Shown here in pieces: positions 1 through 64,000 of a stretch of 64,000 nucleotides of DNA. The stretch spans positions 67,180,884 through 67,244,883 of the forward strand of contig CM034547.1 in the NCBI GenBank assembly GCA_020055645.1. Direction: 5' to 3'. Positions within the stretch are counted from its first letter, which is position 1. Every line of letters begins with the position of its first letter. The notes beneath the pieces were generated by a model. That model saw nothing but the letters and a program-made list of their open reading frames with translations. It did not search any database and had not been told where the DNA came from. The stretch is from Tomocerus qinae (lineage: Eukaryota > Arthropoda > Collembola > Entomobryomorpha > Tomoceridae). The translations under genes were made by a program, and so were the position numbers.

Positions 1-3000
1 CATTGCATTGTAGTATAAGTTGACATGACTCACTGGCTAATGAAATGGCAACAAATGAAATCCTCCCTATTTACTTTGTTACATTACACACTGTAATAAT
101 ATAAGCCGAAGATAGGGAATTGGGATGTACTCGTGTATCGGTTAGTAATGCATTCATCACTTACTTGCTCTTTACAAGGGAAAAAGAATTAGGTTGCCTG
201 ACTCTTCTGGCGAGATGTATCGCCCCAATTCTCAAATGATACAGGTATAGAGTTACAAAACATTTGCTTTTAGCTAGGCTTATCTTCTCTACTAGACTGG
301 AATATGTTTGACTTGACTCGGCTTTCGTTGATTTGACTTTGACTTGTTTTTAGGCTGAAAAGTTGAAGTGAAAGGAAGAGTCTAGATGGGTTCAGCAGGA
401 GAGAGGCAAGTCTAGAGGAGAAAAAATGAAACAAAAGGATCTCCTCGGATGTCATGTCAGGGATAAATGTACGAACAAACAAAAGGTAAGATCTACTGCG
501 TGGCTTCTGCATACTCCATCCACTACGTCAGCATCGTAAAGTAGCATTAGCAGAAATGAACGTCCTTTTGCTTACTTTTACTTTGCATGACATACCGTGG
601 AAATTGGAAATTGTAGACCCATTGTTTTCATAATATCATTTAAATCCTACTCAATGAAGTCTAGTCTCATTTAATCTTTAATGTAATACCAGAGACTGCT
701 ACTACGACCACACGCCTTCAAAAAAATGACTACAGATCTTAAGACAATGGACAATAAAATGGCAAATGTAAAATATACCGCACACCGTTACAATTTCTTG
801 TGTTTACCTATTCTTACAGTATACGATGGCACAAATTATTTTTCTTTAAATTAATTAAACATTAAATTCCCATCTATTTTCAAATGCAAGAGATGCGCTT
901 CCACCAAGGATCAATCCACACACTACTTATTGCAATTTATGTAATAAATCCAATTTGCAAGTATGCATAATATAATTTCGATCGCATCCTCTTCGGATAA
1001 TCTTTTTTGAGCTCAATTCTCGATTGCTCAAATTTCATGTCTTGTGTCACTTTAGTTTCAATGGGTGAAACTGTTTTAGCATAAAAATAACCGATTGCAT
1101 ATAAATTTTAGAAATATAAAAAAAATTTCTAAATGCAAGTATAGGTCGTATTTAAGTCCATATTGAAAATTTTATGCTTAGCTTCTTAGTGAACCTTTTA
1201 ATGGGTTACAGTTCTCAGAGGGACTATGCTAAGTTGTTCCATATTCATGCACATCGTGTTTATGTAGGGCTAAAATTCCATATTATGTGTAGGTTACGGA
1301 TTATCTTCATGTCAGATTGTCAGAATAATAATAGCATATAATATATACTTGTCTCGCATTGAATAAAATGTATCTGCATTATTAAAGGTAGTATTATAAT
1401 TTACAGTTTTGTCATAATACATTATCGGAGTCCAAGATATAACAAGAGAGGTTGGATTTGAATAATGTCACATTCGATTTATACAGATAGCATTAGCTTA
1501 CTATTTGTTTTTCATACCAGATAAATAATAAAATAGATTTACTCATTTCCAGTAGAATCGAATAATATTTCGGGGACCAAACTGTTACCCAAACTTGTAT
1601 TTGCTATCCCGAGATCAACATCAGTACAGATATATAAAATGGAGCATTATGGAATAAAGTGAAATAACAGGAAGACAAGTATTATTATAGCATGAAATGC
1701 GTAGTAGTAACAGAATAAACCCCGATTTTCAATATCGTATTTCTGTGAATGTTACATATTTCAAGCCATTCCCATATCTCATCTTACTCAGGCAGCTCCC
1801 TTTTTGTTTCCATTTCCTGTGTTTTCTATGCTAATGTGACTTACTTATTACATTGGCAATAATGCTAATTTTGTACTGTGTGAGTCTGAAAGTAGGTAAA
1901 ATACGTGCATCCTGTGTTATTTGTTTATTTGCATTCCATGGAGTGTAGGCAGTGCACGTGGTAGAGTATCATGTTCATCTGCATTACTAGAACAAAAGTA
2001 TCCATTCGCCACTTTTGCTTTACTCTAGCTTGGAAGTCAATGAGAAGAGAAACGTACTTCATTTTTTTGCATGGAATGCAATGAATTGTAACGTTTTATG
2101 AGGAGTAGAAGGGCAAGCTGGCTGATTAGCGATTAGGCCTCTGCTGTAATATTACTTGTTTAGCTTAATTCTGTACATAAGTATGCATGGTTATGCATAT
2201 TGATGTATTAAGTACACTATCAATGACTAAAGCAATAACGTTGTCTCTAGATTAGTGTATACCAATAAACAGGGAGTCGGACAAGGCCAAAATACACACA
2301 CCTGTACTGTGTGTGAGGGGCCAGTAAATTAAGCAGATCTAGCAAAGATGAGTCTCTTGTCAAGTGTCTTGTAGTATTTAGCACACGGAGAATGTGTCCT
2401 AGGTCTCAAGATTTAATATCGCATATAGCAGTCACTGTCACTAACTACAAAGGAATGTAAGGATAGTGCAAACAAAAGTAAATTAGAAACCTATTTTAAT
2501 TTGTGTGTGCCTACTGCAAACACACTACTCTACTCCAGTGAGTTTCGTGCTGCTATATTATGTATATTTTGTATTATAACAACCTGCCCTTTAGTTTGGT
2601 GGGTAAATATCACGGCATGCACACGGCGCTCTATGTGTATATAGTTGTCGTCACCCTAATCATAAAATATGCACGATGATGGCTCTAACTTAACTTTAAC
2701 TATTGTGCTAATGCTAATATTATGTACCTACTGCTCCCAAATAGTAGACTAGACTCGTGCCTATTATAATGCCTACTTCATATACAACTTAATGCAGTAG
2801 CGTCTAAACTTATAAGCCTTGTACAATAAAAGATATACATAAATACCACACGTAATTGTAAAACAGCTATGCATATCTATATCCTAATACCTTATTACAT
2901 ACAAGTACAATAATATAAGTTTAATACAGTATACAAAGTATCTGAATAGTAAATGTTATGTATATACATATATCTATCCATATAATATTATGAAATTTCT

Positions 3001-6000
3001 ATCCATTAAGTAATTGCAAAGCTTTAAATTTTCTTTATATACATTTCGTTAAGCTCTCGCTCGTGCACTTGATATTGCAAATAGCATAGATTGTATATAT
3101 CATACATAATGCTTAAGAATGTACATTTGGTAGTATGAGTTATGCCAGTATAAACAAACAGTACAGACTTGACTGTGTATAGTGCAAATACATTAGTATT
3201 AAAATAGAGAAACGGGACGGGTTTAATCTATGTGACTTGATATATCTGTTTACGTGAGACTCGACTGGTGTGGCTTTTAGTTAATATACCGAACTAATCA
3301 TGTGATAAAAGCTATTAGTCATAGAACAGCTATTTACTATAGCTCTTGTTAGTGTTTTACTTTAGTCACTTCCATTCAAGACTTTTGTGCAGTTGGGCAA
3401 GATTTTGAATGACTAACAAATGCAAGGTATTTCTATTAAATATTTGCATGGCATAACGAAGACTTGTACCCTTGCCTCCTTTTACTTAATACCTTGTGCC
3501 TAAGTAAGTAGGAGAGATTCTATTTAATGCTACTCTACTTAACATGGTTGGGTGAGGTGCGAGGAAGAGAGGGAAATAGTAGATGAGATAGTCAGTTAGT
3601 TGAGTTTCGACCAGATAGAATATAATCCGTCTTTCGTGAGAGTTTTGCGTGCAAACGCATTTTGGAAGTCTCGTCTCACTCCGTTTGTGTCTCGTCTCTG
3701 GCCTTCCCTCTGGTTTGCCTCACTTACTCTCGATTAGCTTTTATAGAAGGCTGTCTACCGACACACTACTAGCGGGTACGTATCCCTTTTATTGAATTTC
3801 TACACAAGTGTCACTCCTTCGTGTGTCTGCATGTGAGTTCCGTCCGTATAATAATATTTCTAATCGAAGAGGTACTCACATATATTACTAGACAATTTGC
3901 ATACTAATATAGTTTATACGTGGAGTAAAATTAAAGCACTCTTTTATTATCCCATGAATAATATATGAAGTATGATTAATACAGATCCATGTCGCTAGTA
4001 GATATTATTGGTAGATTCTATAGCATTGTATTGCGACTTGAGATAGTACAATACCTTTGACAGAGCAATTGAGTTAAATAAATGGAGGTAAAGAATTAAA
4101 AGGGCTTTATTGAGTGTATTAGTGAGTGAGTGAACTTTTAAAGTCGCTGCGGACTATAAATTCACCTCTCACTCACTCACTCAAGTCCGTCAGTGCAGTT
4201 TAGTTGTGTCGATCGATCGATATTTAATACAGACATACATACACATGATATATCCTTTTGCAGGCTCTGTTACACTCCCACTGTACGAGATAGGTATTAT
4301 TGCATGTATACCTAACTGCTAACGACAATCCTCCTTCGTACCTTAGCTTACTTACTTCCCTGCTATTTCTTCTCCAGTTGAAAGCTATCTGTTTGTTTGT
4401 GCTTTTGTCAGTTCAGTTTCACTTCGGTTCGGTTCAGTCAGTTAACTCCGTTCGCTGTACGTCATCGTCAGTCTCGCTTTGCCTGTCCTTTAGAACGCGT
4501 TACATCTTCGGCTTACGTTACGTTGCCGTTACTCGCCGAGTTTTAAGTGCATGAACAGCCACCGATTCTCCCGTGACACAGGTTTATTTTAATTCTATTT
4601 TATAATCAGCTATACAAATAGTCTCTTAACATTCATACTCGACACTCTTCAAGTCATTACTCATTATTTTGCCAAATACTCACTCAGGAGTCAGAAAGTA
4701 GGAGAAAGGGTGGATCTCTTTCAGTTCATTTCTCCGGGTTCATATTCAGACATTTCCACTAATGTTATTCTTTTGTGAGCTCCTCGCTCCCGCTTTCTCT
4801 ATGTTTCATATAACTATAAAGCATATTGCCCAATATACAGAAATATACAACGCTTTAATAAGAATGTAGATGGGCGAAACGAGAATCTCCTACTTCTTCC
4901 CATTATAAACTTTGATATACCTGCCATTGCAGTACGTACAGTAATGTAGCCTTGTACTGATAGTAGAACATTGGCTTGTACTCTACAGGAGCCACTCCAC
5001 GTTCCTGAACCGATTTCTTTTCATATTCTGTTGTTTAACTTTACTTAGAAAGAGACACCCATTTAATTTATTTAACGGACTATTTACGCCCTGCCAATTT
5101 TACTCTTTCTATATACTTTTATATACATATAGCTTTATCTATGTAGTTAGTACTTGCAAAGAACAATATGCCTAATTCAACATGTACTATTTTAATAGGC
5201 TATACATTACACTATTTTCACATTTCATATTTAGGTTATTGCTAACCATAACAATAGGTAACACTGCTATCGGTAATTGTTACATACCGAACACACAGAA
5301 CACATCAATCATAATCAGAGGCCATACGAAATAATGGGTACTTGATACACAATGTTTATTGCTCCTTAATCGTTGATGCTCAAAGAATGAATTCCATAAA
5401 CATTCATTTGTAATCTGGATTGTAAACGAATTTCCCAAAAATAAAACTAAAACCGCACTATAAATTGAAATACAATTGTGTATCGAATACATATCAAAAT
5501 GCAGTGTTAATTGGATTTCTATGTGCATGCGAAGGTTAATGAAGCGTAGCAGGTAAAATAGGGATTACAAATTACCATTGAATTTATCACAAGGTAAATA
5601 ATTTTTGTGTCATTGTACAATAAATAGATGAGTAGGTAAATCACATCGAATTATGGTGATGCTACTTATTTCTGAGAAATAATGAGTATACTAACTAATA
5701 ACAGTTTGATTATTTATTACGATAAAGCTTTATTTAGTTGTGATAGTACAAAGTAGACCCGTTTGTAAATCACATGCTATTTTAATTGATAATGCACTAT
5801 TAGATGTACTTAGCTGTGCAATACGATGTATAGAAGCTACTATTGGATAAAATGAGGTTTGGATTTAATAATATCTATAAATAGATAAAAAAGGACGGAA
5901 TCCACAAGTGATTCTGAGAGGGATAATCGGGGGAATGTATCTAGACATAAATATAGGATAGTGTGACGCACAGGAGTTCTAGGTAATAGAGTGCAGAGAG

Positions 6001-8519
6001 TGCATTAGTTCTTATCTTGAACACATCTACCAGGTACTTACTTAAGTACACAGAGTGGAATCTGTGAATCTGCATTTGATATCTGGCTATTTGTCTAGTT
6101 TACTCATGTAAATGAGTGTACTTGTAAATATAGAATCCCCGCGCTGACTGAATGTAGAAAGCCAATTTTTAGTTGTAATTCAGTTGCTGAAAGGCTGTGT
6201 GTAATCTGTTTTGGTGTTTGATTGCAGTCTCATCTCAGCCTATCTCAAAGATTAGTCAACCAGCCAACTTGACAAGCCAAGCCAGCAATCAAAATTCAAC
6301 TCAACGTGCCTGTCTTGTCTTTCTACCTGTGAAGTCTCACTCTCTCTCGTCTACCTGTGCAATTTAAATCTAAATAGTTAGTTAGTGCCTACGCACTCTT
6401 ACTCAGGGAGTTAGTAAATCATCAAAGGACATTTAATTCACATCTCGTATTTGCAATCCTACTTATCAAAGTAATACTGCCACTGACAGTCCTCCATTAT
6501 TACACAGTTGTTATAGTCATGTAGTAACTTATTGTATGTCAAACCTCAAGCCAACCGACTAACAATACAATCTAAATAGAAAAAGGAGAGTGAAATAAAG
6601 ATGTTACAAAACAGTTTTAAATGACTGATCCTCTGCAATACTAAACATTAAGAGAGAAGGTACTCAGTCGACGTGAGACTGCCTTAACACATTCATTAGT
6701 GAACAGAAGATGCAAATTCAACCAGGCGCACATCCTGCTAATATTCAGCTCTTTGCTCACTACTTAATTTTCACTCAACTTGAGACGTCAACGGTTACTT
6801 AACTATTACAATACTTACCTACTACGCTTATTTAATTATTTAATCTTCCCAACTCAAATCGTCATCCATTGTCAGTTTGTTCATTCATCGCACGCAGACA
6901 AAGAATTCTTCTAAAGAACAAAAACAAACTTTTTTGTGTCTTCTGATTTGTGACTATTCTTAAATACTACAAGTGTACCTACTCTCAAAGTGCTAAAACA
7001 ATAACAACTACGTTTATCAATTCTAAGTGGTCATTCTATACGTAAACATACAATCAGTTCGCCAAGCAATATACTCCTGGAAGTAATCGAATTAATTACT
7101 TGGAACTAGTGCACCAATTCTACAACCAATTTCCTAAAATGTAAGTACTGTTACTATTATACATAATTTAGATTGGTTTTATTATTTATGTTAAATTACT
7201 GCCCAACTATAGTATATCAATTATTTCTGCATAAAATATCGCATGGGAGGTACGAGTTGAACTAACTCGAATCTTCCAGTGTATTAGTAAAGCCAAATGT
7301 GTAGCATTTCCAATTTCTTTGCATTGCACTGGTTTCATTGGGTTTGGCGTGGTCGCATATTGTACGATTTCTTTCATCAGAAAGTAAAGTAACAGATAAT
7401 ATGCAGTACAGGCTGCAAGGCTATATAGCGAAACCAAAGTGCATGCAAAAGAACAATCCGCTTTTGTGTGAGATACGAGAGACACAAAAGTACACTAACA
7501 TTTACACACAAAAGAGTACTAGGAAAAAGTTGGTAAAGGGGCCATCCTACAAATAGGTACATTAGGTTCGCTTGCAAAACTTTTTGTCCGTGTAGTTGGA
7601 TCGAGTCTTTGTCCATGCTATCCATGTGGGGTGTTTTTTGCAGTGCAAAAAACAGTTGGGCTGCAACAGAAGAGTAAGGAAAGGTAGGTGGGATAATAGG
7701 ACAATATAGTTAGTTCGTTACATAAATACCTGCTTCACTTGACTCACTAACGACCAGCCAACTTCGTAACAGAATTTTGCACACATGCGAAATGGTGAAC
7801 AGTTGAGGATTACTATTCTCACTTGGTAGGATTGGGCAGAAATAGTAAACATCAAAAGCCTCGTTGACGAGACAAGAAAACACGACCTAGACCCATAGAA
7901 ATCCATCCTACCAACTACTAGCACAGATCTAGTCTTACTCTATAGCCCTATGGTAGAAAAAGTCTAACACAAATCCTTATAAAGATCCAAATGTAAATTT
8001 TGAATCAGACTCTATTTCAGTCTCAACTGAGAAGCGTCCACGAAATCTTTTAATTAATCCTTCCTAATCAGCCTGTGTCTTCGTCCACCCAACTATTACA
8101 CACTAAGCAGTGCACGTTTTATTTGCATCGCAATCTATATAGTTTGTTGGAAATGCAAATACACAGTACATATAGGTACATGTAATATTCAGCTGTTGTA
8201 GAGGATCCATCCACGCATCTCCAGCATCTAATTTAATATCCTCTGTGTGCAGTGCTCCTCATTACTTTAATTACAGCTGCGTGTAGTTTTATGTACTAGA
8301 CTAGATTGGTGCATTTCCTGTACTGATAATTGTTATACATTTAAGTGCTGCCAAGACAGACGAAATAATTTTGATAGCCTAAAGATGTAAAGCAATTATA
8401 TTCATAAAATGTGCAGAGTAGTATGTGTAAAGAGACAAAGGGAGATCAGAGTTTGTATTTTGTTTTTGTGATACAGGGACGGAAATATTGGAGACTTCAC
8501 TTCAAGTTCAGCTGTCAGA
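1..8519. other. Long AT-rich stretch without a recognisable protein gene
   Basis: I find no open frame here with recognisable protein character. The short frames present lack homology-like composition or splice partners. The stretch includes (TGAG)/(CTCA) microsatellite arms near 4128-4190 that could pair, and pyrimidine-rich sequence around 3660-3780. It most likely holds intergenic DNA, plus the promoter and 5' untranslated region of the elongase gene that begins coding at 8520. Nothing else is supported. Confidence 0.5.
6873..7140 (+). promoter_or_regulatory. Possible 5' untranslated exon of the elongase gene
   Basis: A TCAGTT match to the arthropod initiator consensus lies at about 6872. 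About 270 bases downstream a strong donor (GTAAGT) starts at 7141. A pyrimidine-AG acceptor (ATACAG) ends at 8476, 44 bases upstream of the elongase start codon. Together these would make a non-coding first exon and a 1.3-kb intron. This is inference from signals only; transcript data would decide it. Confidence 0.2.
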
Positions 8520-10343
8520 ATGAACGGAACTGCATTTGTGGAAGTATTTCCTCTGGTGGAGCCTTCGTACCTGAAGGTCTACGATTGGGAGCAGATTGAA
8601 TTGACGAGAGTGAGACGCTGGGTGGGTCGTAATTGGAAGTTCAGTGTGTATGCCTCCGTCATTTATGTGATCCTCATCTACCTCGGACGAAATTGGATGA
8701 ACAAGAGACCGGCTTTTCATCTCCGCTATTTGCTCACCACGTGGAACATTTTCCTCGCCACTTTTTCCATTGTCGGCTTCATGCGCACAGCTCCAGAACT
8801 CTTTTTCGTACTCAAAGAGCCCAATGGCTTCTACTCATCTGTATGTACAAGGTACTCCTTACTCTTCCTTTAACGCCCATCTATACATCTATACAGCAAC
8901 AGCTCCTAAATGACTAATAATCCAGAACATTCATACCAAGCATATTTATTACACTATTATGGCATCGCACATGAAACGATGTTAAAATACACAGGTAGAA
9001 TTTCATTAACTTCACCTGTTAATTATCGTTATAATTAAAGTAAGCTAAAATGCAATTAAATCGTTCATTTTATTTCTCAAAATTTGTTGCAAATGAATGG
9101 TGGAATTAAAATGTTGCATTCGAGGATTTTTGCAATAAAATAATTCCGAGACAGAGTCATTATACTGTATAGATGTAAATGGTTTAAAATTGCATGAATT
9201 TGAGAGAGGTAAGTGTGAAAAACTAATTTTGTATGATGATTGTGTATTTAGATGGCAACACAACTACGCCACAGCCTGCTGGGGTTTCCTTATGACCATG
9301 TCCAAATTAATCGAACTTGGAGACACTGCCTTCATCGTTCTCAGGAAGCAGCCCCTGATATTTCTTCATTGGTATGCCTTAAATTGATTGTGCAATATTT
9401 GTCTTGTTTCTCAAGAAATGAATTAGCTAAGGATAAAGATGCAATTTCCCACTTTGCAGAGCTGAATGTAATGTAATTACAGGTTGTGAGTGGCTGGTTA
9501 AACGGTGTGGTTTAGTCAGCTGTGCATAAATGAATATAATTTCTTGTTTAAGCGAATAAAAAGGGAGGAATAGATGAGAATAGGATTTCAGTTGCATGTC
9601 AGGACGTAATAAGATCTGATTTACATGAGTTTTATTTGCCTTTGTGATATTTGTTTAGGTTTCATCACTGCAGCGTTCTAATCTACTGCTGGGTCACCTA
9701 TGAAGACTACGAACCATCCCTACGCTGGTTCATGACAATGAATATGTTTGTGCACGCCCTAATGTATTCTTATTATGCTTTAAAGGTAAGTCTCAGAGTG
9801 GAATATTATTTATTTACTCTTACAAGAAGAGAGAGAGTGAGATTATAGAATTGGAGTTTGGTCTGGCCATGCCAGACGTGTAATTATCACAGATATAATT
9901 GTGTAAATTGTGTCTTTGCTTAAATTACAGTCGCTCAAGGTAAAAGTGCCTAGATACTGTTCGATGATCATCACATGCCTTCAATTGAGCCAAATGGTCG
10001 TCGGAGTCTTTATCAACCTCTACTCACTTAAAGTTAAAGGTAAGAGGATCTTCACACACACGCTAAATAGAACAGAGCAAGTGGCAAAACAAATAAAGGC
10101 TGTTAAAATACTTCAACTTGGCTTCATTCGGATGACATTTAAATAATTGAATTCGCATTGACTGTGGTTGCAGGGGAAGGGAGGTTTTGCGACAGAGGCT
10201 ACGACGTCATCCAACTCGCCCTCTCCATGTACGCCTCTTACTTCATCCTCTTCTCCATGTTTTTCCACAGGGCTTACTTCAAAGGCACTTCTCGCAGCAT
10301 CCTCACCACCAATAACAATACCGTTACAAAGAAACAAGACTAG
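8520..10343 (+). CDS. ELOVL6-like very-long-chain fatty acid elongase
   Basis: This is a 3-ketoacyl-CoA synthase of the ELO family, the condensing enzyme of fatty-acid elongation in the ER membrane. Five coding exons (8520-8851, 9252-9371, 9659-9785, 9931-10039, 10174-10343) join in frame to 285 aa, a normal length for ELOVL6. The catalytic histidine box HWFHH lies at about residues 150-154 and is split by intron 2. [12 protein letters not shown] precedes it, and the elongase signature [17 protein letters not shown] follows. Several hydrophobic segments fit a multi-pass membrane protein. The C-terminus (NTVTKKQD) is Lys-rich but not a perfect KKXX signal. The AGs before the coding start allow a 5' UTR intron. 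ELOVL6-type substrate preference (C12-C16 saturated acyl-CoA) is inferred from motif similarity only. Confidence 0.95.
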
Positions 10344-12428
10344 ACTGTTTTCTATTATTTCCAATACCAATAGTCATTTCAGCGAGGGGTCAAAAATGCA
10401 GTGGCTATAATAGAAGTTTCGTAAGATACAAATGCCTTCTAATAATTTAGCAAGACTTATTATTCATGTACGAATAAATTCAGATTTCAGTTGCATACCA
10501 AATAGCTTTAGATTTATTTGTACAAGAGCAAAGATTCACTTGGTGTAAACTATTTAACAAGCTCTTCTGTACTTATGCAGTTATATTGTACATAATGTGC
10601 CACTTTATGTGTTTAAGTCTCTATTTAAAATGTAGTTATAGTATTTGTACAAACATTTGCACATAATAAAATGTATATTTACTTACCGGTTATATTGTGA
10701 TTAACATAGATAATTTTAATTTCCCTATATCCAGTGTAAATGTCATTGTTTCTAGTTTGCATGCATGTTCAAAGATGTTTGTTAGATATCCTACAATGTT
10801 TCTATATGATTTCAATTAAACGCATTTACATAATGTGCAAAACCAGTACTAACAGTTTGTATGTTGAGTGTGTAGCTATGTCTTAATAAATGTTTATCTT
10901 TGATAAGCATATTCTCGCGAATGGATGTTTAGAGAGGGGAAATAATAAATATTAAACTGTTGCATCGTATTTGTAATGTTGGTGTTAGGAAGTTCAGCTA
11001 AACTTGAAGACCAACTTATTTTGTGATTATCTCTTAGAGCAAATGTATTTTATTATTCCTTAGAAATAAATGTTAGATCATTGTCATCTATCTGTAGAAT
11101 TAGTCACTATTTTTAAGCTATCCGAACAATTATATAATACAAGTTCTGCCATTTTCTGTACTACAATGTTATCCCTCCATATCAACATTGATGCTGGCTC
11201 GTCGCATTATTAAATTATGTTAGTATTGCTGTATAATTCCTTGTTTTTCAGTAGAAAACTATTTTTATTTGTCAGGTTCTTCACAAGCATGTTATTACTC
11301 ATAAGCTTCCCTTTCTGACGTTCCTCGACTTCTTTCTGGTGTACAATTACCTTAAGGTCGATAATTGTTATATATTTTGATGATTGAGAAAGCTGTAATG
11401 TTAAATGTGTCAAAATCTGCATGGTCACGATTAAATTACAGAGAATTCATTTGCACAGAGTTTGTCAAGAAATTCAACCCAATTAAGTGCTATGGTTTTA
11501 AAGTTACTGTAAACCTAAATGAGGATTGAAAATCCTTCGGGCTTCTGCGTTCATTGTATCCTTCCAATGTGGATTTCCGTAGCATAACTTCACATGAAAT
11601 TCCAAATATTATGTCGCTGCAAATAAGGGCTCTTAACTTTGAATGTACTTACAAGGTGCATTTTATTAGTGTTTTGTAATGTCAATAAACTACTCCGAGA
11701 AGGTATATATGGTTGTATATCAAATAAAAAATAGGCACTTGCTAGTACTATTTACATGTCAACATGTAATGGACAGTGCTCACTATTTGTATTTATAATT
11801 TGTCCATTTATTTCTAAAGGTATTGTGGAACGAATGAACCAAAAAATATGTCTGTTTATTTTAAGTGTATATTGAAGCCTTTTCCTTAATCTTCAATTCA
11901 TTTGTCTATTTGTATAAAACGTGTAAAAATCAAGCTAACCAAAAGTTTTGTTGATTTGAAAATGGCCTACTATACATAAGATAACAAATAGGTAGTACCT
12001 AGTAATTACTTTTAGTATTGTCTGATTGTATTTAAATAATGCTTACGTACTGATAGTAAATTATAATTTATGTGCTAACCATCTTAAGTACAACAACAAG
12101 AGACATACATACTATTAAAGATAATATGAATGTTAACGAAAGTCAAATCTAAATATCAATTTATCAAGCAATTGCATAATGATTAATATGCATTATGTAT
12201 ATTAATTAACCAAATATTTGCCTTTGCCTTGTATGGAGGGAAATGTCTTATAGCTTATAGCTCTAATAAATATTAAATCAAGTTTCTGAACTAACAATTT
12301 TATTCTTTCAAAAATTCCATTTATATCTCTAAAATTATTCACGTAGCATTTGCAATGTATTTCATATCTTTGAATCATCTATTCATAAATCTAATGCAAT
12401 TTACAATAGGAATGATGACTTTTTATTG
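10344..12428. other. Intergenic stretch between convergent genes
   Basis: This AT-rich stretch holds the 3' UTR of the elongase (an AATAAA lies near 10474) and the 3' flank of the oppositely oriented nucleotidyltransferase. I see no further gene or obvious repeat. Confidence 0.5.
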
Positions 12429-13454
12429 CTACTGTTTACAAAATATAGATAGTAATTCGTCTTCAGAAAGTGATGATTTAGAACTGTAATTGGAAGCATA
12501 ATTTTCCAAAAGAATCAATGTCTCGTTTGCATAAGTCTTAAATAACTGAATATCTTCCTTACGCACACCATTCATTAAATTGTCATAATAATTTACCGGA
12601 TCCAGTATTAGTGGTCGAGTGTGTAGAATGTCTTGGGGAATATCTCTTATGGAATAATAATCTAAAAAATAAATGCTAGCCTGGTCGAGTTGACTGAAGA
12701 TATTCAAGAACTGAGTAAATGCCCAGTAAATAGATTTACTTTTTCTTCTTTTTCTGCAGAGGGAATTTGTCCGTCTCCCTACGTGAATGGCTACTAATTC
12801 AATAAAGTAAGATCGTCCTGGAACGTATTTCTGAAATGGCAATTGTTTGTTCCAAAACTTAGCGAGACGGATGATTTGATGTACAAATTCATTTTGGAAA
12901 CGGACGAAATCAATTACCCACTCAACAAGACTGGTATTGTACATTGAAAACTCTGTTTCTGGGCTAGTTAAATTGATTATTTTCTTCTTTGTCATCTTTA
13001 CTTGCATTTTCTTGTAATTTTCAATAATAAATTTTGTATTTCCTCTTGTTCGGACATAGTTAGATGCAGCAATTAGATCAATGTGCATACCATCCACAGA
13101 AAACTTTAGACATTCTTTGGTGATTTTTTTAAATGTCAAGTTTTGAAGTAGATTTGAGTTCTCTAAACAATTCTGGAACATTGGGAGAACATTATTGTGA
13201 TAAGGAGGCTCGCAGTTGTTAATGAAAACAGTTACATCAAAATCTGGAAGCTGAGAATCTTCTAGAGCTGTTCCCTTTCCAATGCTACCACAAAATACTA
13301 AACGATCTAAATCAAATGTCGGATTTCCTTGTAAAATCAGAAAGATCCTATCTAGAATTTTCTTTCCTTTTGTTAAATAATGATGACTAGGCTCCTGCTT
13401 TGAAGCAAATGTTTTTAGTTGATTTTCCAGAATATTGAGCATTGAATTGTCCAT
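12429..13454 (-). CDS. OAS-like nucleotidyltransferase, intronless
   Basis: A single uninterrupted frame encodes 341 aa of the 2'-5'-oligoadenylate synthase / cGAS-like nucleotidyltransferase superfamily. The Mg-binding core is visible: GSIGKGT at residues 56-62, the DxD pair at D71 and D73, and a third acidic residue in HIDLIAA (D126). The C-terminal half matches the OAS helical domain: IIRLAKFWNKQLP, then RSYFIELVAIHVG, then RPLILDPVNYYDN (vertebrate OAS has RPVILDP). Family members make 2'-5' oligoadenylates or cyclic dinucleotides on sensing double-stranded RNA. Whether this one does so is inference. A Lys/Arg-rich stretch (CRKRRKSKS) could bind nucleic acid. It is oddly intronless beside genes with many introns, so retroposition or horizontal transfer is possible. 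The ATG at 13454 is the first in frame. Confidence 0.8.
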   Translation of the reverse strand: MDNSMLNILENQLKTFASKQEPSHHYLTKGKKILDRIFLILQGNPTFDLDRLVFCGSIGKGTALEDSQLPDFDVTVFINNCEPPYHNNVLPMFQNCLENSNLLQNLTFKKITKECLKFSVDGMHIDLIAASNYVRTRGNTKFIIENYKKMQVKMTKKKIINLTSPETEFSMYNTSLVEWVIDFVRFQNEFVHQIIRLAKFWNKQLPFQKYVPGRSYFIELVAIHVGRRTNSLCRKRRKSKSIYWAFTQFLNIFSQLDQASIYFLDYYSIRDIPQDILHTRPLILDPVNYYDNLMNGVRKEDIQLFKTYANETLILLENYASNYSSKSSLSEDELLSIFCKQ

Positions 13455-14308
13455 CTTTAAAAGATTATAAGCACAATGACAGAATAGGAATGTAAAATAT
13501 ATTGATTGAGATTCTTATTTTTATTCACCTCTCTTTTATCTTATGTGAAGCAGATATCCGTTCCAAACGTCAAAGACCCTTGTTTATTGGTTTAGAACGT
13601 TATCTATACATTATCAAATTCAAGATTCACACTACAAATAAAATTATATTATTTACTTACTTTATGCTTATTCACATACAAGAAAAGATTAGCTGTGAAG
13701 TATGTGAGGTAACTTTATGCTATTACACATGAAATCTACACTACAGTTTTCATGTAAACAATACACTAAATAAATGAAAATTATGACATTTACTAAACGT
13801 CGTCGTTTTTGACTTTTGGACTTGGTAAATGCACACAAACTGACAGTCACCAACCTGATAATTAAAAGATAATTTTCATATTGTGCTGAGAGTGCTCTAG
13901 AATCCTGGCTACGCTGTATTTAGCTATCTAGTAATATGCCAACAAAATCAACATAACTATATTTAACTAAGCACATAACCAGCTTCTACAATTATATATA
14001 ATCAAAATAACTTCAACTTCAAGTAGGCTTAATGTATTTGTCGTGATCAGTAATCCTACATGATTTTTGTTGGCATAAAATAAGGACAAGTGTTCCAATT
14101 CATACAAATATAAGTCTCGAAGTAGAAATTTAACTCGTAACCACATGTTGGTTCAAAACTCAAAATCTTTGCTTAATTTACTACTTATTGTAAATCTGTA
14201 TTTTCAAAACGTAATAATTTTAATCTATGGCTGTTTCTAAACGAAAATATTATATTTAACTCAATCCTAAAAAGACTCTAAAAAGTGATACTGTTGAAAA
14301 CAGAAGAT
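13455..14308. other. Intergenic region between divergent genes
   Basis: This region separates the divergently transcribed nucleotidyltransferase (-) and ligase A1 (+), so it must hold both promoters. It is AT-rich, and I could not single out a specific motif or a gene. Confidence 0.4.
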
Positions 14309-16589
14309 ATGGCTACAAATATTTTTAAAATAAATAGTTCCAAATGGATATTTTCACTGAATCGCCTGTCAAATAAGCTGAGTGCACAGCGAATACGAAC
14401 AATAAGAACAGAAGCAAATGTTGTTTCGAGTGAAGAAAGAATTGCCAGCAGTGCTGAGGGTGTAACACTTCCGGAACTACTTTGGTCTAATCTTCACAGA
14501 TGGGAAAATGACAAGGCATTTGTGAGCAGATACATAAAAATTTCCTTAGATATTTTTTAAATCAATGTATAAGTACATTAATAAATATTTCGACCTTTGT
14601 AGGAATGTGGTGTCTCGGGTAGAATGTATACACATGGAGATGTCTACAGGAAAAGTAAGAGTTTCGCAACTGCACTTTTACAATCTGGATTGAAAAGGAA
14701 CGATGTCGTAGGAATTGTCTTGCCGAATATGGTCGAGTTTCCAATTGTGTATGTGGGCATTTGGGATGCAGGATTAATTGCATCTCCTGCAAATCCAAAC
14801 TACGTTACAGGTTTTATAATTATCTTCCAGTTTGAGATGAAGAGAACTAAATGAGAATTTCTGTAGCAGTCTTTTTCTCTGAATGTGTAGGTGAAATTGC
14901 CAAACAAATGCATTCCTGTGAAGCCAAAGCTGTAGTGACAGTCCCTGAAATGGTCGAATCGGTTAAGGAAGCTCAGAAATCATGTCCAAAGTTGAGATCG
15001 ATAATTGTGATTGGAGATCCTCCACCGGACTGTCACTCTTTTTATGAAATGGTTAAAGTGAGTTCGTTAGGGACGGAATTTTTGAAGGGATCGCAGATAA
15101 CAAATGAGGATGTTGCCCTGTTACCATACTCAAGTGGCACGACTGGTCCTCCCAAAGGCGTCATGCTAACCCACAAAAATATTGGCACTAACCAACTGCA
15201 ATTATCTTCTCCGGATTTTCACAACGTAAACATTAACGAGGGAGGCGACACCCAAGACAGACTTATAGGAGTGCTTCCATTTTTCCATAGTTATGCATTT
15301 AATGTTTTATTGGCTTCAACTTTGTATCAAGGACATTTTGTATACGTCATGCCCAAATTTACCCCACAGGTTTTCGTTAAAGCATTACGAGATCATAAGG
15401 TTCGACGACACATTTGGGATAATTCACTTATCATTTCCAATTTTTGTTATTCATTTATTGATTAATTATTGATAACGTTTTTTCCTTCCTGAAAATTATA
15501 TTATTGATGATTCACTCAATATTAGCCAACTTCGATGCACCTCGTTCCTCCTTTGGTTAACTTTATGACCCAAAGTCCTGATATCGGAATGATGGAAACG
15601 AAAGATTTGAGAGCAGTATTGGCCAGTAAATCAAATATTTGTGTAAATTTTAATTATCTATCTACTACAGTTGGATGCTGCTATTTTTTCATGGTTTCTC
15701 TACAGGCGCTGCTCCTGTTGGTCTAACTTTGAGAAACAATTTTTTGGAAAAATTTGGTTCGCACATATTTTTCCAGGAGGGATATGGAATGACAGAATTG
15801 TCCCCATGCAGTCACTTGGTACGAAGATCAATCAAAAATAGTAAACCATCATCCTGTGGTAATGTCATACCAGAAGCATTTTGTAAGATTGTGAGCCTTG
15901 ATAACGGGGAGACTCTTGGTCCTAATGAAGAAGGCGAACTGTGTGTGAAAGGCCCGCATGTAATTTTTAAGTCGAGAAGTTGTAGCTTGTAGCGCATTAA
16001 TTTTTTTCAGTAGGTAATTGAAACCTTACACCGGATTAATCCAAAATATTGTATTAAATAGGTGATGAAAGGTTATTATAGAAATGAGAAGGCGACAAAG
16101 GAAACAATAGACCCTGAAGGATGGCTCCACACGGGCGATATCGCTTATTACGACAAAGACGAATGTTTTTACATTGTCGATCGACTGAAAGAACTCATAA
16201 AAGTCAAAGGACTTCAGGTACCTAATGCCCATTCATTATAATGGATAATAAGATGTCTGGAATACAAGGGGATTTTCTATTAATTTTTTCAATTTTAGGT
16301 GGCCCCGGCTGAATTGGAAGATATTCTCCGCAAGTTTCCTGGAGTAGCCGATGTGGCTGTTATTGGAATTCCTGATGATCGGGCAGGAGAAGCCCCAAGA
16401 GCCTACATTGTTAAAAAAGACAATCAATTCGTTTCAGAAGCAGAAATCCATGAGTATGTAAACAAACAAGTTTCAGATCATAAACGTCTTAAAGGTGGAG
16501 TTGAATTTGTGGATACCATCCCCAAAGCGGTTAGCGGGAAAATCTTGCGAAGGGAACTCAAAGCCAACTATATCAAGCAGAACTGTTGA
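14309..16589 (+). CDS. Acyl-CoA synthetase, 4CL-like (class A, copy A1)
   Basis: This AMP-forming acid:CoA ligase of the ANL superfamily activates a carboxylic acid through an acyl-adenylate; the substrate is unknown. Seven exons (14309-14521, 14603-14810, 14891-15399, 15526-15625, 15706-15959, 16062-16217, 16299-16589) join to 576 aa. Visible motifs are the P-loop [10 protein letters not shown] (about 221-230), active-site His in LPFFHSY (273), YGMTE (370-374), HTGD (451-454), [11 protein letters not shown] (468-478) and the catalytic Lys of SGKILRR (561). The first 34 residues have no acidic residue and are rich in Ser, Asn, Lys and Arg, like a mitochondrial presequence. The C-terminus (KQNC) is not a PTS1 signal. 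Intron 4 splits a codon that is Gly in most paralogues but Ser here. AATAAA lies at 16658. The ATG at 14309 aligns with the start of A2. Confidence 0.92.
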
Positions 16590-16877
16590 TGGACATGTTC
16601 ATATTTCAGCTTAACTCATATTTATGTATGTTTGTGTTTTGAAAATCTTTTTTGTCAATAAAATCTACGATTATGATTTATTCTTCCACTAAGTTATCTG
16701 ATGAAATACAAACGATGCGCCATTGATAACCTCATTTATTTTTAAAGCTGATTCCTAGTGCCATACGGTAAATTACTCATCCAAATTATAAGTTTGTGAT
16801 TGTAAGTGAAATGCAAAATATCCATCGCTTGTATACTCGCTGGCACTTTTCGTGTTCACCACACTGTTCATGACATA

Positions 16878-17561
16878 CAGGGTCGTCACGTTACTATTCC
16901 CCCCACCACCACAGTACAACACAGACTAGATATCAAAATGGTCTATACACCATCTTGTAGAAAATATTTTTGTTAATCTAATCGACTCCAACACCATGTA
17001 AATCCGTTAGGAAAAACATGGTAAAAAGTTTTTGAAAATAAACAGTTGAAAATTTTAAAAAGTTCTGCTTGCTTTCCAACTCTCCGAATTTCCCCAGGTC
17101 CCTAAAAATTGTGGAATATTGTTTCCAGAATGATTTTTAGAATTGCATTAGTCATTCTTTCATCAATTTTCACCAAAATCGGAGGTGGTAGATTTCCTAA
17201 CTTTTTGTGGATTACTCCAATTTTGACAAAATCTCGAAGAAGTTAGAAAATCAACCACCTCCGATTTTGGTGAAAATTGGTGAAAAAAATCACTAATACG
17301 TTTCTAAAAATTATTATTCTGGAAACAATGTTCCCAAATAATATTTTTGGGGACCTTTTAAAATTCGGAAATTTGGAAAACGGACAGAATTTGTTATAAA
17401 ATTTTTGATTTTCATTATTAGTTACCCGGCTTTTCCTAACCGATTTGCATGGTGTTGGAGTCGATTAGATTCACAAAAATATTTTCTACAGGATGGTATA
17501 TAGACCAATTTGATATATAGTCTGTTTCGAGCTGTGGGGAATTGTATAAGCGATGACCCTG
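16878..17561. mobile_element. Tc1/mariner-like MITE (684 bp, long inverted repeats)
   Basis: The two ends are long imperfect inverted repeats starting CAGGGTCGTCAC on the left and CAGGGTCATCGC on the reverse of the right. A TA dinucleotide flanks each side. The arms continue inward: the GGTCTATA(C/T)ACCAT and CTAATCGACTCCAACACCATG segments occur in both, and the central part (about 17085-17360) also pairs. There is no transposase frame. The TA duplication and CAGGGT terminus are typical of Tc1/mariner, so I call it a non-autonomous relative. It sits just downstream of ligase A1. Confidence 0.8.
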
Positions 17562-17571
17562 TACATAACAA

Positions 17572-17814
17572 GCACGTATGCAGGACTGAGTTTCGGAGGG
17601 GGCTAGATTTCCAATAGATATTTTAAGTATATATATTCGCGCGTAGCGCGAAAATTTTTGGCATTTTTTGAAGGAAATGAGTAAAAAATAGCCTAAAAAT
17701 GGCAAATAATCGCGCGGAGCGCGAAATGTTTTGTTATTTTGAGAAAAAAATCCCTTTTTCTTGGATTTCGGGGGGGGCTTCAGCCCGTAAAGCCCATCCC
17801 TAAATACGTCCTTG
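17572..17814. repeat. Small repeat with GC-rich palindromic patches
   Basis: The ends are loosely inverted (CACGTATGCAGG on the left; the reverse of the right end reads GGACGTATTTAGGG). The inside holds two similar islands, CGCGCGTAGCGCGAAA and CGCGCGGAGCGCGAAA, in AT-rich sequence. It also has a poly-G run beside GGCTTCAGCCCGTAAAGCCC. This looks like a short interspersed element. I cannot assign a family. Confidence 0.4.
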
Positions 17815-18239
17815 GTACATAATATGTTTATTATTGTTTTTATTGATTCCGAATATCGAATTGGTCATCTAGTAAAAAAGAAGATTGTGATGTGACTACT
17901 TTAAATGTTCTTACGCTTATCTCATATTAAACCAATCCAAAAATCAAATATTCAATCAATCTCAATTTTAACCAAAGAATCTGCTACTCCATCCAGATAG
18001 TAGTGTCGTATTGGGTTGAAATCCCTATCACATATCCACGTTAACTAAGTAATTAAGTAATTATATGTATTATCTAATCAACTATATGCAGCTTGTAGCT
18101 AAAGAAAATCAAGAAAGAGTTTAATAATCTTATGCTGACATAAAATGCCTAGGAAAAGTGTCTTAATACATATAATTCAACATATTATAAAAGTGATAGA
18201 CTATAATGAAAAATATGACGTCCAAAAGATTTTCATTCA

Positions 18240-18660
18240 TTTAAAATTATTCAAGATATTTGCATATACTTAACTCTCCCAAAGGCCTTTGACTACTTGT
18301 CTTTGATAAAACTTAAACCGAGAGCCAATAACCTTGACAAGATTTTTTCATTTTTGGCAGATCTTTTGAGCTTTTGAGTCAAGGCTTTTGGTCAGGAAAT
18401 ATCCATAATCTACTATTCCAGTAATAAAATTCAGCCAACATAGTACTTTCACAGCTTATCGATATACTATACCGGACTTGTTTTTAGCAAACTGTAATCC
18501 AGTAGTCTTTCGGGTTTGGTATAAAATGAAGATAAGTGTTTATCTTATCAATGTCAAAAATAGTTGATTAAGTTAAACTTTCAAACCCTCTTTGTTACCT
18601 ACAGTCTATTGTTTCCTGTTTGTAGTGGTATTTAATAAAATATTTTTACGAACTCTTGTG
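18240..18660 (+). repeat. Duplicated 5' flank of a ligase gene (paired with 21510-21890)
   Basis: This stretch aligns with 21510-21890, the region upstream of ligase A2. Both hold CTCCCAAAGGCCT, then a TGATAAAA segment, then ACCTTG(A/G)CAAGAT, then TAAACTGTAATC or AAACTGTAATCC. Both end in a TTGTAGTGGT(A)TTAA(A)TAAA stretch. The order is the same with small indels. It shows that the pseudogene unit downstream was copied together with its upstream flank. Confidence 0.7.
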
Positions 18661-18846
18661 TCAAAAGAAATTTGTAGAAATCGGTCAAGGTATGCAAAAA
18701 GCTGAGTGTATCTATTTATTGCATTTTCAAAAACCAATATTTTTAATCAAAACTTTACCCAATTTAAATCAATAAAACCTACGTAAAAGTATACTTGAGT
18801 CAACAAGTTGTTACAAGGTAGGTTAGGTCCGTTAAAAACCAAAATA

Positions 18847-20818
18847 TTTGTCTAATCTTCACAGATGGGAAAATGACAAGGCATTTGTAAACAGCTATAA
18901 ACATAAGAGCTGCCCTGAATACGTTTATAGTTGTTTATGAAATCAGTTTGTGTAGTACATATAATATCACTAGAAATAGGCCCGTTCTCCGAACGGGAAA
19001 AATGGGTAACCCCTTAATGGGGACGGTAGATCATGAGTATGCATTATGCATTAAAAAAGTATGAAAATTAACAGATTAAAATGTTCAAAACATTGCTTGC
19101 TGCATTGCTACAACATCATACGGACGGGGAACCAAATACAATACTTATCGAATCAACATAATAATAGTGAACCAAAGTCAACATCATATCATTTAACTAA
19201 ACAGCGAAATTAAAGTAAATGTTTGAAGTCCTTTCATCAGCGCCTGATTTTTATTATATCATTAATATTATATGGACACAATATGTAATTTTAAATCCCC
19301 CCGTCAATTTACATCACCCCGCGTCATTTTACATTACCACATCATTGTAAATAGACGTAATTTTAAATAACCCCATCATTGTAAATAGACGTCATTTCAA
19401 ATAACCCTGTCATTTAAAATAGACATCATTGCAAATGACCCCGCCATTTATTTTAAATAGACGTCATGGTAAATGACCCCGTGATTTTAAATAGACGTCA
19501 TTTAAATCACCCCGTCATTTTAAATAGAAGTCATTGTAAATGACTCCACATTTTAAATGGTCATTTTAAATAACCCTGTCGTTTTAAATAATTTTGTCGT
19601 TTAGAATCACCCTTCATTTTGAATAACCCGATTGTTTTAAATCTATAAACGTCATTTTAAAATATCTTGTCATTTAAAATAACCTCGTTATTTTAAACAT
19701 TCCTGTCATTTTAAATAATCTCTTTATTTTAAATATTCCTGTAACCGTAAATGTCCAAGTCTTTTTCACATCATCATTTTGAGTAGCTCGTTTTGTAATT
19801 AGCTACCACTATTTTAATCGTCCTCGTTATTTCTATCTATTTTCTATCTACCCCGTCACATTTATTGACCAATCCTATGTCAAGTCAAGTCATAGCATAT
19901 TCAATCCAAAACCAATCCATTCTAACTATATAAACGTTGTATTGCCATTAATAGTTTGACTCCGCTGCGGTAGCCCCGTTCGAGGTGAAAGGGACACTAA
20001 TCTCTTTACATGGCGGAGGCCTGTCTGCTTAAAGAGTAGGACTTTGTCAAATTTTCGAAATTCACTGGCAAAATATTTTCTACTAAAAAATAAAAAACTG
20101 GAGTCGCTACCGTCTTCTTTATTAAGTCGAGTAGGTCAGGAAAAAGTTTGGTAAAGATCGGATGAAAACTGTAGGAGGAGTATCTGGACAAAACGTGACA
20201 GATCGGAGCGTTTTCTCCCACTCCTTCAATGTTAAAATTCGAAATTCAAAAAATCATAAAACGATTCCTATGAAACATATCGTTTTGAAACTCAAGGTTT
20301 GGGGTTCTGACTATGATGTGCCCATCCAGTAAAAATTTGAAAGTCGTAAGTTGATGTTAAAGGACATTTGTGCAGCTATTATTATATAGATAAGTATTGT
20401 ATTATTCCACGTGTGTGTATAGAAATGTGGTGTCTCAGGTAGAATGTATACACATGGAGATGTCTACAGGAAAAGCAAAAGTTTCGCAAATCCACGAGAA
20501 TTTTCTATTCCATTTTTTCAATTTTAGGTTGCTCCAGCTGAATTGGAAGATATTCTCCGCAAGTTTCCTGGAGTAGCCGATGTGGCTGTTATTGGAATTC
20601 CTGATGATCGGACAGGAGAAGCCCCAAGAGCGTACATTGTTAAAAAAGACAATCAATCCGTTTCAGAAGCAGAAATCCATGAATATGTAAACAAACAAGT
20701 TTCAGATCACAAACGTCTTAAAGGTGGAGTTGAATTTGTGGATATCTTTTCCAAAGCGGCTAGCGGGAAAATCTTGCGAAGGGAACTCAAAGCCATTTAC
20801 ATCAAGCTGAACTGTTAA
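18847..20818 (+). pseudogene. Deleted ligase pseudogene (between A1 and A2)
   Basis: Three pieces of a class A ligase lie in order. A 3' fragment of exon 1 (about 18847-18893, coding [12 protein letters not shown]) is followed by the start of exon 2 (20423 to about 20488, [21 protein letters not shown]). That runs directly into intron 6 sequence and a full-length exon 7 (20528-20818). The junction near 20488-20492 removes the rest of exon 2 and all of exons 3-6, including P-loop and active-site His. Exon 7 is still open and close to that of A1/A2, but has FSK where others have IPK just before the catalytic SGK. A repeat element fills the exon 1/exon 2 gap. The exon 1 start codon is also missing. 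It is not expected to make an enzyme. Confidence 0.9.
18970..20392. mobile_element. Unclassified repeat element inside the ligase pseudogene
   Basis: The left end has a palindrome, CCCGTTCTCCGAACGGG. A degenerate array follows at about 19300-19780, built on ATTTTAAAT alternating with CCCCGTC and AGACGTCAT units. A more complex tail (about 19950-20380) follows and ends in TATTATTATATAGATA. There is no coding frame for a transposase or reverse transcriptase. The simple-repeat tail hints at a non-LTR or Helitron-related non-autonomous element, but I cannot decide. It lies in what was intron 1 of the pseudogene. Confidence 0.5.
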
Positions 20819-22361
20819 CGGTATTTTTATATTAGCCTTACACTGGAACTATACTCTACGTATTTTTGTTTTCTGAAAATAGATTTTCTGCCAACAATGT
20901 ATACGAATTTGTGAATTATTGTTTATGGAATCCCTTTAAAGATCAAAGAGACACTTCTATTGTTATGCTCTAATTTATTAAAATTACTGTCATTTTTGCA
21001 AGTCTGATTTTCCTCATAAGTCATGAATCTCCTTTCTAATTTTCTTTATATTTGATAAGTACTAACTAATGGTAGTATATTCTTAATTCGTGCTTCAGAG
21101 CAAAAGCTAGATGTACAGAATATATCAACAATTAGGCTGCTCATTCTGAAGCATTATATTAAGAGAAATTGTCTATTTTCAATTTTTAATTGTTCTCCTT
21201 ACATCTATAAAACTTTAATTAATCCGATCTAAACGTATTAGTATTGTTACAAGGTCAATTTAGCCAAAGAGATATCGCTGATAACAGTAGTAAACATAAA
21301 CGTACGGATATAGAGACCTGTCTACACAACCAAGATTAATTAAACTATATAATATTATATTTTATGTGTATTATCTGTTAACTTATACGAAAACGTTGTG
21401 ACTTAAAGTTTTATGTTGACATAAAATCTCAAGTGCAACCGTTTTTTAAACAATTCATTATGATGGAGGATTAATGGAAGTTCGAAAGGAATTCCAGATA
21501 TGCTAAGCACTCTAACCACTCCCAAAGGCCTGTGAAACTGTGGCTCTGATAAAAACACAAACCGGCAGAAAATGACCTTGGCAAGATAGTTTTTTGTGGG
21601 ATGAGGCAGTACAGAGTCCAGAAAGCCAGCAATTCCCATGTACAAAGCTAATATTTTACACACTTTTCCTGCTTTTCGATATATAATCAAAATATGCTCA
21701 AGTAGACTATCTTTTATTAAACTGTAATCAAGCAATCATAATTTTATGCTTTTGGCTCTGGCACAATAACATGAAATAAAGATAATATATATTTAGTTCG
21801 TATCAAATCAGTGTCAAGATTAGTTGTCTAAGCTGAACCTGCTATAAACCCTATTACTGTATTGCTTGTAGTGGTTAAATAAATTTGGTAGTGTTAAATG
21901 CTACCAACTCACATAAAATGTGATCTATAGTTAGATAAGTACTTGGGTTAGAGTTTTTCAACAATATCATCCAGAATATTAAAATGAGAATAATTATAGT
22001 CTAATAATATTTAAATGCTACAGCCTTCCATTTATAGGATATTTGCAAAAAACTAGGTTTACATGATTTTATACCATATCCCTAAATGGATTTCGTATTT
22101 TTTGTCAGATTTTTGTAAAATGTATATCTAGGTAGACTAATTTAATTTAACACGCGTAATTTAATAAACTGTTTTGATACAATAGATAAACCCATCTCCA
22201 TTTAGTAATTAGGGCAATTAGACTCATGCAGATGCATGATTCAATGAGACTAGTCTCACTGAAGTAGAATCAATCAGTGAGCCAGCCGCCTCCAGAAATC
22301 TTGAGAGATTGTTTATTGGAAGACTGTAAAAAGTGAGAGTGCAGTGGTGAAGTAAAAAGAT
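20819..22361. other. Intergenic region upstream of ligase A2
   Basis: The AT-rich 3' flank of the pseudogene comes first. It is followed by the duplicated upstream block 21510-21890, shared with 18240-18660, and then the presumed promoter of A2. An open frame on the - strand (21403-21735) lies in the duplicated block. It is not maintained as an open frame in the other copy as far as I can align it, so I do not call it a gene. Confidence 0.4.
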
Positions 22362-24601
22362 ATGGCAATCAATATTTTTAGAAGAAATGGCTATAGATGG
22401 ACTTTTTCACTAAAACGCGTATCGAATAAGCTGAGTGCACATCGAATACGAACGCTAAGGACAGAAGCAAATGTTATTTCAAGCGAAGGAAGAATTGCCA
22501 GCGTAGATGGTGTAACACTTCCGGAACTACTTTGGTCTAATCTTCACAGATGGGAAAATGACAAGGCTTTTGTAAGCAGATATTATAACATTAAGAAACG
22601 CCTTTTTTAAATATGCTTATAAACTATTTGCGAATAAATAAAGAGATGGTTTTTTGACATTTGTAGGAATGTGGTGTCTCGGGTAGAACGTATACACATG
22701 GAGATGTCTACAGGAAAAGTAAGAGTTTCGCAACTGCACTTTTACAATCTGGATTGAAAAGGAACGACGTCGTAGGAATTGTCTTACCAAATATGGTCGA
22801 GTTTCCAATTGTGTATGTGGGCATTTGGGATGCAGGATTAATTGCATCTCCTGCAAATCCAAACTACATTACAGGTTTTATAATTATCTTCCAGTTTGCG
22901 ATAAAGACAACTAAACGAGTAGATTTCTGAGCAGTCTTTTTCTCTGAATGTGTAGGTGAAATTGCCAATCAAATGCATTCCTGTGAAGCCAAAGCTGTAG
23001 TGACAGTCCCTGAAATGGTCGAATCGGTTAAGGAAGCTCAGAAATCATGTCCAAAGTTGAGATCGATAATTGTGATTGGAGATCCTCCGCCGGACTGTCA
23101 CTCTTTTTATGAAATGGTTAAAGTGAGTTCGGTAGGGACTGAATTTTTGAAGGGATCGCAGATAACAAATGAGGATGTTGCCCTGTTACCATACTCAAGT
23201 GGCACAACTGGTCCTCCCAAAGGCGTGATGCTAACCCACAAAAATATTGGCGCTAACCAACTTCAATTATCTTCTCCGGATTTCCACAACGTCAACATGA
23301 ATGAGGGAGGCGACACGCAAGACAGACTTATAGGAATACTTCCATTTTTCCATAGTTTTGCTCTTTGTGCCTTAGTGGGTTCAACTTTGCTACAAGGACA
23401 TTTTGTATATGTTATGCCCAAATTCACCCCACAGGAATTTGTCAAAGCATTGCAAGTTCACAAGGTTCATTGAGAAAATGATTTTCGACTATTTAGATAT
23501 TCGTTCATAAAATTATTTATTTTTGTTGGTAATCATTTACGATGGACTCATTTATATTGACAGCCAACCTCGATGCATCTCGTTCCTCCTTTGGTTAATT
23601 TTATGACCCAAAATCCGGATATTGGAATAGAGAATACGAAACATTTGAGAGCAGTTATGGCTGGTATTATTTTATTGTGAACCTTTCATCATTTGTACTA
23701 TGTACTTTTCTATTCATAAAGCATTTTTTCCAGGCGCTGCTCCTATTGGTCTTACATTAAGAAACGGTTTTTTGGAAAAATTTGGTTCGCACATATTTTT
23801 CCAGGAGGCATATGGGATGACAGAACTATCTCCGGCCAGTCACATGGTCAGAAGATCAATCAAAAATAATAAACCATTATCCTGTGGTAGTGTCGTACCG
23901 GAAACTTTATGTAAAATTGTGAATATTGACAACGGGAAAACCCTTGGTCCTAATGAAAATGGCGAAATTTGTGTGAAAGGACCTCAAGTAATTTTAAACT
24001 TGGATCATTATAACTTTTTGGTTGGAACCCTCGAATTACATATAGCAAAGAACTAAGCCCCAATCTTTTCGGTAGATGATGAAAGGTTATTTTAAGAACG
24101 AAAAAGCAACAAAAGAGACCATAGACCCTGAAGGATGGCTCCACACGGGCGATATAGGATATTACGACAAAGATGAATGCTTTTACATCGTTGATCGACT
24201 GAAGGAACTCATAAAAGTCAAAGGGTTTCAGGTATTAAAAATACCTTGTGGCTGTATTGGATAATAAGATGGCTGGAATCCACGAGAATTTTCTATTTTT
24301 CCAATTTTAGGTGGCCCCAGCTGAATTGGAAGATATTCTCCGCAAGTTTCCTGGAGTAGCCGATGTGGCTGTTATTGGAATTCCTGATGATCGGGCAGGA
24401 GAAGCCCCACGAGCGTATATCGTTAAAAAAGAAAATCAATCTTTTACAGAAACAGAAATCCAAGAATATGTAAACAAAAAAGTTTCAGATCATAAGCGTC
24501 TTAAAGGTGGAGTTGAATTTGTGGATATCATCCCCAAAGCGGCTAGCGGAAAAATCTTGCGAAGGGAACTCAAAGCCAATTACATCAAACAGAACTGCTA
24601 A
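22362..24601 (+). CDS. Acyl-CoA synthetase, 4CL-like (class A, copy A2)
   Basis: Seven exons (22362-22571, 22667-22874, 22956-23464, 23564-23663, 23734-23987, 24076-24231, 24311-24601) give 575 aa with the complete ANL motif set, including [10 protein letters not shown] and SGKILRR. Exon 2, intron 2 and most of exon 3 are almost identical to A1. Just after the active-site His the sequences part: A2 has [18 protein letters not shown] where A1 has [18 protein letters not shown]. This region lines the acyl pocket in ANL enzymes. Introns 3-5 are divergent from A1, so the similarity is patchy. Exon 6 opens with Met-Met where most copies have Val-Met. The N-terminus is basic and free of acidic residues to about residue 33; the C-terminus is KQNC. 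A polyadenylation signal lies at 24709. Confidence 0.92.
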
Positions 24602-25272
24602 TGTGATGAGCTGAAAGGGCTTCTTTTCTTTAACCTTATCGTGAAACGTTTCAAGATACAACCTTGTGTATATTTTCTGTTTCGAAAATATTTCACTACA
24701 ACTTACCCAATAAAACACTACGAAATTTATTTCTGCTTTATTTTTTTCGTTATTACAGAATAGTTAATTTAACCTTCTGATGCTATGCTGGTGTAGTCTC
24801 TTTCCCTGTCGAGACAATCCTCATTCTAACCTAACCTAACACCAAATAGTGAAAAGTGGAGCTATACCTAAAAGACGATTTCTTCTGTGATGCAAATAAA
24901 TAAAAAATAACTAATCATTAAGTAACTATACCTGAATTAGAACTACGTACACACTGTTGAACATTGGCTTGGAGCCGATCCAAAAGAGAATCAATGTCGT
25001 AACAAGAAAATTTATCTTTCCAAATCACACACTTGCATTTGTTTAGAATAAGGAGATCGCACCCAAATCATGTCAAGGAAGGGGATTTCTCCGACGCATG
25101 CGCTGAATTTTGAAATACTTGGTCTTATCCCTGTGCAGTTGTGCAGAGGTCCTTTTGTTTTAGGGAATGTATACAGGGGATCCAAAATTGGGATTATTCT
25201 GCAGACCAAAGTTTCAGACGCTTCACTTTTCATTGGATATTATCATTGATATTAAGTGCTAGATTATATACC
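24602..25272. other. Intergenic region between ligase A2 and the NHL gene
   Basis: It holds the A2 3' UTR and the presumed promoter of the NHL-repeat gene. A short CCTAACCTAAC tract lies near 24830. I see no gene. Confidence 0.4.
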
Positions 25273-27109
25273 ATGGATCTCACCGAATTTGACCGTTTAT
25301 TGTTCAGTCCAGAGCCAGAATACCCGTCAGACTTTTCTTTTGATAACTTATTGGCAACAGATCCGATCGGCGATTGTCAAGGGCCTAGTCTATGTGCTGA
25401 TAGAACTGAAAATCGGGTAAGCATGCACCTCTAAAGTTTATTATTCTAATTGCAAGGCTAATAATTAAAGTAAAGAATGCGCTAGAGATTGAATTTGGTA
25501 CCAAACCATGAATATCAATAATTTTTTAATCAAAATTTTTAATGTTATTTTAGAACTGTGATGTTCTGTCAAATACCTGTTGGCTGTCAAATGATTTTGT
25601 CCCTTTTCCACGCCCATCCACTTCGTTGGGTATGAACAGTCCTCTCACTGGCCTTCCAAATTGCAATTCAAAAGAATTTGTACCAAAAGAAGTTCCAAAA
25701 GAGGACATATCGATGACGCCGGGGGATACTACTGCAGACTGCCAATTATGGTCCAACAACCGATTGAACTTGGATCTGTGGAGTAGAAATTCAAATAAAA
25801 TCCTTCGAAAGACTAGCTGGTCTAAGACTCCGTCTTCTCCTTATCTTAAGATCTACCGAAAAACTTTAGTCTTGGTCGACTTCAAAACTCATCGGATACC
25901 AACTTCCGGCATAAGAATCGCCATTTGGGATCCAGATAAAAATGACGTACCTTTTGATATTACGAAGGAACTATTTTCTCACCGCTACATTCTCTCGTTC
26001 CATGCTCCCATGACTGGATATTACACTGTAGAGATGCGTCATAGATTTCTGAATTACCACTTCAGGGGAAGTCCTTTCACCATCCCTGTCATCCGAAAAT
26101 ACAAGATGCATTCTTCCGGGACAAAACTCTATCGATTCTATTACCAATTCAACCAAACCAAAGCTGGGGGAATTGCTTACAGTACTTTGGTGAAAAGAGT
26201 AAGAACTATTTTCTCTATTCCGTATTTTATTTTGTTTATAATTTCTCTCGTTAAAGTTATTTGCTATTTCCAGATCTATGTGACTGACCAGAATTCGCAC
26301 CAAGTTATTGTGTACCGTGAAAATGGAATCGTTGAGAAATGTTTCGGGAGGATGGGCTGTAACCCGAAAGAATTAAATGAACCGACTGGAATTGCTATAG
26401 ACAATTACAATTATCATATCGTCGTCAGCGACAAGAAAAACCATCGCATTTGCATCTACAATTTAAACGGGGATTTCCTCTTCAATTTTGGCAAACGAGG
26501 ATCCAATTGTGGAGAATTTAAATACCCAAACGGTGTCTCCGTGTCTCCAAAGGATGGCACTATCGCTGTCGCCGATTCTGGTAATCACGGTATTCAGCTT
26601 TTTGACTGCCACGGAAACTTTCTCAAGAAATACAGTGTAAAGGAGTCAAGACCTGATGATTATCAATCCGAATTTGCCTGCCCTCAAGGTGTATCTTTTG
26701 ACAAATCTGGTAAGGCATCATCATAGTCGTCAATCGTCATCTATATTTATATGAATTTGGAAAGTTGTCATTTTCCATTCTTTGTTTTACAGGAGAAAAT
26801 ATTTATGTCAGCGATATCCGCGTTAAAGCTCTCTTTAAATTTGACATTGGACTGAAAGCAAGGAAGAACATGATACCAACCGGAGTTAGCTTCTACCGAC
26901 CCCAGGGAATTGCAGTCGATTCAGTTGACAACATTCTCTTATGCGACTCCAGGAACAACTGCATTCTAGTTCTCAATTCAAACGGAGAGCACATTTCATC
27001 AATTGTTGGAAATACCTTTAACTCTTTTTACCATCCTCAAGATCTCGTTGTAGTTCCCTCAGGAAAAATTATCATCATCGATTTCTATTCCAGAATTTGG
27101 GTCGTGTAA
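25273..27109 (+). CDS. Filamin-domain/NHL-repeat protein, TRIM-NHL-like without RING or B-box
   Basis: Four exons (25273-25416, 25554-26198, 26274-26709, 26793-27109) give 513 aa. Residues 1-140 are low-complexity, with Asp/Glu/Ser/Pro-rich parts. A filamin/ABP280-type domain spans about 145-228 (ending in GYYTVEMRHRFL and GSPFTIPV). About six NHL repeats then fill 264-513, for example IYVTDQNSHQVIVY, IVVSDKKNHRICIYN and IAVADSGNHGIQLFD. This filamin-NHL order is that of TRIM71/LIN-41/Wech and TRIM2/3, whose NHL propeller binds RNA or protein. The RING, B-boxes and coiled coil of those proteins are absent, so it should not be a ubiquitin ligase. The 75-base intron 2 (26199-26273) is in frame and stop-free. 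The gene interrupts the ligase array on the same strand. Confidence 0.85.
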
Positions 27110-27568
27110 CTTACTGGCTCGTAATCCTCAAATTAATTTTTGTCATGTAATTTACCCAAGTGGTATAATGTTACATGCAGACATTAGGTGTCTATAGAAC
27201 TATAGAATGAAAATATTGACAAGGAATGGGAATGGTGAGATAGTATTTTAAGATTAAAAATGAATTTATGATTTTAATGGTCTTTTTACAAATTGTGCAT
27301 ATTCGGTGATGGTGCTATCCAAATACGGTACTGAAACTCGGTGAATACGGTACCAAAATACTTTATGATTTTATAATAAATTATGCCAAAATGAAATAAA
27401 TGCCTAGTGAATTTACTAATGAATCTTACATTTTGCATCTGCGGTTTTGTCTCTTCTCGCTTTTTAGTTAAGCTGATTTCATTGAATGCTTATAAGTGAA
27501 GTGCATGGTAGTTTGCTTAAGCTCCCTGGTATTTAAGATTTGGATAGTTTCTTTACTACCACAGTAGC

Positions 27569-27820
27569 TTGATCCCCATGGCTACTCCCCCACATACAGT
27601 AATGCCCTACCCAAAATAACAAAAATTTTGCACCCAGCCAAGTTGGAGGAGCTCATGGCATTGGCAATTTGGGTGTGGATTCTGCAAACTGCTGTTACTA
27701 TTGACTCCACGTGTTGAGCAGCCACACAAGACCCCATTCAAAAATCGGAACTTGGGTGCAAAATTTTTGTTATTTTGGGTAGGGCATTACTGTATGTGGG
27801 GGAGTAGCCATGGGGATCAA
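27569..27820. repeat. Foldback element with perfect 68-bp arms
   Basis: Arms 27569-27636 and 27753-27820 are exact reverse complements over 68 bases, beginning TTGATCCCCATGG. They enclose a 116-base loop. There is no coding capacity and no clear target-site duplication. The perfect arms suggest recent insertion or active homogenisation. Confidence 0.85.
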
Positions 27821-28070
27821 AATACTGTGTTTACTACTTTATCAGGTATGGTTGAGCTAGACATCTGTGAATATCCATTTAATTCCTGTACTATAGGTCA
27901 CATGGCAGGGTAGGTTAGGCAACGTCATGAGAAAAGGCAGAATGTTTTTTTCTTACTTTATTGTTTGTGTCTCATCAAAACAAGAGTAAAATTAAAATCC
28001 AGCACAGAGAGTTAGCTCTAAATGGCAGTGTTGATGTTCTAACTTGTGTGTCGGTTATCTTTTGTTCCTC

Positions 28071-30310
28071 ATGGCCATGGCCAGTCATTTATGTTACTGC
28101 GTCCCTTTGTTCAAACGATTGCGATTTAAGTGGAGCTCACCACTAAATCATTTAAGATTACATAACCCAAGTATACGAACGCTTAGATCGGAGGCAAATA
28201 TTATTTCTTGCGAAGAACCACTAGAAAGTGTTGATGGCTTGACAATACCGGAGATACTCAGATCTAATCTTCATAAATGGGAAAATGATAAAGCAATTGT
28301 AAGTCAGTAAGACTTGTCATGATTTGCAACATACTAATCGTTTATAAAGCCATTTTGCGTAACTTGCAATATTAATAAATCATGTAATTTCTGACGTAGG
28401 ATTGTGCCGAGACAGGTAGAGTATATACACATGGAGAAGTATTTAAGAAAAGCCGATCTTTTGCAACCGCATTAAAACAGTCTGGGCTGAAAAGGAATGA
28501 TGTTGTCGGAATCGTTTTACCAAATATTCCTGAATATGCTATTGTTTACATAGGCATATGGGAGGCCGGGTTGACAGCAACTCCTTCCAATTTGAATTAT
28601 TTACCAGGTTTTGAGATTGTATTCACTAAAATAATAGCAATTACTTTTCAAAGTTTCAAACTATTTTGTTAAATTGTAGATGAAATTGCGAAACAAATGG
28701 CAGCTAGTGGAGCCAAAGCAATTATAACAGTTCCCGCAATGGTTTCAGCAATTAAATTAGTGCAAAAGGCCTGCCCTAAGATAAAATCTGTCATTGTTAT
28801 TGGGGATGCTATGAAAGATTGCCATTCGTTCTATGAAATGGTCAAAGTGGACTCGACAGGCAAGGAGTTCTTAAAAGGAAATCAGATAAAAGATGGTGAT
28901 ATAGCTTTGATCCCGTTTTCAAGCGGAACTACAGGGCCTCCAAAGGGAGTGATGCTGACTCATAACAACGTAGGCATAAATCTCCTACAAATGTGTTCCC
29001 CAGACTTTCATTCCCCGAACTTCAACCAGGGAGGTGGTAAGCAAGAAAGACTTGTCGCTGTTCTTCCATTTTTCCACATTTATGGAGCCAATGTGATTTT
29101 GGGAACAACACTATTTCAAGGAAACTTCATAACATGTGTTTCTAAATTCAACCCTAAAACTTTCATCGCAATGGTCAGGAAACATAAGGTGCCCGTATTA
29201 TTATTAAAGATTTATCTCTCTTTTTACTATGTATAGATGTATATGTAAATCTTAGTGATCTAAAAAATCTTGTTGTCAATAATTCAGCCTACTGCTATGC
29301 ATCTTGCTCCACCCCTGATTGCTTTCATTAACCAAAGTTTGGAAATCGAGAAAAAGGACCTCGAAAATCTTCATGCCATTATGAATAGTATTCCTAAAAA
29401 TCAATTTTAGTTTGTGGTGATATACACATACATAGTTTAAATTATGTTTAGACAGTGATTGTTTTCACATTTTTAATTTAAGGTGCTGCCCCTGCTGGAC
29501 TTACGCTAATAAAGAATTTTTTGAAAAAATTTGGCGAGGAAAAATTTTTCCAAGAGGGATATGGAATGACAGAATTGTCACCAGCTAGTCATATGAGTCG
29601 CAGATCAAAATTTAACTCTAAGCCAGCATCTTGCGGTTGTGTGCTGCCTGGAACACTGGGAAAGGTAGTCGACGTTTCTACTGGGAAGGCACTTGGTCCG
29701 AATGAAGAAGGCGAAGTTTGTGTGAAGGGACCTCAGGTAATGACCACGGCTATAGGAAGCTACTATATTGATTATATTAATTAAATGATATCAATTTAGG
29801 TGATGAAAGGCTACTTTAAAAATGAGAATGCAACAAAGGAAACTATCGACTCAGAAGGCTGGCTCCACACTGGTGACATCGGTTATTACGACAAAGATGA
29901 GTGTTTCTTTATTGTTGACCGAATGAAAGAACTCATAAAAGTCAAAGGCCTTCAAGTATGCATTATATTGGAATGTTACTTATTCCTTGAAAATATTAAA
30001 TTTTACCTGTACAATATGATTTTAGGTAGCTCCGGCTGAATTGGAAGATATTCTCCGTAAACACCCCGCAGTAAAAGATGTGGCTGTCATTGGAGTTCCA
30101 CATGAACGTGCAGGGGAAGCTCCAAGAGCATATATTGTCAAAAAGGGAGTTGTCTCGGAAGAAGAAATTAAAGAATATTTACATAAACGTGTTACAAAAC
30201 ATAAGCAACTCGTTGGAGGTGTTGAGTTCATGGACGCTATCCCCAAAGCTGCGAGTGGAAAAATACTACGAAGAGAGCTAAAAGCAGAATATATCAAGCG
30301 ACACAAATAG
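28071..30310 (+). CDS. Acyl-CoA synthetase, 4CL-like (class A, copy A3)
   Basis: Seven exons (28071-28298, 28400-28607, 28680-29188, 29288-29387, 29483-29736, 29800-29955, 30026-30310) give 579 aa. Internal exons 2-6 have exactly the lengths seen in A1 and A2. ANL motifs are intact: [43 protein letters not shown] and SGKILRR. It is more divergent than A1/A2 are from each other. The N-terminus (two in-frame Mets, 28071 or 28077) is less hydrophilic than in the others, with Cys and aromatic residues before the basic stretch LFKRLRFKW. The C-terminus is KRHK. Exon 3 starts with a split Asp codon where the A1/A2 codon is Gly. The start is the least certain part, because no paralogue aligns well before IRTLRSEAN. 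Confidence 0.88.
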
Positions 30311-30560
30311 ATGGATCCTGCTGATTACTCTAAGCTTATACTATGACTTTATTATATAGGTAGAGTAGAGTGATATCCATGCATGGTCCTTGTAAGTATT
30401 AATTGATTTGTGATTAATAAATAGTATGTTTGTGCATGAAGCATGTATTGAAGCTTTGTTGTTTAATTACTCAAAATGCAGCGTTCAATTAGAGTTCAAC
30501 ATTAGATAAAAAATTTTATTAGTCTTAAGGCACATATGACTCAGTTTTGGAAATGTCAAT

Positions 30561-30979
30561 TGACTATCAAAATACATGTTAGGAATTTTTGCCATTTTTG
30601 ATATTTTGTCCAGAGTTCTATCCAGATTTTCTTGTGTAATTCAGATTTGGAATGGCAAATGTATTGCCGTGAATTTGGATTGCCAATGCATTTGCATTCC
30701 AAATCTGTAATACACAAGAAAATCTGGTTAGAAAATCTGGTCAACCGCCCCATTGTACAAAATATACGATATTTAAATTTTCTAGCAGATTTTGTCGTTT
30801 ACAAAATTATAATCGCAATAAGATATATTAATGAGTAAACATATCGTATATTTTGTACAATGAGGGGGTCTACAATATATCCAGGATTCCAAAAATGTGC
30901 CACACAAGAAAATCGGGTAAGAACTTTAGACAGAATTCCAAAAGTTGTAAAACAATTTTTACATGTATTTTGATAGTCA
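30561..30979. repeat. Nested inverted repeats (foldback cluster)
   Basis: Three inverted repeats lie together. The outer arms start with a perfect 19-base pair (30561-30579 against 30961-30979) and continue imperfectly for about 75 bases. A near-perfect palindrome spans 30622-30727, with 33-base arms and a self-complementary centre. A 22-base perfect pair is 30751-30772 against 30841-30862. There is no coding frame. One small foldback element seems to have inserted into another. Confidence 0.65.
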
Positions 30980-31149
30980 TCAGAGATTTCCAAATTTAAA
31001 GGAACAGGACTCTTAAGAATTAAATTTTCTGGTCTCAGATCATTTTGGATTGGCAAGACATGTTGGGGTATTTTTGATATTAGTAGATGATCTAGCATTG
31101 GCAACGGTTGAACAATTTACCCGATTTTTCAACATTGTAGTAAGAAATG

Positions 31150-31390
31150 TTGTAGTAATTGGGGAAGAGCATTGAAAATGTTCCCGACCCACAGGCTTCC
31201 AGAAAATGTAATTTTACGGTGACCTCGTTACCGGGCAGGCAGCGCGTGAAGCGCAGCCCTCCCGGCTGTGCGATTACATGGAAACACAGGCGATGTGACT
31301 TTACAGGAGCAGGGAATCACTGGACGAGTGGAATTACCGACGCTTCCAAAAGCCTTGGCATTACTTGGCCCAATCTTTAAATCGGTTTCC
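31150..31390. other. GC-rich patch of unknown nature
   Basis: About 240 bases stand out from the AT-rich surroundings, with GCAGGCAGCGCGTGAAGCGC next to a CCCTCCCGGC stretch. A 73-codon frame crosses it, but it has no recognisable protein features. It may be a short interspersed element. I cannot classify it. Confidence 0.3.
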
Positions 31391-32948
31391 CCACAATGGA
31401 GTTTTGTCTTGAATTTATTCTATGTAGTAGCACTGAAATGAAGGCCGGGATGATTTCATTCAGTGTGAGAAAATAAAAAGTACTTTTAAAATGTAAATGA
31501 AGTAGTTAATTTTATCATGAGTCATAAAGGCCATAAGTGTTCCTACTTCTACATACTTCGAAACTTGCATATTGAAAGTGGAGCTCCTTGGTAGCATAGC
31601 TTAGGTGTCCTTTGAGAGTTGGCATCTTGCATATCAATACCAACTGACAAAAAAGCAATTCCACACAATTTACATTACATACTATAGACTCTAAAGACCA
31701 TACAACTTGAAACAACAAAAAGCTTCCATGCAGCCGCAGCATATACACAATGAGACAACTCAAGGTCTATTTCTTCTGCCAACAAGTGGTAGCGGTATAT
31801 ATTATGTATGCATGCGATTTGATACAATAATAATAATATTATTACTGACACTGACTCTCTCTGATATAAAGTTACTTTTGTTACTATTGCGTGATTATAA
31901 TGATTAAGTGCATACACGGCTTTTAAATTGTAATCACATTATAAGTTTACGTGAAAGCAACAGTGGTCGTTACTTTTTACAATTAAATTGTGACTTTGAC
32001 TTTACAAGTTCGTAATTAAAAGTTAAAATTGTGCGAAGGGAATTGTATAGCATTCGATTTCCAGAGACAATCAGCTGAGTTGCTGTATTCAAAAATTCAA
32101 TTGATATCTTGGTCTTGTGAAAGGAATAGCTTTAGTTTTAAGCTACAGTCCAAAAATGTGTTAGGGATATATTTACTTGAGCTGTAGGATATCTTTAGAA
32201 TCTGAACTATTAAAACAATCGATATCAATCGCAGTCCTCACGAGTCTGGAGTTTGAATTCTGCTGAATTTATTTGTAGGAAAATATTATAACCTAAATCA
32301 TTGCGTGTAGAAATTAGATAAGCTTCTAAATACTTTTGTGAATTTTTGCTCATAAACATAAATGCTCATTGTCAGAATCTGTTTATTCTCATTTTGTATT
32401 TTAGTTTATGTAAACAAACACATTTTGCCTGCTAAACAAAACATCCTTCCTGTTCTATTTACGTAATTTCGTTTGGGATGCAAATGCAAATAAATATCGT
32501 GCCTATTACTGTGATGTTTGTTGTGTAAGAAGATTCAGACAATTTTGCAAACACAGTTCGTTGCATGTCTGATGCATACCTGACTATACTACAACATTGA
32601 AGCATTTATCCCAACAAATCCTGTGATATGTGACTATGTAGCTATATGTATTACACACACGTAAATAGATAGTAGTGCATATAGGCATTAAGCTTCAAAG
32701 ATAAGCAGCGATAACTTTAATACTCGAATTAATGCGTCAATAAGGAAAAAACATAGACATTTATTATCCATTATCGTGTTTATCGTTCAAAGCCCTAAGT
32801 TGCTGTTCAACAGTTATCAGGATAAAATTCTGTAAGAGAAGTGGAAGTTATAGGATAGACATAATAATTAATAGAATAGAGTTAGTAACAACACATCACA
32901 GTAGAAGTATAAAAACCACATGGATTATTGAATAGCCCATTTTTTGAA
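31391..32948. other. Intergenic region upstream of ligase A4
   Basis: AT-rich sequence with no recognisable gene. It includes the A4 5' flank. A four-codon upstream frame (ATG at 32920) lies just before the A4 start. Confidence 0.4.
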
Positions 32949-35248
32949 ATGGCTAGTAATATTTTTAAAAGTATACCGTATTTAAAACGGTTCTCAACGG
33001 CATTCAAGTTATCTAATTATCGTCTGGAAAATGCTTCGAGTGTTAGCACACAGAAAATACGAACACTTAGAACAAAGGCAAATATTATTTCGAGTGAGGA
33101 ACAAATCCCCAGCGTTGATGGTGTAACTCTTCCAGAATTACTGTGGTCAAATCTTCATAAATGGGAGAATGATAAAGCATTTGTAAGATATGAATATTCT
33201 ATGTAGCTATACAATGTTATATTTATTAAGCATAAGGGAAAAAATAAATATTTTTGTGTATTTTTATTATAATCTTAGGATTGTGCATTCACAGGTAGGA
33301 CATATACACATGGAGAAGTCTATAGGAAAAGCAGAAGTTTTTCTACAGCACTTTTGCAATCAGGATTAAAAAGGAACGATGTTGTTGGAATCGTTTTGCC
33401 GAATGTACCTGAATTTCCTATGGTGTATGTGGGAATATGGGATGCGGGATTAATTGCATCTCCTGCCAATCCAGCCTATTTACCAGGTTAAGAACATTGA
33501 TATTGATAATTGATATTGATAGTAATTAATTAATTAATTTTGTTTATTACCAAATTAGGAGAAATTGCCAAGCAAATGAAATTATGTGAAGCCAAAACTA
33601 TTGTAACAACATCTGAGATGGCTGAATCAGTTAAAGAAGCTCAAAAATCCTGTCCTAAGCTGAAATCAATAATTGTGATTGGAGAGCCCCAACCAGATTG
33701 TCATTCATTTTTCGAAATGGCAAAAGTTAACTCAACTGGAACAGAATTTTTGAAAGGTTCACAATTAACTGACGATAATGTGGCTTTATTACCGTTCTCA
33801 AGTGGGACGACAGGACCCCCAAAGGGAGTAATGCTCACCCATAAAAATATTGGAATAAATCTTCTCCAATTCACTCTTCCGGATTTTCATAACGTTAATT
33901 TTAATGAGGGTGGCGATTCCCAAGAAAGGTTAATAGCAATTCTTCCATTTTTCCATATTTATGGATTTAATGTTGTATTAGCTTCAACCCTATACCAAGG
34001 ACATTTCACATCCTGCCTCCCAAAATTTGACCCACAGGGTTTTGTTAAACTCTTAAAACAACATCGGGTAAGACAAATCATTAACTATGTTAATACAAAA
34101 TTATAAACATTTTACAAGTAAACATCCATATAGCAAGAAAAAGAATAATTTACTAATTAATACAATTAATTTTGCAGCCTACTTCCTTGCATCTTGTTCC
34201 TCCTTTGATTGCTTTCATGACCCATAGCCCAGATGTGACTAAGAAAGAAACGGAGCATGTGAAAGCTATTTTGGCTGGTAACCTGACTTTTATATTATTT
34301 TAATGGTAGCAATTAGTACAATCTCATTAGAGCTTCTAAATTATTTAACTACCTGTAATATAGGGGCTGCTCCTTGTGGTCTCGGGTTGATACAGAACAT
34401 GTTGGGAAAATTTGGTACTCAGATATTTTTCCAGGAAGGTTATGGAATGACTGAAATGTCCCCAGTTAGTCACATGGTGAGAAGGTCATCAAACAACAAC
34501 AAATGGGGATCCTGTGGAAGTATTTTACCTGCATCTGAATGTAAAATTGCTGATGTTGACTCTGGAAAGGCCCTCGGGCCTAATGAAAGAGGCGAAGTTT
34601 GTGTTAAGGGTCCACAGGTAAAATTTCGTTAGGTTTATACTTATTACCAATGTCCTTTTAATATTTACAACAATTTCATCATGGATTAACATTGATGTTT
34701 AAATTATTAGGTGATGAAAGGCTATCTTAATAACGAAAAGGCAACAAATGAGACCATAGACTCTGAAGGATGGATTCACACGGGTGACATCGGTTATTAC
34801 GACCAAGATGAATGTTTTTACGTAGTTGATCGTCTAAAAGAACTAATAAAAGTGAAAGGGTTGCAGGTAAATAATTTTCTGTAAATGCTGTTGTGAGAAT
34901 TAGAATTCAAGTTAAACTACTATTTTCTTCATTTTGTTTTCTACTATTTAATTGTAGGTTGCTCCTGCTGAATTAGAAGACCTACTCCGAAAACATCCTT
35001 CAGTGGCCGATGTAGCTGTCATTGGAATTCCTGATGAGCGTGCAGGAGAATCTCCAAGAGCGTATATCGTCATAAAGGGAAATCAGTCAGTTTCGGCGAC
35101 AGACATCCAGGAATACATAGACAAACAAGTTGCAGATCACAAACGTCTTAGAGGAGGAATTGAGTTTATAAATATCATTCCTAAAGCGGCTAGCGGGAAA
35201 ATCTTGCGAAGGGAGTTGAAAGCAGATTATCTCAAGCGACAGAGTTAA
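32949..35248 (+). CDS. Acyl-CoA synthetase, 4CL-like (class A, copy A4)
   Basis: Seven exons (32949-33182, 33279-33486, 33559-34067, 34178-34277, 34364-34617, 34711-34866, 34958-35248) give 583 aa. All ANL motifs are intact: [44 protein letters not shown] and SGKILRR. The N-terminus [16 protein letters not shown] has no acidic residue until about residue 30 and resembles A1, so it looks like a mitochondrial presequence. The C-terminus is KRQS. It is closest to A5 in exons 1-6 and closer to A1/A2 in exon 7. The ATG at 32949 is chosen because MA(S/T)NIFK aligns with A1. Confidence 0.92.
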
Positions 35249-35893
35249 CCTATATAATTATTGTATTATTTTAATGTATAGATCTTCGTGCTATATATTC
35301 TGTGTATTATCCAGATGTAGTTTACTCATTACGATTTTAAAGTTAAATTGTATCTGAGGATGTAAACAAAAATTACCCTTTTTGTAAAACCATACATGGG
35401 AAAGAACAAGATACTTGTGTAATTATATTTCTACTTTAGAAATTGAATATTTTCAATATCATAAATAAATTACATATAATTTGTCTTATTACTTATGTCT
35501 TACATTATGTAATTCTTCACTATAGGTATTTTATTGGCCAACAATAGTTACGTGCAAGTATTATGCGACCAGACCATCCATAAGATACTGTCAAAAGGCG
35601 TCAAGGTGCCGCGCCGATTTCCACAAATAGTATTTTGAATATCTTGAGCAGCCCTCAGAATAAGTCGGTTTGGAAGGGAGAGGTTATCGGCTTCAGAGGA
35701 AGTGATGTACACCGCTCTTATCTGGACAATAATCCAGGCATAACCATAACAACTTTTCTTCAGAACAGAGTACTGAATTCGAATGCAATTTTTGACCACT
35801 TGATCTAAAGTATTACATTTACAAATCTAATTCCATAATTTGAGGCTTAAAAAATTCTGAGACTGTAACCAGTTTTTTGAAATATCTGGCAAT
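35249..35893. other. Intergenic region between ligases A4 and A5
   Basis: It contains the A4 3' UTR and the A5 promoter. A slightly GC-richer 250-base patch (35548-35799) is open on the - strand but has no recognisable domain. Confidence 0.35.
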
Positions 35894-38727
35894 ATGCTTA
35901 AGAGCACTTGCAGCTTGAAGAGACTCATCTTGATATTCGATTTTTCTGTAAATTATCGATTAGCAAATACTGCATTGTCACAGAAAGTCAGAACACTTAG
36001 ATCAGCTGCCAATATCGTTTCATGTAAAGAAATAATTAAAAGTATTGACGGTGTTACAATTCCTGAATTACTCTGGTCGAATCTCCATAAATGGGAAAAT
36101 GATAAAGCATTTGTAAGACAGTAATACAAATAAAACAGCAGGGGACATCAGTTCAATACTGCATTGTGTAATATCATCAATTCTAGGTAGCTGTTTACAG
36201 TGTACAAGTGTTTGTATATTTTTATACTCGCAGGATTGTATATTAACAGGTAGAACATACAAACATGGAGAAGTCTATAGAAAAAGCAGAAGTTTTTCTA
36301 CTGCGTTACTTCAATTAGGATTGAAAAGAAATGATGTTGTTGGAATCGTGATACCGAATTTACCCGAGTTTGCTATAGTTTTATCTGGAATCTGGGATGC
36401 GGGATTAATTGCATCTCCTTCCAATCCAGTCTATCTGCCAAGTTAGGAAATCATAAAATGGAAGATATTTTGCATGCATACAGTAAGTTTGCTTGTTAAT
36501 CTACTGATTTTTTAACAATCAATAGGTGAAATTGCCAATCAGATGTTAATTTGTGAAGCCAAAGCAGTAGTTACATTTTCGGAAATAGTAGCATCAGTTA
36601 AAGAAGCCAAAAAGTCTTGCCCCAAGTGGAAATCAATAATTGTCATCGGAGAGGCTCAGGCAGATTGTCACACTTTTTATGAAATGATCAAAGTTGACTC
36701 GACTGGGACAGAATTTTTGAAAGGGTCACAAATAACAAATGATGACGTGGCTTTGTTACCTTTCTCAAGTGGTACGGCTGGTCCTCCGAAGGCAGTGATG
36801 CTAACCCACAAAAATATTGGCACCAATCTCCTTCAATATTCTTTCCCCGATTTTCATAACGTCAATGTCAATGAGGGTGGTGATTCCCAAGAAAGGTTGA
36901 TAGGGGTTCTTCCATTTTTCCACATTTACGGACTTAGCGTAATATTATCTACGACATTGTATCAAGGGCATTTTACAGCTTGTCTTCCCAAATTTGACCC
37001 ACAGAATTTTATAAATCTTTTACGAAGACACAAGGTGATTTAAAATATGGAAATAATTTCTATAATATAATCTACTAAAATTTGAACTTTTTACCATTAA
37101 AAGTACAAATAAAATATTTTGCAGCCCACTTCTTTGCATCTTGTTCCCCCTTTGATTAATTTGATGATTCATATACCCAATATTGGAAGGAAGGAAACTG
37201 CATTTGTAAAAACAATAATGGCTGGTAATAAGATTTTTATCCATATCCAAAAAATGGTGATTAAATTCAAATTGATTTGACTTTGTTTTGAAGGCGCTGC
37301 TCCTGTTGGTCTTTCGATAATTCAAAACCTTTTGGAAAAGTTCGGGGGTAGCTTATTTTTTCAGGAGGGATATGGAATGACGGAGATGTCCCCGGTTAGT
37401 CATATGATCCGAAAATCGACAGGCAATAAAAAATTGTCGTCTTGTGGCAGCATTGTCCCCGGCTCTCTTTGTAAAATTATTAATGTTGACACCGGGAAGA
37501 ATCTTGGCCCAGATGAAAAGGGAGAAGTTTGTGTAAAAGGACCGCAGGTAACATATCCTAAATTGTATAAATTATTTTAAATGCTAGTTAAGTTATAACT
37601 TAGTTTAATTCGATTATTAGGTGATGAAAGGCTATTTTAATGACGATGAAGCAACAAAGCAGACCATAGACTCCGAAGGCTGGCTTCGAACAGGTGATGT
37701 AGGTTATTACGACCAAGATGAATGCTTTTACATTGTTGATCGACTGAAAGAATTGATAAAAGTCAAAGGTTTACAGGTAAATCAAGCAAACTTATTGCAT
37801 GTTGGGTGGTTCTAATATAGTAATAGGCGAGTGTTCGGCCTCATATAACTTTTGAACGGCTGGATCGATTTTAACTAAATATAGTTCATTTTAAAGACAA
37901 ACGCATTGTGAGTGAACTGTTATATATAAGGAGATGCATACCAAATATCAGTATCAATGTCCAAAGTCAGGGAGAAAATATTTTTGGAAAAAGTGCAATT
38001 TAAACGATTTCTTCTTACTTTGAGCATTAATAACTTATCGGCTGGAACCTTAATATAAACAAGATGCACATCATTTGAAAGAAGATGAAATACCTAGTGT
38101 TTACTCAAAGTAGTATCCGTATGGTAGGAGTATTACAGGACCAAAGTTTAGAGAGATCACAAAAAAAGGAATTCAAAGGAATTACTTATCCTTAGATTTC
38201 AATTTATCCCTAATTGATCAATCGCGACAAGCTTTTTAAATAACAAATCTAATAATAACGTAACGTTTGTCTTTAAAATGATCTATATCTTGTTAAAATC
38301 GATCCAGCCGTTCAAAAGTTATTTGAGGTCAAATACTATTATATTAGGACCACCTTGTATTTCATACGTTTATGCTGGATTCAGTAATGAAGAATGTTAT
38401 TCTTTCCTTCTGGTTTAGGTTGCTCCTGCAGAACTAGAAGATATTCTTCGAAAACATCCCTTAGTGGCCGATGTGGCTATCATTGGAGTGCCGGATAAGA
38501 TGATGGGAGAAGTCCCAAGGGCTTACATCGTTAAGGCTGCAAAGCAAGGTGTATCGGAAGCCGAACTAAAAGATTACATTAGTAAGAGAACTGCTGAACA
38601 TAAACATCTTAAAGGAGGAATCGAGTTTGTGAAATCCATTCCTAAAGCACCCAGTGGGAAGATTTTGCGAAGGAAGCTCAAAGAAGCTTATGACAAGGGG
38701 GAAAAGTTCTACGGAGACTACAAATAA
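35894..38727 (+). CDS. Acyl-CoA synthetase, 4CL-like, with altered P-loop (class A, copy A5)
   Basis: Seven exons (35894-36112, 36234-36441, 36526-37034, 37125-37224, 37294-37547, 37621-37776, 38419-38727) give 584 aa. The frame is intact, but the nucleotide-binding P-loop reads [11 protein letters not shown] where all paralogues have SSGTTG(P/L)PKGV. Thr to Ala and Gly to Ala at two normally invariant positions may weaken or change ATP binding. HTGD is RTGD here. [24 protein letters not shown] and SGKILRR remain. Exon 7 is the most divergent among class A and is longer at its end (GEKFYGDYK). Intron 6 is enlarged by a 550-bp inverted-repeat element. The N-terminus [15 protein letters not shown] is basic and hydrophobic. 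It may be a specialised or failing enzyme. Confidence 0.88.
37805..38354. mobile_element. Inverted-repeat MITE in intron 6 of ligase A5
   Basis: The ends are inverted repeats beginning GGTGGTTCTAATATAGTAAT (left) and GGTGGTCCTAATATAATAGT (reverse of right). They extend for over 100 bases through AACTTTTGAACGGCTGGATC to CATTTTAAAGACAAACG. There is no coding frame. A TTG flanks each side and may be a 3-base target duplication, but this is uncertain. The family is not assigned. Confidence 0.8.
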
Positions 38728-40357
38728 CAGCAAACCAAATTCCTACACAAAGATCTGAAACAATTTTTTTAAACTTGTGTTCTAAATCCAATAAATAACT
38801 TTAAGTCGCTTTGTCCCATAAACTGTCTACATTAATCGAAACAGAACTCAATCTTTAAGAATTGGTCGTAGTAGACATTTTCTGCATGTATATTTTCCTA
38901 CTCCAAGATTCTTTCGAATAGTTGGGGGAAAAAAGAGGAAGGGAATTGAAGGGATTGAGGCAAATATTTGACCCTGCTGTTTTTCTCTTCAGAAGTACAT
39001 GTAAGCAATGTTCGGTGACCAGCCGGCTGGTTGGTTAAAATGACTGGCTAAAATTAAATGGCCGGCCGGCTGGTTGAACTTCTTTGTTAGCCAATGGCTA
39101 AAATAGCCAAAAATAGTCAAATGGGGTTATGTGAACTGAAAATCATTCTTGATTTTGGTGATTTTTGGCCATTTTGGCCACTAGCCATTTCAACCACTTT
39201 AGCCGGCTGGCTGGTCAAAATCATTTTTAACCGGCTATAATGGAACCACTGCATGTAATATTAGCAAGAATGAATTCTCCAAGTCAAGTTACAATTGGAT
39301 TGCCAATGTCAATTTTTATAGTTCCATAATGCTTAATTACTACGGCTAGGGTGTTCCATTCAATTTCTGATGTAAGCTTCGTAGGTGCAGAGCCCTGTTT
39401 ATGTGCATGCAGTATAATGTCCGATGAGAATTTTTGTGATCTGAGCGTCTATCTCTGCTGCTGATACTCAAAGTTTCAAGGCCAGAGTATCAGAGAGAGA
39501 TAAAAAAATCCAGTACATACGTCTGTATATTTACAGTGGTAAATAGATATAATTTGACTTACATGTAAACAGAGAAGTATTTTATACCATCTGTTACTTT
39601 ATACGGAGCTGATTTCCCATTTCATTCTCCCTCATGGTTATTTATCATTCTACTGCACATTGGATTTGTAAACAGTGATCTTTGCATACAAACGAACTCG
39701 TGGTTTTTGTATCTTCAATTGTTCATTTTGATAATCTCATTCTGAGATTATTAAAATATAGAATTTCACCTCGTTTGATAAAGTGATTAAAGGTATGTCA
39801 CATACATCTGTAATTATGTCCAATGGCACAATTTTTCATTTATTTATTTATCATTTAGTTGGATTCTTTGGGCTAAATACCCATTTTCCAAAGAAATATT
39901 TTATAACACGTATTTATGTAGGTCATGGATAAATGTTTGTTGAAAATAGTTATTGCTTCCCTCATCATTCCATGTTAAATGCAAGGAAAGAGAAGGAAAA
40001 AGGAGAGAGAAGGAAGTACAATTCCTGCACATGGCAATGCTCGTATAAATTATGACTATCTAATAATAAAAGGAGTAAATACTTATATAAGTTATTTCCT
40101 AATGCTACTACAAATAATAATAAATAAATAATTCCCTGCAACTATTTCCATTGACAAGTTATTCTTTCCGTTTTCCTTTTTAGGTACACACTCTGCAGTC
40201 ACAAAAATGAAGTGATAAGGGTTGCGTATTCAATATCAAATACTCAATCCATTCCAATATATAGCTCATTCTATCCTCATAGACTTCGGACCACAATACC
40301 GCAGCCGGTGCTATCTGTAGATATAATAATTTTCACTGAACTCATTTTTACAATACC
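38728..40357. other. Intergenic region between class A and class B ligases
   Basis: No gene is recognised. It holds the A5 3' UTR, one GGCCGGC-rich inverted repeat (39005-39247) and the presumed promoter of B1. Confidence 0.4.
39005..39247. repeat. Imperfect inverted repeat rich in AGCCGGCTGG
   Basis: AGCCGGCTGG-type words occur several times in both orientations (near 39020, 39062, 39200 and 39230). They sit between GTGACCAGCCGGCTGG on the left and, read in reverse on the right, GGTTCCATTATAGCCGG. The words GGCTAAAA and TGGCTA recur between them. This fits a degenerate foldback element. The boundaries are approximate. Confidence 0.45.
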
Positions 40358-42945
40358 ATGGCACGTGTTCCTCAAAAAAAGCTAATCGGGCAAGCTTTAT
40401 TCCAGCAAGGAAAGAATCCCTTCTACAAAGGTTTTATAAAAACCCCAGCGAGTAGCAAAATATCGATTAGACACTATACTCCCAAATGGGACATTTCAAA
40501 AGATGACAAGTTCTCCGTAGTTTCATCTTTACATGATGTAGATACTATTGTGGGTGTGACTATCCCAGAATTCTTGGCAAGCAGACTACCCAAATATGAA
40601 AATTCAGACGCATTCGTAAGTATTGAGCATTAAAAATTTTATCTACAGTCTATCTGATTAGAATTGTAATAAAAATAATTTTTTAGAAATGTGCCTTGAC
40701 CGGTAGGAAGTATACACATGGACAGATTTACAAAGCCAGTAGAAGTTTTGCTACAGCTCTTCTGCAATCCGGTCTGAAACGCCAAGATGTTGTTGCAATA
40801 GCATTGCCGAATGTTCCTGAATTTCCTATTACAGTTTTGGGAATCTGGGAAGCTGGACTGATTTCATCTCCAATAAATCCCACTTACACTTCTGGTCTGT
40901 TTCAAATAATTATCTTAAGAGGGGTTAATAGCGGTGTAACTCGAGCATACACTTTGTGTGTATTACTTAGGATTAGAGTATAGCTCGTATTTATTTACTA
41001 AAATTCTTCAAAATTTCCAAAAAGTGGCGGAAGGTAACCTCGGACTTGTGGCTCCGAAATACTAAAAAAATGTAACACATTGTGAATTATAGCGTTATCG
41101 GGAAAACATGATTTCCCGCCAACGCTATAATTCAAAACTAATTCGAAATTTCATCCTGAGCATTAAGTTAGAGATATTCACCTTTCGACACTTTTTGGAA
41201 ATTTTGAAGAATTTCAGTATATAAATATGGGTTATTCTAATCCTGAGTAATACACATAAAGTGTATGTTCAAGTTGCCCCACTATTAACCACCCTTAAAT
41301 TCTAAAACACAAACCCACTATACTATAAAATAATTAATCATGAATGTGTTTTTCAATGTATAGATGAATATGCAAAGCAGTTTCAAAATTGTGAGGCTAA
41401 GGCCATTGTCACCATCCCACAATTTCTTCCTGCGATCCGAGGGGCACAAAAAGAATGTCCGAATCTAAAGTCAGTAATAGTTGTCGGAGAACCTCAGGCA
41501 GGTTGTCATTCGTTTTTCGAAATGATTAAGGTGGACCCCAGCAGTTCAGAATTCCTCAAAGGATCCCAAATAGACACGACGGAAGTAGTTGCACACATTC
41601 CTTACTCCAGCGGAACGACGGGTCTTCCAAAAGGGGTTATGTTGACCCATTCAAATATCATGACGAATTTGACACAGTTTCTGCATGATTCTGTTCGTCT
41701 CTCTACTTTCAACGACGGTGGCAACGGTCAAGAAAGACTTTTAGGACTGCTCCCCTTTTTTCATGCTTATGGTTGTGTTGTGATTATGGGCGGAGCTTTG
41801 TATCAAGGAGCCTCCGTTGCTTGCCTTCCAAAATTTGAAGTTGAAACTTTCGTCAAGACTATCAGAGAGCACAAGGTAGCGAAAATTAATGGATTGTAAA
41901 TATTTTTGTGTAGAAGCTGTAAATTAGGTTACAATTTTCAGCATTTTTTGATTTGATTAATCTAAGATTTCAGTAAAAATTTGCAGCCTACCATCGTGCA
42001 CCTTGTGACTCCCTTAATTTCCTTTTTGGTAAACAGTCCGGAAATTGGAGCTAAAGAAATGGAGCAAATTAAAGGGATCACCGGTGGCGGAGCTCCAATT
42101 GGCTCATTCTTGATTAACAAACTTTTTGAGAAAGCTGGAAAAACGTTTTTCTTCCAAGAAGGCTTTGGCATGACAGAAACAACTGCATGCACCCATGCCC
42201 TCACAAAAGAATTCAGAAACAAGAAGATCGGTTCTTGTGGTACTGTAGCTCCAGGGACACTTGCCAAAATTATTAATACGGATACAGGAGAAGCTCTTGG
42301 TCCCAACGAAAACGGAGAATTGTGTATCAAAGGACCACAGGTGAATGGTTTTCTTCTTTGTGATTACAGGTGTATATTAAGTACATTTAAATTACTGAAT
42401 AATTAACTATACAGATAATGAAAGGGTATTGGAGAAACGAAAAAGCCACTAGGGAGACTATCGACGAAAACCAATGGCTTCATACGGGAGATATCGGTTA
42501 TTACGATAATGACAATTGTTTCTACATAGTCGATCGTCTCAAAGAATTGATCAAAGTAAAAGGACTTCAGGTAATTGCAAATATAAATTTCGTACTCTAA
42601 TTTCCAATAAAGAAATGCCATTCTAGCAATTATCCTCTCGTATAATTTTAATATTAGGTAGCACCTTCGGAGCTAGAAGATATTCTGAGAAAACACCCGG
42701 GAGTGGTTGATGTAGCGGTCATTGGAATCCCGGATGAGAAATGGGGAGAGCTGCCAAGAGCCTACATTGTTAAACGTGATAACAGTCTGCAGGAAGACGA
42801 CCTTCACGATTTCATCAGTCCTAAAGTCTCAACTCACAAAAAACTCAAAGGAGGCATTCAATTCATTGACGCCATTCCTAAGGCTCTCAGTGGGAAAATT
42901 CTTCGCAAAGACTTGAAACAAAATTTTCTGAAAAATGGGATTTAA
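40358..42945 (+). CDS. Acyl-CoA synthetase, 4CL-like (class B, copy B1)
   Basis: Six exons (40358-40615, 40687-40894, 41364-41875, 41987-42340, 42415-42570, 42658-42945) give 591 aa. The fourth exon (354 bases) equals exons 4 and 5 of class A joined (100 + 254), so class B lacks that intron. Exon 3 is one codon longer than in class A. Motifs are intact: [50 protein letters not shown]. The P-loop has Leu-Pro-Lys as in plant 4CL and luciferase, where class A has Pro-Pro-Lys. The N-terminal 44 residues are Lys/Arg/Gln/Ser-rich with no acidic residue ([18 protein letters not shown]), resembling a mitochondrial presequence. The C-terminus LKNGI is not a PTS1. Intron 2 carries a TTAA-flanked MITE. 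Confidence 0.92.
40919..41294. mobile_element. piggyBac-like MITE in intron 2 of ligase B1
   Basis: This 376-bp element is flanked by TTAA on both sides (40915-40918 and 41295-41298). Its long inverted repeats start GAGGGGTTAATAGCGG (left) and GGGTGGTTAATAGTGG (reverse of right), and include GAATTTT-rich arms of over 100 bases. A central hairpin is built on TATAGCGTT(A/G) around 41095-41145. Intron 2 of B2 has the same flanks with a single TTAA and no insert, which confirms the duplication. There is no transposase. Confidence 0.88.
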
Positions 42946-43836
42946 TTTCTGTACAAACTTGTAAACATGGTTTTATATATACTGTCCTGGTTTGGTGGAT
43001 AATACAATCATTCTTTACATTCAAGATTTAATTGCTCATTTCGTACAATACTTTGTACTAATCCAAAGGATACATTTAGTCTAGTCTTTAACAAACTCAA
43101 TTGGCTTCAAACATTATAACATGACTGACTGTTGAGATATTAAATTTTATAGATGGCTGTCAATAAAATAAACATGACAATTGATGTAACTGTTCTAAAT
43201 ATGTCTGAATCACCATGAGCTGTTAAATATCTTTAGTATCACCTTTATATTCATTAACACATCCAGGTTTAGCAATTGATGGATTTGAGGACATATTGCT
43301 TTTATAAAAGCTACAAAAAAACTAGTTGAAATCCAGCGCAAAGTCCTACCCACTGAAATCGAAGGAAAGAAGTTTTCTCTTCAAATGCAAAATCGCATAA
43401 AGTTTTAGCCTACACGAGAAAATTGCAGAGAAGGGCTCCCTCATGAAAATATTTTTCACAAGCAACCAAAAAAGTCAACCTATCTGACTAATTCAAAAAT
43501 TAATGAATCTATGCTAAAAGACTTTCTGAGATTTGGCCGTTTGGCCTACAGCTTAGAAAATCTTTTTCAAAATTGTTTGAATTCAATAGAGATGGAATGC
43601 ATAGAAAAGAGATAATGTAAACAAATGCGACTTCCAGGTTCAGTTTGCACAGACAATATCGAGGATTAGCAGAATTTCAACTTCCCTATTCCAAAGTCCT
43701 TGTTCATTTTAAGTATTATTTTGGTCATTGTCCATTTAATTTATTTGAGTAATTTGGGGTTAACTATGCCTATGGGGTAGATTCCTAATGCTCCTATAAA
43801 ACATACATTATAAGGACCTTATATATCTTATAACCT

Positions 43837-44070
43837 GTTGACAAAAAGGTAGTTTTTATTGACAAAAAGGGAGTTTTTTGTTGACAAAAAGGTAGTTTTT
43901 TGTTGACAAAAAGGTAGTTTTTTGTTGACAAAAAGGTAGTTTTTATTGGCAAACAGGTAGTTTTTTGTTGAAAAAAGGTAGTTTTTTGTTGACAAAAAAG
44001 TGTTGAAAAAAATCTTGTGATAATTGTGTTGACAATAAGAGGTTGACAAAAAGGTGTTAAAAATTTGGGG
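43837..44070. repeat. Tandem array, 22-bp unit containing GTTGACAAAAAGGT
   Basis: About seven imperfect copies of a 22-base unit (GTTGACAAAAAGGTAGTTTT plus TT) run from 43837. They are followed by decayed copies and an end reading AATTTGGGGTTCTTCC. The same core and the same GGGGTTCTTCC end recur in the composite repeat at 62335-63206. This is one family of foldback/satellite-like element. Open frames across it are only products of the repeat. Confidence 0.75.
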
Positions 44071-45309
44071 TTCTTCCAGTAGTACATATTATTATAGTAT
44101 AGCATTTAATGTGGATTTCATGTGAAGTACGAAACTGGCCTAGCTCTACTATAAGTTTCCAACAACGTCCTTGAACGGCTGCAATAAACTCTTTTTATTA
44201 AACATGTATATTATTAAACGTTCGATTAGTTTTAACATATCGTCGGTATTCGGTACAATATACTGAAAGGCGCACTTACTTACGTCAATAATAAAGTTGT
44301 AGGTTTTACGCAATTGAGCCTGTCCACCAATATGCATATAATTACTAGGCCACCAGTACTGCTATTGAATTTCAGAAGATTTCCGTGTCAAAATTGTTTC
44401 GTTTGTCGTTTAATATGGTAATATTAGCCCAGAATTTAGTTAATTGTTTCATGTTATATGCATTGCATAGCGCTTGCGCATTTTGTAATTTGGCTCACCC
44501 AACCACACAAGCAGACAGATAATTATACATAGGTAAATTTATTGCTTTATCTAAGACGGTCGTTATAATATAGAGATTAATATTTTGGTAGTATCCCATA
44601 TTATTTATACTCCTGTTTTATCCAAGTAGTCAACTAGGGCTAGGAGCTACACACGTCAGCAATGGTCTATCAGCATCACGATATGGTAAATATGAAAAAC
44701 TATTTAGAAAAGTTCTTTGAACAAAACTCGTTTTCTTTATTATCTACTATGCATCGTGCTCGAATCACTCGGAACCGGAGCTAATAATTACATGAAAAAA
44801 ATAACGTTATGCATTCCTATTATAGTAAGCGTAGAGGAGGAAACGAATTTAAGATTTTCATATTAATTCGATATTTGCTGGTTTTAATTAATAGGTTTAG
44901 AGTTTCGACTAGATACCTTGATTCGCTCAAAATATAATTCACTGGAATTCCCAGTCAAACTAAATGAAATGACTATACGTATTTACGTATAGGTATTATA
45001 TTAGGTTAAAGGATGTTGTTAAGCCAGCCCTCGATTTTATTCGTTAATTTCGTTACTCTATTCGTTTGCACCTCTACTAAACCATATTGTGTATATTGTA
45101 AAGAAACCAGCATAAAGAACAATAAGATGGACCAATGTCTATAATTTAATCGCCATGCATACTTATACCTATATATTAGTATCTCCAAGATCAACAGGTA
45201 CTGGGTTTATAGTTTTGAAGCAAATGGAACCACGATCTATATACCTCTTATCACGTGCGATTGATAATAAATGGAAATTTACATAATGCAAGTTTTGTTC
45301 AGATAAATA

Positions 45310-45369
45310 GTACAAAATGGTAAGAATATAGATAGGGAAGGCAGAATCTATATTCTTACCATTTTGTAC
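45310..45369. repeat. Perfect hairpin, 24-bp arms and 12-base loop
   Basis: Arms 45310-45333 and 45346-45369 are exact reverse complements (GTACAAAATGGTAAGAATAT plus GAT). A transcript would fold into a near-perfect stem. It could be a tiny foldback element. A microRNA-type precursor is less likely, since the stem is short and fully paired. Confidence 0.7.
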
Positions 45370-45383
45370 CATGGAGGCGTCTT

Positions 45384-45487
45384 ACCTAACCTAACCTAAC
45401 CCTAACCTAATTACTATTATACCTAATATAACATAACCTAACCTAACCTAATTACTATTATACCTAATATAACACAACCTAACATAA
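45384..45487. repeat. Interstitial (CCTAA)n telomere-like tract
   Basis: Several CCTAA units occur in two blocks separated by a repeated ATTACTATTATACCTAATAT spacer. CCTAA is the complement of the arthropod telomere unit TTAGG. Shorter tracts occur near 24830 and 62390. They are too short to be a telomere. Confidence 0.7.
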
Positions 45488-46240
45488 TTTAAAAATCTAA
45501 AAATAGAAATTCTGGACTACACCGGAAGATACGCTATGAAAAATATGCTATTTCTTCTGTATGACGAAAAACGTTTCTAAAGTGCTGAACTGCTGCTGAA
45601 CTATTTTTAAATGGGGAATGATAATAGAAATGCTTCGAAATGATAACACCAACGTAATAGCATGATCGATGTAGAAACGGTGTTCATTCAAACAAAGTAT
45701 GCTACCAGGCATACTGGTATCAAAGACAAGCAAAAAAATCCCAAAATACCCCCGAGAATATTATTGTAATTTCTGAGTTTGGAATTTGCAAATGAAACAT
45801 TTTTATGGCAAAGATTTATCCCACAGGCTTTTCTTGAACTGTAGTAATGTCTAATGATTATTTTCATAAAGCCATGTAAACCTGTCATGGCTATATTCAC
45901 ACATTCACAGTGCTTTAACCATTTTCCATCATTTTTTATTTTAGAAACATATACCTTGACTATATATTCCATTGTGCATACATTATGCCCATTACAAAAA
46001 GTGACCTATAAGAATTTACCACTTCCACGTTAGCCACAAATACGGACGTGTTGATAATAATGACAACTGGAAGAATTGATGCACCTAAATACAAATAGTT
46101 ACTATAAAAGAGAATCTTCCTTCAGTTGAGCCGTTTAGTAGCATTGAATCTTTCTTCCTCTGCACTGGACAGAATTCTCGAGGAGAGCTTATGGTAACTT
46201 CCATTATAGGTACCACAATAAAAGAGTTGTTGCTGTTACA

Positions 46241-48429
46241 ATGGCACTCATTCCACTAAGGCAGTTGTTTCGAAAAATATTTAATCAACGAAGTCTAGAC
46301 AGTGCTTCGGCTAGGCACTACTCCCACAAATGGAATACAGAAGCATCTAGAGATGAAAATTTCTCCGTAATTTCGTCTGAACATCACGTAGACCCCGTTG
46401 TAGGAGTTACCATTCCAGAATTCTTGGCGGACAGACTGCCGAAATATGAAAATTCAGATGCATTCGTAAGTTAAAAATTACTCCTTTAGTTGTCAATTTA
46501 TTGCACTCAAAATTGGCCAATGAAAATATGATTTTCAGAAATGTGCCTTGACCGGAAGAAAGTATACACACGGCCAGATTTATAAAGCCAGCAGAAGTTT
46601 TGCTACAGCTCTTCTGCAATCCGGTCTGAAACGTCAAGATATTGTTGCAATAGCATTGCCGAATATTCCTGAATTTCCTATAACTTATCTGGGGATCTGG
46701 GAAGCTGGACTGATTTCATCTCCAATAAATCCCACTTACACTTCTGGTCTGTTTCAAACTAAAATTTTAAATTCTAAAACAAAAACACAAACCTGCAAAA
46801 ATATACTTCCATCATAGTGTATAAAATATGAATGCGTATTTCAATGTAGATGAATATGCAAGACAGTTCCAAAATTGTGAGGCTAAAGCGATTGTCACCA
46901 TCCCGCAATTTCTTCCTGCGATCCGAGAGGCACAAAAAGAATGTCCGAATTTAAAGTCAATAATAGTTGTCGGAGAACCTCAGGAAGGTTGTCATTCGTT
47001 TTTCGAAATGATCAAAGTGGATTCCAGCAGTTCGGAATTTCTCAAAGGATCCCAAATCGATGTGACTAAAGAAGTCGCTAATATCCCATACTCCAGTGGA
47101 ACTACGGGGCTTCCAAAAGGAGTTATGTTGACACATTCAAATATCATGACAAGCATCCTACAGTGCTCTCATCATTCCATTAATATCTCCAATTTTAATG
47201 AAGATGACAACACACAAGAAAGACTTTTGGGTTTGGTCCCATTTTTTCATGCTTATGGTGCTGCTAATATTATTGGAAGCGCTTTGTATCATGGATCAAC
47301 AGTTTCCTGTCTTCCGAAATTTGAAGTTGGGAGTTTTATTAAAACCATCAGGGAACATAAAGTATGTAATTAAATTACCAATAACATCTGATTTCAGATT
47401 TCATATCTTATTTGTGATTACGCTATTTTCATACCTAATGGCAATTTAAATATTAATATGTAGCTCACGATTTTAAATTTGGTACCACCGTTGATCACAT
47501 TTATCGTAAACTGTGCTGAAATTGGAACAAAGGAATTGAATTACACCAAAGGAATTATGTGCGCTGGTGCCCCAACAGGTCCAACGTTAATCAATAAACT
47601 TTCAGAAAAAATTGGCAAGCCCATTATGTTTGGAGAAATATTAGGCATGACTGAAACAACATCCGCTGTTTTTGCAACGCCTAAAGAATTTGGTAGCAAA
47701 AAATTCGGCTCATGTGGTTCGGTGGTTCCAGGGACGTTTGCCAAAATTATCAACACGGATACTGGAGAAGCTTTAGGTCCCAATGAAACTGGAGAATTAT
47801 GCGTTAAAGGACCACAGGTCAATTATTAGCCCCATTCCATCAAATTTTTCTTCTTACCAATACAATGGTAATTTAGGAATCGGGTATGATTAATTGCAGA
47901 TAATGAAGGGCTATTGGAGAAACGAAAAAGCGACAAGGGAGACTATAGATGAAAACCGATGGCTTCATACGGGGGATATCTGTTATTACGATAATGACAA
48001 TTCTCTCTTTTTAGTTGATCGTCTAAAGGAACTAATTAAAGTAAAAGGACTGCAGGTAATTGCACATAAATTGCGTACTCTAATTTCCAACAAAGAAATA
48101 TTACTATAATAATTAATTATCCTCTTGTATATGCATATTAGGTAGCACCTTCGGAACTAGAAGATATTCTGAGAAAACACCCGGCAGTGGCTGATGTAGC
48201 GGTCATTGGAATCCCGGATGAGAAATGGGGAGAGTTGCCAAGAGCCTACATTGTTAAACGTGAAAACAGTCTGCAGGAAGACGATCTTCACGATTTCATT
48301 AATTCTAAAGTCTCAACTCATAAAAAACTCAAAGGAGGCATTCAATTCATTGACGCCATTCCTAAGGCTCTCAGTGGGAAAATTCTTCGAAAAGACTTAA
48401 AACAAAATTTTCTGAAAAATGGGATTTAA
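46241..48429 (+). CDS. Acyl-CoA synthetase, 4CL-like (class B, copy B2)
   Basis: Six exons (46241-46465, 46539-46746, 46850-47361, 47464-47817, 47900-48055, 48142-48429) give 580 aa. Intact motifs are [38 protein letters not shown] and SGKILRK. The (Y/F)GMTE motif reads LGMTE, losing the aromatic residue. The segment before it (IMFGEI) differs from the FFFQEG of B1 and may reshape the acyl pocket. N-terminus [20 protein letters not shown] is basic and amphipathic in character; C-terminus is LKNGI. Intron 1 and exons 1-2 are near-identical to B3. Intron 2 is the empty site for the B1 MITE. Confidence 0.92.
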
Positions 48430-50393
48430 TTTTTCTGTATTAATCAGCCGGAGCCATTCAAGCCAATTCAAACTTACAGTAGTAAACATTAAGTTAACTG
48501 TAAGCTACCCCTTAATGGGTATACTATTTTTTCCGTTCTTTGCACGTTTCATATAAATACTTTAATATCTCTTCGTATAAAGAATGCTAATTGGTCACAA
48601 TATTATATTATTAAAATTCAAACTCATTAGGCACTACAATTAAAACAAGCAAATGACTAACTGAGGGAATGTATTCAAAAGTAATGGCTGGTTGAGGGGA
48701 AAATGGAGCATGTAATATACATGTATAAGTAATAATATAAGTAAGAGTGTTTGGTTTAATATATATGGAATGTTTACGAATTTACTTTCAATTCATACGA
48801 AAAAGGTCAACAACACCAACAACACTATCCTAACTCGACACTACTGACTATGAGGTCACCGGGCTGTAGTGTCTCTCAGTCACTGACTGATTTCGGTGAT
48901 TTTGGAAAAGCAAATAAACTGGTATACCAATTTCGGTGAATTGATTCACACCTCTGAAAAATCCGGAATTTCTCCGAATGTGAAATTCCAGATTTTGCTA
49001 CTTCCGTCTACGTTCGATTGGTCATATCCATACTAGTTTCGGACGACATTTATTTTGTAGTTTATATTCAAGGTGTATATCTGTCTTTTCACAGACAGAT
49101 AGACATCATGTTAAGTACAACGAACTTGGCCTACCCTAATAGAAAGTATCTATGCTAAATGAACTCATGTTATGAAACACGTGCATATTCATTAATCTCG
49201 TAATCCATATCTGATTAGCTTTCCGTGTATTAATGCCCATTGTGAATATAGTTACATCGTTACTCATTACTCGTATCTTGAGGTACTATTATGCTACTGA
49301 ATACAGAATATCACGTATCAATAAAACAATTCGTCACCAAGAAAGTTGTTTTCATTTTTATTTTGTCTCATTCTTACATACAAATATATTAACTAGTTTC
49401 GCCAGCAGTACAACTAAATGTAAAATCTACTGAGAAAAGTTTTTTAGCATGAATAACCCGTTTTCAACTTTGTTTAGTCCCAAATTTTTTGTGATTCTCA
49501 TTGCCATTCGGATGAAACCAAAGCTAGTAGAATTATATCTGGTCAATAATTAATATAGGTACTGTCTACAATACAAAGAATCGACATGTAGAGGTGATAA
49601 AGAATTACGATTCAGTAATTTGATATTAAATATTTAATCAACTGAATTATTTGATGCGTTTCAAAGGTACCTCCAATTTTATTGCTTGCGTTATTTGTTA
49701 CTTGAATCGTTTCCACCTCTATTAATTGATATCGTGTTGTGCTAGGTCAATTAATGAGCTTTAGGGCAAAAAGTTGCTAATACCTAATTATCAGCAACTT
49801 TGCCTAATGATTATCATGCATGCATTAAAGTGGTACCTTTGTACTGGCTTCACAGTGTAACGAAGTATTGGCATATTATTACCACTTACAACGTTACAAC
49901 GTGTGATAAATGGTTTCTATAAATTACATACCTCTATGCCAATAGCTATCTTCAGGAAAATGGTAGCATTGTGGCATGGCATGACAGTGTTTCAGGCTAC
50001 TGGTAAATGTCTTTTCTGTAAGCTTTGTCCAATACGCCTATAATCTATTTAATTAATTGTCATAATTTGCTTGTTAATCTTTTGGCACATGAACTAATTC
50101 CGTTTGTTGTACATCCGTAGTATAAAAGAAGCATGGGAGTTTATTTTTCTTTGAACCAGTGTATAGTGTAAAAATGACAATTGTATAGTGGTAATATTAT
50201 TGTATCTCTGTAATTGCAATGACGTCATGGGAAAATTAAAACAATGAGTTTAAGAATCTAACTTTCTTCAGTTGAGTCTTGAGTCTCTGAGAAGTAGTGC
50301 ATCTTGTACACATCTTGTTGGATGGATTTGCTGAGGGGTGCATATTGTAATTCACTAACCTACCACAACAAATAAAGAGTTGTTGCTTTTACA
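48430..50393. other. Intergenic region between ligases B2 and B3
   Basis: No gene or clear repeat is recognised. It holds the B2 3' flank. The last 60 bases before the B3 start (AATAAAGAGTTGTTGCTTTT) match those before B2 (AATAAAAGAGTTGTTGCTGT), so the proximal 5' UTR was duplicated with the gene. Confidence 0.45.
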
Positions 50394-52770
50394 ATGGCAC
50401 TCATTCCACGAAGGCAGTTATTTCGAAAAATATTCCATAAAATAAGCTTAGATAGCGTTTCATTTCGGCACTATTCCCACATGAGAGTTACAAACGTTTC
50501 AAGAAATGAAAATTTCTCCGTAGTGTCGTCTCAACATCACGTAGACCCCGTTGTGGGAGTTACCATTCCAGAATTCTTGGCGGACAGACTACCGAAATAT
50601 GAAAATTCAGATGCATTCGTAAGTTAAAAATTACTCTTTCAGTTGTCAATTTATTGCATTCAAAATTGGCCAATGACAATATAATTTTCAGAAATGTGCC
50701 TTGACCGGAAGAAAGTATACACACGGCCAGATTTATAAAGCCAGCAGAAGTTTTGCTACTGCTCTTCTGCAATCCGGTCTGAAACGTCAAGATATTGTTG
50801 CAATAGCATTGCCGAATATTCCTGAATGCCCTATAACTTATCTGGGGATCTGGGAGGCTGGACTGATTTCATCTCCAATAAATCCCACTTGTACTTCAGG
50901 TCTGCCTCAAACTAAAGTTTTAATATGTCATATTGGAAATTTTTTTAAAAAATTAACAGAATATTTACATAGGTATATACCCTATAATAACATGTATTGT
51001 CCACCTAGATGAGTACATTAGGCAACTTCAAAATTGTGAGGCTAAAGCGATTGTCACCATCCCACAATTTCTTCCTGCGATCCGAGAGGCACAAAAAGAA
51101 TGTCCGAATTTAAAGTCAATAATAGTCGTCGGAGAACCTCAGGCAGGTTGTCATTCGTTTTTCGAAATGATCAAAATGGACTCCAGCAGTTCAGAATTTC
51201 TCAAAGGATCCCAAATAGACACGACGGAAGTAGTTGCACACATTCCTTACTCCAGTGGAACTACGGGTCTTCCAAAAGGAGTTATGTTGACCCACTCAAA
51301 TTACGCTACGAGCATCTTGCAAAGCTCTCATCAGTCCATCAACATCTCTAATTTTAATGAAGATGGAAACACACAAGAAAGGCTCTTGGGATTGCTTCCG
51401 TTTTTTCATGCATTTGGTGCAGCTAAAATTATGGGAAATAATTTGTATCATGGATCAACAGTTTCCTGTCTTCCTAAATTTGAAGTTGAAACATTTATCA
51501 AAACCATCAGGGAACATAAAGTATGTAATTAAATCACAAATTACACATCTGCGTTCATCTTGTATGTAAATGTCTTAAAATTCCAAATGCAAATCTAAGT
51601 TTTAAATTACTATATATGCAGCTCACGATTTTAACTTTGGTACCACCGTTGATATCCTTCATCGTAAATTGTCCTGAAATTGGAGCAAAGGAATTGAAAC
51701 ACATCAAAGGAATTAATTTTGGTGCGGCTCCAACAGGTCCAACGTTAATCAATAAGCTTTCAGAGAAAATTGGCAAGCCCATTATTATTCAAGAATTATT
51801 TGGCATGACTGAAACATCATCAGCTGTTTTTGCAACGCCTAAAGAATTTGGACACAGGAAATTGGGTTCATGTGGTTCGGTGGTTCCAGGAACTTTTGCC
51901 AAAATTATCAACAATGCTGGAGTAGCTTTAGGTCCAAATGAAACTGGAGAGTTATGCGTAAAAGGACCACAGGTTAATTAGCTCCTCCAGTAATAGTAGT
52001 AATCACACCTTTTTCGCATTTTCACATGTTATACACACAGTTTATAATATGAAGTTACAAGGAGAACTCGATACTTTTCATTATATAACGTTTGTACATA
52101 TTTTGAACACCACAATGACCTATATTACATTTTTTTTACAATTTACTTGTTTAGAAGATTTTATTATTAAATTGTTAATGTTATTTTTCATGCACACAAG
52201 CACAGCCATTATGTTACTAATCGGATGTAATTAATTACAGGTAATGAAGGGTTATTGGCGAAACGAAAAAGCGACAAGGGAGACTATCGATGAAGACCGT
52301 TGGCTTCATACGGGGGATATCTGCTATTACGATAATGATAATTATTTCTACGTAGTCGATCGCCTCAAAGAATTAATTAAAGTAAAAGGGTTGCAGGTAA
52401 TTGCACATAAATTGCGTAAATAAATCTAATCTCCAATAATGATGCCACTCTAGTAATTATCCTCTGTGCATAATCATGTTAGGTAGCGCCTTCGGAGCTA
52501 GAAGATATTCTGAGAAAACACCCGGGAGTGGCTGATGTGGCAGTCATTGGAATCCCGGATGATAAATGGGGAGAGTTGCCAAGAGCCTACATTGTTAAAC
52601 GTGAAATTAGTCTACGGGAAGATGATCTTCACGATTTCATTAATTCTAAAGTCTCAACTCACAAAAAACTCAAAGGAGGCATTCAATTCATTGACGCCAT
52701 TCCAAAAACTGTCAGTGGAAAAATTCTTCGCAAAGACTTAAAACATAATTTTCTAAAAATTGGAATATAA
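50394..52770 (+). CDS. Acyl-CoA synthetase, 4CL-like (class B, copy B3)
   Basis: Six exons (50394-50618, 50692-50899, 51009-51520, 51622-51972, 52241-52396, 52483-52770) give 579 aa. Motifs are [43 protein letters not shown] and SGKILRK. One codon is missing from the loop after AKIIN relative to B1 and B2. Exons 1-2 and intron 1 follow B2, but part of exon 3 follows B1 almost base for base (GEPQAGC, then [15 protein letters not shown], where B2 has GEPQEGC and [15 protein letters not shown]), so it is mosaic. The N-terminus is basic ([16 protein letters not shown]). The C-terminus LKIGI is not a PTS1. The next gene, 0.7 kb downstream on the same strand, is the Tan-like hydrolase. Confidence 0.92.
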
Positions 52771-53457
52771 TGTATTCAAAATTTTTTAAAGCTGTATAAT
52801 GTTGCTTACAAGTAAAAATCTAATTAAACAGAATAACAAAACCGTAATAGTAAGCAGTATAGAGTATGGACTCTTTAAAACTATGATGTTTAATTGATTT
52901 TGTTACACATTAAAAATTTAATTATGAGCGAAAAGGTTTATAATATGAATGCAGGTTGAAGAGATTGAAGATGCGTGGCATTAACCCTGACATTTTATCT
53001 GATATAAATATTATATCTATAATTGACAAGTGGAATGTATGTAACCCATATGTATGCTTATAGATTGTCTGTAAATATTTACGAAGGAATTGTTTTGACT
53101 TGTCATTATATATATTACTAGGACTGTAGGACTTAACGTAAATAGATTCAGTTAAAATGTACATCCTTCAAACTTTAAGCATATAACGATTTAATACCAA
53201 CGACTTGTGGCTCGTGTTTAGTTTATCTACATACATCATTCATCATTTAATGATATTTTATAATCAAATTAATGTGAAGGATAACCAGTTCATAGATAAT
53301 TTACATATGGGAACTTGGGAACCTAAATAATCTCATTCAGCTCTCATACTATCCCTCCTTCTCTCATACTTTCATGCAAAGCACAAAGCTACGCCGTCCT
53401 TACTGCTTCAGTTTGTGACAGCAGAAAATAACAGGACAGAAAAATACATTAATTATT
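52771..53457. other. Intergenic region between ligase B3 and the Tan-like gene
   Basis: AT-rich, with no gene or repeat recognised. It contains the B3 3' flank and the presumed promoter of the C45 hydrolase. Confidence 0.4.
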
Positions 53458-56400
53458 ATGGACAATTTTGAGAATTCCCAAGTATTGGACCAAGTTCCAA
53501 TTCTTCATATTCGTGGGACAAACTATCAAGTAGGACTTGCCACGGTATGTTGTTAATTTCTGGAAATTGAAAATATTCTGTAAATTGGACGAGAATTAGT
53601 AAACAATTTTTTAGCTCGCCTGATAAAGCGAGCTTATAGAATCGCACAGTCCGTCCGTACGTCCGTACGTCCGTCCGTCCGTCCGTCCGTCCGTCCCCAC
53701 GCTAACTTTCGAAAGCAATGACGGATATTGACCAAACTTGGCAAAAACAATGCCTACGGACCACTGACGATCCCTATTGAATTGGGGGTAAATCGGTCCA
53801 TTGGTTACCGAGATACCGCGCGCTCACTTTGTCTTCATTTTGATAGTCAAAGTGATAATTTGCCATTAAATGGACATTGGAAAGTTCAAAGGCGTTTCCT
53901 ATAAATTGTTAGCGGGATAGTATAAAATATATCAATCCGCTTCTACCAAATTTGAGATTTTATAATAAAGCAAATAAAACCGGAAAATAACTATTAGACG
54001 ATGGAAAAAAATCTATTTTGGATTTTTATTCTATTTTATAGTCAAATTTTAATTTTTTGATTTCCTCATTTTTAGCTCGCCTGAATAAGGCAGCTTATAG
54101 AACCGCACAGTCTGTCCGTACGTCCGTACGTCCGTCCGTCCGTCCGTACAAACGATAACTTTCGAAAGCAATGATGGATATTGACCAAACTTGGCATAAA
54201 CTATGCCTATGGACTGGTGACGAACCCTATTGATTTTGGTTCAAATCGGTCCATAAGTTGCTGAGATACCGCGCGCTCACTTTGTCTTTATTTGATAGTC
54301 AAAGCAGAAAATGGGCCATAAAAATTTCAATTGTGTTTCCTATTAATTGTTAGCGAGATAGTATAAAATATTTAACTCTGCTTCGACCATATTTAAGATT
54401 TTATAATAAAGCAAATTAAATAGGAAAATAACTATTATACGATTGAAAAAAATCTTTCGCATAACTTTCGAATGCAATGACGGATATTAATTAAACTTGG
54501 TAAAAACCATACCTATGGGCTGGTGACGATCTCTATTGATTTCGGGCAAATCGCTCCATTAGTTGCTGAGATGCCGTGCGCTCACATTGTCTTCATTTTG
54601 ATAGTCAAAGTGAAAAATGGGCATTAAAAAGTTAAATTGCGCTTCCTATAAATTGTTAGAATGATAGTATAAAATATTTCACTCCGTTTCTACCAAATTT
54701 ATTTTGAATTTATGTTTCATCGATTTTGATTTTGTATTGATTTTGATAGTAAAGATTAATCAAATTTGATTTACTGTTGATTTTGATATTCAACATTAAT
54801 CAATTTTGATTTTCTGCTGATTTTCATAGTCAACAATTATCTATTTTGATTTTCTGTTGATTTTTCAAATGATATAGGTTCGTTTCCTTATAATATCAAT
54901 GTCTGAATTTTTAATATGTCGTAGCTACATATATAAAGACTCAATTCTGAAAGCTTGATCAAAATCCATACGTTCGGTTTTGTGTTACGTGCGACTTTTC
55001 CTCTACCAAAATGTGTACACGACACGGTAACCTTTACTCAGGCGAGCTTCTGTTACGGCTTGCTGTAGGTTTTTTAGATTTATATTCGTTTGTTTAAATG
55101 TTGGTATTTGAATTCTCTAAGGGGCGGACCTTCAAGGACATGATCGAACATTTTTATACGTATGATTTCTTCAACAATGTTGTTTTGGCAAATTACACTA
55201 CTCTTCTGGGAAAGCAAATGTATGATGATGCGCTAAGGCTTTGTGAAACGAAATTCCCAAGATATGTCGACGAGCTAAGAGGAATAGCCAAAGGCTCTGG
55301 AGTTCCTTTTCACAAAGTAACTTTTAATTTCACTGCTAAATATTAATCAGTGTGAGGTAATGAAATAAAATTCTTAATATTATCAAGATTTTCATGCTGC
55401 ATATTGACTCCCTTACCGCTGCTCCTCCAGATGACCTAAAAAATAAACAAATCCAAGCTGACTCTGGTTGTACAAGTATTTTGTGTAATAATTCTGAGGT
55501 AACTGGAACATCTCTACATAATATTCGTGTTGACTAACTTCTAAAGGGGTGTCCAACCTCATGTACAGATTATTCTAGCTCAGAATGAGGATGGATGGCC
55601 GGAAAATGTCAATCGCTTTTACATAGTAGTAGCTGATATTATAGATGATGATGGACGGAAATTAGAGAAGTTCGCTTCCTTAAGCTACTCTGGATTACTT
55701 CCTGGATATTCAATGGGATTTAACAACAAAGGAGTCGTCTTCTCAATCAATACACTTGTGGCCAAAGAAAGATTCCCGGAAGGATCTCGTAAACAAAATT
55801 CATTACTGCATTTTCTAAGTTCCTGAATTAATTTATAATTATGTTAACTGAATTTTATGCCTATTTAGCTCGGTGGTTTGTTACAAGAGCTTTACTAAGT
55901 GCTTCTAGTCATGAAGAAGTACTGGAGATTGCTTCTGACTCTGGTGTCGGTGTTGCTGATGGATTTAGTGTTAACATCTGTTACACAAAAGAAAAGGCAG
56001 TGCAAATGTACAGCATTGAAGTAGCACCTCCGAAAATCACTTCGGATAGCAAAGTTTTAGAAAGGAAGTCCCAAGTGAGTGTCAAAGCTGTTTCTTCTGG
56101 AGAGAGTTACATTCACTGCAATAGGTATTTTTCATTGATAAAAGTGTCTTTTAGTAAAATTGCTGCGAACATGCTTTACCCACTTTTGACTTTTATATCG
56201 AATCATATGAGAAAAATAATATTCAATAGAAAATACTAACTTCTCTCTTAGATATCTACACTTACAAGTGCCAGAACTGGATGAATGTCTCACAAGTACA
56301 ATTCGCCGTCATGCAGCTTTAGAGAAGTTGCCAGTTCCATCAACAATGCAGTTAGTGAAAAATGCCATGAGCGACCACAGTGATAACCAATACCCAGTTT

Positions 56401-56636
56401 ACCGAAGATTTCAAGAAGGGGGAAAGGATGGGGCCAAAACTGTTGCCACAGGTAGTCATTTACAGAGCATACCTATAATGGCTGGAGTAGGTATCTCTTA
56501 TGTAAATTATGCAATCAGATCAAACTGAATTTATTCTGTAACAGGAATATTCGATATTGGGCAAAGAACGTGGTCGATATATGCCAACACACCTTCGCTA
56601 TCTGAAGCGACTGCGGTCATCTCTATGGACTTATGA
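53458..56636 (+). CDS. Tan-like C45 N-terminal-nucleophile hydrolase/acyltransferase
   Basis: Seven exons (53458-53544, 55122-55316, 55388-55498, 55569-55788, 55869-56124, 56252-56451, 56545-56636) join to 386 aa, the usual length of arthropod Tan. The family comprises Ntn hydrolases that self-cleave before a Cys. It includes Tan (hydrolyses N-beta-alanyl-dopamine and carcinine in cuticle and photoreceptors) and the fungal acyl-CoA:isopenicillin N acyltransferase. The cleavage motif GCTS places Gly121/Cys122, the position known for Drosophila Tan. Other family features are PILHIRGTNYQVG near the N-terminus, GVPFHK, TRALLSAS and KTVATGIFD. The usual GHNED appears as LAQNED, so the His is Gln. 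Intron 1 (1.6 kb) is filled by a repeat element. Tan activity is the likeliest role; an acyltransferase role cannot be excluded. Confidence 0.88.
53613..55048. mobile_element. CGTC-rich repeat element in intron 1 of the Tan-like gene
   Basis: Outer ends are short inverted repeats: AGCTCGCCTGATAAAG on the left, and AGCTCGCCTGAGTAAAGG read in reverse on the right. Inside are about three related tandem units (53613-54070, 54073-54460 and a partial 54460-54700). The first two begin AGCTCGCCTGA and carry a CGTC/CGTA microsatellite; all three share AACTTTCGAA(A/T)GCAATGA then GATATT. There is no protein frame. It looks like a non-autonomous DNA element with internal duplication. Confidence 0.6.
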
Positions 56637-57057
56637 TCAAATGGAGAAAATTCGCCATTGTATTTGCTTTTGCATTGAGAATGATTAATTTCATTCGATC
56701 TTGGAACTGTGGAACCAATAAAGCATCACAGAAGGCAATTGGTTCTTTGTCGAAGATTGTTATTTATTTACTTTCGTTAGGAACAACTATTATACTTATC
56801 TCTTACGGTAGATACTGTATTATGTATATTTGAAAACACAATTGATCCTAAAATTACATCTAAACAAAAAGAAGTTGTCGCTGTAATAATTATATTGAAG
56901 GGTACAATATAGCGAAGGAATAGTTATTTAGTATATTAGCAGCAGCTTGAATACAGCACAGTAAGGCTGAAGGCACAGTTTAATAGTATCGTGTAAAATA
57001 AGGTGTACACATTCCTATCAACGTTTTACAATGCTGCAAGGATTATTTTGGAATTCT
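56637..57057. other. Intergenic region between convergent genes
   Basis: The 3' ends of the Tan-like gene (+) and lipocalin 1 (-) face each other here. Nothing else is recognised. Confidence 0.4.
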
Positions 57058-58933
57058 CTATTGAATAATAGCAGTAATGAAATTCCAAAGTTTGTGAGTT
57101 ATTTTTGAGAAAAGGTTGCCAGATTCCTTTGTGTCCATTTCTGCTTTACATTTATCGTAGCTATAATAGTAAAAGCTTTTGGGATCAAATCCCAGTAATG
57201 TTACATGTTCTTCAATTATATTTCTGGTTGCAGAGTCAAATTCTTTGGTTTTGGAAGCAACAGAGAAACTTCTATGTCCATTGGTCCAACAATTCACCGT
57301 AACCGTGTAATTTTCATTGGCAAGAGTAATCCAAAATTCTCCTAACAGAAAATAGTATTTTGATTATTCTTTTGACTATGACCTTCATTTAGAAGAAAAT
57401 CAACACTTGCATAAATGCTCTTATCGCACCTGTTATAATCAATGGGCTTCAACCCTTAATTGGATAAAAATAATAACTATAATGAATAGGAAACTACTAG
57501 TGAACCCAGCTAAGGGGGCAAATCTAGCACTCAAGAGAAATTCAGCAGGCCACCCATCACAGTAATAAAAACAATTTCGAAAACATCCCATTAGGTTGTT
57601 AACTTTGTAAATACAAAGTACATTTAAATTAATACGCCTTTATTTTCCCTTTTATTAGCTGCAGCCCCAACTTCCTGATAAAAAGGAATTTCCTAAATCA
57701 AAATAATAACTGTAGATCGTAGCATCAAATACAGGGAACAATGAAAGACTATTTCCAAAAAAACTCCTACAAAGTTACCAAAACTATTAAAATCGAAAAA
57801 ATAAGATCCCCTCTAGGATTTTGGAAAAACGTTCAAATCCCATGAGTACAACTTAAGAATAAATATTTTTAAAGAATAGTTAATTACCCAGTGCTGTTAT
57901 TTAATTCTACAAAAAGATATCCCAACTGGCACAAAGGAATTAAGAGGGTAGTAAAAAGTAAACCTAGCTCTATTAAAAAATGTTGAATAAGTTTTTCGAT
58001 ATTATAGCAGAACCAATTTGGGTTAGAAGTTTTGAAATGCTATTTAATACGCACATTACGATCATTACGAAATGTTCCCTTTCGCTAATCATTTCCATTC
58101 GATCCCCAGTCACCATTCAACCTTCTTATGTAAACTACTATTATTTAGATGTTATAACAATCATATGAAACGACTCATTTCGTTGGTTTAGAGAAATTGA
58201 GCTTGCGCATTTTACTTTTTTGCTTTTAAGGAGCCTTCATATATTCCGTGTGCAGTTGATGGGAGGAAGGGATACCCAAAAGTGTTGCAGTCAGCACTTG
58301 CGTTACACATGTGGGAGGGGGTTTTGCTTTACGTAATATATGCAGGTTCCCTAGGTTCTCCCTACCACACGTACATACATATATATAAATATATAAATAT
58401 ATATAGACAGGTAAATTTATCAAGTCTGCGATTATATATAGAGATACTTACCTCTGAACTCCTTTTCGCCCTTGAGTTTCCACAGAAAACGATCATCGTC
58501 AGGTGTTGTAACAATTTCTATTTTTCTCCCGTCAAACCCTGTTTTAATAAAAATATCCGGTTTCTCCATGGCCATTGTTAAACAAGATCTCTTAATGTCA
58601 TCATCGCTTAATTCCTGAACTGGAATTCCGGACACCATGGAGCAGGTTTGATATAGTTCGTATTTGTGGTATAGAGGAAAGTACCAAATTGACCCATCTA
58701 CTTCATTGTTCACCTTCAAATTAATCACGTTCAATATTTTTTATTAACTGCAGACACAATTAGGACAAATCGGTGTTAAAATGTTAAATCGCTCCAACCT
58801 GAGTATTTTCGATTAAATTAAATTCACTCCTCTGCGGGAAAATACAGGGGCGTTCTTCCCACTCAGTGATATTCCCAGCGTTGCAAATGGCAAAATAGAA
58901 GACGGTAAAAATGAGTATATAGAAATGGGCCAT
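57058..58933 (-). CDS. Secreted lipocalin, ApoD-like (lipocalin 1)
   Basis: Three exons, in transcript order 58933-58799, 58713-58452 and 57341-57058, join to 226 aa. A signal peptide (MAHFYILIFTVFYFAICNA, residues 1-19) is followed by ITEWEERPC. Then come the barrel strands and a C-terminal helix region, FDSATRNIIEEHVTLLGFDP then YSYDKC, which matches the ApoD/insecticyanin end (D..TR..I...L...G.D then D..C). Cysteines at about 30, 77, 96, the one in VNCW, and the one in YDKC fit the disulphide pattern of insect lipocalins. Lipocalins carry small hydrophobic ligands outside the cell; the ligand is unknown. A 27-residue tail after the last Cys is absent from lipocalin 2. Intron 2 contains a 954-bp repeat that begins four bases inside the donor. 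Confidence 0.78.
57494..58447. repeat. 954-bp direct repeat, copy 1 (in lipocalin 1 intron 2)
   Basis: This segment is repeated at 61273-62226 in the same orientation and exactly the same length. I saw only two base differences (near 57523 and 58199). It starts CTACTAGTGAACCC and ends in AT-rich TATATATAGAGATAC. No terminal inverted repeats, protein frame or clear target duplication were found. In this copy it makes up most of lipocalin 1 intron 2. Confidence 0.9.
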
Positions 58934-59784
58934 ATTGGTGTGTATTTGTGGAATGATAATGAAATATGACACTTTGTAACTATAAAAGTATGGAATTCAA
59001 AATGAATTAAGATTATTTTATCCGTTTTGTGAAGACCTGTTTATCTATTAAATCCATTATCTCTATTCTAATTTATGCATTTCTATTCAGCTACAGGTAT
59101 CGCTTACAAATAGGGAAAGATCACTTTCAGAGTATCTTGATATTCCCCGCAAATGTCAGGCGCATCTGTTGATACGATGAATATGCGCTAGTACAGCTGC
59201 AAAAAGTTGCACTGTTTACATACAAATGCACTTTCTTCCTGGAGAATTTTACTGTACTGTAATGTATATGCATGTACCTCTGCCTCTACCTAATGCAGAT
59301 AGTGTAAGACGTGAGCTGAAGAACAGCTTAAAGCAGGGTTAGACGATGTGAAGATTAGACTTTGACTTATGTGGATTTAGAACTTAGTACATTCATCATG
59401 CAGTCAATAATGGTACTTCTATCAATATCCGTTTTAGAAAAATCACATGTTTTTGAAGCTTTGTTAAGATAATGGAATATTTAAGACATAATTATTAAGC
59501 ATTCATGACCATCTCAATGACCAGGACTTTGGAGTCGGGATAAGTCTTTAGAGATATGCTAATGATGTCTTTATTTTTGTATATTTTCTTAACTCCCACC
59601 AAACGTATATTATTTGGTACACATTCATTTGGAAATTCTGAGTTGATCATAAATCAGAAAAGCAAAGAAAAAGTTTAAAAGTACATTAGGTTATTAAGTA
59701 GTACAATGGTTAGCATTAAAGAGTCAACATTGGTGCCAGGAAGTGTTCTTCTCTTATCACTTTTTTAAGTGATGCGATTCGTTC
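58934..59784. other. Intergenic region between the two lipocalin genes
   Basis: It holds the lipocalin 1 promoter and the lipocalin 2 3' flank, both - strand. No other feature is recognised. Confidence 0.4.
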
Positions 59785-60695
59785 TTAAGCATCTTGACAA
59801 CTATCGTAGCTGTAGTCATAAATGTACTTCGGGTTGAATCCCAAAGAAGTTACATGTCTGATAATCTTTTGTCTTGTCTCGGCATCAAATGTCTTTGTTG
59901 TTGACGCTGCAGAGAAACTACGATGCCCATTGGCCCAGCATGCCACAGAGACCACAAAGTTGTCACCAAAAAGAGTTACCCAGACTTCTCCTTTAATGTA
60001 CATAAAATAAATTAAATTTTAGCCTAATTTACAGCTTAGCGTTTTCAATTAAATCGATTCGATTTCGATTAAAAATATAGACAACCTCTGTATTTTGTTT
60101 CTCCCTTAAGCTTCCAAAGAAAACCTCCAAATTTTCCAGGAGCGACAACAAATTCGACTTTCTTCCCAGAAAAGCCTTCCGTAATGTACATTCCTCCTTT
60201 TTCCATTTTTGTTACCAAACAAGATTTCTTAATGTCATCGTCAGTCAAATTTTTGACTGGAATACCCGAAACTATAGATGCCCACTTGTACAGCTCGTAC
60301 TTGCTTAACAAAGGTGAATACCAAGTATCGTCCCAGGCACTGATTTCGTTGTTTTCCTTCATAAATATTATTAATTTTAAATGGTAGACCATTTATGCCA
60401 CTAAAATCTTAAATAATAAAAATTAAATAACATTGTTCCAATTATAATTAATCTTTGCTTTTCCAGGCAGATTTTGTTTTGTACATTGCAATTTTAAATA
60501 GAAATGTATGTGTATAGATAAGAAAAGAGATACTAATGAAAAAATACTAACAAAGTCAGATGACACTTCATCGTCAACAATTTTAAGTGGCATTCGTAAA
60601 CAAGGTCCTTCTTCCCATTGGGAGATATTGACACAATTGCACAGAGAGAAAATTGAGCAGAAAAATATTAGACATTGTAGAGTTATCGATGACAT
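59785..60695 (-). CDS. Secreted lipocalin, ApoD-like (lipocalin 2)
   Basis: Three exons, in transcript order 60695-60552, 60356-60086 and 59990-59785, join to 206 aa. The intron positions and phases (0, then 1) match lipocalin 1, so the two are tandem duplicates. A hydrophobic signal peptide ends around residue 21, followed by VNISQWEEGPC. Shared core blocks are KYELY, VSGIPV then DDDIK then SCL, FLWKLKGE, CWANGHRSFS and FDAETRQKIIRHVTSLGFNP. The last Cys (YDSCQDA) is near the C-terminus, as in typical lipocalins. Intron 2 is only 95 bases here, the state without the 954-bp repeat. The function is extracellular binding of a small hydrophobic ligand by family; the ligand is not known. Confidence 0.78.
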
Positions 60696-61272
60696 TATCA
60701 GTTGTATTTAATACATGTACGGATTTGTTTTTATTGTTTATTTTACAGTACAGGACTTGTGTATTAACGGGAAGAATTACAAACAAGAACTGATTCTAAA
60801 ACTGATGTGTGATATTTACGACCTTCAACGAAGCTTCGAATAAATTAGTCACAAGATGAGACCGTCTTCGTTCGTTGTACAAAGAAATGTCATTCACACT
60901 CATAGCAGATAGATAGTTCAATTTGAGCAGGGTTGATATTACCCTGCCCTATTGGTGTGTGTAAGTCACTGCAAGTACATTCATACAACCTTGAAATCTG
61001 CAAAAAATTAATTTTAGCAATTCATCTTTGATTTGCGCATTGCAGTTGTATTGTAGCATTATTAGTATTTACATTTCCATAAAGCATATGTATTTATATA
61101 CATCATCATCGGCAAGCTTAATACAGTACAGAAAAAAATACCCACAAGAATATGAAAAGTTAATGTTTGTTTGTATGCAATGTTTGCGTACCGTGCGTAC
61201 CGTACCTACATTGATGAGTAAGAGTTTTGTTTGTCCATTTGTAACCAATTCGTACCAATTCGTGTTTATAAT
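60696..61272. other. Intergenic region upstream of lipocalin 2
   Basis: It holds the presumed promoter of lipocalin 2 on the - strand. A 33-base stretch near 60750 loosely resembles the start of ligase exon 2 but is too short to call. No gene is seen. Confidence 0.35.
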
Positions 61273-62226
61273 CTACTAGTGAACCCAGCTAAGGGGGTAA
61301 ATCTAGCACTCAAGAGAAATTCAGCAGGCCACCCATCACAGTAATAAAAACAATTTCGAAAACATCCCATTAGGTTGTTAACTTTGTAAATACAAAGTAC
61401 ATTTAAATTAATACGCCTTTATTTTCCCTTTTATTAGCTGCAGCCCCAACTTCCTGATAAAAAGGAATTTCCTAAATCAAAATAATAACTGTAGATCGTA
61501 GCATCAAATACAGGGAACAATGAAAGACTATTTCCAAAAAAACTCCTACAAAGTTACCAAAACTATTAAAATCGAAAAAATAAGATCCCCTCTAGGATTT
61601 TGGAAAAACGTTCAAATCCCATGAGTACAACTTAAGAATAAATATTTTTAAAGAATAGTTAATTACCCAGTGCTGTTATTTAATTCTACAAAAAGATATC
61701 CCAACTGGCACAAAGGAATTAAGAGGGTAGTAAAAAGTAAACCTAGCTCTATTAAAAAATGTTGAATAAGTTTTTCGATATTATAGCAGAACCAATTTGG
61801 GTTAGAAGTTTTGAAATGCTATTTAATACGCACATTACGATCATTACGAAATGTTCCCTTTCGCTAATCATTTCCATTCGATCCCCAGTCACCATTCAAC
61901 CTTCTTATGTAAACTACTATTATTTAGATGTTATAACAATCATATGAAACGACTCATTTCGTTGGTTTAGAGAAATTGGGCTTGCGCATTTTACTTTTTT
62001 GCTTTTAAGGAGCCTTCATATATTCCGTGTGCAGTTGATGGGAGGAAGGGATACCCAAAAGTGTTGCAGTCAGCACTTGCGTTACACATGTGGGAGGGGG
62101 TTTTGCTTTACGTAATATATGCAGGTTCCCTAGGTTCTCCCTACCACACGTACATACATATATATAAATATATAAATATATATAGACAGGTAAATTTATC
62201 AAGTCTGCGATTATATATAGAGATAC
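61273..62226. repeat. 954-bp direct repeat, copy 2
   Basis: This is a near-identical partner of 57494-58447, with the same length and orientation. It lies upstream of lipocalin 2 rather than in an intron. The flanks of the two copies differ, so the boundaries are sharp at both ends. Confidence 0.9.
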
Positions 62227-62334
62227 ACTCAAACAAATCAAATCAAATGATCAAAATTGTTACAACCTCACACAATTAAGCAATCTTTCTTCCAGCTTTC
62301 TTTTTAAATTTTTAATGTAAATATTTATATGTGA

Positions 62335-63206
62335 TTCACCCCCAAATTGTCAACACCTTTTTGTAAAAACTATAACCTATGATGATATAACCTAACCTAA
62401 CCTAACTTAACCATGTGTTGACAAAAAGGTGTTGCCAATTTGGGATTCTCCCGTTCTTTAGCTATATGGGGAGCTGGGAAGAACCCCTAATTGTCAACAC
62501 CTTTTTGTCAACCCTCTTTTGTCAACAACATTTTTTACGGTTTTTTTGTCAACACCTTTCTGTCAACACCAAGACTCTTTTTGTCAACACGTTATAAGGA
62601 AATGTACTTCTTATAAATGTGGGCAGTTTACGTTATAAAGTTTATGTAAGATATTGTGTTTTGTTGTTACATTCCTCTCCTAATCTAATTAGGTTGATTA
62701 CCATTTTATGCATTATCAGATGTTTAAATTGCTGATAATGAGTGCAAGAGGGTAAAGAAGGTAAGTCGTTGACTCTGAAATTTATTTGTTCTTGTCTCTT
62801 CAAGCTGTGCACTACACAATAATACATAAGGAATAAATGGCATCGTATTTATATTTTTCCTTCCGTACTTCCTCCAGTACTTCCGAAACGAAGAATAAAG
62901 TGACCCAAACACTGGCCAGAAACGGTTATATTTATAGTCTAAGAACTCAAAGACCAGAAAAAAGTACTGGTCATGTACAGAAAGCGATATATGTATTGCA
63001 GTAGTGGTAGAAGAACGCGGAGAGTTTGCTGAAAGAGTAAAAGGTTGGGTAGATGGAAGTAATTCATACGCAATACAATTAGTGCAATGAATAAAAATTT
63101 CTGTTGGCAAAAAAGGAAAAGTGGTGTTGACAAAAAGGAAAAGCGTGTTGACAAAAAGTACTTTTGATGTGTTGGGATTTTAGTGTTGACAATTAGGGGG
63201 TGAATC
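62335..63206. repeat. Composite foldback repeat with TTGTCAACACCTTTTTGT arms
   Basis: The outer ends are inverted repeats: GATTCACCCCCAAATTGTCA at the left and, in reverse, GATTCACCCCCTAATTGTCA at the right. Inside, a second junction pair faces outward. One end reads CCAATTTGGGATTCTCC near 62436-62452; the other reads GGAAGAACCCCTAATTG near 62478-62494. The unit therefore looks like two related elements side by side or nested. The core word GTTGACAAAAAGGT and a (CCTAA)n tract occur within. It is the same family as 43837-44070. There is no supported protein frame. Confidence 0.65.
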
Positions 63207-63456
63207 GGGGAGCTGTGGGTATAAACGTTGGTGGTTTAGTTGACATTTACATCCATGGTGATCAAACTGTCTTCCATTGGGCTTTCGTATCTGTTATTAG
63301 GATGTGCAAGTCTATAATATGGCTTTTGTCTGAGTCAAAAAGTCTATGCATATAGCGTCTGTTTCAATTTAGCTCGTATCGATCTAATGTAAGCAAACAT
63401 TTCGTTACGATAGACTGTAAAGGCAAAGACAATAAAATTGTTGTGTTCTTAAAAAA
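63207..63456. other. 5' flank of the last gene
   Basis: About 250 bases lie between the composite repeat and the start codon at 63457, and should include its promoter and 5' UTR. No motif is called. Confidence 0.3.
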
Positions 63457-64000
63457 ATGGACATAAAAAGTCGAGGGAAAAGAATTTGTCAAAAAATATT
63501 TGACAAGTTAGCAAATATAAATAAAGAAGAAAACGCTTCCAAAATCTTCTCAGATATCGATCAAATTGTAAGATTGGACAAGAGTAATATGAGCTTAGAT
63601 GAGCTACTGGACTTGGTTAACTACTGCATGAAAGAAAACCCAGAGAACCTTACAGAAAATCAGAGAATCAATATTCTAGCTTTTATTCAAACACTGAAAA
63701 TTTCTGATGAAGAGGACGAATGGAATTTCTTGCGACGTTCTGGGCAGTATTTGGAAAACGGATGGTACCCCCAGGAATTTATTCCAAATCATGGTATCAA
63801 TGATATTTCTGAGAATGAAAATCCCAAAGAGCTTTCAAAGTCTGATAATACAGAATTTGGCCGTTTGGGATTAGAGTTAAAGTGTCCTTGCTCTTCGCCA
63901 GCTTCAGTAGATCTACAGGAAGAAGAATGTCCGCAGATGAAAGAGTATAGAAATCTTTTCGAAAATAATTCGAGACAATGTTCAGAAAAGAAATTATTTA
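63457..64000 (+). CDS. Unrecognised acidic protein, N-terminal part (runs off window)
   Basis: The frame is open from ATG 63457 to the window end (181 codons, no stop). The protein starts MDIKSRGKRICQKIFDKLAN. The first 90 residues look helical (for example FSDIDQIVRLDKSNMSLDELLDLVNYC). A region rich in Asp, Glu, Asn and Ser follows, with a CPCSSPAS motif near residue 148. I do not recognise a domain. The long open frame and balanced codon use make it a likely real first exon. A basic start followed by helices could suit an adaptor or nuclear protein, but this is speculation. Confidence 0.6.
   Translation, partial: MDIKSRGKRICQKIFDKLANINKEENASKIFSDIDQIVRLDKSNMSLDELLDLVNYCMKENPENLTENQRINILAFIQTLKISDEEDEWNFLRRSGQYLENGWYPQEFIPNHGINDISENENPKELSKSDNTEFGRLGLELKCPCSSPASVDLQEEECPQMKEYRNLFENNSRQCSEKKLF

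Follow-up and report, generated by a model that had tools for sequence, protein, structure and literature searches.

Tomocerus qinae possesses a tandem array of eight 4CL-type acyl-CoA ligase genes, the close copies of which are mosaics, and this mosaic structure is new in the present analysis. We consider it fairly probable that the array is a panel of acid:CoA ligases that are probably mitochondrial and whose pockets diverged where recombination had missed the pocket block. As parts of this reading we infer that the substrates differ, that the enzymes reside in mitochondria and that selection caused the pocket to be missed.

Structure of the array

The window (the whole stretch of 64,000 nucleotides that was analysed) contains eight intact 4CL-type acyl-CoA ligase genes and one relic between positions 14309 and 52770 of the forward strand. 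The spliced models agree with the preliminary description in this count, in the common strand and, to the base, in the outer coordinates. The proteins comprise 575-591 aa and are encoded by 6-7 exons at conserved positions with common intron phases, and none of the eight genes has an internal stop.

14309..16589, + strand: g1, ANL acyl-CoA ligase, 7 exons, 576 aa
18847..18898, + strand: relic, 3' end of exon 1, about 92% identity to g1/g2
20420..20495, + strand: relic, 5' part of exon 2, identity to g1 92%, to g2 91%
20489..20818, + strand: relic, tail of intron 6 and exon 7, identity of exon 7 to g1 94%, to g2 92%
22362..24601, + strand: g2, ANL ligase, 7 exons, 575 aa
28071..30310, + strand: g3, ANL ligase, 7 exons, 579 aa, plant 4CL pocket residues 8/12
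32949..35248, + strand: g4, ANL ligase, 7 exons, 583 aa, plant 4CL pocket residues 9/12
35894..38727, + strand: g5, ANL ligase, 7 exons, 584 aa, ATP loop altered, plant 4CL pocket residues 9/12
40358..42945, + strand: g6, ANL ligase, 6 exons (exons 4 and 5 fused), 591 aa
46241..48429, + strand: g7, ANL ligase, 6 exons, 580 aa
50394..52770, + strand: g8, ANL ligase, 6 exons, 579 aa
53458..56636, + strand: C45/AAT-family acyltransferase or hydrolase gene, 7 exons (hand-chosen junctions), 386 aa

The relic between g1 and g2 consists of three fragments with 87-94% identity to these two genes, and a search for its exons 3-6 gave no match. With all eight proteins as tblastn queries, no ANL fragment other than the genes and the relic was found at E <= 0.01, and in two pieces reaching 4.9 kb to the left and 4.6 kb to the right of the window the best ANL match had only an E-value of 0.039. 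Genome-wide, among the 75 of 169 candidates scored, the closest match on C2 beyond the array lies at 62.74 Mb. The possibility that the copies are alleles or assembly duplicates, raised in the preliminary description, is excluded: the best pair shares 88% protein identity and many introns in the seven compared pairs align no better than unrelated ones. The genome also carries a nuclear mitochondrial insertion, which we take to contain ND2, COI and COII, the COI presumably being collembolan from its appearance by eye; an arthropod host is consistent with this content.

There are two subclades in the array, g1-g5 and g6-g8. Both are old as far as their sequences tell, silent sites being saturated in 14 of the 15 between-clade pairs; in view of this age, the lineage-specific expansion proposed in the preliminary description is a putative one. 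Of 200 bootstrap trees, 47% united the array, so that the tree does not decide on a single origin, but the intron at KGPQ|VMKG, which among the modelled genes is present in the array and the scattered relative L039 only, favours it. Seven scattered relatives were modelled with a home-made spliced aligner; for six of them (not for L041) the N-terminus was taken manually from the frames upstream. The intron-bearing relatives sit on C1, C2, C4 and C5; within the array the introns are conserved. Pairwise dN/dS values range from 0.06 to 0.20 where dS is finite. Positive selection, as judged by whole-gene dN/dS, is unsupported, since no pair comes near 1.

Family assignment and predicted location

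The assignment as 4CL-like proteins is supported by the ranking of solved structures, in which plant 4CLs come first, followed by luciferases and CG6178; the best 4CL scores 446.8 bits and ACSM2A 166.7 bits. The domains AMP-binding (PF00501) and AMP-binding_C (PF13193) were found by Pfam in all eight array proteins, and the catalytic lysine of the lid domain, the FFH histidine and the TGD and DRxK motifs are kept in every copy. The canonical ATP loop, scored with the consensus (T/S)SG(S/T)TGxPKG, is present in seven of the eight; g5 deviates by a T to A and a G to A change. A full ANL catalytic set in each copy, as had been claimed from the sequence, therefore stands for both domains, the lid lysine and the other motifs, but not for the ATP loop of g5. 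Furthermore, g7 reads GEILGMTE where g1, g3, g4 and g5 carry QEGYGMTE. Each working copy would convert an acid and ATP to the acyl-AMP and then, with CoA, to the acyl-CoA, following the standard two-step ANL reaction.

The first 30 amino acids have a net charge of +3 to +8 and 0-1 acidic residues in all eight copies. Assessed by composition alone, a strict test (net charge +4 or more, zero acidic residues) selects four of the eight leaders vs 60 of 3927 internal 30-mers. The N-termini of the relatives L043-L045 are short and acidic. None of the eight C-termini is a peroxisomal PTS1 signal (QNC, QNC, RHK, RQS, DYK, NGI, NGI and IGI in g1 to g8). From its composition, the basic leader probably directs the array enzymes to the mitochondria.

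Mosaic structure of close copies

Between close copies, the blocks around exon 2 are far more alike than the remainder of the genes, introns included, and in g1-g2 and g6-g7/g8 the last intron and the last exon are also among the highly alike blocks. Introns 2 and 6 of g1 and g2 are 88% and 77% identical, whereas introns 3, 4 and 5 reach 48, 47 and 45%, with a baseline of 51 +/- 6% and a maximum of 67% for 120 non-homologous intron pairs. Six pairs were tested by MaxChi on neutral sites: the observed value was reached in none of 200 permutations for each of g1-g2, g6-g7, g6-g8 and g7-g8, and in 1 of 200 for g4-g5, while g1-g4 gave a p-value of 0.085. Run tests with silent codons gave p < 0.05 for three of the 13 within-clade pairs, and for one of the 28 pairs when all eight genes were included.

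It is the acyl-pocket block that has diverged in the pairs g1-g2 and g6-g7, and it has done so at neutral sites as well. The g7-g8 mosaic does not isolate the pocket, because the silent divergence of the pocket exon is no higher than that of its neighbours (8 of 47 silent sites differ in exon 4 vs 17 of 60 in exon 3). The mosaic in g1-g2 and g6-g7 is best read as gene conversion that skipped the pocket. The contrast between the pocket and the rest of the gene is not simply diversifying selection but partly a mosaic history in which the other blocks were homogenised, with pairwise dN/dS of about 0.2 or less.

Variation of the acyl pocket

The preliminary description held that the copies differ mainly around the acyl pocket. 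This has to be qualified: the N-terminal leader varies most, the windows of the pocket region come next, and one stretch of the lid domain (g1 positions 525-549) varies about as much as these windows. Pocket residues were compared with their local background in a set of 12 positions, in eight tests with uncorrected p-values. There was an excess in g6-g8 as a group (p = 0.0012) and in the pairs g6-g8 (0.002), g1-g2 (0.011), g7-g8 (0.014) and g6-g7 (0.029), but none in g1-g5 taken together (0.84), in g4-g5 (0.93) or in all eight (0.24). With the five positions printed in PMC5239791, the excess was found in the g6-g8 group (p = 0.015), g1-g2 (0.046) and g7-g8 (0.006), and was absent in g1-g5 (0.87) and in all eight (0.64). 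Pocket divergence above expectation thus holds for g1-g2 and within g6-g8, but is not supported for the g1-g5 group or for g4-g5.

In the pocket windows of g7-g8, dN is high for the given dS (0.15/0.26 in columns 360-419), and the residue at Pt4CL1 position 240 is V in g6, N in g7 and K in g8. The copies g3-g5 match the plant 4CL pocket at 8-9 of 12 positions, the other five copies at 3-6 (g6-g8 at 3-5) and the seven scattered relatives at 4-6. The luciferase pocket is matched at 2-4 of 12 positions, and plant 4CLs themselves match it at 3-4.

Proposed history and alternatives

Taken together, these data suggest an old tandem array of AMP-forming acyl-CoA ligases of the 4CL type that would have been built stepwise. 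After the duplications, the copies may have recombined with each other, by gene conversion or by unequal crossing over, so that some of the common blocks were re-copied. The acyl-pocket block of g1-g2 and g6-g7 would have escaped re-copying and drifted apart. The outcome would be one catalytic frame with several pockets, that of g3-g5 lying near the plant hydroxycinnamate ligases and those of g6-g8 being clearly different.

The mosaics might also stem from unequal crossing over that produced chimeric genes, which would leave the functional reading unchanged. We regard this as somewhat unlikely. The relic, which joins exon 2 to intron 6, demonstrates that rearrangements inside array genes do occur, and g7, although nearest to g8 in the three other blocks, is in its last block marginally closer to g6 (92%) than to g8 (91%). 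However, g1 and g2 are mutually nearest in all four blocks and their alike stretches flank a diverged middle, a pattern that would need two exchanges under crossing over. A partial decay of the array, with g5 and perhaps g7 no longer being full ligases, is rather unlikely: the two changes in the ATP loop of g5 and the GEILGMTE of g7 speak for it, but both frames are intact, their dN/dS is low, and the G to A change in the loop also occurs in L039, whose spliced model is open. It is unlikely, too, that the copies are redundant or serve dosage by activating the same acids, for instance medium-chain fatty acids, the pocket block having drifted neutrally after being bypassed by conversion by chance. 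This would fit the neutral-site divergence of the pocket block in g1-g2 and g6-g7, whole-gene dN/dS values that never approach 1, and the lack of a pocket excess in g1-g5 and g4-g5. On the other hand, the pocket-lining positions exceed even their local background in g1-g2 and within g6-g8, and some changes, such as those at Pt4CL1 position 240, are radical.

The neighbouring gene could be drawn into the picture as well. An intact C45/AAT-family gene, which is not an ANL gene, starts 687 bp past g8 on the same strand (PF03417, 1.1e-30; NF040521, 2.7e-47; AAT domain and C45 proenzyme profile), and a functional connection to the array is possible. Fungi pair a phenylacetyl-CoA ligase with penicillin acyltransferase. 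By analogy, the array might supply acyl-CoA to the adjacent enzyme for the formation of an N-acyl amide, which we consider very improbable. Such an adjacency is not automatic, because the AAT model has five matches genome-wide (all six candidates scored), but a single neighbour could be due to chance, and the arthropod C45/AAT family includes tan-like hydrolases. Since the gene adjoins the array, a link to the springtail beta-lactam pathway was examined: a search for DIOX_N oxygenases, which used no IPNS-specific model, gave 19 matches genome-wide, none of them within 6 Mb of the array.

Beyond the ligase panel that we favour, a wider reading joins three ideas and, taken jointly, is quite improbable. 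Recombination would keep renewing a common catalytic frame, whereas the pocket exons would be exempt and free to specialise because their introns are too different to pair; springtails would have made a mitochondrial acid:CoA ligase panel independently of vertebrate ACSM; and the ATP-dependent luciferase that luminous springtails use could have originated in the same collembolan family, much as the firefly enzyme did within an array of its own.

Comparison with known systems

The vertebrate ACSM proteins are mitochondrial medium-chain acid:CoA ligases and are clustered in mammals. They are much more distant from the array in sequence than 4CL (2wd9; 166.7 vs 446.8 bits), and the likeness is at best convergent. 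The best relatives of solved structure are the plant 4CLs 3a9u and 5bsm (E-values of 3e-129 or better); g4 and g5 have 9 of 12 pocket residues in common with one of the two, g6-g8 merely 3-5. Plant 4CLs are not known to carry a mitochondrial-type leader. For g3-g5 an activity with aromatic acids is predicted, the host being a soil dweller that encounters plant phenolics in its surroundings and diet. The array offers eight testable proteins and a tangible example, from an animal, of recombination that homogenised parts of enzyme genes and left the pocket block divergent in at least two pairs.

The array is comparable to the firefly PACS/ACS cluster around Luc1, in which arthropod acyl-CoA synthetases from the 4CL/luciferase branch are likewise arranged in tandem. 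According to PMC6191289, most members of the three firefly clades have seven exons, and most extant members of two of these clades are peroxisomal with a PTS1. Unlike the firefly proteins as described there, those of the array lack a PTS1 (0/8), carry a basic leader (8/8) and match the luciferase pocket at only 2-4 of 12 positions. In another springtail, Lobella sauteri, four homologues of beetle luciferases group in one clade with a 4CL of Folsomia; they keep the AMP-binding sites but not five or six of the seven luciferin residues, and the luciferase gene of this species is given as not yet identified (PMC12091230). The passages on that clade deal with transcripts and mention neither a genomic array nor a leader, whereas the array represents a genomic locus, with leaders, for those 4CL-like proteins of Collembola that have lately been discussed as candidate luciferases of a luminous springtail.

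Structure and extent of the array

Eight intact 4CL-type acyl-CoA ligase genes (g1 to g8) and one relic on a single strand had been claimed in the preliminary description, and this is borne out, the spliced models of the eight being free of internal stops. Within the window (C2:67180884-67244883), exon-by-exon comparison and splice-site modelling place all eight genes on the plus strand and predict proteins of 575-591 amino acids, each of which matches PF00501 and PF13193. The array is delimited by the following genes:

14309-16589, plus strand: g1, first gene, spliced model
50394-52770, plus strand: g8, last gene, spliced model

Seven exons make up each of g1-g5, the junctions being in phases 0,1,0,1,0,0, and g6-g8 have six, exons 4 and 5 being fused. 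A single relic, a dead copy of which three fragments are left, separates g1 from g2 and is 87-94% identical to them. Apart from these genes and the relic, tblastn revealed no further fragments of the ANL superfamily (AMP-forming acyl-CoA ligases) in the window at E ≤ 0.01, and the two pieces extending 4.9 kb and 4.6 kb past its edges gave a best tblastn E of 0.039.

Relationships of the copies

Protein identity amounts to 64-88% inside g1-g5, 78-87% inside g6-g8 and 52-56% between the two sets, with silent sites saturated in 14 of the 15 pairs joining them. In all pairs with finite dS, dN/dS is 0.06-0.20 (N-terminal columns excluded). When the animal genome assembly (334,443,149 bases, 115 contigs) was queried with g4, the array and scattered relatives were found, with at least 105 matches (75 of 169 candidates scored). 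Seven of the 12 retrieved loci (L039-L045) were modelled as 4CL-like using a home-made spliced aligner that had recovered the same six internal junctions on g5; the other five, seemingly more distant, were excluded from the tree. In this tree of 18 rows, g6-g8 are supported by 100/100 and g1-g5 by 91/94, and the array is monophyletic in 47% of 200 bootstrap trees. Among the genes modelled, an intron at KGPQ|VMKG occurs only in the array and in L039 (C2:40.98 Mb), whose exons 4 and 5 are joined as in g6-g8. On this basis, the array would probably derive from an L039-like ancestor.

Mosaic history and variation of the acyl pocket

Exon and intron identity is markedly uneven along the genes of close copies. 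In g1-g2, exon 2 (98%), intron 2 (88%), intron 6 (77%) and the last exon (92%) are alike, while introns 3, 4 and 5 reach 48, 47 and 45%, and the switch from near-identity to divergence follows directly after the FFH motif. Likewise, g6-g7 agree in exon 2 (93%), the last intron (84%) and the last exon (96%) and diverge in the fourth exon (67%) and intron 4 (43%). The corresponding values for g6-g8 are 86% (last intron), 91% (last exon) and 67% (fourth exon), and g7-g8 share 93% in intron 1 and 97% in exon 2, against 58-64% in the remaining introns. Identically aligned non-homologous introns average 51 ± 6% identity (n = 120), with a highest value of 67%.

In MaxChi on fourfold sites and intron columns (six pairs, 200 permutations), no permutation attained the observed value for g1-g2, g6-g7, g6-g8 and g7-g8, one did for g4-g5, and g1-g4 had p = 0.085. 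Silent-codon run tests gave a weaker signal: within the clades, 3 of 13 pairs (g1-g2, g6-g8 and g7-g8) had p < 0.05, and across all eight copies 1 of 28 pairs did. Coding constraint alone is insufficient to explain the mosaic, because the introns take part in the pattern. The simplest account is that the duplications are older and that some blocks were converted afterwards, the alternative being unequal crossing over between copies. In all four blocks g1 and g2 are mutual nearest copies, and g7 is nearest to g8 in three blocks and slightly closer to g6 in the last (92 versus 91% protein identity).

The block that codes for the pocket falls within the diverged segment in two pairs: in g1-g2 this segment runs from intron 3 to intron 6, and in g6-g7 from exon 3 to exon 5. 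The diverged segment of g7-g8 comprises introns 2-5, but this pair does not display a spared pocket, since exon 4 is no more diverged at silent sites (8/47) than exon 3 (17/60).

Variation of the pocket was assessed at 12 positions, which we take from work on At4CL2 to line it and which were mapped on Pt4CL1 (3a9u). Compared with the whole core, variation is enriched in all eight copies (p = 0.014), in the group g6-g8 (p < 0.0001) and in the pairs g1-g2 (p = 0.0007) and g7-g8 (p = 0.0009), but not in g1-g5 (p = 0.51). Because the pocket sits in a generally more variable region, the test was repeated against Pt 225-345 (eight tests, p uncorrected). An excess was then seen in the group g6-g8 (p = 0.0012) and the pairs g6-g8 (p = 0.002), g1-g2 (p = 0.011), g7-g8 (p = 0.014) and g6-g7 (p = 0.029), but not in all eight (p = 0.24), g1-g5 (p = 0.84) or g4-g5 (p = 0.93). 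The expectation that the copies differ mainly around the acyl pocket therefore holds for g1-g2 and g6-g8, but not for g1-g5 as a group. PMC5239791 supports five of the Pt4CL1 positions (236, 240, 303, 306 and 331; for 236 and 331, the numbers used in that paper were shifted). With the local background, these five give p = 0.015 for the group g6-g8, 0.046 for g1-g2 and 0.006 for g7-g8, as against 0.87 for g1-g5 and 0.64 for all eight. The g7-g8 excess lies in replacements and not in silent sites (columns 360-419: dN 0.15, dS 0.26).

Of the 12 residues, g3 shares eight with a plant 4CL, g4 and g5 nine each, g1 six, g2 and g6 five each, g7 four and g8 three; the seven scattered relatives share 4-6. 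We infer that g3-g5 may use aromatic acids and g6-g8 other acids.

Catalytic motifs and N-terminal leader

A full ANL catalytic set had been ascribed to every copy. Lid lysine, FFH histidine, TGD and DRxK motifs are indeed retained in all eight, but the ATP loop is canonical in seven, the exception being g5 (11 residues, not shown). A PTS1-type C-terminal tripeptide is absent from the eight array proteins and the seven modelled relatives. In every array protein, 49-65 residues precede the first domain anchor, and the first 30 carry a net charge of +3 to +8 and include no more than one acidic residue. When a net charge of at least +4 and a complete lack of acidic residues are demanded, four of the eight leaders qualify, and so do 60 of 3927 internal 30-mers. 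Similar leaders are present in L039, L040 and L042, and short acidic N-termini in L043-L045. Judged from its composition, the natural reading of the array leader would be a mitochondrial one.

Genomic surroundings

The array is accompanied by the following genes:

8472-8873 plus one more exon: ELO-type elongase, upstream
12429-13514, minus strand: OAS-like nucleotidyltransferase, upstream, one open frame (PF10421, 3.1e-08)
25554-27106, plus strand: NHL-repeat gene between g2 and g3, two frames, also with a sub-threshold filamin match
53458-56636, plus strand: intact C45/AAT-family gene, 687 bp past g8 (PF03417, 1.1e-30; NF040521, 2.7e-47)

Exon junctions of the AAT-family gene model were picked by hand; the AAT profile matches five places genome-wide. 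A functional link with the array is possible, the argument being adjacency. The first intron of the AAT-family gene model contains a degenerate repeat (53608-54014 and 54069-54455, 82%) with SVRPSVRPS-type frames. Further downstream, a direct repeat of 957 bp (57491-58447 and 61270-62226; 99.7% identical, 3.8 kb apart) reflects either a recent duplication or an assembly issue. It is surrounded by repeated minus-strand frames, two tested pieces of which gave no Pfam match.

Elsewhere in the genome, mitochondrial COI copies or fragments occur at L051 (C1:36670901-36671875), at C1:139.1-139.8 Mb and on C11 and C81. At L051, ND2 and COII are also readable, and this nuclear insertion has the order ND2, COI, short gap, COII (genes labelled by eye), which we take to be pancrustacean; its COI looks springtail-like. 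L061 and L064 are single open frames (345 and 368 amino acids) with a DIOX_N domain. On C1, near 39.0, 41.0, 41.17, 60.1 and 108.4 Mb (L001, L002, L004-L008), long open frames of 1602-2456 amino acids with paired adenylation domains are probably intron-poor NRPS genes; PMC10531068 reports NRPS genes in springtails. We regard the host as a probable springtail.

Comparison with known systems

Tandem synthetases of the 4CL/luciferase branch are already known, and the array is placed among them. According to PMC6191289, nine of 14 PACS/ACS genes of Aquatica lateralis closely flank Luc1, and PMC12091230 assigns 4CL-like proteins of Lobella sauteri and Folsomia to a springtail clade of their own. 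In the titles and abstract beginnings of the open-licence papers listed, we found neither a springtail array of such genes nor gene conversion in one. Most members of the three firefly PACS/ACS clades have seven exons (PMC6191289), as do g1-g5. In contrast, most members of two clades carry a PTS1 in that account, whereas all eight array proteins lack it and have a leader instead. The two points of interest are a mosaic evolution that leaves the pocket block divergent in two pairs, and a leader instead of PTS1.
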